From: Tribonema minus
Taxonomy: Eukaryota > Sar > Xanthophyceae > Tribonematales > Tribonemataceae
Assembly (NCBI GenBank): GCA_017506865.1
Contig: JAFCMP010000556.1
Span: 496,001 to 560,000, forward strand
DNA length: 64,000 bases
Direction: 5' to 3'
In this document: in pieces, positions 1 through 64,000 of the stretch
How the letters are laid out: every line of letters starts with the position of its first letter
How positions within the stretch are numbered: position 1 is the first letter of the stretch
Program-made: the position numbers and the translations under genes
Notes under the pieces: generated by a model
Database searches by the model: none
Seen by the model: the letters and a program-made list of their open reading frames with translations, nothing else
What the model was told of the DNA's origin: nothing

Positions 1-285
1 CGTCGGGCCGCCCGTGGGCGCGCGTGGGGGTCCGCTTTGATCGTGCGCGGGGGGGTCAAAGTTAGCCGTGTGGTCACTGTTAGGGTTAGGGTTAAAGTTA
101 GGGCTAGCTGAGGTGGTCAGGATTAGCCGTGAGGTCACTATGAGGGTTGGCAGCGGCGCGCCTGCAGCGTCGGGGCGCTTAAGGGCACGCGTGCGCGCGC
201 CGCGCGGGGGTCAGTTTGAACGTGAGGGGGTTAGGGTTAGCCGCAGGGTGAGTCACTCTTAGAGTTAAAATTGGCAGCGGCGCAC

Positions 286-2033
286 CTGCGGCGTTGGGGC
301 CCCCGTTGGTGCCCGAGTAGGCTGTCCCGTCGGTGACCGCGTCGGCTGTCCCGTTGGAGCGCGCGTGGGCTGACCGGTAGGCGTGCGAGTAGGCGCGGCA
401 GTGGGCGTTCGGGTAGGCGCGGCGGTGGGCGTCCGCGTGGGCAGGGGGGTCGGCTGGCCAGTGGGCGTTCTTGTCGGCTGGCCAGTGGGGGTGCGTGTGG
501 GGGTGGCGGTGGGGTTGCGCGTAGGGGCGACAGTGGGGGTGCGCGTCGGCTGCGGGGGGGGGGGGGGGGGGGGGTGTGTGTGTGCAGGTGCGGAGGCGAC
601 GTGTTAGTGCACTCAGTGCTCAGCAGGCGCATTGACATTGTTTTTTTGGGGGGGGGAAGTGCTCAGCGTTGACGCGGCGGGCTGCGCGCGCAGCAATCGA
701 AGCGTGAACGAGTCGTCGGCAGCTCTAGGTTTTCACTCGAGCTTGACAAGCATCATGATGCAAAAGGGTGAACGAGGCAGCATTTCTTGAGTGCGGGTGA
801 CCAGCCGCTGCGGCGGCCGCAAAAGCGCTGGAACTTCTCTGAGTCAGCTCAGGGGTTCATTTGTCCATTAAGGCACCAAGATGGCGATGCATTGTTTCGA
901 CAAAACTGGGCAAACAGTGAGTCAGACATTGACTATTCGGATACTTAGTCTTAGACTAGGAGGATCATGTTGTGCTTTGCAGTTTAAAGTTTTCATCACC
1001 TGTAATGTTGGCTTTGGGGTGGTGGGCGCGGCCGTGGGCTGCCTGGTCGTAGGCGCTTTCGTTTTCTGCGGCAAACGAAATGCAGCAGATCGAAGCATCA
1101 GCATCATGGCACCCTCGTCTGTGGATGTACGTCGCGATGTGCTGCCTGCCGCTTCAAGTTGCAGCACCGTGACGCTGTCATCATGCGGTACTATTACTAG
1201 TAGACTGTCTGGTACCGGCGGGTGCTGCTGAGACACGAGGCCATCGACCGCAGCAGCGCTCAGACAGCGATGGAAAGCAAGGCATATGCAGCGTCGTGGC
1301 ACTCAGTGATTGGCATACTATTACTACTAGTAGTAGCTTAAAAGAATCTGATGTCACACATGTCAAGGGGTTAAACTTTCAGCTACGAGTATGCATATAT
1401 GTAGCTGCTACAGTAGCACTTCTTCATCAGGTCCTGCCAGTGGATCTGCCAGTAAAATCATTCTGCAGAGTATGATGGACTAAGTCTAGACTATTAGTAA
1501 GTACCTATCTGACACACTGAGTGTATGCCTCCAAGCTACGGTAACCGCTGAAGTGCTCCAGACTCGGAGTCTACTACACCGTGACGTGCTGCCAGACTCA
1601 GTCTGTCAGACTGTCAGTGAGTGAGTCACTGTTGCAGTGTTGACGTTCATCAAAGTTTGCCCCTTACCGCTTGGAGCCTGCGCGCGGCGGGCCCCGCGAG
1701 CGCCGGCGCCAGGTGCGGCGTGCACGCCGGGTGGTCCTCAATGTACGCGTCAGGCGCCACGAGGTCGTGCTGGTTGCAGCAGAACGTCACGGCCGCCGCG
1801 GGCACGGGCTCTGCCACGCCGCGCGCGCCGTTATTGCCAGTGGCTGATCCCGTCTTTGACTCGGAGTCGTGTGCACGAGTCGAGTCAGAGTCGTTGAGAG
1901 CGCGGCCGCTGCGGCGGCACGGCGGCGGCGGCCAGTTGCCGCTGTCGGCCTGCCGCTGCAGGGCGTCCGACGGCGCCGCCATCAGGCCGTGGGGCAGCAG
2001 GAGAAGGAGGAGCGCTGCACGTTTTGCTACCAT
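286..2033 (-). CDS. Secreted PT-rich linker protein, 5' part (partial, runs off left edge)
   Basis: Exons read on the minus strand: 2033-1668, 1065-1000 and 549-286, all joining in phase 0 with AG acceptors and GT donors (GTAAGG, GTGATG, GTGCGC). Exon 1 (122 codons) starts with a likely signal peptide: a basic start, a run of six leucines, then a small-residue site near residues 18-20. It continues into a Cys-containing region that I do not recognise. Exons 2 and 3 encode almost pure Thr-Pro repeats such as PTRTPTAAPTRTPT and PTGQPTRAPTGQPT. Such linkers join domains of secreted or cell-wall proteins in oomycetes, diatoms and brown algae. The catalytic or binding domain would lie beyond position 1. 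Bases 1-60 and 160-220 hold further decayed PT-like copies. The function is unknown. The PT exons are well supported; the start exon is plausible only. Confidence 0.5.
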
Positions 2034-2374
2034 GATGATGCCGGTGGTGGTGGGAGGGGGGGGCTGCCTGACCGGGTGCGGGGGGCGCGGGAAGGAGATG
2101 CCGTAGACTAGCGGCGTGAGGTGTCAATTTTAATCTGAGTCACTGACAGCCTGAGGTTGACTGTTGCGGTGGCTGCGGTCGCGGTGAGAGCAGGCAGACT
2201 CTGAGGATTCCGAAGTTCCTCTAGTCTAAGAGTACATTGTTATACTATTGTACAGTAATTATTATTGCCGCTTTCAGTTCGTTGCACTTGATGTAGAGGA
2301 ACACATAACCATAATGAATGCACACTCAGTCTGGCAGACAGTCAGTTAGCAACTAATCTTGAAATAACATGTAC

Positions 2375-2512
2375 TTTTTATTAATTCTCGCTCAGGGCGC
2401 GAAAAAGCCCAGATGATTGGCATCTAGCTGTAAGGAAAGTACATGTCGTATGACAGTCTGAAAGTGTCGCAACGACAACCACTTAAACGCCGCCGCCGCC
2501 AAATGGCATCTC
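2375..2512 (-). repeat. 3'-tail repeat family, copy 1 (putative source)
   Basis: On the minus strand this covers the end of the unidentified coding exon, its stop and its 3' flank. The flank has the core CATCTGGGCTTTTTCGCGCC followed by a segment with TTAATAAAAAGTACATGT. Copies sharing this 3' end are at 51045-51222 (+), 19912-19958 (-) and 8785-8826 (+). Confidence 0.6.
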
Positions 2513-2728
2513 GGGGTCCTCCCCTACGTCCTCCTCCATGTGCCCCCCCCCCCTGGATTCTGCCATGTGTGTCATGACACGGCCAGAGTACGCCATGTGG
2601 AGCGCTGCCGACAGTGCCGAGCGTAAGCGCGCCAGGGCGATGCCCTTGAGAGCTTTAGGGCGCGCTCCTCCGGGCACTGACATCCTGCTGGCATACTCCG
2701 TCGCCACAGCCTCCAGCAGCTTCCGCCC
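2483..2728 (-). CDS. Terminal exon of an unidentified gene (C-terminus ending PEMPFGGGGV)
   Basis: On the minus strand an acceptor (TAGTACAG) precedes an 82-codon open segment that ends in TAA at 2483. The residues look protein-like: a helical stretch with KLLEAVATEYASRM and ARLRSALSAALHMAYSG, then an acidic tail and the ending EDPEMPFGGGGV. I do not recognise the family, and no upstream exon could be identified with confidence between 2.8 and 5.8 kb. The tail plus the following roughly 110 bases, which include AATAAA, recurs at 51045-51222 on the plus strand inside an intron of the PIAS-like gene. This may therefore be a host gene whose 3' end was copied, or the end of a retroelement. Confidence 0.35.
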   Translation of the reverse strand, partial: GRKLLEAVATEYASRMSVPGGARPKALKGIALARLRSALSAALHMAYSGRVMTHMAESRGGGHMEEDVGEDPEMPFGGGGV

Positions 2729-5700
2729 CTGTACTACTAGTAGGTGTTCCGGACCGGCGGTCTCAGACTTTAACTTGAAGTCAGTGACACTTACTATAGC
2801 ACCTGAGTGCCCAAGTGACTCAGAGGCACTGCCAGCTTGCAAAATAGCATGTTCAACGACTTCATCGAAGTTCAACGAAGTGCATGACAGCCTCAGGCTG
2901 AGACTGCCACTGACACTGCCGCAGCGGCTGCATTCAATGAAGTTCAATGCCTGACTCCGAGTCTGAGTCAGAAAAAAATTGATCATAATGACATGACATA
3001 AATCAGATGCAAGACCTGACAGTACACCGTGACGGTGACCTCCATATGATTTTTAGTTAGTTTTTGACGCACTGCACAGTGACTGTCAGTCTGCAACTTC
3101 CAAGTTGAACTTCAAGTTCCAGAGGACCTGGTGGCAGGCTGCCAGCCTGGTGCTACTAGTACTACTAGCACATCTCATTGACATTGAATTGCATGGACAA
3201 CTCGTATTGACAAAAGAGTTTTGCTCCCTGTGTGTCGGTGAGAACTTCAACTTGAAGTTTAAACCTCCATAATGATAGTTCAAACTTTAAGTTACTTCAT
3301 GATTTTATTGAAACCGTTGTGACACTCTTGAAAATTTTATGTTCAACCGTGACGAAGAACTTCAAGTACGGTAATACTATGACGTTTACAAAAATAGTAA
3401 TACTATGCATATGAATCCGGATCTGAGAAGTACTACTGTAGTACGTATGGACTTGTATTCATAAAGGCCCAAGGGAGGCCGGCGGGTTGCCTATGCAATC
3501 GCAAAGCTTGCGTCAACGCAGCAGCCTAGTCTGCGCTGTGTCCTAGGAGCTTGGATTATCCCGGCGCTGCAACACAGCCCAGCATTCGCGCTCCGCGTGT
3601 GTACGCCATGACGCGCTGTAGTACTACTAGTATACGAAGTAACGTACTATTACCGTAACGGTCTTCCGAATCGACTACAGTAACTCAGTAACTCAGGCTG
3701 TAACAGCATTGGAAAGGACTCACTGACAGTCGGACATTACCCACCCTTTTTTTAAGTTGTCGGACCTTGAACTAAGTCTTCTTGAAGCATTAGGTCAGAC
3801 TCTTTGAGAATCTGAATTTTAATTTACTAGTGATTACGAAGACTTCAAGCCTCAGTGCCACAGTGACTTCAAAGTTTACAGCACTAAGTCAAAGTCTTCC
3901 AAATCAGTCCATTAGTAAGAGCTGTCTGACTGTCAGTGAGTGCGTCCAGCTGACAGCCTGGACAGACATGACGCTCAGGCTGACAAAGTGTGCTGTGCTG
4001 CTTCAAGTTGGTGGCTATAATAATAATTAGCTAAATTCAATATGATTTTTATTGCGGGGTCCTAGCCGCCGGAAATCGACCAGCCCTACCGCAGGCTGAG
4101 GCCCGCATGCAGACAAAGGACGTAACGCGATCAAACGATTCTCGTCCGGCGGCCCGCCGCTGCGGCCGGCGGCGCATCATGCAGGTGTCGGTCCCGGCGC
4201 CTTCAGAATGTGAGGCGGCCTGTGTGAGTCTCCACCATAACGTGCTCTCGTAGATTACCACGGTGACCGCTGTAGTGAACATATTATGCACGTTAACTGA
4301 TCACACGACGACAGTTACTGTACGCCGTACGCTACGACGGTCACCGCCGCCGCCGCTTGCTGGCTGGTCTCCCCCACGGTTCATTGGGAGGGTCCCAAGG
4401 TGACCTTCAGACGTGCACGGCTCTCATGTAATACTTGCAGCCACTGCGCATTCAAGTGCCGCGCGACCCACGTCCAGCGCAGCATGCTGGCGCAACGCGG
4501 CAGCGCCGCAACGCCGGGTATCACTTATTTTGGCACCGCGACAATTGTCACTCACTCCAAGTTGCTGAGGTCTCACCTAAACTGAACGCTTGCAACAAGC
4601 AGTGCCACCTGCGCGCTCTCTATCAGCTGATTGGCGCGCGTTGATGGCCGGTGCTCGCCTGCTGCTGCTCTTAACTCCCCACACGCCTTTGTCAACCACA
4701 AACACTCAGTAGCACTCACAGCATCACTAAGGCGGCTCTTTGAAAAGCGCGGCTGCTCGGTCAAACATGCCCAAAGAGCCAGCTGTTTGACAGCCTGGTG
4801 TGCTATTTGCCACTCCCGCTGAGGTGCAATGAGCCAGCAAGGTTCAACCGTGTCTCAAGCGCGCAGCGCATGCAGCGTCGCTGCTGGAGCGTCGCGCGTG
4901 CCGCAGCCCGTGAGATCTGATGTCTTCATCCACCGTCCGGAAACATCCAGGGGGGCACATCTCGGGCAAATTACTATGAGCAGAATATTGACTTGAAGTT
5001 ACCGTCATGATTTTTGCCACCGATCAGTAGAGAACAAAACAAGATGCTCTGAGATTCCGGCACACCCACGAGACTGAGTCACCAGTATCACTAAACGCAC
5101 TGTCCGTCTCGTGATCACCAAAAATAAACTCTCTTGCCACCTTCCCCAAGCTACATGGTCTAAATAGATGACAAAATCTCAGACAAAAGAGTACCAGCCT
5201 GAGAGACACAATTGTGTAAACATGACAGCCACGGCAGTCATCACAGAGATGCTCAGTATCCTGAGGCTAGCTCGGTCAGATTGTTCCAGCGCATGCAAAC
5301 TTTGAAATTACGCTTGCCTAGGCAGCTGCGAAAGCTGCCCGTCAGCAGTGCTGCTCCCTGTGCTAGTTCACTCGCGCCACCTTGTTGAACTTCGTGATCG
5401 CTGTCGACCCTCCCCCCCCCCCCCTCTCCCCCCGCTGCACGTGAAAGGGGACCCCTGCCAGTGCGCATGCTGCAGTTATGCGAAGCCATACACTTGTGAG
5501 TGCATGCACGGCCAGGCTGCTCAGAGTCTCTAGTACTACGCTGAGCCAGAGCGCGCACTACGCACTGCAGTCGCCGCCCGCAGCGCCACCTGTCTCTTTG
5601 AATGCTCCCCGCTCCAAGACCTCTCGAAGCGCACGCCACAACTGTCAGAGTCGGGAGGTGCGCCGGCGCACTGCGGCATCGCCCGCCGCCGCCGCATCAC

Positions 5701-5857
5701 CAGCACGCGAAACGTGCAATACCCCCGCACGCACTGCACCCCACGGCCTGCCGCACGCAGCCGAGACACGCAGGCACCCGCCGCGCCTGCTGCCGCCGCC
5801 GCCTGTCCCCGCAACAGCGGCAGCAGCGGCGGCGGCGGCGCGGCGCTGCTGCCCGCC
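2729..5857. other. Gene-poor stretch with palindromic short motifs
   Basis: No exon could be supported here on either strand. The stretch is less GC-rich than the rest and full of short near-palindromes, such as CTACTAGTAG variants at about 2731, 3150 and 3619, and tracts rich in CAGTCAGTGAGTCACTG. Similar motifs occur at 1190-1330. Upstream exons of the minus-strand gene ending at 2483 may be hidden here. Confidence 0.4.
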
Positions 5858-8800
5858 TCACTGCCGCGGCGGCGGCGGCGGGGGCATGCCCGGCGGCGGC
5901 CGCGGCGGCATCTGCTGCGGCTGGCCGGGGGGCGGCGGCGGCATGCCGTAAGGGCGCGGAGGCGGCGCCATTGGCAGCGACGGCGGCCCAGGCGGCGGCG
6001 GCGGCAACCCTCCGCCGCGCGCCAGATGCGGCGGCGGCGGCGGCAGCGCGCCCGTGGCGCCGGGCGGCGTGGGCAGCGACGGCGGCGGCGGCGGCGGCGT
6101 CGCGCGCGGCGGCGGAGGCGGCAGCGACGGCATGTGCAGCGGCGGTGCCGGCGGCGATGCGCGCTGCTGCTGCTGCGGCGCGGGCGGCGGCGGCAGCGGC
6201 AGCGACGACGGCGGCTGCGGCGGCATGCCGTACAGCGCCGGCGGCGGCGGCGGCATGTGCATGCGCGGCGGCGCGGGCGCGCCCGGCGGCAGCGGCATGC
6301 CGGGCGGCATCTGCATCTGCATGAGCTGCAGGGGTAGCCGAGACAAAATACATACTATGAGAATGGTACGAGCTTTTGATTCGTTTCCACAAGGACTCTA
6401 AAATGCTTGCACACAGAAGTCATTTGACCACTGTGGATATGGTGGCAGTGTTTGATTCATGGCCAATAGCCGCAGCAGCGGCGACCACGATTATTGGTGG
6501 AAGGCTTTTGCGGCTCACCACACGTTGTCGTTTAGACTGCTACGAACTTTTGATTCGTTTCCATTAGATGTCGTCGTCTACCCCGCTTTGAGCGCGACGT
6601 ACACCTGACCTGCCACCGCACTAGGGGTCCTTCGCCACCTACCTCAGGAGGTACAAGGGAGGGCCTTCCTTGTCGTCGACAACAGGCGGTTTGCACAATG
6701 ATGGTCATTGCAGAGGTGCGACACTCTGCTGTCGTCGGTGACAGGCGCGCGAGCCCCCCCCCCTCCCCCCCTGCAGGGGTACTGTGTGAACAGTCGCGCG
6801 AGGGTGACTGGTGCGGTGTGCAACTTGAAACAGGGGTGCACAGGGGGCAATGCCACGGGGTATGTACATACATGCATGAACAGTGCTCAGTCGAGCGTAC
6901 TCCGAAATGGTGCTGTCTCATCAATCATGCCTCATTGCCTGATGTACTGCTGAGGGGAGGTGACGCTAACCTCAACTTCAAATCCAAGGAATCGTCTACG
7001 ACACGGAAGACCACTGTTAGAAGGTCAAGGAAGTGGGACCGCACAAAGACAGCGGGGGCTTCGCACCCGATGTCCATGCTTAAGCCGGCACTGATGGCGT
7101 GAAAAGCGAAGCTGACCAAATCGCAACTTCAAGCGCGCCATCGTACGTACTGCGGCGGCGGCGGCCCTGACCTCGGCTTCAACTTCAAGCGCATCAACGG
7201 ACAACGATAATCAAGAACGCCTCTCAGAAGGTCGAAGGAGTACCTGGTAAACGCGCACTGCGGCGGCGGCCCTGACCTCAGCTTCAACTTCAACCGCATC
7301 AACGGACAGATGCAATAATCAAGAACGCCGCTTAAAAGACTTGGGAGTACCTGGTAGCCCGCCGGGACCGCGTACTGCGGCGGCGGCGGCATCGCGTACA
7401 CCATCTGCGTCGGTGGGGGCTGGTACACCATGTAGGGGGGGACGGGGGGGGCGCCGTAGGCCTGCGGGGGGGGAGGGGGGGGGGACGCCCCCGGGTACGC
7501 CGGGGGCGGGGGGGCGGATGCGGGGGGCTCCGAGGCGGGGGGGGGAGGGGGCGGGCTGGGCGGCTTGGGCTGCCCCTGCACCTCCCCTTCCTGGGAAGCG
7601 AACCTGTTTGTTGGGGGGGCCCAAGGAGGGGGGGGGGGGGAGATTAGTGGTAGTGGTGGTGGGGCACTCAGCGCTGACAAAAACCCGCCAGCAGCGGCGC
7701 ACGTCAAGCAAAACGGCCGAGGGACAGGTGCAGTCGGCGGCTCTCCGTAGTTCCTTTCACAGTGCAGCTGTGCGGCGAGGCGTCATCGATGGTTTACGTG
7801 TACGATGGTGTCGGCGCGATTGTGTGCGGCCCGATACCTGTACGACAGCGTCCGCACAACTGCGCGCGTCTCGGCACCTGTAAGACAGTGTAATGACGCA
7901 GTTGCGTGCATCCTGGTACCTGTGCAACAGCACTGATGCAAGTGCACGGGCGTCTCGATACCCGTATGACAGCGTCAGCGTAGATTGCGTGCATCTCGTT
8001 CAGTTTACATGTGGCAGTTCTGTAGCCGCAAGTTCGTGACAAATATGAACATACTTACACGCTACTGAAGTAGTTGAAATACTTCATGTACAGCGTCACT
8101 GCGACTGCGCGCGTGTCTTGGTGCACACTCGTATACTTGTCAGCATCAGCTTCAGATGCGTGCGTCTCGGTCACGTGGCAATTCTGTAGACATAAGTTCC
8201 TTCCACAAAGTACAAGTGTATACATGCATATTACTGAAGTAGTTGAAAACAGTTCACGTAGTTGAAGCAAGACCGTGAGCAGTATGAGTCGTGGCAAAAT
8301 TGCTGCGCTGACATGGTGTGCGGCTTGAGAGGTGCAGCGAGTTGTTGGCGGCCGGAGGGCGCTGCATGAGGCTGCCGTGCCGCTCGCCGTGGCTGTCGCG
8401 CTAGAAAGTGTACGTGCGTACATATGTCGACGTATGCACTGACTTCAGATGTACAGAAGCGCCGTTTGGCGATGTCGTTCGGAGGCAACCGTCAGTGCAC
8501 TGCGGCACATTGTCACAAGGTCACATAGACTCTGATTGCAAGCTTGACACCAGCCATCTGGGCTGTTTTGCTCTGAGCACGACCTGCCTCCACAGAGTTG
8601 ACTGTGAACTAGAGGTACTAAACTCACATGGCAGCGTCTACAGGGGGCGGGCAGATGGACGATGATATAGTGGAGGGGGAGATGCCTGTTGGTGACGTCG
8701 TTTAGATGTGCTTGTCATTGAGACACTTTCAGATCGTCACATGATACGCATAGAGTTGTGCCATAAGCGTTGATAACGTCAACTGTGCTTTTTGGCGCCC

Positions 8801-11800
8801 TGAGCGAGGATTAATGACAAGTACTACACTCACATGGTATGCGGCTTGAGGCGCAGCGGGTTGTTGGCAGCCAGCAGACGCTCCGCGAGGCTGCCGTGCC
8901 TCTCGCCGTGGCTGTCGCGCTTGAACGCGTACTGCACCACGATCTGCCGGTTGCACAGGAACTGCCCGTTCATGCACTCGATGGCCAGGTCGCTGGCCTC
9001 GAATCTGGGGGGAAACAGGGGAAACCAGGGGGGGGAGGGGTCGGGGTATGTAAGTGTACAAACGCAATTCAAATGTGCAGGTTCATGCACTCGATGGCCA
9101 GGTCGCTGGCCTCGAATCTGGGGGGAAACAGGGGAAACGAGGGGGGGGGGGGGGGTCGGGTATGTAAGTATACAAATGCATTTTAATGTGCAGGTTCATG
9201 CACTCGATGGCCAGGCCGCTGGCCTCAATTCTGGGTGAACAAAGGGGGAGGAGGGGGATCAGGGTCTGTAAGTATAGATGTTTTATTGGCAGGTTTCAGG
9301 CCTCAAGTGTGTGTGTGTGTGTGCTGTGTGTGTTAGAATGGGGGGGGGGGGGGAGCAGCCGATCAACTTTAGGAAGAGGGCATGCTACGTCTTGAATGTG
9401 CAGCAAGCAGGGACATGCGGAGAGTGGGCATTGCGCTCTTTGTCGTTTTTGTGCCTGTGTGTCTGTGCGGGGGGGGGGGGCAATCAAATCAGGTCAGGGG
9501 CCGCGTTATACCACGCCTGCCACGGTTGGATGGGGTGCCCGCTACCTACTACTGCGTGTTGCAAGGTCGCAACTGGCTGACCGTACAGGGACCCCTGCAG
9601 CAACGCACAGCACGGCGCAGGTTGCTTGCCAGCACGACAGCAGCACGTCACTTGGTCAGGGGAGACAGGGAGCGGATGTGAGGGCTGCAGCACGCCTCAG
9701 CAGACCTTTGAGATTTGCAAACAAGCTGCGTCTCCAAGTCGTTGCATCCGGCCACCAGCACGAACCGTCGTACTTGAAGTAGCACAGAGTGCGCGGACCA
9801 TGCGTGTGGTGGATCGCTGCGATCTCAGCGCAATCGTCGCCGCCTGCGTGCACTGCACACGCGCTGCCGCATGATGTGGTGTCAGCATTTATTCTGTGCT
9901 GCAGTGCTCAGAGCCTGACCTGAGCGCTGCCGCCTCATTTGTCGTGGCAGACAAACCAGTAGCCCGTGCTGGCGCCTGTCTCCAGGCCATCGCAGCCCCA
10001 GCGCAGGCTTTAACATTGAAATACTTCCATCAGTGTCAACGCTTCTTGACTCGCAAACGGCGCTTTTGTCGCTACCATATCAGCGCCTTCCGCACCGTCT
10101 GGGTGCACATGCTGCGCTGCAGGACTGCAGTATGAGCGCTGCACCTCTCAGAGCGTATTGCGGGCACAAGTCACAGGGCACGGTGATGCCTGAGCAGCTG
10201 CCTCACTCACCCGTCGTAGCTGACAAAGCCGTAGCCCTTGCTGGTGCCCGTCTCAGGGTCGCGCATGACCTTGGGCGTGTTAGTGATGCATTGACTTCAA
10301 CTTCAACAACATTGAACACCAGACTCTAAAATGACTCGTCGGGGAAGTGGACGTGGGTTCATCAATGTGCGATCTCAGTATTCAACGCACCTGCCTCACC
10401 CGTCATAGCTGACAAAGCCGTAGCCCTTGCTGGCGCCCGTCTCCGGGTCGCGCATGACCTCAGGCGCGTTGTTGATGTTTTGGCTTCAACTTCAACTTCA
10501 ACAACACTCACAGTGCCTCGCCCGTCGTAGCTGACAGAGCCGTAGCCCTTGCTGGCACCCGTCTCCAGGTCGCGCATGACCTTGGGCGTGTTGGTGATCA
10601 TTGACTCCAACTTCAACTTGAACAACCAACATAACACTCAAACACCAGTGCCTCACCCGTCGTAGCTGACAAAGCCGTAGCCCTTGCTGGCGCCCGTCTC
10701 GGGGTCGCGCATGACCTTGGGCGTGTTGGTGATGAAGCCGAACGCGCTGAATGTGTCGTACAGGAGCTTCTCGTCCACCTGCGCGGTTGATTTTGAAAAG
10801 GAGGTCGTGATTGGCACGCATTGATGATACTTCTGATCAGGATAATTGCACTAAGGCAGAATCCGTTCTTGAATTCTATGGGAGTAATTGCGCTAATGCA
10901 AATCTGGCTTATGATAAGGGGTGGCAGTTCAGAGCCAGGTAAGCAGTGTGCGCGCGAGACGCGCGTGACTGTTGACAGCGAGCCTAGTCTATTGTCCGTC
11001 TGCACGCAGCGGTGCTGCGCGTGCGTAGCGACAGACGCGATAACCATCAGCGCGCGCGCGCTGAGAGAGCAAGATGAAGATCATGAAAAAACTTAAAAGT
11101 GCGGGGGGGGGAGGGTCCAGCCACCTACCCACATCGCCTGCTGGTCCCGCTGGCCGATCGACAGGTTGGCGCCGACAACATGCGCTTGCAGCCGGTGTTC
11201 ACACCAGACCCGATTGTAACCCTGGCCCTACCTTGGTTCTGGTCATCACGACATCAGTGGTGCAGAGAGTTGCGCAGCGCTTCAACCGCAGGACAGCAGG
11301 AGAGACACCTCAAGACCAATAAACAGTTCAGCTCTCTGCTCTTCGCCTTGCAGCGCGTGGTCACCAATCCTGAACCCCAACCTCAACCCTAGTCAGGCTC
11401 ACGACGCCACAATATGTTGAGCGTCAACTGCTAAACCAAAACACAGAACGGGGAGTGTCAACTTCATCACCAGTGGGAGCGTCACCTCCACGTCCAGCTG
11501 GCCGATGAACAGGTCAGCTCAACGCCTCCCGCCACAGCGTGTTCACCAGTCCTGAGCCCCAACCTCAACCCTAGTCAGGCATTCAGGACGCCACACAATG
11601 AGGAATGCCAACTTCAACACCAGTGCACAAAACGGGGGAGTGTCAACTTCAAGAACCAAAATGAGGAGCGTGAACTGCAACTGAAATGGGAGCGTCATCT
11701 CCGGGTCCAGCTGGCCGATGAACAGGTCAGCTCGACGCCTTCCGCCTTGCAGCGCGTGGTCACCAGTCCTGAACCCCAACCTCAACCCCAGTCAGGCATC

Positions 11801-14609
11801 AGGACACGCCACAAAACGGGGAGCGTCAACTGCAACTGAAATGGGAGCGTCACCTCCGGGTCCAGCTGGCCGATGAATAGATTGGCGCCCACGTCCTGCG
11901 CCTTGCGGTCGGAGCTGGCCTTGTTCACGCGCAGCGGCTTGCCAAACAGCTTCACCATGTTCAAAATCTGGCGGAGACAATCAGTCAGAGCAAAAATGCA
12001 GCAGGGACGCCTGGTCAGCAGGGCTGCTCTCAACAAGTAATTCATGGTTGCTGGTGGAAGGCATTTGCGGCATCCCACACCTTGTCACCTAGAACTCTAC
12101 GTTGTTTTGATTCATTCCCATAAACCACGCGCAGCGGCTTGCCAAACAGCTTCACCAAGGTCAAAATCTGGCAACAGCAGGAATGCAGGCGCAGGCGTAA
12201 GAGGGACGCTCGGTCAGCAGGCTGCTCGTTCAAACGCAACGAGCAAACTCATTTTGCTGAAGGACGAATGCTATGAACCACGCGCAGCAGCTTGCCAAAC
12301 AGCTTCACCATGTTCAGGATCTGGCAGGGCAGTCAGAACGCACACGCAGGTATTGACGCTCGGTCAGCAGGGTTGCTGTTTATGAATGCCACATTCTGCT
12401 GTTGATGCACAAGTGTTATGAATGAGCCGACAGTGGGGGGGCTGAGCAGCAAGGAATCAGGCCTTGAGGGCTGCAGGCCTAGGGCTAGGTTTGGGTTTGC
12501 TCACTGGTAGTCCTGACCCTAACCCTAAGCAAGTGATCACTTACGCCGTCATGTGCAACAATCGTTGCTCGCTGGCCCATCCGTTTTAGTCGGAAACGCT
12601 ATGCATGTTCACTGACCGGTCAGGTTGTAGTATGCAGGCAGTACAGTCTGAACTGCACGTGAACTGTGGCGGACTGACCTTGATGGCGTACTCGGCGTCC
12701 CCCTCGCTGCGGAACTCCACAAAGTACAAGGTGAACTGCACGTGAAATGTGGCGGTACAGTGAACTGACCTTGATGGCGTACTCGGCGTCCTCCTCGCTG
12801 CGGAACTCCACAAAGCCGTACCCCTGGTGCGTGTTGGTGACCTGTGCGCGTGGCGGTGCAACATGCAACAACCCTGTCAAAACAAAAGTTACACACTGAG
12901 CCGTGGACAAACAGTTACACAATGATAGGCCATTGGCAGACATTGTTGGTGACCTGCTTGCGTGGCGGTTCAACATGCGACCCCGTCAAAACAACAGTTA
13001 CATGCTGAGCCGTGGACAAAACAGGTGTGCGCTGATGGGCCATTTGGCAGATATTGTACTGAATGGTTACTCAGCAAGCCAAGAAGGAAACAGGACTTGT
13101 TTCAATGGAGATGGGATGATGTCTGCTCAGTGCGGTGGTGAGTCCGATGAAGCTGAAGCCTGGGATAATCACGTCAAGGCTTTACTTATTGTTGAAGACC
13201 CCCAATACTGCGACACAATATGCGCAAGCCTTTTCAAGAAACGGCACGCGCTGACAAACCATGATGCCGGTGCGAGGTGCCTGCCAGTTGGCCACGTCAC
13301 TTAGCGCGCAACTGTGTGATAACACTGACCCTAACCCTAACCCTAAGTGCCATGACGTAGCTGCCCTGCAACAGACGCGACAACTGAGGATCATCGGCGC
13401 TTGCTGGCGCCTCAAAGCAGAAAGCGATGGGAGTGCATGCGCGCACTCTGCGTCCACCGCTGTGCATGATGGGGCTAGCTGGCCGCATGCTTGCAGCCGC
13501 GCTGTGCGTAGGCAACGTCGTGTCGACGCGTAGCACTCGTGAGGTATGCAGCTCCCGAAATCACATTAAGGTTCAAGCTCCACAATCACTGCAATGAAAC
13601 GTTGCCTGCACAGCAGAAAGCGGCCTTCTCTGCCGAGTGCATCACCATCCTGACCCCGCCTGGTCCTTATGAAAGCAGTGCTCAGTCATGAGAAAACCTA
13701 GGGTTAGGGTTAGCCGCTGCCCGCACGGACCAAAGAACATGCCGCCGTGTCTCCACCGCTAACGGTGCTATCCCTGCTGTCAGGATAGGCAAGCGTCAGC
13801 GTTCTCCTGGCCCTAACCCTAATCCTGACCCACAATGGCACGTCACTGTCGCACCGCGTCGTTGCATGCTTCCGCTAAGAGGCAGGCACGGCCTTACGAG
13901 CACGCAGAAAGCTTGGCTCCATTCTCAAAGTAGTGTAAGGGTCAGAGTCAGGTGCTTGAACGTAGACGTGCAAGCTGGGGGCTGCAATGGTGCCACTGGT
14001 GTGCATGGGGGCCGGAAGCCGAGTGAGGCATGTAGGCACAGCCACTGGTGGGTGCTGATCGGCCGGCAACCAAGCGCACAGTGTGGCGGCATCGGTTTTT
14101 TGCTGAGCATGCAGCGTGCATTGATGCATTCCTTCGTAAAGTGTACTGTGGCAACCAACTTCCATGGCACCCAATCTTCAATTCCACATTCACAGCTGCC
14201 CCTCCAGCTTTTGGCTATGCTTTACAGCAGCGACACCTACCGATAGTGCCGGCTCGCTGCAGGCGTAAATCGTTACTTCATAACCTCCTGCAGTGTCTTC
14301 CCCTTCACTCCCTAAACAATTGCACTTCACTCACGCCTGAGTATCTGCTTGTAAGCGTTGCGCTGTGCCGAACATTGTCCGGATAGAAGTGCGTCGCCAA
14401 CCCCGGCCGTCAACACTGCTGTTTGCGACCACGTTTCAATGCTAGCCTTGCCATCGAATCACGCTTACCTTGTCCTTCGGCATGTGCACGTTGACTACTG
14501 GCCCAGCCTGTATCATCAGCTCCCACAGGAGCTCCTCCGTGGCAGCCTCATCCAGGTTGCCGCAGTAGCAGGTGGCATCCTGATTGCGCTGCTCTATGGC
14601 GGCACTCAT
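5858..14609 (-). CDS. SF3B4: Splicing factor 3B subunit 4 (SF3B4 / SAP49)
   Basis: Core subunit of the U2 snRNP SF3b complex, which contacts pre-mRNA near the branch site. Exons on the minus strand: 14609-14469, 12841-12770, 11967-11854, 10778-10657, 9004-8834, 7603-7351, 6325-5858. They join in frame to 446 aa plus TAG. The N-terminus ([17 protein letters not shown]) opens RRM1, with RNP1 QGYGFVEF at residues 53-60. RRM2 has RNP2 NLFIGQL (about 100-106) and RNP1 KGYGFVSY (141-148), then NGQFLCNR and [18 protein letters not shown], as in animal SF3B4. Residues 208-446 are the family's proline-, glycine- and methionine-rich tail, ending [13 protein letters not shown]. The length is close to human SF3B4. 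Exons 2-6 are flanked by diverged partial copies of themselves. The start is the first ATG of the conserved N-terminus. Confidence 0.94.
6400..6565 (+). mobile_element. Dispersed ~170 bp repeat, copy 1
   Basis: Member of an eight-copy family in this window. The conserved core runs from a GCTTGCACACAGAAG-like start through GCGACCACGGTTATTGGTGG to an end reading CTTTTGATTCGTTTCCAT. A second short end fragment lies at 6370-6390. No ORF or clear terminal inverted repeat was found, so it is probably a non-autonomous element (MITE- or SINE-like). Confidence 0.6.
7150..7290 (-). repeat. Downstream partial copies of SF3B4 exon 6
   Basis: Two decayed copies of the last part of exon 6 (7603-7351) and its donor lie 3' of it on the minus strand, at about 7230-7275 and 7150-7190. 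Both are recognisable from the repeated Pro-coding segment and the splice-site context. Confidence 0.5.
8307..8401 (-). repeat. Downstream copy of SF3B4 exon 5
   Basis: A diverged copy of the last ~95 bp of exon 5 (9004-8834), including the segment for [11 protein letters not shown] and the sequence around the donor. It lies about 450 bp beyond the real exon on the minus strand. Confidence 0.7.
8785..8826 (+). repeat. 3'-tail repeat family, copy 2 (short)
   Basis: Matches the last ~40 bp of the tail family (GGCGCCCTGAGCGAGGATTAA and flanks). It lies beside the donor of SF3B4 exon 5. Confidence 0.5.
9078..9240 (-). repeat. Two upstream copies of SF3B4 exon 5 start
   Basis: On the minus strand, 9123-9080 and 9236-9194 repeat the acceptor and the first ~40 bp of exon 5 (segment for [12 protein letters not shown]). 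The G-rich flank that forms the poly-C pyrimidine tract is also repeated. Each copy stops after the initial codons. Confidence 0.8.
10203..10578 (-). repeat. Three downstream copies of SF3B4 exon 4 end
   Basis: Copies at about 10578-10509, 10465-10391 and 10270-10205 (minus strand) repeat the segment for [24 protein letters not shown] and the GTGAG donor of exon 4 (10778-10657). Spacing is about 120-190 bp. The copies have substitutions, and a TTCAACTTCAACTT-type motif sits between units. Confidence 0.85.
11130..11740 (-). repeat. Downstream copies of SF3B4 exon 3 end
   Basis: Segments near 11697-11733 and 11468-11512, and a weaker one near 11140-11175, repeat the end of exon 3 (the segment for FIGQLDPE) with its donor. 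The intervening intron sequence is also duplicated. Confidence 0.7.
12044..12122 (+). mobile_element. Dispersed ~170 bp repeat, copy 2 (truncated)
   Basis: Holds only the distal half of the family consensus, from GGTTGCTGGTGGAAGG to a diverged TTTTGATTCATTCCCAT end. It abuts an upstream copy of SF3B4 exon 3. Confidence 0.5.
12122..12330 (-). repeat. Two upstream copies of SF3B4 exon 3 start
   Basis: About 12165-12125 and 12325-12280 on the minus strand repeat the acceptor (CCAG) and the segment for [14 protein letters not shown] of exon 3 (11967-11854). Confidence 0.8.
12673..12728 (-). repeat. Downstream copy of SF3B4 exon 2 end
   Basis: Repeats the segment for [14 protein letters not shown] with the GTCAGT donor of exon 2 (12841-12770), with one E-to-G change. 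The acceptor side of exon 2 is also echoed upstream at about 12980-12940. Confidence 0.8.
13326..13347. repeat. Interstitial telomere-like array in SF3B4 intron 1
   Basis: About three CCCTAA units in the first SF3B4 intron. Degenerate units also occur at 13703-13718 and 13809-13825. Confidence 0.7.
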
Positions 14610-15340
14610 GGCCCTCTCCCGCCGTCACCACAACGCCAGCGCTGCTCTGCTGCTAGCTCCCCACTGCTGGAGGCCAACAATTCCGGCCCCAACACTTAGC
14701 AAAGCCAAGATCCGCGTGCACCACACTGCTTCAGCTGGCTGAAGTGGATATCAACAGCGGTCAAAGCCTGGCGCGCCAGCAAACCTTGGTGTGTGCTTCC
14801 TGGATCGATCAGGCTGTTGAAGTTTTCTTAGATCTTGAAGTGTGGTTTGCCGCCGCACACACGGACACACACCAACAGGCAGACAGTGCGCGCATGGTGC
14901 GTAAAAAGGGATCATCGTCCCTAGTGAGCGCCGCTACCTGTTGCTGCCTTGTCTTCGACTGCCGGTCCGCAGCTCTCATGATCGGAGGCGGCAGGCCAGC
15001 CGTGAGGCACTTGGTGATGCAGCTGAGCTCGCGCCATCTTAGCAGCAGAGCAGCTGCAAGGCACATGCCATCGCTGGCGAATTCGGTAAGCCTGATATTG
15101 TCTTGCTCTTGGGCAACAGAACTGTTCATGCTATTGTTCAAGGCGATTTTGGGTTGAACGATCTGCTTGCCCCAACATCAATATCATAGTCAGCTTGCAT
15201 CGTTCTTGCTTGCAAGAACTGACGGGGTGTTGTCGAATCAAATACTGTCTGTTCCTAGATCAGCCTATCATTGTGGCCGTACAGATACTGTTGATTGGCA
15301 ATGAGGAAGCCGTATTCGACATCATGATCTTTCGCTGGCC
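14610..15340. promoter_or_regulatory. Divergent intergenic region (putative shared promoter)
   Basis: Lies between the SF3B4 start codon (14609, minus) and the GTPase start (15341, plus). The head-to-head layout implies both promoters sit here. No TATA box or other defined element was recognised. Confidence 0.4.
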
Positions 15341-18300
15341 TTGAAGTCGACATCAGTCGCTGAGCGCACCGGCACACATGCGCGCCGCCGTTGCGCTCCA
15401 TTAATCAAACTACTCTCCCTCATCTATATGCAGCGCGCACTGTGGCCATCCCAGCTGCGGCACCGCGATCGCCTGCAAGCCGCGGCGGCAGCGGATGGCG
15501 GCGGCAGCGGCGGCAGCAGCAGCAGCGACGAGCTGATGGCGATGCCCATGTCAGCGCTCAAGGAGCTGGCGGCGGCGCGCGGCGTGCCGGGCAAGCAACG
15601 GCGGACGATAGTGGCGCAGCTGCTGGCGCTGGACGCGGAGCCGTTGCAGCAGCGCTCAGCAGATGGCGATGATGCCGCCGCCGCAGCGCCCGAGGTGAGC
15701 GCGTTCGGCAGAGTCGCACGTACGCCGGGCTGCGATGCGCAGCGCGCGCTGCCGCAGGGGTCATGCTCGTATTTGGTTGCGCGCTGGTTCATGTTGGTCC
15801 TCTGACACTGCTGCCAGTGTTGCACATCTCAAAAACCAATCATGCCATGACTTGTTGCGCAGCGGCCTTCCGTGATGGCCTTCACTGCGCAACTAGGCTG
15901 CGTCCGCTAGTATGCATACGTGCGCGGCTGTGCTGCAAGTCAAGTCAGGGAAGTCGCACACCGTGACGCCGCCGCTGCCGTACGCAGACTGCTGGACTGC
16001 TGCCATAGCCACGCAGCCTGTGACGAGCAACGGCGTAGCAGTAACGTCACAGAGAGGACACTACCAAGCCAGTGCTCTGGTTGCCGCCAACAACGTGTTG
16101 GACAACACGACCTTTGGACTTGTATATACGGAAGTGCGCACTTTGCGTGCTCCCATGCAAGTGCTTCATACTAGTTGCTTGCTGCCGCGATGCGGCCGCC
16201 GTCGTTGCGTTAGGGCTAGGGTTAGCCTAACCCTAGGGTGTCGCAGGCGGTGGGCGGGTGTCCGAGGCGATGGAGCGGATGACTGGCGCCAATGCGCACG
16301 CACTGTCGAATGCGTGCGCATCCACTGTTGTAGTGCGTATGGTGCACCTCTGTCTCATTATATACAATACTGAACACCCATGCCTCGAACGCTAAAAGCT
16401 TGCATACAGAAGTCTTATTGACTGGTGGATACGGTGGTATGTTTGACTCGTGGCCAATTGATGCAGCAGCGGCGACCACGGTTATTGGTGGAAGGCCCTT
16501 GCGGCTAACCATCCCTTGTCACCTAGAGCTCTGCGATCTTTTGATTCGTTTTCATATGGGCCCTGTGTGCGCGTACCTGTGTCGCACGCACTCTGTAGAT
16601 CTGCGTAAATGCATCTCTATCCCGGATGTCTACACGGTGTCAATGGGCACATGAAACGGGCACATGAAACCCTAACCCCAACCCTAGCTACCCTAAGTGC
16701 GGCCGCGCCGCGCCTGCCATCCTGCAGGGTCCCGCCGCGACGGAGTGGATCACCGGCTCCATATAGCCCTGGGTATGTATGTACCCCTAACCCTACCTGC
16801 AACCCTAACCTTAACCTCTGTCGTGCGCACACTGTAGATCTGCATGCACGCATCTCTAATGCGCGGAAGCGTTCGCGGGCGGCTCGCGCGCCACCTAGTA
16901 GCCAACAAAGACTAGCCCCCCAAGGAAATAGAAAAACAGTTTCAAATTATCAAAAATAAAAATAACAATTTATTATTTTTTATTTTTCTTTATATTTTTA
17001 GTATATTCTTTAATATGACTAGTTTCACGTCAAACTTATCATAGAATTTTACAACCTCATGGAGCCATAAAATGAAAATGAAGTTTAAAAGATTTTATAA
17101 AAAAAAAGCCTAAGATTTATCCAAAAACTCTCCTCGATGTCGACTCATCACATCCTGGAGGTGGAAAAGCTTCCAAGGGTTTGGCTGTTCGCCAACAACC
17201 CAAACTGCAGCCATGCGGCGCCTGCCACCCTGCAGGGCCCCGCTGCGACGGAGTGGGTCACCGGCTCCATAGACCTTGGCCTGGTATGTAAGTATGCATG
17301 TACCTCAGTCCTGCGCATACTGTCGATCTGTAGATGTGTGTACACGTATCTCCACCGCAGAAGCGTGCGCGGCCTACATGCCGACGGGCACATGACACCC
17401 TAACCCTAGCAACCACGCCGCGCTTGCCACCCTTCAGGGGCCCGCCGCGACGGAGTGGGTCACCGGCTCCATTGACCTGGGCCTCGGAGGCGACTGGGAC
17501 GCGGACGGTGACGGCGATGACGCATACGACGATGACGATGGCGCTGATGGAGGCGATGCGGGGGGTGATGAGTTCTGGGAGGGGAGCGCAGGAGCAGCGG
17601 CGCAGGAGCAGCGGCGCGGCGTGCACACGCGCGCGGGCAAAAAGGTGGGGTGGTCGTGCGCGCTGCTTACTTCACGTCTAAAGAAGGGTCAACCTCAACA
17701 CGCATGATGATGACAATAGCGATGGCGGCGATGCGGGAGGTGATGAGTTCTGGGAAGGGAGCACGGGGGCGAGAGGGGGAGGGGGGGTGCAGGAGCAGCG
17801 GCGCGGCGTGCATGCGCACGCGAGCAAAAAATTGGGTGACTTGCCAAGTAGGTAAAAGAGTGGGTGGTCTCGCGCATGCCGCGAGTGGCGGGCTGTGCTG
17901 TAACCCAACTTCAAGGTTCCAACTTCAAGTCTAGGATCCGGCACCTCCCTGGCTGAAGTAGTTGTCCCTTCTGCGACACACACATACTGGTGCGTCGCTG
18001 CGGCAGGATCGTGGTGCGCCGCGCCTGTCCGTCGTGCTCATACTGCAGCAGCGCTCCGCGGGCAGCTGCAGGAGCAGCAGCAGCAGCGCTCATCAGGCAG
18101 GCAGTGCTCAGCAGCAGCAGCAGGCAGCGCTCAGGAGGCAGCGCTCCGCGGGCAGCTGCAGGAGCAGCAGCAGCAGCGTTGCACGATGGTGCAGGGCGTG
18201 CGGGGCCTCACCCATTACCGCTCCCAGCAAACACTCACACGCCCCCCCCCTCACCCCCACCCCCCTCCCCTCTTGTCAACTGTCTCACCTGTCAGGCCGA

Positions 18301-21300
18301 CGGCATGAACAGGCGCCTCACTTAGCAGACACGTCACCCCCCCTGTTTGCCACTTCTGTTGGGTGAAACCCCCCCCCCCCCCCCCCCTTCAGGCCAACGA
18401 CATGGATGTGCGCCTGAAGTCGGCGTCGCAGGTCCGCAGCTTCGGCGTCACGGCGCGCGTCTCAAGTGCACAAAACGCAGCAATCACACGTTGCCGTTGC
18501 GCTGGTACAGGGCCTCGCCCAGCACCGCTCCTACTAGCAGACCCCCCCCCCCCCATTATCTGTCTCAGGCCGACGACATGGACGCGCGCCTCAGGGCGGC
18601 ATCGCAGGACCGCAGTACAGAATTGCTGCGCCAGCCTCAAGTGCACAGAAACACTGCCATCACACGTTAGCCTAGCCCAGCACCGCTCCTAGCAGAAACC
18701 TCACACTCCCCCCCCTGCCCCCCCCTCTTTATCGGTCTCAGGCCGACGACGTGGATGCACGCCTGAAGGCCGCGTCGCAGAACCCCAGTGCATTGTCGTT
18801 GCGCCAGCCTCAAGTGCGCAACACACTGCCATCACCCATCACATGTTGTCGTTGCATCCTCATCCTCCCCCCCCCCCCCCCCCCCCCCGCCCCCCACCTT
18901 TGTCGACTGATATACAACCGTCAGGCCGACGACATGGACGCGCGCCTGAAGGCGGCGTCGCAGGACCGCAGCTTCGGCGTCGCGGCGCGCGGCGGCCGCG
19001 GCGGCAGCGCGGGCGAGCTCGACTTCTCCAAGTACGGCTTTGACAGCGACGAGAAGCTCGACCTCACCAACTACCGCGTGGACCCCCGTGCGGGCTGCTG
19101 CCCCGGCTGCGGCGTCCAGTTCCAGGTACGAGTCTGAGTCTGAGTTCGCAGGGACAAAGTTACTACATGCAATGTGCATGGACTTCGTTAGAAGTGCGCT
19201 GTCTAGTTTTAGGTACGAGACTGACTCTGAGTCAGAGTCGCTTGTAACGACATCATTACAGTAATAGTGAGGGTATGAGAAGGGGGGCTGCTGCCTCGGC
19301 TGCGACGTCCAGTTCCAGGTACGAGCCTGGGTCTGAGTCAGAGTTACCAGGGACAAACTCATTACAGTAGCATTTGGAGTGCGGCGTGAAGGTTCGGGTG
19401 CGCGTCGGCGTGCAGAGTCAGCAACGAGTCGCTCAACCTGCCTACCGTCTGTACTTATTGCAGCACGTCTCACTCATCAAGCCACCGCAGGCGAAGGGCG
19501 GACCCGGCGCGCCCGTCTTCGTGTGCTGAGCACTGCTTTTGCTCAACCTCTTTCGAAGAAATGAGTTTCCAGGAGTGGATTGCAGTAAAAGTACATGGCC
19601 TTCTACCTGTGCCTGTTACACTTGTCTGCCGCTGCGCACTGCCCCCGTCGTAGCCGAAGGACCCTGGCGTGCCCGGCCTGATGCCAAGCGCTGCTCTGCT
19701 CATCCTCTTTCGAAGCAGTATATTATGCCTGTGCCTGTTGCACTTGTCACTCACAAAGCAAGCTTTATCACTGCGCGCTGCCCCCGCAGCCGAAGGACCC
19801 CGGCGCACCCGGCTTCCTGCCCGTCGAGAAGCTGGAGGAGCTGCTGGCGCAGCGAGCGGTATGTATGAGCGAATGCAGTACACATGAGGGTACATCTCGT
19901 GTACACAAGAGTACATGTACTTTTTATTAATTCTCGCTCAGGGCGCGAAAAAGCCCATGTGCTTCTTTTCGTGAACTGTACGTGTACAGAGATGTACTGT
20001 TCTTGTGAAGTATATGACACTGCCCCTCGAAAAGCTGGAGGAGCTGCTGGCACAGCGAGCGGTACGTACGAGTACAGCGCAGTGCACATGAGGGTACATC
20101 TAGTGTACATGAGAGTACATGTACTGTACATGATGCTGCCCGGAGGAGCTGCTGGCACAGCGAGTGGTGTGTATGAGTGAATGCAGTACACGCGAGGGTA
20201 CATCTGGTGTTCACACAGTCACATGTAGATTCTGGTTGCGAGTCCATGGACATCCACCATCTGGGCTTCTACGCGCCTGACTTGAACTGTTCATCATGAA
20301 AATGATGACGCGCAAGCCCCCGGATGCGGTTGCGCAGACGCCACTCTGTTAGCGCACTCGCGCGTGGGTTAGGGTTAGAGTTTGTTGAAGTGTGAGATGG
20401 TCCGATGGTCCAACGCCTAGTGCATACCCTAGGGGTAGGGCACGGTCCAGTTCTAGGGGTTTCTCCAGGAAGTTCTGGCAAGTTCTTGAAGTTCTGATGC
20501 CCTACGGAACGGAAGGTTCCCGCTGGCCCTTTCGTGTCAGCGACAAAGTCACTTGTTCTTCTCCCAGCCCGAGGCGCCTGCGGGCAGCCTGCGGCATGGC
20601 TGCTCTCCCCTCTCTTCTGCGTACCCCCGGTTTTCCAACGGGTGGGTACGTGCGCTTTCTGTCTGAGTGCCCCCCCCCCCCCCCCCCCCCCCGCTTACTC
20701 CCCTTCCTCGCTGTTCGTGTGCGTTGCGCAGGCCGACCTGGAGCGGCGCCAGGCAGAGAGTGGCTACGTCGAGATCGAGAAGATGGCCACTGAGGTACGC
20801 ATGTACCCCAGTCAATTTACTCCAACTTTGCTTGTTGAAAAAAGGACATTTCATCATCTGCCCAGATGCAGGGTTCCGCGCTGACGGCTTCGCGAGTCGA
20901 TGAGTCGAAAGCATGGATTTCGTGCATGGCTGACTGGTTTCTTTTCTTCTGAAGTGCCAACAACTGGAACTTATTAACTTCACCTCTCAAAGCGGCCATA
21001 CCTCGCCGATGCCCTGTCTGCGGAGGTGGCAGTGATGAGAGCGCACGGTTGCAAGACCAGAGCCCGCTGTCGATCGCCGCGCTGTCGGGGGAGCTGCTAT
21101 GGCGGCGCGCTTGCGCTTGAGGTGCGAAAAAAAAAAAAACACTTGAATTTCATCTTGGTGCGCAGCTGCGAACTTGGATGTACCCGTCGTATGTGTCAAG
21201 ACAGCGTTGGAGGTGAGGGTGCGCAAGACGCCCACCTCTTTGTAGCCATCAAATGCACTTCGATCGCGCGCTTCACATCTGCAAGTTCAGGGCACTCTGC

Positions 21301-24300
21301 ACTGCGCTGCGCTCCCAGTTTTCTCACATCACTGTCTGGACGGCTGTCACATCAGTGTGCGCGTGCCTGCGAGCTGCATTTGAAGCATCCGCCATGACGC
21401 TCTACAGCTGATGCCGAGGTTTGACACAGTCATCAGAGCGTTCAACAATGCCGAGGTATGACACAGGTTGAAACAGAGCGTTCAGCGATCAGCCGGCCCG
21501 CGCTTCCAGCACACTTCATGCCTGCAACGGCTTCCTTCCCCGACACCGAGACACGCTCAAACTGGCGCGCCGCCTGTCGCTGCGCGGCACAGGTGGAGCC
21601 CATTCAACTTTGAGGAAGAGGAGGCGAAGCTTGCCGCAAAGGCGGACATGAATCACAGAACTATAGCCAAGCAAAGATCAACGCCCTTTTCCACCACCCA
21701 GTAACGCTTCTTGGCGCCCAGCTTTGACAAAAAAAACCTGTTGCCTCATGACATGAAGAAATAGTCAAATTGGTGCCGCCTGTTGCTGCGCGGCACAGGT
21801 GGAGCCGTTTGACTGTGAAGAAGCGCAGGCGAAGCCCGCCGCAAAAGACGACATGAACCGCAGGATTGTACATACCTAAGCACAGAACAACCGCATATTC
21901 CAACACCTAGTACATCCCCTTGGCGCCACGCAATATCGGACACGGCTTTTACGTCAGACACCGAGACATACTCGTGTACTTCGAAGTATTCAAGTTGGTG
22001 CCGCGTGTTGCTTCGCGGCGCAGGTGGAGCCGTTCGACTTTGAGGCCATGAACCACAGTATTATACGTAGCTAAGCACAGAACAACCCCCTTGTCCAAGA
22101 CCCGGTACCGCTTCTCGGCACCCAGCTTTCCGAAATTTTCTATCACCTCATACATCAAGAAATACTCAAACTGGCGCTTGCTTTTGCATGCTGTGCGGCA
22201 CAGGTGCAGCCGTTTGACTTTGAAGAAGAGGAGGCGAGGCTTGCCGCGGAGGATGAGGAGGCCGCCACGCGCAAGCAGACCGTGTGCCAGCGCTGCCACA
22301 AGCTGCGCTACTTTGGCCAGGTCGACGACGCGCTGCGGCCCGGCGTCAGGTGAGCGCTGCCACCGCTGCTTCTTCCTCCGCGGTGACGTGCCGCGGGGCC
22401 CGTGGCGCTGCGTCATGACCGCGTCGCAGCGCTCATGGAGTGTCACATCGTTCAGATATGACTTGAACTTTGGGCCACGGCCTGCGCCGCTGCGGCCAGG
22501 TGGACGACGCGCTGCGACCCAGCGTCACATGAGCGCTGCCATATGTTTGTCGTCAGGTCTCTACGCTTTGGGCTGACGCGCCTCAGCGCTTGTGGTACAT
22601 GCTGCTTCACCACCACGCGGCAGAGCTCATGCAGTGTCACACTGCTCAGACATGAGTTCAACCCCGGCGTCGGGTGAGCGCTGCCACCTCTTTTTCGTTT
22701 CTGTTGGTCTCTTATTCTGTGCGTGACGTGCCGCAGGGCTCGTGGAATTACTTTACCACCACGCTGCAGTGCTCATGCCTGGTGAATTCGCCTGACTGGA
22801 GTTGGATTTAAGCCTGGTCATGGTGCTCTGATATTTACCACCGCCCCCCCCCCCCCCCCCGCACCCCCGCAAAAAACCGCCCCACCTACCCCCTCCCCCC
22901 CCTTGCAGCACACACGAGCTGCTCACGCCGGCGCGGTTCTAGGTTTTGAGCATGCTGTTCACAATGACGTGCCAGGCCTAATTAATTGTCGTTGCGTGGA
23001 TTCAAGCCTGATTCTCACAGCAGCGCTCTCATCGCCCCCCCCCCCCCCCCCCCCCACCTTTCAGTACACATGAGCTGCTGACGCCGGCGCGTTTCCAGGA
23101 GCTGCTGAGCGTGCTGCGCACGACGCCGTGCCCGATGACTGTTGTCCCATTCGCGTTGAATGCAAGCCTGATCATGGCGCTATGATTTTGACCCCCCCCC
23201 ACCCCCACCCCCACCCCACTTTTCAGTACGCACGAGCTGCTGACGCCGGCGCGGTTCCAGGAGCTGCTGAGCGTGCTGCGCACGACGCCGTGCCTGGTGG
23301 TGTACCTGGTCGACCTCTTTGACTTCCACGGCAGCTTCCTGTACAATCTGCCCAACATTGTGGGCGACAACCCGGTCATCATCGCCGCCAACAAGGTGAA
23401 GTTTGATGCCAAAGTTCATGCTGAAGCTTACCTGGTCGACCTCGTTTGACTTTCACGGCAGTTTCCTGTACAACCTGCCCAGCATCGTGGGCGACAACCC
23501 GGTCATCATCGCCGCCAACAAGGTGAAGTTAGATGCCGACCTTCACGTTTTATACTTCAAGTTGAAGTTTTGGTGCCGTCCTTTCATTGTGAAACTCCAC
23601 GGCAGCGGCCTGTACAACCTGCCCAGCATCGTGGGCGACAACCCGGTCATCATCGCCGCCAACAAGGTGAAGTTGGATGCCAGACTTCAAGTTTTGATGC
23701 CGCACGTGACTCCACCGCGAAGTTTCAAGGCAGCTTCCTGAACAATCTGCCTCATGTAGTGGGCGACAACCCCGGTCATCATTGCCGCCAACAAGGTGAA
23801 GTTGATGCTTGAACGTCAACGGTGCACACACCTCTCGCAGATGGATGCTTTGACGTCAACGGTGCACACACCTGTCGCAGATGGATGCTTTAACGCCAAC
23901 GGTGCACACACCTCTCGCAGACGCGCTGCACTCTACAGTCGATTGTCATGCACTATGTGGACCATTACCTGCCCTATAAAAAAAAAAAGGCACAGCGCTC
24001 AATCTGCATCGAGCACACTGCCAAATTACTTAGCAGAATGCGGTACCGTACCTGCGTCGTGCGTTGCAGGTGGACCTGCTGCCCAAGGACACGAGCCACG
24101 GCAGGGTGCGCGCCTGGCTGTCAGACGACTTTTTTCTGTTCTTCGTTGACTTCCGCTGGACGAGCGAAAACCCCATCGAATATTGCTTCACCATCACAGG
24201 CGTCGCGATTGCTCAGCATGTGCTCGTTGCTCGCTGCCGCAGGTGGACCTGCTGCCCAAGGACATGGCACGCGACAGGGTGCGCGGCTGGGTGAAGGACG

Positions 24301-27300
24301 AGTGCCGCCTGCGCGGCCTGCGCGAGCTGGAGATGAAGGATGTCCACCTCATCTCCTGCAAAACCGGTTCTGGAGTGCCGTCGCTCATGAAGAAGGTGCT
24401 GTTTAACATCTTCAACATGAAAAGCCTTATTGTAAACCTAACCCTAACCAAATAAGTTATGCAACTCACATCTGTATCAGACGTCAATCAGGTGTGCAAT
24501 TGATGCAGCGTTCCCCATGAGTGCGGCCTGCGCGAGCTGGAGATGAAGGACGTCCACCTCATCTCGTGCAAAACGGGGTCGGGCGTGCCGTCGCTCATGA
24601 AAAAGGTAACCTCAAATACTTTTACTTCAAGTTGAAGTATCAACTTCCACTTGGTGGATGCGCCTACGTAGTAGTTGTGAAGTCAACACTCAAACCACCA
24701 CATGCGCGAGCCGGGGTCGAAGGAAGTCCACCTCATCTCGTGCAAAACGGGGTCGGGCGTGCCGTCGCTCATGAAGAAGGTGGCCTTGAATATTTTTCCT
24801 TCAAGTTGAAGTATCAGCAACGAGCTCCACTTGGCGCGCCTACGAAGCAATCACCCACACACACACGCACAACCTCGAGACGAGAGATGTTCACCTCATC
24901 TCTTGCAGGACGGGTTCAGTAGTGCCGGCGCATATTTGATGGATGCAGTTTGAATTTTAACCAGTTCTCTTCGCCAACGTGGGCAAGTCGGCTTCATCAC
25001 TGCTCCTGCAAGACAATTTTGAATCAAGAGGGTGCCAACAACTAGTCTCAAATCGTCAGCATCAAACATTGGAGTCAACTTGACTATACTATTCATATGC
25101 TGGGCATGAAATTGCCGGGGTTAGGGTTAGGGTTAGGGTTAGGGTTTAGGGTAAGGGTTAGGGTTAGGGTTATTGTTCTTGATGACCAAACAAAATGCTG
25201 TGTTGTGGTGATGGCGGACGCAGGCGCGCGAGCGCGCGATGGAGCTGGGCCTGGACATGTACGTCGTGGGCGCGGCCAACGCGGACACACACATACATAC
25301 ATACATACATACATACATACATACATAAATATATACATACATACAATGTACATACATAGAAGTACATGCGTACGTACACACAACCACCTAAATTTTTGTC
25401 AACCCAAATGAAGTACTTCAAGAGTAATGTCTCAAGAGTGTTGCGCGACTGAGGAGCACTTATGTCTCATTGCGATGCAACGCAGGTGCACGCGCGCGCG
25501 ATGGAGCTGGGCGTCGACATGTACTTTGCGGGCGTGGCCAACGTGGGCACATATATATTGTACATGCACACATTGACACACACAACAACTTTAGAAAACG
25601 ACATCAACCCAAATAAAGTATTGTCCCATCCAGGAGCGCTTGTGTCTTATTGCGGACCAATTTGCGGTGCGCCGCAGGCGCGCGAGCGCGCGGTGGAGCT
25701 GGGCGCAGGCATGTACGTCGTCGGCGCGGCAAACGTGGGCAAGTCGTCCTTCATCCACCACCTCCTGTAAATCATCAAGCCCCACCACCTAACCCTAACC
25801 CTAACCCTAACCCTAACAACTTCACATCGCATACCTCACTGTTTTTTGTACTCACTTTTTTTTGTACTCCGTGCCTTCGAGCGCAGGCGCGCGAACGCGC
25901 AATGGAGCTGGGCGCCGACTTGTACGGCGTCAGCGCCGCCAACGTAGGCACATACCTACCTACTTAAATAGAAGTACACACAACCAACCACCACATGAAA
26001 GTTCGTCAACCCAAATGAAGAATTGTCTCACCAAAGAACTGTTGCATTTTTTGCGGTACAACGCAGGCGCGCGAGCGCGCGATGGAGCTGGGCGTCGACA
26101 TGTACGTCGTCGGCGCGGCCAACGTGGGCAAGTCGTCGTTCATCAACCACCTACTGCAAGACCGCTCCGTCGTCAAGCGCAATGCCGAGAGGAACAAGCT
26201 GCTGAGCCAGGGGCTCACCGTCAGGTGAGAGGGCGACGCTGGGGCTGAGCACTGAGGCCGAGTACAAGATCTAAAAAAATTGTTATTGCGATGAGCTGCT
26301 GAGCTGGGGGCTCACAGGTCAGCCTCAGTGCTCACCACCTCTCTGCTGAGCGTTGCTGACAGCTAACCCTAACCCTAACTCTGACCCATCCGCTTTGCAG
26401 CTGCGCCGCGCCTCTTTCAAAGGCGCTGGTTTCGAACTGCTAAATGAACGCCTTGACTAGTCTTGCACGTCATTCAGCACTTGGGTAGCTGCGTGTCATT
26501 GGTTGGTAGTTTGAGCTATACCTCACACTTGTCCACCAAGTCGTTCTCTGCGGGGTGCCGTAAGTCGTGACCCTACCGAAACCGTAGCCCTAACCCTTAC
26601 CCTAACCCCTCAAGCTACACCTCACACTTTGTCCACCAACCAAATCGTTATCCTTGAGGCGCCCTAAACCTAGCCCTAACCCTAACCGTCCAGCTAACCT
26701 CACACTTGCCGCAAGTCGTAGCCCTAAACCTAGCCTTAATCCTACCCCTCCAGCTATACCTCACACTTGTCCACAAAATCGTTTTCCACGAGGTGCCACG
26801 CGTCAGAGTCCACGCCACATTGAGGACGGCGCGTAGGGCTTGAAGTAGGGCTTGAAGTAGGCAGGGGGCATTGCCCCACGTCGCACGGTCCGAGCCTGCA
26901 GCAGCTGCTGCGGCGCTGCGCGCTGCCGCCGGCTCGCCCTCTGCAGCAGCGCTCAGCACCGGCCATCTCGCCCTAGCAGCCTCGCGCTGCACTCACCACG
27001 ACTGCGTACAGAGGCTCCTGAGCACTGATGAAGCTTTACACACTTATTGATATTATTCATAAGTCTGGTGTCTTCTTCCGAGTTCACCTGTAGTCGTGTA
27101 CCCCTCAAGCACTATCTGCTACTGTGCTGCTGAAGCCACGACCGCGCGCGCAGATGCTCGTGAGCACCGATGCAGGTGATGCATCAAGAAGTATATGCTT
27201 CGCAGTATACAGTTTCAAAGTTTCGATCAATGACTGATCCATCACGAGTACCGCCCAGTACTGCAATGATCCAGGCTCTGCACGTATGAACTGCTTTGCA

Positions 27301-28120
27301 GCGCATACTTCAAAGCATCTAGTGTAACCCAGAGTAATACCCGTTACTGCACTTCTGAACTGCTGTCGATGTATGCGCCTCCGTCTCTGACCCCCCCCCG
27401 CCCCCCCCCCTCCCCCGCGTGTGCCGCAGCATCGTTCCGGGAACGACGCTGGACTCGCTGAGGGTGAACATGGGCATAGGTTAAGTTAGGGCTAGGCTAA
27501 CCCTAACCCTAATCCTATACATACTCCTGTGTACCCCTCAAACACTACCTGCTACGGGTGCTGAAGTGCCCCCCCCCCCCTCTCCCCCCCGCGCATTCCG
27601 CAGCATCGTTCCGGGAACGACGCTGGACTTCCTGAGGGTGAACATGGGCGGCGACGTGTGCCTCTATGACACTCCCGGCCTCATACTGCCGCACCAGCTG
27701 ACGTCTCGACTGACACCAGAGGAGCTCAAGGTGCGGCGCATCTTGCCTCAGTGGCAGCACTAGACTATAATCAACGCATTCAGCGCATTCGTGGTCTTCT
27801 TGCGGGCGTGCAACTGTTGAAGTTCAGTATTAAAGTGTGAGGTGCGTTTGCAGCGGCAGCGAGAATGGCAGTGCCTGTACGACTCACCCGGCAGCCTCAT
27901 ACATGCATATCCATACTGCCGCACCAGCTGACGTCTCGGCCAACGCCAGAGGAGCTCAAGGTGCGGCGCATCTTGCCACAGTAGCATCACTAACCTATTG
28001 GCTGCTGCTGCTGCTGCTGCTGCTGGCTCACGTGACGCCGCCTCTTGCGTCGCGCCAGTGTCGTGTACGCCTTGCCGCGCCGCAAAGCTTCGCACAGTCT
28101 CCACGCGTCACCGCCGCTGC

Positions 28121-28186
<66 letters not shown>

Positions 28187-31100
28187 GGGTGCTGCGCCTT
28201 GCTGTGCCGCGGCGGCGGCGGTGCAGGTGGTCATATCGCAGCAGGCGGTGGAGCATGCTGCGCTGCTAAACTCACATGCACTCCGGCACTGCTGCTGTTT
28301 TCATCTGCATTGCAAGACCCCACGCGGTCTGAGCGAGTCTACGCTCATTTGAAGTACTCATGCGCCTGCGCAGGCCGTGATACCGGCGAAGGAGGTGGAG
28401 CACGTGACGCTGCGGCTGACGGAGCCATGCAACTTCACTGCATGACTCAACTTCAACTGCATGACTCCTCTGACGACGCTCTGTTGTCGCTGCTCACTCT
28501 CACCGCTTGTGGTCCGAGCGAGGCTACGCTCACTCGAAGTACCCGTGCGTCGTCGCAGGCGGTGATACCGGCGAAGGCGGTGGAGCACGTGACGCTGCAG
28601 CTGACGGAGCCATGCAGTTTCCGCTGCATGACTCAACTTCAACTGCATGACTCCTCAAACGACCGTGATACCGGCACCGCAAGCCTCCACCTGTTTCGAA
28701 CGATGCTACGCTCACTTGAAGTACCGTGCGTCGTCGCAGGCGGTCATACCGGCGAAGGCGGTGGAGCACGTGACGCTGCGACTGACGGAGCCATGCAACT
28801 TCACTGCATGACTCGACTTCAACTGCATGACTCCAAACGACGCTCTGTTGTCGCGGCTCACGCTTGCACGGTGATGTCGTGTTCGCAGTCGGTGATACCG
28901 GCGAAGGCGGTGGAGCACTTGACGCTGCGGCCGCCACCAGACGAGCTTAACGTGTGCCACATTCAATGCCACAAGACTTCCACTTCACGCCTTCCCCATG
29001 ACGTAACCCTAATCCTAAACCCATGACCCTAACCCTAACCCTAACCTCCTGTGGCGCGCTCGCCTGCGCTGTCGGTGATACCGGCGAAGGCGGTGGAGCA
29101 CGTGACGCTGCGGCTAACGGAGCCAACACCAACTCAACTGCGTGACTCCTTAAACGACGCTCTGTTGTCGCGGCTCACGCTCGCACGGTGATGTCGTGTT
29201 TGCAGTCGGTGATACCGGCGAAGGCGGTGGAGCACGTGACGCTGCGGCTGACGGAGGGCAAGGCGGTGCTCGTGGGCGGCCTCGCGCGCATCGAGCTCGT
29301 GAGCGGCAAGCCCTTCCTCTTCACGTTCTTCGTGAGCAACGAGGTGAGCTTGCATCTTCCGTGGCACCTCGGCTATCGCGTACAGTTGTCCCGCGAGCCA
29401 TCCCCTTCTCTTCAGAGTCTCTGCCGGCGCTGAGGCGTGCAATCGGATTAGCTTCAACTTTTAGCTCGTGAGCGGCAAGCCCTTCCTCTTCACGTTCTTC
29501 GTGAGCAACGAGGTGAGCGCGCAAGTTCACGTGTTCCGTGGCGCCCCCGGCTGTTAGCGTTAGGGTTAGCCCTGGCCTAGCCCTAGCCCTAGCCCTAACC
29601 TTTGTCCCGCGAGCCATCCCCTTTCCTTCGGAATCACTGTCGGCACTGAGGCGTGCAGTTGGAATCAACTTCAACTTTGAGCTCGTGAGCGGAGAGCCCT
29701 CCCTCTTCACGTACTTGGTGAGCAATGAGGTGTGTATATGGCCTCGCTGTCGTTCATGTTTTCCCGGCGCCCTGACGTTCGGTCACGTGCACACGAGACT
29801 GGACTCGCCAAACAACATCGAGATGCGACTCAAGAGTTGCTGCAGTTCTAGCCGTCGTTTGGTGCCGTGCGGGCTTGGTGTTTACGAGCCATTCCCTTTC
29901 TTCAGAGCCCTTGTTCGCAGCGGCGAGCTGCACCGACTTCAACACTGTAGCTGTGCATCAGTGCGGTCCCTTCCACGTCCTCAGTGAACAGCGATGTGCG
30001 CTTGCGTCTACCATGTTCACACGCCGTGTTTGTCTCCTGCCAAGCCCATTCGATTTGCGCGCTTCGTTAGCGGCGGCGCATGCGGTGGTGCTCGCTTCGC
30101 CATCTTGTGGTGCTGATGCCTCTCATGGCCCGCACAGACATGTGTGTGCAGAGCTGTACCCAAAATTCATATTTCTGTGAGGCATTCATTACTGAAAGAT
30201 GGCTGCTGTGGGCCATGCACGGTCCGCCGGTGGCTGCCTGCCCTCAACTTCCTCATCTGCAACTTCAACTTCAACTGTGCAGGTGAAGTTGCACATGACG
30301 GACGCGGCGCGCGTGGACGAGTTCATCGACAAGCACATGGGCTCCAAGCTGCTCTTCCCGCCGTTCTCCAAGGAGCGGTATCAGGTGCGGTGCGCGCACT
30401 GCATCGTTGTTTGAAGTCACGTGCTTTGACCAATTGGACGCTGAGCGCTGCTGCTCATCGCTGCGGCGCGAGAGGTCGGCAGCATGGCCTCCTCCTTGTC
30501 CGCGTTAGGGTTAGGGTTAAGGTTAGGTGTGACCTTAGGGTAAGGTTCAACCCTAACATGGGCGCCGCGCTGCTCTTCCCGTCGTTCTCCAAGGAGTGAT
30601 ATCAGGTGCCGTGCGCACCACTGCGCCGTTGAAGTCGCGCGCAAACCCTAACCCTAGCCCTAATGCTGAGGGCTGTTGCTCTTTGCCGCGTCGCGTGACC
30701 GCGGCGGCATGGCCTCCAGCAAGTCCTCCGCAGCGCAGCTTGACCGCGTTAGGGTTAAGGTTAGGGTTAGGTGTGACCTTAGGGTAAGGTACAACCCTAA
30801 CATGTGCTCCAAGCTGCTCTTCCCGCCGTTCTCCAAGGAGCGGCATCAGGTGCAGTGCGCGCACTGCGATGTTGTCACGTGCAAAACCTAGCCCTAACCC
30901 TAGTGCTGAGCGCTGCTGCTCTTTGCCGCAGCGCCGCATGGCCTCCAGCGAGCCCTCCGCAGTGCTCCTTGTCCACGTTAGGGTTACAGTTAGAGTTAGG
31001 ATTAGGTTCAACCTTGGGGTTGGGGTTAGGTTAGGTTAACTCCGGTTGCGAGTTTGGATTTTGGCCATCTTGAAGTAGCAAACCTCACAACCGTGACTCT

Positions 31101-32830
31101 CCGCAACCGTGACTCTCCGCACGGTGCTCTTGCAGGAGCTGGGCCCCATGGTCTCCAGCAAGTTCACCGTGGTTGGCGAGGGCTGGCGCCGCTATCTTTG
31201 AAGTAGCAGACCTCAAGACGCCAGCCACTCATCTTGAAGTAGCAATCCTCAAACTGTGACTCTCCGCACACTGCTCTTGCAGGAGCTCGGCCCCATGGTC
31301 TCCAGCGAGTCCGCCAACCACGATCTTGAAGTAGCAAACCTTAAACTGTGACGCTCCATGCGACGCTTTTGCAGGAGCTCGGCCCCATGGTCTCCAGCGA
31401 GTTCACCATAGTCGGCGAGTTCTGGCGCCGCTATCTTGAAGTTTCCAACTTCAAACTGTGACTCTCCACGCACTGCTTCTCCAGCGATCTTGAAGTAGCA
31501 AAACTCAAAACCGTGACTCTCCGCGCACCGCTCTTGCAGGAGCTCGGCCCCATGGTCTCCAGTGAGTTCACCGTGGTCGGCGAGGGCTGGCGCCGCGCCG
31601 GCCCTGACATTGTGCTGAGCGGCCTCGGCTGGATCAGCGTCACGGGCGCCGGCGAGTGCGCCGTCAAGGTATGCATGCATCTGCTGCAGCGCATGCACAG
31701 GGATATACTTTCATGTACAGAAGCATGCATACCTCAAGTATAAGCCGTGCGCGTGCGTACGATATGCTCTGAGTATATAGACAGGGCTCGGGTGGATCAG
31801 CGTCACCGGCGCCGGCGAGTGCGCCGTCAAGGTATGTATGCGTCTGCAGCATATACACAAGTATAGAAGTCGTTTTGTATCTGCGGTACGCGTGTGCACC
31901 GGAGCATGCGAACTTCAGAGGTGCGCATCAGCGCCACGGGCGCCGGCGAGCGCGCTGTTGCGGTCTGTGCACACCATGCGGGTACTGCATGAAGTGCGTG
32001 TACACGTTGACAGCTATGACTCATGCGTGATGCATACCATTTATGGTCCGAAGTACAGACTACACGTAATAAGTGTGTGTGGCGAGGTGTTGGCCCCGGC
32101 ATCATGCTGAGCGGCCTCGCCTGGATCAGCGTCACCGACGCCGGCGAGTGCACCGTCAAGGTATGTATGTATTTGCAGTACATAAGCATATCTGCCCTTA
32201 CAAAGGCATGCATACTTCAAGTATAAGAATGTGCGCGCGTATGGTATGCACTGAGTATGTAGATCGCGCTCGGCTCGAACAGCGTCGCTGGCGCCAGCGA
32301 GTGCACTGTTAAGGTGCGTACGCCCTTGCATATTTACGAACTTCATCAAGTACGTGTACACGCTGACAGTCATGCGTGTGTGTTTGTACATGTATAATCC
32401 AAAGTATAGACTGCACGTGTGTATGGCGCCGCGCCGGCCCGGCCATCCTGCTGAGCGGCCTCGGCTGGATCAGCGTCACGGGTGCCGGCGAGCGCGCCGT
32501 CACGATGTGTATCTGCAGCACATGTGTATCTAGAAGTATGCGTACTTTGCAGCACACATGTATTTAGAAGTATGCGTACTTTCTAGTGCGTGACATGTAC
32601 CATGCGCCCCTCCGTCGTCTTGAAGTGCTGCCCCGCCCGTTATACTTCGCCAATTCAAAGGTTGTTTTCGCCTGCGTGCGCGCTTGCTTGCCCAGGTGAC
32701 CGCGCCCAAGGACATCCTCGTGCTGACGCGCGACCCGCTCATGCCGTTTGAGGCGTGGGACACGACCAGCACCTTCACCGGCACGCGCACCGTCAAGCGC
32801 GGCAAGAAGACGCAGGGGCGCCGCGTGTAG
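15341..32830 (+). CDS. Circularly permuted GTPase, YqeH/NOA1/BPG2 family
   Basis: Family members assist assembly of organellar small ribosomal subunits. Exons: 15341-15694, 17438-17644, 18925-19125, 19790-19858, 20732-20794, 22204-22349, 23227-23395, 24243-24395, 26067-26224, 27604-27730, 29206-29343, 30283-30384, 31540-31668, 32696-32830. They total 716 aa in frame. A zinc finger uses CPGCG (246-249) and CQRCH (326-329). The GTPase motifs occur in permuted order: G4 NKVD (402-405), G5 SCK (441-443), G1 GAANVGKSS (470-478), G2 PGTT (510-513), G3 DTPG (529-532). The C-terminal part (SGLGWISVTG and the LTRDPLMP segment) resembles plant plastid BPG2 more than bacterial YqeH. The basic N-terminus could be a transit peptide; M30 (15428) is an alternative start. 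Residues 138-163 are Asp/Gly-rich. Plastid or mitochondrial location is inferred. Confidence 0.92.
16384..16555 (+). mobile_element. Dispersed ~170 bp repeat, copy 3 (near full length)
   Basis: One of the two longest copies. It starts around CTCGAACGCTAAAAGCTTGC, passes through GCGGCGACCACGGTTATTGG, and ends CTTTTGATTCGTTTTCAT. It lies in intron 1 of the GTPase gene. Copy 6 at 49450-49621 is its best inverted match and shares both ends. Confidence 0.7.
16720..17290 (+). repeat. Two upstream copies of GTPase exon 2 start
   Basis: About 16722-16776 and 17236-17283 repeat the acceptor (CTGCAG) and the segment for GPAATEWVTGSIDLG of exon 2 (17438-17644). Each runs into a GTATGT donor-like end. 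The first has a stop codon. The second is open and 48 nt long, so it could be spliced in without a frame change. Confidence 0.85.
16921..17132. other. AT-rich island in GTPase intron 1
   Basis: About 210 bp made mostly of A and T runs, in sharp contrast with the GC-rich surroundings and with clear edges. It lies between the two upstream copies of exon 2. It has no coding signal. The composition suggests inserted plastid or mitochondrial DNA. Confidence 0.6.
17700..17840 (+). repeat. Downstream copy of GTPase exon 2 end
   Basis: Repeats the segment for GGDEFWEGS and the following EQRRGV portion up to the lysine-rich exon end, with insertions and a changed frame. Confidence 0.75.
18295..18795 (+). 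repeat. Four upstream copies of GTPase exon 3 start
   Basis: Copies begin near 18295, 18391, 18567 and 18741, before the real exon at 18925. Each has a TCAG acceptor followed by the segment for ADDMDARLKAASQ, with increasing decay. Spacing is about 95-180 bp, and most copies carry a poly-C tract. A downstream copy of the exon end (CCPGC-coding segment and GTACGA donor) is at about 19288-19325. Confidence 0.88.
19487..20170 (+). repeat. Copies flanking GTPase exon 4
   Basis: Upstream copies near 19490 and 19653 repeat the acceptor and the start of exon 4 (PKDPGAPG segment). Downstream copies near 20024 and 20138 repeat the EKLEELLAQRA segment and the GTACGT or GTGTGT donor. The real exon is 19790-19858. 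Confidence 0.85.
19912..19958 (-). repeat. 3'-tail repeat family, copy 3
   Basis: About 47 bp, nearly identical to the terminal part of the copy at 2375-2512 (GCGCCCTGAGCGAGAATTAA and flanks), without the upstream coding part. It sits between GTPase exon 4 and its downstream copies. Confidence 0.65.
21582..22690 (+). repeat. Copies flanking GTPase exon 6
   Basis: Three upstream copies (near 21590, 21796 and 22020) carry the CACAG acceptor and the segment for VEPFDFEEEEAKLAA. Two downstream copies (near 22496 and 22665) carry the segment for QVDDALRPGV and the donor region. The real exon is 22204-22349. Confidence 0.85.
22907..23805 (+). repeat. Copies flanking GTPase exon 7 (G4 side)
   Basis: Upstream copies near 22912 and 23066 have a poly-C tract, a CAG acceptor and the THELLTPARFQELL segment; the first contains a stop codon. 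Three downstream copies near 23429, 23598 and 23722 end in the segment for GDNPVIIAANK and the GTGAAG donor. The real exon is 23227-23395. Confidence 0.9.
24070..24915 (+). repeat. Copies flanking GTPase exon 8 (G5)
   Basis: An upstream copy near 24070 repeats the acceptor and the VDLLPKD segment. Downstream copies near 24525, 24716 and 24886 repeat the segment for KDVHLISCKTGSGVPSLMKK, in progressively shorter form. Confidence 0.85.
25118..25170. repeat. Interstitial TTAGGG array
   Basis: About eight TTAGGG-type units with one- or two-base errors, just upstream of the first copy of GTPase exon 9. A CCCTAA array in the other orientation follows at 25789-25818. Confidence 0.85.
25222..25950 (+). 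repeat. Four upstream copies of GTPase exon 9 (G1 P-loop)
   Basis: Copies start near 25225, 25487, 25679 and 25888, each after a CAG acceptor. They encode a version of AREXAMELGXDMYVVGAANVG. The third reaches GKSSFIHHLL before a stop. The real exon is 26067-26224. A decayed downstream copy of the exon end is at about 26290-26325. Confidence 0.9.
25286..25365. repeat. (ATAC)n microsatellite
   Basis: About 15 ATAC-type units directly after the truncated first copy of GTPase exon 9, suggesting tract expansion at a duplication junction. Confidence 0.9.
27428..27985 (+). repeat. Copies flanking GTPase exon 10 (G2/G3)
   Basis: An upstream copy near 27430 carries the acceptor and the segment for IVPGTTLDSLRVNMG. 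A downstream copy near 27866-27985 carries a YDSPG segment and LPHQLTSRPTPEELK, with an internal duplication. The real exon is 27604-27730. Confidence 0.85.
28119..28186. repeat. CTG trinucleotide repeat
   Basis: About 22 uninterrupted CTG units in the intron before GTPase exon 11. A shorter CTG run is at 28002-28024. It is not part of the predicted CDS. Confidence 0.9.
28372..29735 (+). repeat. Copies flanking GTPase exon 11
   Basis: Five upstream copies (near 28375, 28559, 28739, 28890 and 29074) repeat the acceptor region and the VIPAKAVEHVTLRLTE segment, spaced 150-185 bp. Two downstream copies (near 29465 and 29680) repeat the segment for ELVSGKPFLFTFFVSNE and the GTGAGC or GTGTGT donor. 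The real exon is 29206-29343. This is the most amplified upstream side in the window. Confidence 0.9.
30556..30850 (+). repeat. Two downstream copies of GTPase exon 12 end
   Basis: Near 30560-30604 and 30800-30848 the segment for MGSKLLFPPFSKER and the donor region is repeated, together with degenerate telomere-like units. The real exon is 30283-30384. Confidence 0.85.
31130..32510 (+). repeat. Copies flanking GTPase exon 13
   Basis: Three upstream copies (near 31136, 31283 and 31376) repeat the TTGCAG acceptor and the segment for ELGPMVSSEF. Downstream copies (near 31790, 31925, 32085, 32270 and 32425) repeat the segment for LSGLGWISVTGAGECAVK with its donor. The real exon is 31540-31668. 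Confidence 0.88.
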
Positions 32831-33033
32831 GCCTATACCTACATACCCCCCCCCCCCCGGCCGCCCCCGAGCGCGGTGCGCAGCGCGCGCGCGTGCTGCC
32901 GTGAGGCGTCAGCACGGCTGCAGCGGGCGCGCGCGCTTGCGTCAGCGGCGCATGCGTCATGCGCAGCGCGCGTGCCCGTGTGGGCGCGTACCGCGCTGTA
33001 GTTTCCCGCCCTGCCGGCGCGTTTACAGCGAGC

Positions 33034-33061
33034 GGGGGGGGGGGGGGGGGGGGGGGGGGGG
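33034..33061. repeat. Long G homopolymer
   Basis: About 28 consecutive G just downstream of the GTPase stop codon. If transcribed from the minus strand it would be a C tract like those before splice acceptors. It is also a potential G-quadruplex former. Confidence 0.85.
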
Positions 33062-33984
33062 CGCGTGGGTTCGTACAGGGACGCAGCAGCGCCACGCACC
33101 CTGCCTGCTGTCTTGATGTACGCAGCGGCGCCAGCGCTGTGTCCCGGCGCGCTACAGTAGTGTGCGTTCGGTCCCGCGTCGCGGCGCCGTCCGAATTGGC
33201 GTTGAGACGCCCTAGCGGAGCGCGCCAGGGTAGGTAACGTGCTGAGCGCTGCTGCAGCAGTGACCTCGCCGCGTCGGGGGCCCTGCCGCGCGTGCGCTGC
33301 GACGGCCGGCGGCAGTGCCGTCGCAAGGCACGCCGTGTGCGGCGCGGAGGCGTTGCGTTGCAGCTGAGCAGTGCTGCAGCTTGCTATGCCAGCATCAGTG
33401 GCCACTTAACGGTGACGTTGCTCGCGCCCTCCTCTCGACCTCCCGTGTGCTGGTTGTGCTGCCTCACATGGCGCTGAGTCTTGTTGCTGTTGTCATTCTT
33501 TGACGCTGGTGTTGCGGTGTTGAAGTTGGGCGCGGCGCGGCGCGCACGGTGACGCCGCCTAGCGCCATTTCTCTCTGCGCACAGTGCTCAACAGGTGCTG
33601 TGAGTGTGCGCGTTGATGCTGCATGGCTCTCCCTAACTAAGACTGTCCCTAACCTACCCCGAAGCCCTAGGTAAGCGTGTGCGTGTATGCGGCATGGGTC
33701 AGGACGGCGCGCATGACACAGCTGTGGGGCCTGCTTTTGCAGCATCTTGAGGCAATGTCAAAAGGGAAGCTCCCCCTGCTTTGCACATGCCTTCGTGCAA
33801 GTACGCGCGTCGCGGGCGTGTATTGCTTCGCACCATATACGTAGCACGAGCACAATGTTGCGTACCGCTCTGCAGCGCGGCTCGCACATTGGCGGCCGGC
33901 CTTCTGTAGGTCTTGCGAGTGCTACACATACTGTCAGCTGCTGTTTGCTCATTGTATGAAAGGGCCCACAGGCACCTGTGTGCG

Positions 33985-34279
33985 ATGCTTTCGGAGTTCT
34001 CACAATCCCCCTGTGCTGAAGCAATTCATCGCACATGCTGTGTGACATGCAGTACTTCAGATACCTTTGATGGTGCAAGGCAAGAGGGTACATTTGACTC
34101 ATGTATGCTTGCGCTTTCGGCAAGTAAGTGTCTTCTTCCTTGCATGGAGGGGAGCAGTGTATGTGGAGCTGTGAGAGCGCTATGCCCCTCGCGGCGCACA
34201 GCCGTTGCACCCGCATCCACAGCTCCTGCGGAGTCAATTCGCTGGGACCCCCCAGCTCAAGGCGCCAGTGCTCGCACTG
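33985..34279 (-). CDS. Possible exon of an unknown minus-strand gene
   Basis: After a TTACAG acceptor (minus strand, ~34280) an open frame reads CEHWRLELGG, then LTPQELWMRVQRLC and onwards for about 95 codons. Codon usage resembles that of the real exons. The same junction read on the plus strand is a perfect GTAAGT donor, so the strand is uncertain. The family is not recognised, there is no echo copy and no partner exon was found. The far end of the exon is a guess. Confidence 0.18.
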
Positions 34280-35074
34280 TAAGTATGTAGTGAGTACAAA
34301 AACAAGGTTTTGAAAGGCCTCGCCTCGCGTTGCCACATGAGCCGCGGCACTGGCCACACCTCATTCCGGCTACAACTGTACTAATAGGTTGATTGCTTTC
34401 TACGCCTCTCATCGCTGTGGGTGTAGCCAGTGCTATGCACTGAACATGGGAACACACATGGACAAGCAATGATTGTCAACGAGCATTGTTCATCTACGAA
34501 TCGTGGTAAACAACCAACAACACGGACACATCCGACATTCACTCAATCTGTCACTATGCCATGACACTTGCGAAGGACGCATCCAAAAAAACACAAAAGC
34601 CTGTTGTGGCACATGCAACCGAGAACATTAAACACAAAAACCTGTTGTGGCACATGCAACGAGGGCAACATGTAGCAGGCAGCAATCATCTGCAAAGTAT
34701 AGACCCCAACTCGACCCAACTCAAGTGCGTGTGCATGAACCGGCAGCAAGCACTCATGGGACATGACTCAAATGCAGGACATGCGTTCAACAAAACAGGG
34801 CATGTGGACAATGCAACAAGAGAAATAAAAAACCTGGTGAATGTCAAGAGGCGCTTGCACCAAGTGTTTTCATTCATGTGCGTGTGAACAGTGCGTTCAA
34901 CAGCGCTGCAGTGAGCACTGCTGTAGGTAAGTCTGGTGTGCGTGTGGAACAACACCTCATTCAAACGCAAAAGCACCTGGCCTGGTGCTATGTTCGGCCA
35001 TAGCGGCAGTATGGATTGAGGAAGAAGCCAACCGCATCAACAGCAACAGCAGCAACTCATGCTGCCACAAATCC

Positions 35075-35880
35075 CTCAGCTGCTCTCGCCACTCACTGAT
35101 GAGAGGTAACAACTCGAGGGACTGCCTATGACCACTGCAAGATTGCTCTAGCCCCAAGCGGAAGCGGGGGTAAACAATTTTGTGGTCTGGTGACCACTGC
35201 AGATATACCAGCCATGTGCCAGAAGCTGCTCTTGCGCAACTCGCATGCTAGGCGAAGGGGTTAACGGCCCAAGTGCGATGCTCAACTCGCATCACCCAAC
35301 ATAGCCGCTCTCCCCCCTTCCCCTCACACACAAGGTAGCGTAACAACTGGTGGCGCCGCATACAAACTGCTCTAGCGCCGCTCGAATGCGCAGCGAAGGG
35401 ATAACAACTCATGTGCAGTGGCATTCCCATCACTGAGCTGCTCTTGCCTGCTTGCCGAGGGACACTCATGCGACGTAACAGTGAACAGCATGCACAACCT
35501 GCTCTCGCGCCCGTTGGTCCTTAGCAAAGAGGTTGACAGCTGTGGATGAGAAGTACCCATGCCGCAAAACTGCTCTCCCCTCTCTTCTGAGCACCTCGGA
35601 GCGTAACAGGCTGAGCCACGCCAAACTGCTCTAGCGACGCACGAGTGCCACCGACGGGGGTAACAACTGTAAGCGATGAGGCAAGCACCGTACCGAGCTG
35701 CTCTTACCCAATCACTTGGCACACGAGAGCGTAACAGCTGCAGGCTTGGCTTGGCTGGCGGGGTAGAGCCGCTCTGGCGCCTTCGGGAGGACATGACAGC
35801 TCTTGATACCCGTGGTGCCTCTGCTGTGCACGAAGCTGCTCTCGCCCCCTCTCGTGAGATCGTGGGTAACAACTAGCGTG
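35075..35880. repeat. Degenerate ~68 bp minisatellite
   Basis: About eleven units spaced 57-82 bp. Each begins with a GCTGCTCTYGCC-like box, followed by a variable CGAG- or GAGG-containing part and often GGGTAACAACTG. Units start near 35079, 35142, 35224, 35305, 35370, 35436, 35499, 35570, 35627, 35698, 35770 and 35839. No continuous ORF crosses the array. Confidence 0.75.
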
Positions 35881-36828
35881 CGGGGCGTGGTGATAGGCGC
35901 TGCTGGCTGCTAGCTGGCTTGCTTTAGTGGCGTGGCGCAGGCGTCGGCAAGATAATCTGCAAGGGAGCAGAGGGGCGTTCGGAGGGAAGCGAAAAGAGAG
36001 ACGCTGGTGAGCGATTTGCAATGCGCAAGAAAAAGCGGTGCCCGCTACCCATGCTGACAAGCGCACACGCTGCCAAGCACGTCGTTGGAGCACAACGCGC
36101 AGGACACACAAGCCCGAAGTATCCAATGCAGTGAATAAAAAGGGGCAACTTGGACACGGGCAAATCTCTGAGCCGCAAATCGCTAGGACACGCCCGCGGA
36201 CAAGATCACATGTTCATCGGAGGATTGGTACTATCGATACCGTAGCAGCACTGACCTTGACCGCGTGTGCTGTGCCTGTGGAGCTGCAGGTTGAAGCTCG
36301 GTGAGTGCTTGAAGCTCAGCCCGAGGAAGCCGCTGTTGCTGTTGCTGCTGCGGTGCTGGCGTGCTGGTGGTGAGGAGGCGAGGGCCGCCGCAGCGGGCTA
36401 AGCCCTGCGCGCTGGAGGCTTCACATGGTTTGGTGGCGTCGTCGTCGTGCGTGGAAGTGATTGAGCCCCGAGAGTTCCTCCAAATGACACGGGGGTCTTG
36501 ATGCCCCCGGAAACCCCCCGAAATCTCGCGGGAATTGAGCAATGCCACGAGTTTGTTCAGCGGAGACGTTGTCTGCAAGTGGTGTTCATAACTTCCATGA
36601 AGACGCATTTGTTGGGTGCCTTGGTGCATGTAGTCTCGATGCATGCAGCTCAGTGTGGAACAAAACCATACTAATGCTATTCATCATGACATTCATGAAG
36701 CAATGCACATTGCGTCTGCAGACTCCATCTTGTGCAAGCACAACAGGTAATGAGGTCGCTGCAAACAAGCGGAATACTTCGAAGCATGATATCTCATGTG
36801 CCATCATGTGCCCCCCCCCCCCGCGCAG

Positions 36829-37017
36829 CATGGGGACCCCCCTGTCTGTGTCCCACGCCCCCCTCCCTCACCTTTGGCATCTTCGAAAGCGCGCTTGTCA
36901 CCGACCCGTTACTGCTCGAGGAGGACCTCGTCACAGCATTGCTCACCGTCAGCCTGCGCCTCAACAAGGGCAAAGACGGCGGCACCGGCGCCGCGTGTGT
37001 GTGCGCCGTGCAAGGCC
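36829..37017 (+). CDS. Orphan RNase-PH-like exon (exosome Rrp43/Rrp45/Rrp42-like fragment)
   Basis: A poly-C tract and GCGCAG acceptor precede an open segment that includes LTFGIFESALVTDPLLLEED and LVTALLTVSLRLNKG. This resembles the second RNase PH domain of exosome ring subunits (F-x-x-F, then a V-D-P-like turn, E-E-x-L, and a T-V strand). Those subunits thread RNA to the exosome nuclease. I could not identify the first domain, the C-terminus or a convincing donor; a GTGGCG lies at about 37018. A possible preceding exon ends at 36300 with a GTGAGT donor, but its frame does not join this one directly. It could be the only visible piece of a diverged gene, or a relic. Confidence 0.35.
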
Positions 37018-37581
37018 GGTGGCGCATGAGTCGCGCCGGCGCTGCTCGCGTGCGCCCTCGCGTCCGGCCACAGCAGCGCTCAGCGCGTGCTGTTTATGCT
37101 GTGCGGCGCCGCCGCCGCCGGCGCCGCGGCGACCGCCCTGGGCGCGACCATTCAGCCCTCGCACGTCCTGCAGCAACGCTCAGGACGGCCGCCAAATGCG
37201 GTGCGCTGGTGGGTGCGCGTCGTGGTTTCTGGACGAGTGTTGCTCGCTGACACGTCGGCGCGTCACAATCTCGCACGCCCCTCAACTACCCAAACACTCG
37301 CAGAGGTGCGAGTGGGACTCGACTTATTTACTTACGGAGAGGACTCGAATCCACTGGTGGACTTGAAGTGGACTTGAAGTGGACTGAATATCAACTTCTG
37401 CTTGGTGAGCGGGCAGCACAAGCAGCACCAAGCGCAGCTCGCAGGAGAAACTAGAGCTGGAAGGGCGAGGAGCGACAGCAGTTGTCGTCGCGGCGGAGGG
37501 AGCCTGTTCGAGTTTTGACGGCACGGAGACAAGGTACTTAGGCGGAGCGGAGCAGCCATTGGCGGCAGAGAACAGCACGGC

Positions 37582-40500
37582 ATGCAACGCAGAGACGCCG
37601 TCAATCTGTCGAGGCAAAGGGCTGAAGCACTTCGCTCTCTCAAAAAGCTGCGCAAAAAGGAGCTCGAGCAGGTGAGACAGAAGCGTCGAATTGAAGTTGG
37701 ATGGCCAGGTTTTAGCCGCCCGGCATCCCGGCATCAGCGCGAGAGAGGTGCCGGCGCGTACGCAAGAACCTCATGGCGCTGCAGTCGTCGTTGTGTGCGA
37801 GGGGGACGCGTGTCGGCAGCCGCGTTTCTCATGGTTTGCAAGATTGGCTCGCGTGCCTGATAGGATCTTTGACGGGTACTGCTGATTGATCTGACGACAC
37901 GCTGTCGTCGGCGTGTAACCGAGCTGTCTTGAGCGCGTCTCCAATTCCTCGTGGTGCTAGCTGATTACACCGCCAGCTGCTCACATTGGAATCATCCGGG
38001 CAAGCACAGCGCCACTCCGAATTGTTGGCTGCGCCAACAGGCTCGTCTGTGGGCCGTGCCTTTCGCCAGACTATGGTGGTAAGCGTGCTGTGTTGCCGCC
38101 TGGACTACCCTTGGCTGTTTTTTGGCTGGTGACGCAAATATTGTCTGCCAAGAGGAAAATCTGATGTGTAGGCCTCAGGTCTTCATTCACAACCTGGCCG
38201 CCATGTGCAGAAGGCCATCGCCTTTTTACGCCCTCACCCTAACTGATTGAAACCTGCAACTGGTTACATGGTCCGCTGCTGCCCTTAGCCCATTTTCGAG
38301 GCGTGGTCGCCCAGTAGAGGTTGGTTGCGTGCCAATGCTCAGCCAGTCACGCGCCAAATCGTCTCTTCAGAAGCGCTTGTATTGATCGGAGAATGAATCA
38401 CATCAAGCCTTCCCGCCCGCTTTTCATGCGCGGCGCAGCAACCAGCTCTGCGGCATCAGGTCCTGCTGAATTTCTCTAATCAAGGCTCGCGACCCTCGTC
38501 TGCTTCCGCAGCGCTTTGCACTCATAATAATCCGCCAGCTGGGCAAATGGTATTCGCAGGAAAAGAGCTCAAAGCACAATGAGCCTGTTTTTCCGTCGAT
38601 CAGACAGGTTGACGATGCATTGGAAATTGAGCAGATATCAGCTCGTCAGGCTGTGTCATGTTTGCATGCTTTTAGGACGTACCCCCGTGCAATGTATGTA
38701 CTTCAAAGTACACGTGTGCAACATTCAGGACATTGACAAGTAGGGAGCGCTGAGAGCTGGCGCGTCGCCATCGGTTGGTCGCCCACTGCCTGCGCGTCCG
38801 CGCCTGCGCGGTGACTTCCACGTGCACCATTGCGGCGAACACTGCAGACAGTGTAAACGCTGCACACCGGCAGCGTGCAGTGTTTCCGCGGTCTCGCATC
38901 CTGAGCATCTACACACAGCTCATCAAGCCCTATGCACAGGGCACATGCGATGCCATGTACCTCAACCCCTCCTCCCCCGGCCCCTAGCGAGCCGCGGCGA
39001 ACTGGCGAGCTGCGCAGCGGATGCTCACACTAGTCGTGGCGGCAAAGAAAGGCCTGGATGCGTGCGCTGTGACCCGGGCCGCTGACGTGCAAGTAGGGAG
39101 CTGGCAAATGTGGCCATCTCTGATGCACGTCGCGTATCTTCAGCCCACGTCATTCTGAGCAGGTGGTCGTGATGAGCGCGCGGCGGCGCTGCAGTCGCAT
39201 TCGCTCTGCCGGCATGTATGCATGTACTGCATGCCGCTGAGAAACGCGTGCGTGCGTGCGGGCAGCGGCAGCTAGCGCGCTTCCGCACCACAGGCGCATC
39301 TCATGCGGGTGCTGCGTGTTCGGCACGTCACCCCTTGCAGGTGTGCCTTGAAGTTGGCGTGGACCCCTCGGGGCTGAAGCAGGAGATCCATGCGCGGCTC
39401 GTGGCAACCCTCAACATGAACAACCGTGACCCTAGTTTTGACTACAGATCCTAATCCTCAGCACGACCCAAATCGGTGACGTACGCGACCTGCCAGAAAG
39501 TTGAAACTCCTTTTAAGATCACGTGCAGACGACAGCAGCAGCAGCAGTAGCAGCGCGCCTGCGTCCCGCACACAACACCGCACCTTACATGCGCGCTCTC
39601 CTCATGCGGCACGTCACCCCTTGCAGGTGTGCCTTGAAGTTGGCGTGGACCCCTCGGGGCTGAAGCAGGAGATCCATGCGCGGCTCGTGGCGACCATCGA
39701 CATGAACAACCGCTTCGCGGTGGACGCGGGCACGGGGCAGGCCAACACGCACCTGGAGACGCTGCGGCGCATCTTCCGCGCCATCCAAAATGTGAGCCCT
39801 TAGGGTTAGGGTTAGGGTTAGGGTCATGTTCGAAGTTTGGTTGATGAAGTTGAAGTATGGACACGGCAGGCCAACACGCACCTGGAGACGCTGCGGCGCA
39901 TCTTCCGCGCCATCCAGAATGTGAGCCCTTAGGGTTAGGGCTAGGGTCATGTTTGAAGTTTGGTTGATGAAGTTGAAGTATGGACACGGGGCAGGCGAAC
40001 ACGCACCTGGAGACGCTGCGGCGCATCTTCCGCGCCATCCAAAATGTGAGCCCTCATGGTTAGGGCTGGAGTGAGAGTTAGGGTTATGTTCGAAGTTTGG
40101 TTCATGAAGTTAAAATGTGAGTTCCGTGTCTGTGTGAAAAGAGTAAAGTTGTACGGCTGATAGAGTCAAGCTGTACTCTAGAAGAGTACAGCTTGGAAAT
40201 AGATCCAGTCTTTCTCTCTTCCTCGCTGTGTAGAGCGCAAGAGCGTTGCGTCACTTCAAGACTCACTTGAAGGTTGGTTGATGAAGTTGAAGGATGGGTG
40301 CGGGGCAGGCCAACACGCACCTGGAGACGCTACGGCGCATCTTCCGCGCCATCCAACATGCGAGCTGCGCGCGCGCGCGCTCGTTGTAGCATGTTGCTGT
40401 GGCATGCTGCAAGAGTGCCAGAGCAACGTGGTTGCAAGAGGAAACGCTTTGTGCAGGCGCTCTGGCCGTCTCTCTCCGGTGCGCAACAGCAACTCAGTTT

Positions 40501-42681
40501 GCCACCACGACAGCAGCTCGAAAGAGGTGTTTCCGTCATCTGTTGCAGCTTCACAGCAGCTCGTACACCGTGATCTGCCGGCCCTTACGCATCGCAGTCT
40601 TCGCGCCACCCCTGGGGGAATGGCGTGTCGCCGACCGTGGTCTCACCCTAGGCCAACATTGGGCTAAGCCTAGTTGATCTGGCGGCCCCTACGCTTCGCA
40701 CTCTTTGCGCCACCCCTGGGGGAGTGGCGTGTCGCTAACCCTAGCCTCACCCTAGGCCAACATGGGACTAACCCTAGCTAACCCTCTTGGCTAACCCTAG
40801 TCCAACCCTACTTGCGGTCGCGCAGGCCTCGCCGGCGCTCGAGGCCATGCCCTACTCCAACCTCGCGCAGATGGCCAGCAACATGGGCGTCATGGGCGCG
40901 GCGTACCCTCAGGTGTGTGCGGCAGCGCTCAACGCTTGATTTGTGAAGTTACAAGGTTCAAATTTGAAGTTGTCAGGGTGCACACGTCTTTGCAAGATGT
41001 ACACAGGTATGTAGGTAGGGCATGCTGCGCTGTGTACATACCCTCGTGTGTGTGCAGCAGCGCTTAACGCTTGATTTGTGAAGCGGTCAGAGCTGTGTGT
41101 TCGTGCGTGTTGTACGCTCGGTCAAATAGATTGACTAGGGCATTACGGCCGGGTGCGCATTTTCACTGGAGCCCGTAGGATTGCAATTTCGGCTTCTCAT
41201 CAGGTGCGCTCAAGGCCGATGATGCTTGCTGTCAGCTTCATGCCACTGCTAGTATGGGTACGAAGGTCGGGCTGTGTGGCGGGGTTTGCGTCTGCGCGAG
41301 GGCGCAGCGCCATCGTGGGCGGCGACACCTACTTCAAGTGCTTTCTTCAAGTGCCGGTGCACGCGCGCCTCCCCGGCCTCGACACTCAACTCACCACCGG
41401 AAGTATCGACACGTAACTCACCAGACCTTGTCACCTACTTAGAGCTCTCCAATCTTTTGATTCGTTTCCATGAAGCATCGATGCGTGTGTCACCACGCGG
41501 AGTGCTGCTGCGTCCCGCGTCCCGCGCCGCGCGCTACAGGCGGGGTCACGATATAAGAGCGGGTCCGTCCCCGCCAGCCTCACCGCTCTTATACCGTGAC
41601 CGCTCCTATATCATCCTGGGGCTTAAGTAGGGTTAGGGCTAACCCTAGGCTAGCCCTAACCGTAGACCTAGGTTTGAAGTATGTAAGTAGGGTTAGTGTG
41701 CCAACAGTTGAACTTGGCTTCAGATTAAGCCGTAAAGCAACAGCACCGTGCGCTATACGCTGTGACTGATCGATACGCGCTTGATCGCTGTTGAATATCA
41801 CGCAAAAACCGCTTTTCAGACATCGTTCGTGAGGCGGCTAGTGGTAGGTGGACACAATATAAGAGCGGTCAGCCCCGCAGCATCAAATCGCTCTTATGTT
41901 GATCAGATCCGTGTTCAGCCGTCACACCGCTCTTATACCGTGACCGCTCTTATATGGAGCGCTCTTATATCGTAGCCGTCCCTGTACGAAGATCATCTCA
42001 CTACGAAGCACCGGAATGCTAACGCCTTTGCGCACTTCAACAACATGAACTTCAACAACATGAAGCATTGACGCATGTGTCAATGTGCGGAGCGCTGCTG
42101 CGTCCCGCCGCGCGCGCGCGCAGCTTGTGCACCGAAATGCCCACACCTCACAACACCAACCGCCGAAATGCTCAAACTTTGCGCACTTCAACAACATACT
42201 TACTTCTATGAAGTATCAATCGACACGTGTGTCAACGCGCGGAGCGCTGCTGCGTCCCTCCGCGCCGCGCGCGCAGCCCGCGCACCGAAATGCTCATACC
42301 TCGCAACACCAAGCACCGAAATGCTCAAACCTTGCGCATTCCAACACCATGAAGTATCAACATCGACACGGATGGCAACACGCGGAGCGCTGCTGCGTCC
42401 TGCCGCGCGCGCGCGCTACGAAGATCATCTTACTACAAAGCACAGGATTGCTCATGCCTTGCGCATCTCAACAACATGAACTTCAACAAAATGAAGTATC
42501 AATATCGACACGGATGTCAACACGCGGAGCGCTGCTGCGTCCCGCCGCCGCGCGCTCGCAGCCCGTGCACGCGCGCCTCCCCGGCCTGATGGAGGCGCAC
42601 TACCACCGTATGCAGATGGGATCGGTGGCGGCGGCGGCGGCGGCGGCGGCGGGCCACGACTACGGCGCGCTGCAGCTTGGA

Positions 42682-42716
<35 letters not shown>

Positions 42717-43603
42717 CGGAGCCATGGCGGCCTACATGAACGGCGGCATGGATGGGGGACTGGGGGAGGGGGAGTTTGGCGTGGGGGGGGTGATACAGAG
42801 GAGTCAGCGCAACCCTTTCGTGGACGCGCTGCGGCTGCTGGCGGGGCCGTTCCTGCTGGCGCCCTCGCAGCGGTGCGTCACTGTTGCGGTTGCAGATGAA
42901 GTCGGTTGCGTTGTTCCTGCTGGCGCTCTCGCAGCGGTGCATCAGTTGCAGATAAGGGCGGTTGCGCTGTTCTTGCTGGCGCCCTTGCAGCAATGCGTCA
43001 CTGTTGCAGTTGCGGATTGAGATTGACTGAAGGTTCCAAGAGTTGTGGAGTATTGGAAGACCAGGTGTGTGACTGCAGCTGCTGGCGCTCTTGTAGCGGT
43101 GCGCCCTCAGCTGCGGATGCGGATTCAGTTGTGGGCACTGCAGAGACTCGGGAGCGCGGCCTCGGCATACCGCATCATATGTTGTCACGTCGAGAAGAGC
43201 AACGTGTGTCACTGATACACTGTCAGTATCAAGCGCTACAACAGAAAAGGACTCCGTGGCGCCGTTTTTGCTGGCGTCCTCGCAGCGGTGTGTCTTTGAT
43301 CGCGGCGGTACAGTCAATAGCACGCGCTGCCTAGCAGTGAGCTTTCTGTGCCTTTGTGTTCTTGGGAGGATGTAAGCTACTGTACTGTTAGGGCTGCGTT
43401 GATCACCATTGGCACTTAGAGACGCGGCGTAGGCTTTTTTAAAGGTAGGTAAGCATGATGGCTTCGTCGCGCCACGCGGCTCAGTACACCTTTTTTTTCT
43501 GACCCTCGCAACGCTACTCTCTCTGCTGCCGCCGTGTGCACTCCGCCGCTGCTGCTGCTGCTGCTGCTGCCGCCGCTGCTGGTGCCGCCGCTGCTGCCGC
43601 TGC

Positions 43604-43638
<35 letters not shown>

Positions 43639-46600
43639 CTGCTGCTGCTGCCACTGCCGCTGCTGCCGCTCCGTCGCCTCGCTGCTGCCGCGCCGCCTGC
43701 CGAGCAGTGCCACGGGGCAGTACGTGGGCGTCGCGCTGGTCCACCTGTCCGCCGAGCAACATCAGGTGACGCTCCGCCGCCATTTGATGAGCATTAACCT
43801 AACCCTAGGGTTAATCTAAGTTCAACCCTAACCCAAACTTTCACATGCCTGCCCGATTGAACAGCGTACCGTGCAGCTGCGCCGATTTAGTTTTTGTGGC
43901 CCTCATTGGATAGTGTCCTGTTTGCAAGCACCCCCCCCCCTTCTACGATACCACCACCTCTCCGCAGCCACGCCGTAATTGACGTCAGGTAACGCTTCAC
44001 CGCCGTTTCACGCATGCACGCGTGACCGTATATGGCATTTGCCTTGGCTGCGACGGTCAGCGATGCCCGTGCTTAGGGCTAGGGTTTAGGGTTAGTATTA
44101 CTTGAAATATGTCCGCCGAGCAACATCAGGTGACACTCCACCGCCGCCCGCATAGTCTCACACGCCTGCACAGTTGCGCCGACATGGTTTTTGTTTCACG
44201 TTGAAATAGAGTCCCTTCCCCCCCCCCCCCCCCCCCCTACGGTACCACCAACTCCGCCAAAGCGCCGCGACCAACGGCACTCCACCCAAGCCTGACCCTA
44301 ACCCTAACCCTAGGCTTGCGCGTTGCACCTAGCGCTAGCCCTAGGCGTATTGCACGCGGCAGCGTCACTCTTGCAGGAGACAGACAAGTAACGCTGTACC
44401 CGCCGCCTGAACTTCACCATCTTGCGCAGGAAATATCCCGCTCTGGGCCGAAGCCAACGATCTAAGATGCAGTACACAATAGTATCCCACGTAGAGGGAA
44501 ATTACAAGTATCTTGAAGTAACACACTTTACCCTCTGTCTAACTTCAACTTTTCTTACAGGAAATCTCCCGGTCCGGGTCGAAGCCGATGATCCAGAAAG
44601 CAGTACACGACAGTATCCCACGTAGGCGGAAACGACAAGAACTCCTGAACAAACGCTTTACCCCTCTTCCCGAACTTCAACTCTTCTTGCAGGAAATCTC
44701 CCGATCTGGGCCGGAGCCGCGGCGTGGCGAGGGGCACTTGCGTGTGCTGCTGCGCGCATATCGGCTGCAGCGCGGCGGCGCGGCGGCGGCGGCGCTGTAC
44801 GGCGGGCACGCGGCGGCGGCGGCAGCGGCGCTGCGGCCGGAGGAGCGCGGGCACCTGTGGCCCGTGGACACGAGCGTGCGCGTGAACGGGCGCATGCCGC
44901 ATTTAAAGCAGCGCAAGGCGAGTGTGTAGTGCTATATAGATATCATTAGATCATGACTACATGTCATGTGATAACTTAAAGCAGTATGTGTGAGGACAGC
45001 GTGAACGGGCGCATGCCGCACCTCAAGCAGCGTGAGGCGAGTGCTTTCGTGCCCTCATGCTTCTTGAAGTATGTAGACTAGCGCGTACTCCTGATAAATG
45101 AATACATGTCATCACGTGCTTGCTTGGCAGTACGCTGCGCAGAGGGCAGAGTGATGTGATGGGCACTAGCGTGCGCGCCGAGCGCTGCCGTGTGTACTCT
45201 TGTAATGTTATTTTCGAAGTTGCGTGGATGAAAGAGAACGACCCGAGTCTGTCACACGCCACCAACTTTTAAACCTCAAGTTTGAGGCGCAACATGTTCA
45301 CAGTCGCCGCAGACACGCGCGTGCACGTGAAGGGGCTCCAATTACGTGTCGTGCTCCCTTACATATGGAGGCATAGTATCATTACTTCAAGAAGTACAAC
45401 ATGACTAAGCGAGAATCAAACGTACAGCAAATGACTGCGCATGACGCTCCATGCTCGGCGCAGGAAGCAACAACTCTCGTACTTCCATGTCATGTACCTT
45501 GTCCTTTGCCTCAAAGAGTGGTACTTTAGAAGCACTTTGTTCGAAGCTCGCGTTGGCGCTTGTGCTCGCTGTGACGCAGGAGTGAAAGGCGCGTGCAGTT
45601 TCAGTGACACCTTGGTGACAGAAGAATTGTTTTGATATTCACGTCACCTCAGGTTGCAGTCCTTTTTTGCGCTCGCGCTGCGGGGGCACAAGCAGGGCGT
45701 GCAGACCATGTAACAAACAAACTCCAATGAAAATGTCATAGAGCGTACTTCAATTTGAGGTTCATGGACCTCATGATGGAGCTTGTGCCTGCGTTGCGCG
45801 CCGCGCGCTGCAGGTCTACAAGCAGGGCATGCAGACCAAGTACAAGGGCGACTGCGACGCCGTGGACATCTTCCCGTACTTGCAGGTATGTATGTATCTT
45901 TACTGCTTTGCCTACATACATACATACTGTATTTTGCAAGTACAAGGGCTGCTGCGACGCCGTGGACATCCTCCATACCTGCCGGTGGGTATGTATCTGT
46001 ACCGTTTTACATACATATGTACTGCATTTTCCCTTATTGTGCTGTGCGCGTTTTGTGTACTTCTTCATGAAAACGATTCAAAGATTGTAGAGCCCTAGGT
46101 GACAAGGAGTGGTTAGCCGCAAGTGCCTTCCACCAATAACCGTGGTCGCCGCTGCTGCAGTCATTGGCCACGAGTCAAACAGTGCCATTATATCTCTATA
46201 CATCAATTCTCATTTTGGGCAGAAGGTTCACTGCACGCTCGTCACCGCAATCTACACGCATCTTGTGACGGAGTGTCTCAGTGCGTGTCGGCGGGTTGGG
46301 GTTAGGGTTAGGGTTGCAAACGACCTCGATGTTGTGCACTTCAGAGTTGAAGGAGGCGCGCTTCCAGAAAGTGCTGCACGTGCGTCCAGGCATTCACTTG
46401 GCCTCGTCTGTATGCCTCAATCCGAACGTGTCCTACCCAATTCTGCAATTCATCCTGATGCCTGCTTGGCACAGCCGCAAGCCCACAGCGGCTGCGCAAA
46501 TCAGTCAACACGTGTCCGTTTGAGGGGGCGGAGCCGGTCTGCAGCGGTAGCTGTCCGTATGCGCCTGGAGGCTGGTGGCCATGATACGCTGTTGAGCGTT

Positions 46601-49600
46601 GCTGCCTGCGCCCTGCTGCTGCTGTGCACACAAGCATGGCAGGCGACGACGAGGTTGAGGCGTGCAGCGACGCCAGCGATTCGCGCTGCAAAGCACGCAC
46701 TCTGCTGAGCGCTGCAACAACTGCAGCCCCGCTGTGCGTGCTGTGCTGAGGTCTGGCACATGGTGCTGAGCATTGCTGCCTGCCCCCCTTTGCAGCACAG
46801 ACCGACAATGACAATGTTGAGGCGTGCTGCAACGGCAGCGATCTTTTCGTTGCGTGCCGATCGCTGCGGTGACTGCGTACGCCCTGTCATATGTCATTAG
46901 CTGATCGCTGCTGCATGATGCTGAGCATTGCTGCCTGCCCCGCGCCCCGCCTCCTCTGCCGCACACACCGCAACAACGGCAATATCCCCTTGTTCTCTGC
47001 CGAACGCTGCAGCGACTGCGACCTATCATACTTCCAAGTATATCATTCGCTGAGCGCTGCCGCAATGATGCTGAGCATCGCTGCCTGCCCCCGCGCGCCT
47101 CGCCACCGCCGCCGCCGCTGCGCAGATCGGCAACAATGACATCGACGTGTGCTGCAACGACGCCGATCCTCGCGTACTCTGCCGAAACCTTCAGTGATTG
47201 CGATCTGTCGTGTAATGTGCGGCGTGCTAGTACACGATGCTGAGCGTTGCTGCCCGCCTTGCCGCTGCGTAGATCGGCAACAACGAGATCGAGGTGTGCT
47301 GCAACGACAGCGATCCTTACGCGCTGCTCGTGCAGATAGTCAGGGTGAGTGCTGAGCGCTGATGACCTGCCGCTGGTCATGTTGAAGTTCAAGTCTTTGA
47401 AGTTGCCTGAATTGGCACAGGAAGAAGCGTTTGCTTTGAGGCAGCAACAAGAAGATCCAGGTGTGCTGCAACGACAGCGATCCCTACGCGCTCCTGGTGC
47501 AGATAGTTAGAGTGAGTGCCGAGCGCTGATGCACGCGGTGACTTGCCACTGGTCATGTTAAAGTTCAAGTCTTCATCACGACTCCGACGCGCTCCTCGTG
47601 CAGATAGTCAGGGTGAGTGCTGAGCGCTGATGCACGCGTGTGACTTGCCTCTGGTCATGTTGACCTTCCAGTCTCCAACTTTGCCGCCTGAATCGGCACG
47701 TAGGCTTTGAGGAGAAGAGGCACAGACCAGCATGGCTCGGGACGGCTCTAACTTTAACCCAAATGTACGCTTAACCCTAACCCTAACGCGTTTCCGCCCC
47801 GTGCAAACGTGCACATGCATGCGATTCACTGGCTTGCGCGCTGCTTAGTGCATCGGCATCTGCGGCGCTGCGCATGCAGCCCTAGGCTTAGGGTCAGGGA
47901 GGCTCCAGTGGCTGCCGCGCCCCCACATTGCCACTGCAACCGTATAAGTGTATGTTTACAACCCCCGAAACTGCTGTAAGTTTTGTAACTGTCTCATACG
48001 CGGCGGCGCGCGCGGCGCGGCTCCGTGCAGCACAGCCGCTCTCTCCACAGCGCATGCTCATCAACTGCTGTAACCGCTTCAACCGCTGTAATTGTCCCAT
48101 CAGCAGCAGCGGCGCCTCGCGCGCAGCGCTGCGGCGCGCAGCCGCTCCCTCCACGTGTGCGCCGGCACCTGCGCGGCGCCCTGCACTTGTTGAGCGCTGC
48201 CTCTGCTGAGCGCTGAGCATTGGCAATGCGCGTGCGCGCTCGCGGGAAGTGCGTGTGAACGCAGTCTTCTGCAGAGCTCGACAGGGGGGGGGCACCCGGC
48301 GCGCTGATGCCGGTAGCCTGCTTCGGCCCTCAGAGAGATTGTTGGTGGTGGTGTGTGCACGCAACTCATGCTCACCCTGAACCCTTACGCTATATACAGC
48401 CCCCCCCCGCACGCACACAATCCACACCCCCTGCTGCGAATCCTGTTTGCCCCCCCCCCCGCAGAACGTGAGCGTCGAGCAGGTTCTGGCCAAGATCAAG
48501 GCACGAGAGAGGTATGCACGTATGTATAAGTGTACGTGCAGCGCATGAGCAGTAGGTGCATGTGTGCACCGCCCGAGCGCGCTCGTGCACACATTGCAGT
48601 AACCGGGATAGGCCACAACGGTGCTGATGGCCCAGGGTGAGCACAGGGTTCAAATTAGGGTTAGGTTAGGGTTGGTCATCAGGGTTAGAGGTAGGGTCAG
48701 TGCCAGCGTCCGAAGCCTGCAGCATCACCCAGCCCTATTCGCCTGAAACTCGCAGTAGGGTATCGAATGAGGGTAGGGTAGGTAAGGTAGGTTTTGGGTC
48801 AACTCTAGGCCCAGATGCGATGGGGATGCTCAGCGCCCACGCCTCTGTTCAATCGCTAAATTAATACACCGATGACATTCAATGAGCTGGTTGTGTTTAA
48901 GGTCTTGAAGTTCACTATGTATGTTTGCGATAAGGTTTGAATTCTTGACAGCAAAGCGACCTGCGTCCTTGTGTGCAGGCTGAGCAGGGAGGCGGCGCTG
49001 GAGCGCGTGCCCGCATGGTTTCATTGGTTAGGGCTGACCCTAGTTATGTTGGCGCTAGGGGGGACAAGACGGTGACACTCAGCGCCCACACTAGAGCTCA
49101 ATTAGCAGGCATTGACACAAAATACTTGACAGCTTAAGATTCTGACACCGAACGAATTGTTGGTGCTTGCGTGCGCAGGCTGACCAGGGAGGCAGCACTG
49201 GAGCGAGTGCGCGCGTCGTTCCGCGGCCTGAGCATAGACGACGGCGACGGAAACGGTGAGTCATGGCGCCGTTGTTGCCGCGTTTGCATCAGGGTCAAGG
49301 GCTATGCCCGCGGCACGCATGCCCATTGCGCACTCTAACCCTAGCCCAGCCCTAGCCCTAGTCCTCGCCCTAGCCCTCATTGCAGGCTGGTGCTCGCAGG
49401 ACCAACCCGCAGCTAACCCTAAGCAGCTTACCTCTAACCGTAACCCTAATGAAAACAAATCAAAAGATCGCAGAGCTCTAGGTGACAAGGGATGGTTAGC
49501 CGCAAGTGCCTTCCGCCAATGACCGTGGTCGCCGCTGCCGCAGCAATTGGCCACGAGTCAAACAGTACCACCGTATCCACCAGTCAAAAGGCTTCTGTGT

Positions 49601-52600
49601 GCAAGCTTCTTAGCGTTCGAGTCTGAGTCTGCTCCCGCACGGCTGCTTTGTTGCCACCGCCCTTGCGATGGGTCGTCTTGAGAATAGAATAAAGGTTGAG
49701 GTCAGAATAAAGGTCAAGGTCAGGTTCGCCGGTGCTTAAGCCGCCATGACATCCTAGCCCCCACTGCAAGTCGGGGTTAAGGTTAGGGTTAGGGTTAGAA
49801 GCGCCGCACGGCGCTCATTTTGCCTGCGGACGCTACTGCATCGTTGTTGTGACCTCAGTTGCTGAGCAGCTCAGGGCAACGCCTACGCGCCTGTCGCTGT
49901 GCTGCCTGCTGGGGCTGGTCCTCGTTGCAATTCCAACCCTAACCCTGATTCAGGGACTTTGGGTTAGGACAAGGGTTAAGCTTAGGGTTCAGACAACCGC
50001 TTCGCGCACTTGCTTTGCCTGTAACTCTACTGCACCGTCATCGTAAACGCAGGTGATGAGGAGCTGATGGCGACGTCAACGCGGCTGTCGCTGCGCTGCC
50101 CGCTGGGCCTGGTCCCCATTGCAATTCTAACCCTAACCCTAATCCAGCACTTTGGGTTAGGCTTAGGGTCACGTTTTACGCCATTGCTGCATGCGCTGAT
50201 TTTGCGTCTGCATCGTCATTATGAATGCAGGCGATGAGGAGCTGATGGCGACGTCTACGCGCCTGTCGCTGCGCTGCCCGCTGGGGCTGGTCCCCATTGC
50301 GGTGCCGGCGCGCGGGCGCGGCTGCGCGCACCTCCAGTGCTTCGACATGGCGACGTTCCTCAGCTTCAACGAGAAGAACAGGTGAGCGAGCGTCATACTT
50401 CAAGTTTTACTTCAAATGATGAACCGCGGCTGCGCGCACCTCCAGTGCTTCGACATGGCGACATTCCTCAGCTTCAACGAGAAGAACAGGTGAGAGAGCG
50501 CGCGTGATATGAACGAAAACGCCAACAAAACCTCCACATAAAGAGTAAGGGTGAAAATTCAGTGCGGTCGATTTTGCTCCGTCGCGCACCAGCGCGCTGT
50601 CGCGCAAGAGGGAGTTGTACTTCAAATTTTACTTCAAGTGATGGAGCGCAGCTGCGCGCCCCGCCAGTGCTTCGACACGGCGACGTTTCTCAGCTTCAAC
50701 GATAAGAACAGGTGAGGGCGCATTGCGCGTCACGGCGCCATAGCACATGACTCTGTGGCGAAAGTGGCGCGCTCTCGCGGGAGCGCGGACAGAGGTCGGC
50801 AGAAGCGCGTGTGCGCAGAGTATCTGACCAGGAAAAAAAAGCTTGATTGTAGAAATGATTCAAAAATCTGCAAAAAGCAGCAAGAGCGCCGTGGCGCCGC
50901 CGCGGCACGCACCCACGGCGAAGTTGGCGCGCTGTCGGTGACAAGAGCTATCGATAAGGAGAGCTGGCGAGAACGCGCGTGCGCGTGTGCGTCGTCTGGT
51001 TCTTCCGATGCGGCGCACGAGTAACCCTAACCCTAACCCTAAGGAGATGTCTGAAGAGGTACCCGAGATGCCATTTGGCGGCGGCGGCGTTTGAGTGGTT
51101 GCCGTTGATACGCTTTCAGACTGTCATACGACATGTAGGTTCCGTACAGCAAGCTTCAAGTTAGATGCCATTCATCTGGGCTTTTTCGCGCCCTAAAGCG
51201 AGAATTAATCAAAAGTACATGTAGAAGTGGGCGTGCAGAACAGAACATTGCCTATCGCTACCTGTGTGGTCAGGGCCAGGGTCAGGGTTAGCGCCGTTCT
51301 TCATGTTATTCTTCAACTTGTACTTCAAGTGCTGATTGTGCGCCTGAGGTTCCAGGAACATAGTTGGCCGCGCGTGCGCTACAACACCGATCATTCACTC
51401 ATACACTGGTGGAAAACATGTCTGTTTCACTGCATTCACGAATCTACGCCTAATCGCCGCAGCGGCGCCGTGCGGCGGCAAAGCACGCACAAACACCAAT
51501 CATTCACTTGTTCACTGATGAAATCCACATCTAATTCACTGATGAATACATGAATTTACTTGTCGCTGCAGCGGTGCCGCGTGGCGGTGCAGCGTGTGCA
51601 ACACGCCCATCGACCCGGAGGACATGGTCATGGACGAAAGTCATGTCTGATTCACTGATGAATTCATGAATCCATGTCTCTTTTCCACCGCAGCGGCGCC
51701 GCATGGCGGTGCAGCGTGTGCAACACGCCCATCGACCCGGATGACATGGTCACCGGTTGAGGTCTGATTCACTGATGAATTCACGAATTCATGTCTCCGT
51801 CGCTGCAGCGGCGCCGCGTGGCGGTGCAGCGTGTGCAACACGCCCATCGACCCAGAAGACATGGTCGTGGACGAGTATTTGTGGCAGGTGCTGGGCGACC
51901 TCGGCGCGCGCGTCAGCGAAGTTGAAGATATTCAAATTCACAGGTGACTCCCCCGCATCACATGCAAAATTTCAATAAACCTTTATGGCAGGCGCAATAA
52001 TGATGGCAGAGGTGCTGGGCGACCTCGGCATGCGCGTCAGCGAAGTTGAAGATATACAAATTCACAGGTGACTCCCCCGCCCTGTTACTGAAGAAAAAAG
52101 TAAAGCTGGAAGCTATAGAATTTGTTCACAAACCAACGCGTTTTCAGGATGTACAAATAGCAGAAGAAAAAAAACTTTCACAACCTACTCGTAATTGTTC
52201 GTTTCTCGAGTAGCTACGGCAGAGGTGCTGGGCGACCTACACGCGCGCGTCAGCGAAGTTGAAGACATTCATCAAATTCACAGGTGACTCCCCCGTTTTG
52301 TGCTAAAAATAGTAAAGATTGAAGCATAGGATTTATACAACAAGAGTGTTCGGGATGTGCAAACAGCAGAAGAACCGATACTCTCACCAAACTTTAAAAA
52401 AATGTTTCTTCCTTCTTAAGTAAGTATGGCGGGTGCTGAGCGACCTCGGCGCGTGCACGTCAGCAAAGTTGAAGATGTTCAACTGCACAGGCGACTCCCC
52501 CGCCCTGTCGCATCGAATGCGTGCACGCATCATCAGAGCTTCATTGCAGGCGCACGTATTTGTGGCTGGGCGATGTCGCCGTGCGCGTCAGCAGTGTTGA

Positions 52601-55600
52601 AGTCAACTCAACTTCACAGGTAACTCGCCCGCCCTAAAGCACGTAATGCGTTACCCATTAGAGTAAGTATGACACGTGCCTGGCGACCGTCAGCGGTCTT
52701 GAAGACCACCCAACTTCGCTGGTGACTCCCCCGCCCTGTCGCAGTTTCATGCGCACGCGACTTGCCTCATCAGAGCTACTTTTAAGTTCCGCGCAATCAT
52801 GCGCGTCTGTCACGATTCCCCGTGCGGGTCACGCGCCGGCACACGCGCTTCGTGGGAGACCGGCGCGCTGCGCCGCACGGCACGCGCTGCAAGTTCAACA
52901 CCCGCATGTAAACACCCGCATGTAAACACCCGCATGTACGTACCTGCAAAGGTCAAAGTTCGCGCGCTACACTACAAGGTGCACGATAAGCCACGAGACT
53001 CCACGGATCAAGATTCAAGTTGAAGTTGACTTACCTGCAATGCCCACCTCACACTCCGGCTGCCACACACTGCGCGCCGGCACCCGCAGCAACGGTCGGT
53101 GGGAACCGATCATGGAGAGCAGCGGCGGCGGCGGCGGCGGCAGCAGCGCGCGCTCCGCGCGGCGCGCCTCCGCCGCCGCCAGCGCCGCCGCCGCCGGCGA
53201 CGGCGACTCCAAGCCGCCTGCCGACGCCGCCGCTGCTGCCGCTGCGCAGGCTGTCATACCGAGCGGTAGTATCGGTTTCAACCAGGAGATCAGTCTCGTT
53301 GATGGCCATGAAGCGGAGGGCGCAGCGGCGGCGGCGGCAGCGGCGCCGGCGCCGGCGGCGGTGGGCGGCGCGGTGGTGGATCTGTCGCTGGACAGCGATG
53401 AGGAGGATGACGGCGGCGGCGGTGGCGGCGGCGGCGGCGGCGCGCATGCCATGTGAGTGCCGCTCATGGCCGCTGCGGAGCGCTGCTATGTGCAGCAAAC
53501 CCTAACCCTAACCCCAGTTCCTGACACCAGACGTCGAGAAACGTGCAGAACGTTTTGGGCCGGCTCGCCTGCCGCATGCGTGCCTACCAGGTTTTTCCTG
53601 GAGACTTGATTGAAGCGGTGGGGGAGAATTCTGTTTCGTGCAGGGTGGTGGCCATCGCGACACCGCGCGCGCGGAGCGCTTTCACGCATGGCTGGCCGGT
53701 GCGTCTCTGCACACGTATCAACTTCAACTTGAGGTTTGATCGTCTGGAGGCACGCGCTGCGCAGACCGCGTCAGCGCTCAGCGCGGACAAAGCCTTCAGC
53801 GCGCGGGGCTTCACGTGTACTGATTCGGGGGGTTGGTCCACGCACACCTCATGGCATTAGGGTAACGGTTAGGGTTAGGGTCATCGTCCCTGCCCGTCTC
53901 GACAACCGGTGGCCTGTAGTTTCCACCCTAGGTCCGCTTTCGTGCATGCACACCACGCGCGGCACCGTGGCCAGTGGCGCCCTGGGTCTGGTGAACTTCA
54001 CCCGCGGTAAGCGCAAGCACAGGGCAGTACAGCAGTAGCTCAGCCTCGAGTCCACCATTCAGCGCAACTCTGCAACCGCAGCGCGCAATTGAACTGCAAC
54101 CCGAGTCTGTCCACAATCAAGCACTACTACTTGTCAGCCCGTGCATGACGGCCGTGTGATACAGCAAATGCGCGCGCACGGGCTCCGCAACAGTGCTGGG
54201 CTGCACAGCTCGACAGCGCGCGCCGCAGCGCTGTTGCCGCACTTGCGAGCAGACTTCAAGAGTGAAGTTCAGTGTGATCTTCAGAGCCCTGCCGCTTTCG
54301 CACGTGAGCGATGCTGGCGGCGACAGCGCGCAGCCGCGGCCGCGCAGAAGCGGCGGCGCAGCAGCGGCGATGCGCGCCGCAAGTGCTGCCACCGCCCTAT
54401 CGAGCAGCCTTCAGTGCTGAGGTTTGGTGTGATCTTCTGAGCCCTGCCGCTTTCGCGCGTGAGCGATGCGAGCGGCAACGGCGCGCAGCCGCGGCGTCTC
54501 AGCAGCGACGGCAGCAGTGGCGCAGCGGTGCTGCGGGGGGGCGGCAGCAGGGCGCGGCAGCAGCGCCGCAGTGAGCGGCCGTCAGAGGGCGGCTGCGGCA
54601 GCGGAGGTGCTCATGTCCCGCTGTCGGCGGCGGGGCGGCGCGGTGCGCAGCGCAGGACGAGCGTGCCGGATGGATGATAGCTGGCACGTTTCAGCAGGGA
54701 TTCCGAGGGATAGGGTTAGGGTTAGGGTTAAGGTTAGGGTTAGGGTTAGGGGTAGGGTTAGGCGGCAGATGTCACGCGTACCTCGCCGTTCTTTTTGAAA
54801 GTGTTTTGTCGGTATTAGGTGTTGAAAGGGTCACGTTCGTTCAAGAACAAATCGTCGTGCTTCTCATGTTTCTCAAACATCGCGGAAAGAAAGTATCCTC
54901 TAAGAAAACACGTAGGCCCTTACCGGTATCTGTAGCTAGGGCACTTAGGTTCCAGCATTACTGCTAGGGCTAGTGTGCTCACGGACAACATCACGCTCGC
55001 GCGACGCAGGATCCCCCCTCCGGCGGCGGCGGCTGCAGCAGCGCTCATCCCCCCCGCGCAGCTCCACCAACCGCAGTACTTGCCACCGCTGCACCAGCAG
55101 CAGCCGCAGCAGCAGCAGCAGCACCAGCACCACCACGCGGTGCAGGCGGCGCGGTTCCTGCACAGCGCTCAGTATCCTCAGGGCGACGCGGCAGCGGCGG
55201 CGGCGGCGCCGGCGCAGCAGTCGGCCTTCACGCCGTGGGCAATGATGCGCTCGTCAGAGCAGCAGCAGCAGCTGCAGCAGCAGCAGCAGCTGCAGCAGCA
55301 GCAGCAGCACGCAGCCAAGCGGCACAAGGCGGGGGGGTCGCCGCCGCACGGCAGCGCTCAGGTACCTAACCCTAACCCTAGCGCTAAGCCTTGCAACCCT
55401 AACCCTAACCCTAACCCAATCCTAAACCTAAGTGTGTTGTAACGCTGAGATCTGCCGCTCACTGATCTAGCCTGCTGTTTTTCCCGTTCCGTATCGAGTG
55501 GATGATCGGCTCTGAACATGCTGCAGAGTATCATGCAAATGCCCGTGGCGACGCGGTAATGGGCAGAGCAAGGTATGTAGGTATGCGTCTTGGTGGCCAC

Positions 55601-57206
55601 GAGCACATTTGACCACGGTATTGGTGGAAGGCACTTGCAGCTAACCATCCCTTGTCACCTGGAGCTCTGCGATCTTTTGATTCGTTTCCATTTGACGTGT
55701 GGACACGATGGCGAGGATGCTGGAGGCGATGCAGCTGCTTGGCCGGCCCTGTGTTGCAACGTAGAGAGGTGCTGCTCGCTAGTCTAGCCTGTTGCTCCGC
55801 ACCGATAGAGCTGGTCATTGAGGTGACCAATGCGACGGAAGCCCGGCGCCAGTTGTGTGCTGCTGGATGGGATTGCATCGTGGTCTGTGTAACTGCCGTC
55901 ACCATCAAGCGCGCAAACGGCAATGCCATGAGGAAGTGGCTGCCATTTGCTCCAACGCTATGGCGGCAGCGCGCCATTGACGTGCGCACTTGTCTGAAGC
56001 GCCATTACGTCTGCCAGCGGCAGCGGCGTCAGCAATGCACTCTGCGGGTCTAGGGTTAGGGTTTAAGGTCAGGGTTGGGTTAGCCCCAATTGAACCCTAA
56101 CCTTAAACCAAAGACACAAGTCGGCGGGCGGTGATGTGCCCCTGCGCATGCACTTAAGTGTGATGTCTGCGCGCCTGGCAGCAGCGGCAGCGGCAGCGAC
56201 GGCTGCGGCAGCGCCTGATGAAGGGGCACGCTGACTTCCATGTAGGCGCAGCGACGTTGCTGCGCCTTGCTGCGACCCCTCAGTACTGTGTCCACTCTGT
56301 AGACCCTGAGCTCGTCCAGTCTTCGCCAGGACGCTACAGCGTCGCCGCAGCAGCAGCAGCGCCACCGTGTTACCAAGCATGAGTTTCGGAAGCGCGTGGT
56401 GTACTTAAGGATGGCCCGCCAGTGGGACGGTGAGCTCTCGTGAGCTCGGTGTGCCTGCGCCGCGACACCCGTCGCATGTCAGTCCAGACAAGCACAAGTT
56501 GGGCAGTCTACAGTAGGACGCTTATGTTGGGAGCTCATGCGGGAGGTGGAAGGCGCTCGCATCATACGTTCAAGATGCGCTCTTTTCAATCACTGCCCCC
56601 CCCCGCCTTCCCCCTGCCTCGCGTAGTAGCCTCAGTCGCGATACCCTGCCGTATCATGTGCGCATTTCTCAATCCCCATTTCCTTGCTCATCTGGTCTAT
56701 TCTCGAGCATCAAGAACCTCACCTCCTCATTCCTCCTCCCCCCTCCCATACACCCTTTTTGCCCCCCCCCCCCCCCCCCTGCCCCCCCCTTTCAGCCCAT
56801 GGGCAACCCCTTTGGTCACTACAGCGGCGGCGACGGCGGCGGCAGCAGCGGCGCCGTCCCGCATGCCATGAACCAGATGCTCTTCGCCGCAGCTGTGCCG
56901 CCGCCGCCGCGGCACGCGCACTTTGGCGCCCCTCGCCCGACCAGCGCCGTGCTGCCGCAGCAGCCGGGGTGGTACGACGAGGAACCGTCGCCGCTGCCGT
57001 CGCCGCCGCCGTCGCTGCCGCCCTCCACGAGCCCGGGGCTGCGGCACTATCACGGCGGCGGCGGCGGCGGCAGCGGCAGCGCGCTGCGCAGGCCAGTGAC
57101 GCCGCCTTCCGACAACAGGAGCTACAGCTCGGACGACGATTTGCTGGAGGTGCTGCTGGGGAACTCGTCGGATGCCGCGGGGTCGGATCGGCTGGGGGCG
57201 TACTGA
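37582..57206 (+). CDS. PIAS/SIZ-type SUMO E3 ligase
   Basis: Transfers SUMO from Ubc9 to nuclear substrates. Exons: 37582-37671, 39627-39791, 40826-40912, 42562-42872, 43708-43765, 44693-44917, 45814-45885, 47273-47344, 48465-48511, 49179-49255, 50231-50381, 51809-51943, 53090-53452, 55010-55361, 56796-57206. They give 871 aa in frame. SAP domain about 14-55 (LRKKELEQVCLEVGVDPSG spans the first junction). PINIT-like region about 200-360. SP-RING 403-496 with Cys417, Cys433-x-His435-xx-Cys438, then WRCSVC (458-461). The EDIQIH-S-NGRWEPI segment follows, as in animal PIAS. SUMO-interacting motif VVDLSLDSDEEDD at 592-604. The remainder is rich in Gly, Ala, Gln, His and Pro and ends LGAY. The exon 6 donor is GC (AAG|GCGAGT). 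An extra 42 nt in-frame exon at 46368-46409 is possible. Confidence 0.92.
39341..40370 (+). repeat. Copies flanking PIAS-like exon 2 (SAP)
   Basis: An upstream copy at 39341-39432 repeats the TTGCAG acceptor and the segment for VCLEVGVDPSGLKQEIHARLVAT. Downstream copies near 39866, 39985 and 40299 repeat the segment for GQANTHLETLRRIFRAIQN. The first two are followed by the same GTGAGCCC donor and TTAGGG-type repeat. The real exon is 39627-39791. Confidence 0.9.
41423..41471 (+). mobile_element. Dispersed ~170 bp repeat, copy 4 (end only)
   Basis: Only the distal ~48 bp remains, from CCTTGTCACCTA to the CTTTTGATTCGTTTCCAT end. Confidence 0.5.
41545..41975. repeat. Inverted-repeat cluster with CCGCTCTTATA motif
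   Basis: Two blocks, 41545-41612 and 41852-41975, contain TATAAGAGCGG and its complement CCGCTCTTATA in opposing orientations, at least seven copies in all. The flanks are GGTCACG and CGTGACC. This could fold into hairpins or mark the ends of small inverted-repeat elements in the intron before PIAS-like exon 4. It was not seen elsewhere in the window. Confidence 0.75.
42060..42560 (+). repeat. Tandem units upstream of PIAS-like exon 4
   Basis: Four units near 42061, 42207, 42355 and 42495 share a TGAAGTATCAAYRTCGACAC-like start and GCGGAGCGCTGCTGCGTCC; the last runs into the real acceptor. A fifth lies at 41475. An exon-start copy (VHARLPGLD segment) is at 41350-41380. Downstream copies of the exon end with its GTGCGT-type donor lie near 42905, 42968, 43078 and 43265. 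Confidence 0.8.
43542..43680. repeat. Imperfect CTG/CCG trinucleotide tract
   Basis: A CTG-rich run with CCG interruptions immediately upstream of the acceptor of PIAS-like exon 5 (43708). It appears to act as a long pyrimidine-biased intron end and is not coding in the chosen model. Confidence 0.7.
44432..45040 (+). repeat. Copies flanking PIAS-like exon 6
   Basis: Upstream copies near 44438 and 44563 repeat the CAG acceptor and the EISRSGPE segment. A downstream copy near 45000-45035 repeats the segment for VNGRMPHLKQR and the GCGAGT donor. The real exon is 44693-44917. Exon 5 has its own downstream copy near 44112-44135. Confidence 0.85.
45685..46000 (+). repeat. Copies flanking PIAS-like exon 7
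   Basis: About 45692-45712 repeats the start of exon 7 (YKQGMQT-like). About 45938-45992 repeats the segment for YKGDCDAVDIFP and a GTATG donor. The real exon is 45814-45885. Confidence 0.8.
46067..46191 (-). mobile_element. Dispersed ~170 bp repeat, copy 5
   Basis: A minus-strand copy, 125 bp, running from the ATGAAAACGATTCAAAGATT end past CACCAATAACCGTGGTCGCC. It lies in the intron after PIAS-like exon 7. Confidence 0.6.
46600..47640 (+). repeat. Copies flanking PIAS-like exon 8
   Basis: Four upstream copies (near 46630, 46800, 46960 and 47125) repeat the intron end and the segment for IGNNEIEVCCNDSD with strong decay. Downstream copies (near 47455 and 47583) repeat the segment for NDSDPYALLVQIVR, the GTGAGT donor and a GAGCGCTGATGCACGC intron start. 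The real exon is 47273-47344. Confidence 0.85.
48978..49022 (+). repeat. Upstream copy of PIAS-like exon 10 start
   Basis: Repeats the GTGTGCAG acceptor and the segment for LSREAALERV of exon 10 (49179-49255). Confidence 0.8.
49450..49621 (-). mobile_element. Dispersed ~170 bp repeat, copy 6 (near full length)
   Basis: Minus-strand copy matching copy 3 end to end, from the CAAATCAAAAGATCGCAGAG end to GCAAGCTTCTTAGCGTTCGA. It lies in the intron between PIAS-like exons 10 and 11. Confidence 0.7.
49850..50715 (+). repeat. Copies flanking PIAS-like exon 11 (SP-RING first half)
   Basis: Upstream copies near 49860 and 50053 repeat the ELMATSTRLSLRCPLGLVPIA segment. Downstream copies near 50427 and 50650 repeat the segment for GCAHLQCFDMATFLSFNEKN and the GTGAG donor. 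The real exon is 50231-50381. Confidence 0.9.
51045..51222 (+). repeat. 3'-tail repeat family, copy 4 (longest)
   Basis: Begins in a segment that reads EEVPEMPFGGGGV and stop, then continues through the same 3' flank as 2512-2375 (minus strand), including CATCTGGGCTTTTTCGCGCC and the AGTACATGT end. It has no protein-coding context here; it lies inside an intron of the PIAS-like gene. Confidence 0.75.
51450..52730 (+). repeat. Copies flanking PIAS-like exon 12 (SP-RING second half)
   Basis: Upstream copies near 51458, 51571 and 51694 repeat the acceptor and the AAWRCSVCNTPIDPEDMV segment. Five downstream copies (near 52008, 52222, 52432, 52563 and 52685) repeat the segment for VLGDLGARVSEVEDIQIH with the GTGACTC or similar donor. 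Spacing is 110-215 bp. This is the most amplified downstream side in the window. Confidence 0.92.
54712..54768. repeat. Interstitial TTAGGG array
   Basis: About nine TTAGGG-type units, one of the longest arrays here, in the intron before PIAS-like exon 14. A CCCTAA array follows right after that exon at 55366-55432. Confidence 0.9.
55608..55691 (+). mobile_element. Dispersed ~170 bp repeat, copy 7 (distal half)
   Basis: Runs from GACCACGGTATTGGTGGAAG to CTTTTGATTCGTTTCCAT, in the last intron of the PIAS-like gene. Confidence 0.6.
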
Positions 57207-58592
57207 TGCCCCCCGGGTGTGGGGGGGGGGGGGCTGGGGGCTGTTGAGCTTTTCAGGAGAGCGTTGTCGCGGCGGTGAAGAGTGACGCCGCGGGCGCTGC
57301 TGGACTGACGTGTTTGGTGGCGCAGCCGCCGCCGCTGCTGCTGCTGCTGCCGCTGCCGCGGTGGTCTGAGCGCTGCCGTGCTGCCACTCGCAGCACTGCC
57401 GCACCGACCTGATCGGCGCTGCGCGCGAGGGAGGTGCTGGTTTTCAACTCGCCGCGCCGTGCATGGTCGTTGGCGCTCACGCGTGCGGCACGCCCCGTTG
57501 GTGGCAGGGGGGTCAAGGCAACATCTTGCCCCACTGCTGCTCGCAAGAGCCAGACTGGGAGGATGGTACTGGCTGCACGTCAGGCACCGCTACCGCCGCC
57601 CAACTCCAGCACACACACCAAGCCATACGGCGTTTGCATCACGCCATGGCAAGCGGACATGCACATGTACCCCGCCAGCGCGTGCCGTTGCCGTTGCGTG
57701 CGGTTTTTTGGGAAGTGCTGTTTTTTAAAGTCTGCAGTTTTCATGGCCTTACTGCATTGCATGTAGGCAACGCGGCGCAAATCAGGCCGGCTCGCTTCAC
57801 CGGACTGCCGGGCCGGCGCTGCGCTCCTGTACCAATGGTGAATTCACTCCGTCTGGTGCGCTATATACCTGCTCGTTGCTTTCAGTATGCGTTGCTTTGT
57901 CGCTGCGGTTTAAGTCCATTACAGGCGAGCGACGCCGCGACAAATCGCTCTTTCAATGGCCGCCGTATGTGTGATTGAAAGATCGCGTGTTGTCTCAGTT
58001 GCCCGCGCAAAGGTCTTGACCAGTGGTACTGCACTACTGAAGCCACCTCCGCAGAAGCAGAGCAGGGCTGGCGGTCAGAGGGCGCGCGCCATCCTCCCCA
58101 TGTCCCACCCTTCCTCCCCACCCTTCCTCCCCATTTGGGGAGGAAGAGATCCGCCGCGGTCAGAGGGCATAAACACCGCCGGCTGTGTTGCCCGTTCTAG
58201 AAAGCGGAGCGCGAGTTCATGCAGGGCTGATGTTGCTGCTCCCAAAACCTCATGAGGCGCAAGCCACGGTGAACCGTTTCATTTCCATGAAACGCCTCGT
58301 GATAGGCGGCAGTGGCTGCAGTATAATCTGGCCACGCGCGAACAAGTGCACAGCAGGAGCAACAGCAGGCACCCGCCGTCTCCATACCAGCGGCAACACA
58401 CTCGGCGACGTGGCCTGTGAGTCAGCAGTCCGTATCTCAGTTCAGTTCAGCACAGCAACAGAGCAGCAGCAGCATATGAGCACAGGCGCACACCACAGCA
58501 GATCATCTAGGCGGGGCCAGCAACAGCCGGAGCACACAGCAGCACAACACACCGGCGCCAGCAGAGACGAGTGGTGGGCAGGACTACCCTGA
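57207..58592. other. Intergenic region between PIAS-like and phosphatase genes
   Basis: No exon is supported on either strand. The first part is rich in GCC and CTG triplets. The promoter of the phosphatase gene is presumably near 58.3-58.6 kb, but no defined element was recognised. Confidence 0.4.
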
Positions 58593-61500
58593 ATGCCAGC
58601 AGAGCAGGAGCAGGAAATGACAGACTATGGCCTGACGGGGCACAATGACGACCTGGTAGCGGACTCCAAGGTGAGCTGCACTTAATCAACTGTACGCGCA
58701 GCAGTGAACTACAGTAGCACGTTTGCGAAATCCCGCAGCAGCAGCAGCAGCAGCAGCAGCAGCCCCAGGCAGTGGTCAAGGCAAGTTTGCCAAACGCGAA
58801 GCCCGTTTTGAGAAAGTGAGCTGCGCCCCACTGCATGCGATGCGAGCAGCCTGAGCGGTGGTAGCGAGAAGGCAGCAGCTGTGCGCCCTCCAGCAGCAGC
58901 TACGCTCCAATCGTGCTGCTGCTGGTGGACGGACCGGCAGCAGCAACAACAACATGAGGGCCGTTCTGCGTGGGCTGCGCGGCGGTGAAGAGTTGACTCC
59001 CGAGAGCCGGCACATGACGATGCACAGTGCGCCAGGCGTGTGCCCAAAAACCCATTGCTGTGTGAGCAGGCTTATGCTATGCGCCGCTTGTGCGGTGTGA
59101 GCTGGCAGAAACATGCCGAACTGCTTTTCTTGTCTACACCGTTTTTTGGGGTGAGCAAGTGCCACTGGACTCCCCTCTTCGTCGACCGAGGGGGTCTCAT
59201 CTCACCTTGAGTGCAATGTCAAGCAGCTGAGGCTCTAGGGGCGCTGATATCCAGAGCACAGGTGGGGCCACAAGTACCCGCTCGCTGCAAGACTCCCAAC
59301 CCTAGCCCTAAGCCCTGCGCCCCTAACGCTGCGCCGCGGCAACTCTGTTGCGCGTGGCTGACTCATATCAAAAAAGACCATAGCCGTGTGTTTAGCGTCA
59401 TGCATCACGGCTGCGTATCGCAGAGGGCTGCTGGCAGCGGCGGCGGCCGGCGTCTGTTGACGCACACAATGCATGAAAGAGCGCATTCCCCTGCTCTGCC
59501 TACTTCAACTTGAAACTCGATCCCTTGCGACGGCCACTAGCAGGCGCTGAACGTCCACCATTCTCCAACGCCCAGGCCTGCTGTCATTTGGGAAGGGGGG
59601 AGGGGGGCTATCGTTTAACTTCAACCTGATACACTGGAGTCATCTTCCCTGACTCCCATCGAACACCCACCCCAGGCATGCAAACCCCGGCAAGGGGGGG
59701 GGCTTTGCGACTATGTAGCGGTTATCAGCATGGTTTATATTATATGTATGTGTAGCGTCGAGACGTACATGTATGTATGCTCTTTAGCCGCCCCCCCCCC
59801 CCTCGCTTTCATCACGAACTGCCCCCAACCCCCTAGTCCCACGTCAATCCGCATGCCCCCCAACCGGGCGACCTGTCACACCGTGGTCCTCAGCGACGAG
59901 CTGGCCGTGGGATTTGGGTGACATCATTCACGGAAGCTATGTAGAAGATCGTAGAGCTCTATGTGACAAGGTGTGGTTAGCCGCCAGTGCCTTCCACCAG
60001 TAACCGCAGTTGCCGCTGCTGCAGCAGTTGACCGCGAGGCAACCAGTGCCACCATATTCATAACGCATGATGTATTGTGCAAAAACCTATTCATCTGTAT
60101 GCCTACCTACGCAAACGCGGTGAGCGCGTGTGTGAGGCCGCGCTGGTGATGCCCGCAGCGACACTTGAGCGAGGCCCATTGGCGCTCTCGCAAGACCTGG
60201 CATTCACGCGCAGCGCGCACAAAGGGCGTTGCGCGCGGGGGTATGGGGGTATCAGAGTAGGTATGTGTGCATTCGTTTGCTGCGGCTCAGTCTCGCTGCG
60301 CGGGAGCGAACGAAACGCGCGACGCGTGCGCCATCGGTACTTTGAGCAGGTGGGCATGGTCGAGCCGCAAGTAAACAGGTATAACAAGCCACAGTACTGA
60401 TACCGCATACCCATACGTACCCCCGCGTTTGTCGTCGCCTCCGCGCAGGTGCAGGCGCGCGCGAGTACGAGCCGCAGTGGAACAGACCACATGCCAACAT
60501 ACCCGCAGCACTGATACCCATACCCAGAACAGCCTGCATACCTACATGCCCACACAGTACTGATACCCCCCCTCTCATACCCATACTTCCCCCCCGCGCA
60601 GGTCCAGGCGCGCGAGTACGAGCTGCAGTGCCTGCGCATCCAGAACGACGCGCTGCAGAAGGAGGCGGTGCGGCTGCGCCAGCTGCTGCAGGGCGTGGCG
60701 CTCGCGCAGGCCGGCAGGTGAAGCTCCCAACTTCACACTTGAAGCATGATTAACTTCCGCTTTTGAATGTCACGTACCTGCATCACCTTCACACTTGAAG
60801 AGTGAGTAACAGCTGCGCCAGCTGCTGCAGGGCGTGGCGCTCCACACTCGAGGAACAAATATGACTTCAGGTTTTGAATGTCATTTATGAATGATCATGA
60901 TAACTTCAGGTTTTTCAACATTAGCATCTTTCTTACCTTTAAAAATAATTCCAGGTTTGAAGAATCTTACCTGCGGCAGCTGCTTGGCGGAGGCTGGCGC
61001 ATCGGCACTCCTGACTTCAACTTCAACTTCAGCTTTGACCAGCACCAACCAACGCATCAAAGTCGCTTCACTGTTGCAAGGGGGTCAAGCCTTTGGTCTC
61101 CCCATGTGCTGAGCGGTGCTCCCTGCTTTGGCCAGGGGCGCCTTTGTTCAGAGTTAGGGTTAGGATTAGGGGGTTAGGAGGTTGCCATCGTCAAGTGCGT
61201 CGTGTAGCCCTACTCGTCGCACCGCCGCCCTAGGGTGCTGGTGCAGCTGCGTGCCTACTTAGAGTTGCATTTGTCCTCCCGTGTCTGTTGCTGCTTCTGC
61301 TATCTGGCGACGTCGCACCAAAAAAAAACTTCACGTTCTACAGAACTTCAACTTCTACAGCCCCCGTCCGCTTGTTCAATACCGTCCCTATGGCATGGTG
61401 AACACAGCGGTCAAACCCTAATGTACACCAGCGCGCAGTGCTGCGGTGCCCAGCCTGTGCCACATCAACCACTTGAAGTAGTACTTGAAGTATCAATGTG

Positions 61501-63493
61501 CCCTGCCGCAGCTGGCTCTCGCAAGACACCTCACGCTCCTCTGTAACACTGCTTCAAGTATTTATTCAAGTTTTCATTGAAGTAGCAATGCACCCGCCGC
61601 AGCTGGCTCTCGTGAGGCACCTCCGGCTCTACTGCGGGTTTCAACTCCTCTTCGCGTTGTTGTTGTCGCAGCAGGGTGGAGAAGCGGTCCAACGCCATCC
61701 ACCCCAGCGCGCACACCAATCAACCTCTTTGAGTACTACTTGAAGTAGTAGAGCACCCCGCAGCTGCTGGCTATCTAAAGGCACCTCACGCTCTGCGCTC
61801 GCTTTGAATCCTTTCCTTTTTGTCGTCGCAAAAGACCCAACTACTTCAAGTAGTACTTGACCTAGTGATGCACACCGCCGCGGCTGGCGCTCGCAAGACA
61901 CCTCACAACCTACTTCGACTCCTCTTCTCTCTGTCGTTGTGCAACAGGGTGGAGAAGCGGTCCAACACCATCCACCCCAGCGCGCACACCGTGGAGGACA
62001 GGGGCAAGGTCCTCATGCGGCCCATGGGGCGCTGCGCGAGCATGGCGACGCAGGAGGCGTTACGCAAGGTATGTAGGTATTACGTGCCCTGTACCCTAAC
62101 CCCCAACCCCAACCCCACCCCTATGCCCCATACCCCACGCACGTTGACTGTCACGGTGTGAGTGAGGCCCAGAGGGCGCTGCGCGAGCATGGCGACGCAG
62201 GAGGTGTTGCGCAAGGTGCGTAGGTATTGCGCGCCCTGTTACCTACCCTGATCCTAACCGTACCCGGAACCCAACCCTATACCCCCTAACCCACGCATGC
62301 CGACTGTCGAGGTACTACATGATGCAGCCAACGGGGCGATGCACGAGCATGGCGACGCAGGAGGCTTTAGGCAAAATATGCAGGTATTGCACGCCAGTAT
62401 CCATACCCCACGTCTGTCCTAAATGGTGAGGTGCTAATCAGCGGGGCGCTGCGCAAGGATGGCGACGCAGGAGGCGTTGCGCAGGGTATGTAGGTATCGC
62501 GCGGCCTGCCTTCAGCCCCCTACCCCCGAACTCCCGCCGTCGACCGTCGCGACTGCTTAGAAGCCGCTTGTCAATCGCCGCAACTGCTTCCATGCCCCCC
62601 CCCCCCCTCCCCCCCCGCTTCCTCCCCCCCCCCTTCCTCGGTCAACCATCGCAATCGCTTACACGCCGCTTGCCCCCATCACAGGTGACGCAGGAGACCC
62701 CCGGGGGCCCCTAGACCCCCCCCCCCCCCCGGCCTCCTTTGGTCGACCATCGCAACAGCTTACAAATCGTTTGCTTCCTCCTGCCCCCTCCCGACCCGGC
62801 CTCCATCGGTCGATCGTCGCAAATCTGTCGATCGTCGCAACTTGTTTTTTCTTGCACAAGGCGTCCCCCCCCACCCCCCCCCCTTGCAGGTGACGCCCGC
62901 AGGCTACTCCAGTACCAGCCATACATACGTATGTGTTATCTTCACCCCCCTCCCCCCCTCCCCCGCCTCCCTCGGTCGACGACCATTGCGACTGCTTACA
63001 AGGCCTCCCCCCCCCCCCCCCCCCAATCATTGCAGGTGACGCAGGAACCGCCCGCAGGCCCAGCGGAGGCGCTCGCGGCGAGCGTCATCAACGCTTGCCT
63101 CCCTCAATCGACCATCGCAACCGTTACCAGCCGCTCCTCTCCCCCCCCCCCCCCGACCTTTGCACCCGCTCAAGGCCTCTGCCCGCCCCCCCTCCTTCGC
63201 CACCCCCCCTACCCCCCTCCCGCCCCCCCCGGTTGACGACTATTGCGATTGCTTACAAGGCCTCCCCCCCCCATTACAGGTGACGCAGGAGACACCCGCA
63301 GGCCCAGCGGAGGCGCTCGCGGCGAGCGTCATCAACGCGTGCAAGAACCCGCTCGGCAGCGTGGAGTACCTGTCCTCGCACGCGTTCGCGGCGGACGTGC
63401 TTACGCTGTGCCAGCACGTGCGCGCGCAGTTCGAGACGGAGACGCGCTGCCTGTTCATGCAGTCGCCCGTGTACGTCTTCGGCGACATACACG
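58593..63493 (+). CDS. PPP-family Ser/Thr protein phosphatase, 5' part (partial, runs off right edge)
   Basis: The best exons are 60602-60717, 61948-62068 and 63280-63493, which join in frame. The first encodes a coiled-coil-like segment (REYELQCLRIQNDALQKEA). The second includes RSNTIHPSAHTVEDRGK. The third leads through LTLCQHVRAQFETETRCLF to [11 protein letters not shown], the first metal-binding signature of PPP phosphatases, where Asp and His bind the catalytic metals. The rest of the catalytic domain lies beyond the window. Likely first exons are 58593-58670 (MPAEQEQEMTDYGLTG start, GTGAGC donor) and 58739-58815 (glutamine run). The link from these to 60602 needs one more exon, perhaps within 58870-59040, and is uncertain. 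The N-terminal coiled coil before a PPP domain resembles divergent PP1-like enzymes of protists. Confidence 0.7.
59946..60059 (-). mobile_element. Dispersed ~170 bp repeat, copy 8
   Basis: Minus-strand copy of about 114 bp with AGATCGTAGAGCTCTATGTG and TTCCACCAGTAACCGCAGTT. It lies in an intron of the phosphatase gene. Confidence 0.6.
61665..62500 (+). repeat. Copies flanking the RSNTIHPSAHTVEDRGK exon
   Basis: An upstream copy near 61672 repeats the acceptor and the VEKRSNAIHPSAHT segment. Downstream copies near 62165, 62325 and 62440 repeat the segment for GRCASMATQEALRK and the GTATGT or GTGCGT donor. The real exon is 61948-62068. Confidence 0.88.
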
Positions 63494-63945
63494 GTGAGTT
63501 TGCCGTCCAAACCTTCAACTGTTGCAACTTGAGGTTTATGAGTTGAAGTTTGATGCTGAAGTTTATGTGTTGAACTTGAAGCTTCAACTTGAAGTCTTCA
63601 TGAAGTGTGCCAGCACGTGCGCGCGCAGTTCGAGACGGAGACGCGCTGCCTGTTCATGCAGTTGCCGGTGTACGTCTTCGGCGACATACACGGTGAGTTT
63701 GCCGCGTTCAACAGATAGAACATCATATTTTGAACTGTTCGAAAAATGAAGTTGGAAAGTTGAAGTTTTGCAAGTTGAAGTTTTGTAAGTTGAAGTTTTG
63801 CGAGTTGAAGTTTGTGAGTCAAAGTTTTGGTTGACGTCTTGATGGTGATGGAAATGTGCCAAGCACGTGCGCGCGCAGTTCGAGTCGGAGATGCGCTGCC
63901 TGTTCATGCAGTCGCCCGTGTACGTCTTCGGCGACGTACATGGTG
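62680..63945 (+). repeat. Copies flanking the GDIHG exon
   Basis: Upstream copies near 62684, 62888 and 63036 carry poly-C tracts, an AG acceptor and the VTQETPAGPAEAL segment in varying length. Downstream copies at 63607-63694 and 63855-63944 repeat the segment for [20 protein letters not shown] and FGDIHG with the GTGAG donor. The real exon is 63280-63493. The last copy reads FGDVHG. Confidence 0.92.
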
Positions 63946-64000
63946 AGGCCGCGTTCAACAGTAGAACTTCATGATTGCATGTTTGAAAAGTTGAAGTTTG

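What the first reader, a model, noticed from the sequence alone, without database searches (positions are those of the whole stretch)
7150..63945. Exon echoes: nearly every exon is flanked by polarised partial copies of itself
In all four recognisable multi-exon genes, on both strands, copies upstream of an exon contain the acceptor plus the exon start, and copies downstream contain the exon end plus the donor. Copies are tandem, 100-200 bp apart, diverged and often broken by stops. More than 20 exons show this; I saw no full-length exon duplicate. The regular polarity suggests that repeated duplication across splice junctions is a genome-wide process here, building introns from their own exon edges. 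I know of no named system with this pattern. It might be recurrent template switching or local DNA repair seeded at intron-exon borders, or it might be selected as decoy splice sites.
Basis: partly seen in the sequence, partly recalled or inferred. Interest (0 to 1): 0.9.

Follow-up and report, generated by a model that had tools for sequence, protein, structure and literature searches.

The report
Half-copies of exons inside neighbouring introns
In the yellow-green alga Tribonema minus many exons have decaying partial copies of their own ends, splice site included, lying in the introns beside them, apparently left by short tandem duplications across splice junctions that the splicing machinery has to ignore.

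Summary
The window lies in the Tribonema minus genome (Xanthophyceae). Of 23 curated exons in five genes, 19 carry edge-touching partial copies. Acceptor copies lie upstream (26 of 26), donor copies downstream (31 of 31); none is full-length. In 37 exons of eight kinesin/actin-type genes elsewhere the polarity is again exact, but only 12 (edge-touching) to 16 (any copy) exons show it; two genes have none.

The copies are best read as short tandem duplications (spacing median about 174 bp) across one splice junction, reaching 21-99 nt into the exon, then decaying neutrally. Polarity itself needs no special mechanism: only this shape leaves the mRNA unchanged.

What needs explaining is that junction-spanning duplications exceed intron-only ones 4.4-fold after calibrating for detectability (2.8-fold in the independent genes), and that none reaches past 100 nt or 0.65 of an exon. 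One control, exon-masked arrays, shows no junction excess. I favour a duplication bias at exon-intron borders plus tolerance by exon-definition splicing; about half the decoy sites score as well as the real ones. Introners, classical intron gain and selection for decoys fit poorly. Ten literature searches (capped lists, judged by title and abstract start) listed no report of this pattern.

The parts
14469..14609 (-). SF3B4 exon 1 (no copies found)
   Evidence: no hit
12770..12841 (-). SF3B4 exon 2
12640..12724 (-). donor-side copy of SF3B4 exon 2 (exon end + donor)
11854..11967 (-). SF3B4 exon 3
12120..12377 (-). acceptor-side copies of SF3B4 exon 3 (2 copies, acceptor + first 42 nt)
11316..11750 (-). 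donor-side copies of SF3B4 exon 3
10657..10778 (-). SF3B4 exon 4
10206..10625 (-). donor-side copies of SF3B4 exon 4 (3 copies; a fourth, weaker one lies further downstream)
8834..9004 (-). SF3B4 exon 5
9081..9295 (-). acceptor-side copies of SF3B4 exon 5 (2 copies, unit 113 bp, clean tandem)
8308..8413 (-). donor-side copy of SF3B4 exon 5
7351..7603 (-). SF3B4 exon 6
7155..7270 (-). donor-side repeat of SF3B4 exon 6
18925..19125 (+). NOA1/YqeH exon 1
18368..18788 (+). acceptor-side copies of NOA1 exon 1 (3)
19285..19366 (+). donor-side copy of NOA1 exon 1
19790..19858 (+). NOA1 exon 2
20020..20227 (+). donor-side copies of NOA1 exon 2 (2)
20732..20794 (+). NOA1 exon 3 (no copies found)
22204..22349 (+). 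NOA1 exon 4
21543..22108 (+). acceptor-side copies of NOA1 exon 4 (3)
22474..22778 (+). donor-side copies of NOA1 exon 4
23227..23395 (+). NOA1 exon 5
22878..23132 (+). acceptor-side copies of NOA1 exon 5 (2)
23429..23808 (+). donor-side copies of NOA1 exon 5 (3)
24243..24395 (+). NOA1 exon 6
24066..24128 (+). acceptor-side copy of NOA1 exon 6
24523..24931 (+). donor-side copies of NOA1 exon 6
26067..26224 (+). NOA1 exon 7
25218..25950 (+). acceptor-side copies of NOA1 exon 7 (4)
27604..27730 (+). NOA1 exon 8
27395..27475 (+). acceptor-side copy of NOA1 exon 8
27912..27998 (+). donor-side copy of NOA1 exon 8
29206..29343 (+). NOA1 exon 9
28363..29122 (+). acceptor-side copies of NOA1 exon 9 (5)
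29463..29732 (+). donor-side copies of NOA1 exon 9 (2; first is 100% over 50 nt)
30283..30384 (+). NOA1 exon 10
30556..31000 (+). donor-side copies of NOA1 exon 10 (2)
31540..31668 (+). NOA1 exon 11
31105..31431 (+). acceptor-side copies of NOA1 exon 11 (3)
31784..32523 (+). donor-side copies of NOA1 exon 11 (5)
39627..39791 (+). gene U exon 1
39321..39426 (+). acceptor-side copy of U exon 1
39865..40365 (+). donor-side copies of U exon 1 (3)
40826..40912 (+). gene U exon 2 (weak donor-side match only)
50231..50381 (+). PIAS/SIZ-type SUMO E3 exon
49836..50122 (+). acceptor-side copies of the first PIAS exon (2)
50425..50730 (+). donor-side copies of the first PIAS exon (2)
51809..51943 (+). 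next exon of the same gene, assigned from reading frame and splice sites
51492..51751 (+). acceptor-side copies of the second PIAS exon
52010..52635 (+). donor-side copies of the second PIAS exon (4-5)
61948..62068 (+). PPP-type phosphatase gene, exon
61565..61717 (+). acceptor-side copy of the first PPP exon
62163..62526 (+). donor-side copies of the first PPP exon (3)
63280..63493 (+). PPP-type phosphatase gene, next exon (reads ...VYVFGDIH; motif recalled)
62594..63098 (+). acceptor-side copies of the second PPP exon
63606..63998 (+). donor-side copies of the second PPP exon (2)

Best explanation
Exon-intron borders of Tribonema minus genes are recurrently hit by short direct tandem duplications, mostly 90-300 bp per unit, with one end 20-100 nt inside an exon and the other in the adjacent intron. 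If the duplicated segment spans only the acceptor, the new copy lies upstream as acceptor + exon start; if it spans only the donor, it lies downstream as exon end + donor. Either way an intact exon remains with its own splice sites innermost, so the mRNA is unchanged as long as the spliceosome pairs the innermost acceptor and donor (exon definition). Duplications of a whole exon, or inside one, change the protein and are presumably purged. The copies then decay neutrally and some are re-amplified into arrays. Shown: anatomy, polarity, absence of full copies, near-neutral decay, excess over intron-only duplications. Inferred: purge by selection, exon-definition splicing, and a mutational preference for borders (for example breaks near splice junctions repaired by fill-in or template switching).
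For: Tandem units with homologous spacers are visible in full in several arrays. First-copy spacing median 173.5, IQR 135-202, 50 of 51 used. Exact polarity: 26/26 and 31/31 in the window, 7/7 and 10/10 in eight independent genes. No full-length copy. Arrays hold a junction in 34 of 38 (null 17.3) and 19 of 26 (null 10.5), 0 of 5000 rotations each. Repeat coverage falls from 0.67 within 50 bp of a junction to 0.24 at 601-900 bp, and is 0.12 in bases more than 1.5 kb outside the curated exons. Calibrated on the copies' own intron sides: 25 junction events against 21 intron-only clusters, where 0.21 of events are expected at junctions, P about 1e-6; young class 4 against 2, P 0.02. Exon pieces within 1.5 kb: 104 direct, 2 inverted. 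Neutral decay: codon positions, star-like divergence. 47 of 96 copies score at least as well as the real splice site, yet use of the copy's site would break the frame or add a stop in 75 of 76 window copies, so position rather than strength should decide. The annotated NOA1 protein contains the residues of all 11 curated exons in order, apart from the first three residues.
Against: With exons masked, remaining self-similar arrays do not abut junctions more than chance (18 of 36 vs 17.0; 11 of 19 vs 8.5). This is a low-power test, since about half the arrays abut by chance, but it gives the idea no support. In the independent genes, junctions lie in arrays no more often than chance (19 of 74 vs 15.3, 869 of 5000), and the calibrated excess there is modest (9 of 19, P 0.02). 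Only 16 of 51 real-to-copy spacers are clearly homologous by global alignment, although 72 of 95 intron sides beat 20 shuffles, so simple tandem duplication is directly visible in a minority. Acceptor copies score above neutral expectation (7.39 vs 5.84), which plain decay does not explain. No RNA evidence for exon definition was available. No common breakpoint motif or microhomology was established.
Confidence: 0.6

Rival explanations
1. Random short tandem duplications everywhere in genes, with no targeting. Selection removes those that alter the mRNA, and copies containing conserved exon sequence simply stay recognisable longer than intron-only copies.
For: Explains polarity and absence of full copies without a special mechanism. 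Exon-masked arrays show no junction preference. Divergence ratios (exon part 6.6%, homologous spacers 14.8%) show that exon-containing copies are indeed detectable longer.
Against: After calibrating detectability on the copies' own intron sides, intron-only events are still about 4.4 times too rare (21 found, about 92 expected). The uniform model predicts 35% of copies reaching more than 100 nt into the exon; 0 of 51 do, although alignment truncation may shorten measured extents.
Confidence: 0.27
2. Selection keeps the copies as decoy splice sites or regulatory pseudo-sites.
For: Splice dinucleotides are retained in 48 of 54 donor and 39 of 42 acceptor copies, and acceptor copies score above neutral expectation (7.39 vs 5.84).
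Against: Retention is close to neutral expectation (45.4 and 36.5), donor copies score slightly below it (5.81 vs 6.61), codon positions 1 and 2 mismatch equally, and copies diverge independently. Two of eight independent genes have no copies.
Confidence: 0.06
3. A mobile element or introner inserts next to splice sites and carries or duplicates exon edges.
For: (TTGAAG)n-type sequence lies within 45 nt of 17 of 52 donor-side and 7 of 36 acceptor-side joints against about 10% background.
Against: The 51 spacers share nothing but simple repeats apart from one 41-nt dispersed piece. Exon pieces are nearly always direct (104 vs 2 inverted).
Confidence: 0.04
4. RNA-templated copying: nascent pre-mRNA around a splice site is copied back into the locus.
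For: Copies start and stop close to the junction (exon side median 49 nt; ungapped intron-side match fades by about 20-30 nt).
Against: Adjacency, near-constant orientation and homologous spacers in the visible cases indicate DNA-level tandem duplication.
Confidence: 0.03

Closest known systems
[quoted passage not shown] Hellsten et al. 2011, known to me from passages of PMC4974935, and of the review PMC3443670)
   Same: Short tandem duplication involving exon sequence and splice signals; mRNA can remain unchanged.
   Different: There the duplicated exonic AGGT makes a new intron, so intron ends resemble the exon across the intron. Here an existing junction is duplicated outward, the intron is lengthened, and copies match the adjacent exon edge with its own splice site.
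Repair-mediated duplication of proximal DNA (Pace et al. 2009, PMC2671141; passages)
   Same: Local copies of about 150 bp, including occasional splice-site segments, attributed to double-strand-break repair.
   Different: That study set aside cases within 50 bp to exclude tandem copies, and in human 4 of 824 donors were partial exon/intron. Here copies are tandem, direct and concentrated at junctions.
Introners (Amoebophrya PMC7789003; PNAS 2022 PMC9860276; search listings only)
   Same: Intron sequence spread over many genes of a protist.
   Different: No shared element across the 51 spacers examined, apart from one 41-nt piece in two of them.
Tandem exon duplication / mutually exclusive exons (recalled)
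   Same: Exon copies in adjacent introns.
   Different: No full-length copy; copies lack one splice site and would break the frame if used (75 of 76).

Membership tests
[quoted passage not shown]
   Among edge-touching pieces near each exon, all carry that exon's own near edge: 33 of 33 upstream and 43 of 43 downstream; 9 of 9 and 11 of 11 in independent genes. Searches reached about 1.9 kb around each exon; pieces further away were not sought.
[quoted passage not shown]
   No genomic relative held; one scan of genome contigs found none.
Introners / transposon-derived introns | Near-identical sequence shared by many introns | tested here: not met
   51 spacers: 12 cross pairs, 11 simple repeats, 1 dispersed 41-nt piece.
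Tandem exon duplication | Full exon with both splice sites | tested here: not met
   0 of 88 exon pieces in the window contain both ends; maximum extent 0.64 of an exon over both gene sets.
Repair- or microhomology-mediated tandem duplication | Direct adjacent copies of a contiguous segment | tested here: met
   Visible in full in several of ten arrays printed; clear spacer homology in 16 of 51 first copies.
Repair- or microhomology-mediated tandem duplication | Microhomology or filler at the joint | tested here: inconclusive
   By eye a few shared bases at SF3B4 exon 5 and possible filler at L035 exon 5; (TTGAAG)n near 24 of 88 joints; not measured systematically.
Exon-definition splicing | Innermost acceptor-donor pair is used despite equally strong outer sites | tested here: inconclusive
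   The annotated protein follows the innermost pairs for NOA1 and 47 of 96 outer sites score at least as well; no RNA data.

The most novel reading that the evidence does not exclude
Splice junctions (or exon ends) in Tribonema minus are hot spots of a continuing tandem-duplication process, physically tied to exon-intron borders, that steadily builds introns out of their own exon edges. The resulting thicket of equally strong decoy sites is survivable only because splicing in this alga is strictly exon-defined.
Probability: 0.45. Interest if true: 0.85.

Novelty: new variant of a known kind. Interest (0 to 1): 0.7.

Why it matters
It offers a dated record of how introns lengthen and turn over, with the conserved exon as a built-in reference for the age of each copy. 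It is also a natural test of exon definition: dozens of half-exon decoys with intact splice sites, placed on one side only. If the junction excess holds genome-wide, it would tie a mutational process to splice junctions or exon chromatin, which bears directly on the open question of where intron sequence comes from.

Tried and rejected
Exon-centre breakpoint idea (nucleosome dyad or Okazaki terminus): in the window acceptor and donor copies seemed to meet mid-exon, but in long exons (198-439 nt) the extents stay at 34-87 nt, so a fixed reach of about 20-100 nt fits better. It may still matter in short exons (acceptor extents below a truncated null, donor extents not, P 0.13).

A naive age-matched count gave 28 young junction copies against 2 young intron-only clusters. 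I do not rely on it: the intron sides of the same young copies pass the young intron-only test in only 4 of 28 cases, so the calibrated figures are used instead.

Gene conversion from exon to copies was considered because exon parts looked too well kept. The 2:1 divergence ratio in homologous units fits plain neutral decay, so it is not needed. Copies being translated was rejected. Telomere-like TTAGGG is not concentrated at junctions. Pfam scans of frames over 17.5-37 kb gave one weak hit. Rfam (gathering cut-offs) and tRNA scans of the window were empty. A genome-contig scan found no relative. Early taxonomic guesses (haptophyte, dictyochophyte) were wrong; the organism was settled.

Rows dropped before counts: low-complexity hits were filtered out, but not. 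One search leaves out SF3B4 exon 6 and gene U exon 2. One search leaves out one spacing (521 bp) and one pair. In one search the PPP translation was printed in the wrong frame; frame 1 is the one used for the copies.
Full report
WHAT AND WHERE. The window is bases 496001-560000 of contig C553 of a 158.18-Mb, 554-contig assembly. My manually joined NOA1/YqeH protein is 100% identical over 99% of its length to a protein named Tribonema minus whose contig is 569,972 bases long, the length of C553. T. minus is a xanthophyte of the PX clade. The same protein (read) contains the residues of all 11 exons I chose, in order, except the first three. SF3B4 was defined from homology and gives one open frame over six exons; the SUMO E3 comes from PDB sequence matches to one exon; the phosphatase is named from its reading frame and motif (recalled); gene U is unidentified.

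CHECK OF THE OBSERVATION. In 64 kb, 124 of 186 direct repeat pairs lie within 500 bp but only 2 of 77 inverted pairs. I curated 23 GT-AG exons. With 120-nt junction queries, 15 of 22 acceptors and 16 of 23 donors have copies spanning the junction by at least 12 nt on both sides; all 26 acceptor copies are upstream and all 31 donor copies downstream. With exon-only queries, 33 of 36 upstream pieces contain the exon start and none the end; 43 of 52 other pieces contain the exon end and none the start; the remaining 3 and 9 touch neither edge, most of the 9 being low-complexity matches of SF3B4 exon 6. No copy contains a whole exon. Nineteen of 23 exons have an edge-touching copy.

INDEPENDENT GENES. 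I defined 37 exons with HMM segments plus a splice-site matrix trained on the window and repeated the test. Sixteen of 37 exons have some copy; junction copies are 7 of 7 upstream for acceptors and 10 of 10 downstream for donors; edge-touching pieces are 9 and 11 with none on the wrong side, and 4 further pieces touch neither edge. Twelve exons have an edge-touching copy. Two genes have none. The process is therefore not confined to the window, but 'nearly every exon' describes the window, not the genome.

STRUCTURE OF THE COPIES. First copies lie 91-521 bp from the original, median 173.5, IQR 135-202 without the one at 521. They reach 21-99 nt into the exon and never beyond 0.64 of it; X-drop extents have a median of 49 nt, while uniform placement would give a median of 81 and put 35% beyond 100 nt. 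Uniform placement would also give about 0.14 whole-exon events per junction event, about 7 for 51; none was seen. Several arrays read as plain tandem units with homologous spacers. Ungapped identity on the intron side fades within 20-30 nt, but 72 of 95 intron sides still align better than the best of 20 shuffles, consistent with fast intron turnover by indels; only 16 of 51 real-to-copy spacers are clearly homologous end to end. Copies are direct: 104 direct against 2 inverted exon pieces within 1.5 kb.

DECAY. Copy-to-exon mismatches are 6.8, 6.7 and 11.2% at codon positions 1, 2 and 3 in 76 copies, as expected if the copy is free and the exon changes mainly at synonymous sites. Copy-to-copy divergence of exon parts (13.2%, 44 pairs) is about twice real-to-copy divergence (7.8%, 51 pairs); in the 16 real-to-copy pairs with homologous spacers, exon parts differ by 6.6% and spacers by 14.8%. 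Splice dinucleotides survive in 48 of 54 donor and 39 of 42 acceptor copies against 45.4 and 36.5 expected by neutral decay; mean site scores are 5.81 against 6.61 expected for donors and 7.39 against 5.84 for acceptors, so acceptor copies are somewhat better kept than my neutral model; 25 and 22 copies score at least as high as the real site. Using the copy's site instead of the real one would shift the frame or add a stop in 75 of 76 window copies.

IS THERE TARGETING? Polarity alone says nothing: among tandem duplications only those spanning a single junction, or lying wholly in an intron, leave the mRNA intact, and the former must look like this. The question is whether junction-spanning events exceed intron-only ones. 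Arrays hold a junction in 34 of 38 (null 17.3 +/- 2.3) and 19 of 26 (null 10.5 +/- 2.1) cases, 0 of 5000 rotations each. Repeat coverage declines with distance from junctions (0.67 to 0.24). But copies containing conserved exon remain visible longer. I therefore asked how many junction copies would be seen from their intron side alone: 25 of 51. Uniform placement over the same genes predicts 0.213 of tolerated events at junctions, hence about 92 intron-only clusters; 21 were found, and by eye a few of those lie beside junction arrays. That is a 4.4-fold excess (P about 1e-6) pooled, 5.4-fold in the window and 2.8-fold (P 0.02) in the independent genes; the young class alone is small (4 against 2, P 0.02). 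Against this, masking exons leaves arrays that abut junctions no more than chance (18 of 36 vs 17.0; 11 of 19 vs 8.5), and in the independent genes the share of junctions lying in arrays (19 of 74) is not above chance (15.3). I read this as moderate support for a border preference.

HOW IT MOST LIKELY WORKS. Short tandem duplications arise with a preference for exon-intron borders. Those covering a whole exon or lying inside one are presumably purged. The rest leave an intact exon whose own splice sites are innermost. Outer decoys are half-exons: they have an acceptor without a donor, or the reverse. A spliceosome that defines exons across the exon would ignore them; one that pairs sites across the shortest intron would choose the outermost decoys and ruin the mRNA. 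That the annotated NOA1 protein follows the innermost pairs through 11 exons fits exon definition; RNA evidence is needed. The cause of the border preference is unknown. Breaks or nicks near splice junctions repaired by fill-in or template switching are possible; simple (TTGAAG)n sequence near 24 of 88 joints, against about 10% background, may mark break-prone intron sites or filler.

KNOWN SYSTEMS. Intron gain by tandem duplication (passages of PMC4974935, and PMC3443670) predicts a different arrangement, not seen here. Introners fit poorly because the 51 spacers share almost no sequence. Repair-mediated proximal duplication in primates (PMC2671141, passages) is the nearest process but sets tandem copies aside and rarely touches exon-intron borders (4 partial exon/intron of 824 donors). 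My ten literature searches returned lists, most of them capped, which I judged by title and start of abstract; none listed a paper describing this pattern. Six papers name T. minus together with introns; I read passages of one (PMC12459048) and saw only the listing of the other five. The T. minus genome paper was not found in the library, so its text was not seen.

LIMITS. Thirteen genes, 60 exons; exon borders in the eight independent genes are predicted, not observed; no RNA, no second strain, no relative genome. Assembly artefact is unlikely, since copies differ from each other by about 13% and mostly have different spacers, but reads were not available.

Noticed in passing
window about 2370, 8800, 19920 and (inverted) 51190: A short dispersed repeat with a stretch like 'ttattaattctcgctcagggcgcgaaaaagccc' recurs at least four times, read by eye; one 41-nt part is the only non-simple sequence shared between spacers of two genes.
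   Followed up: partly
window introns; loci L003-L018: Short interstitial TTAGGG/CCCTAA runs are strongly over-represented (9-mers about 180-510 times a Markov expectation in about 217 kb sampled) and occur at about 1-3 per kb in introns against 0.1 per kb in exons, without concentration at junctions.
   Followed up: partly
L012 (contig C300) and L013 (contig C250): Two small contigs show about 19-20 TTGAAG/CTTCAA hexamers per kb and 78-84% local repeat coverage; a 9-mer of the same motif is about 80-fold over expectation in the sampled sequence, these contigs included.
   Followed up: partly
window 302-546 (repeat array 109-562): A 24-bp GC-rich minisatellite outside any curated gene.
   Followed up: no
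window 41469-42570 and 46742-47699: Further dense local repeat arrays in stretches where I curated no exon; they may mark unrecognised exons.
   Followed up: no
G000:C80:58875-98754: Three pairs of actin-family fragments with the same two profile stretches (about 125-187 and 268-350), two on one strand and one on the other, suggesting repeated actin-like genes or pseudogenes.
   Followed up: no
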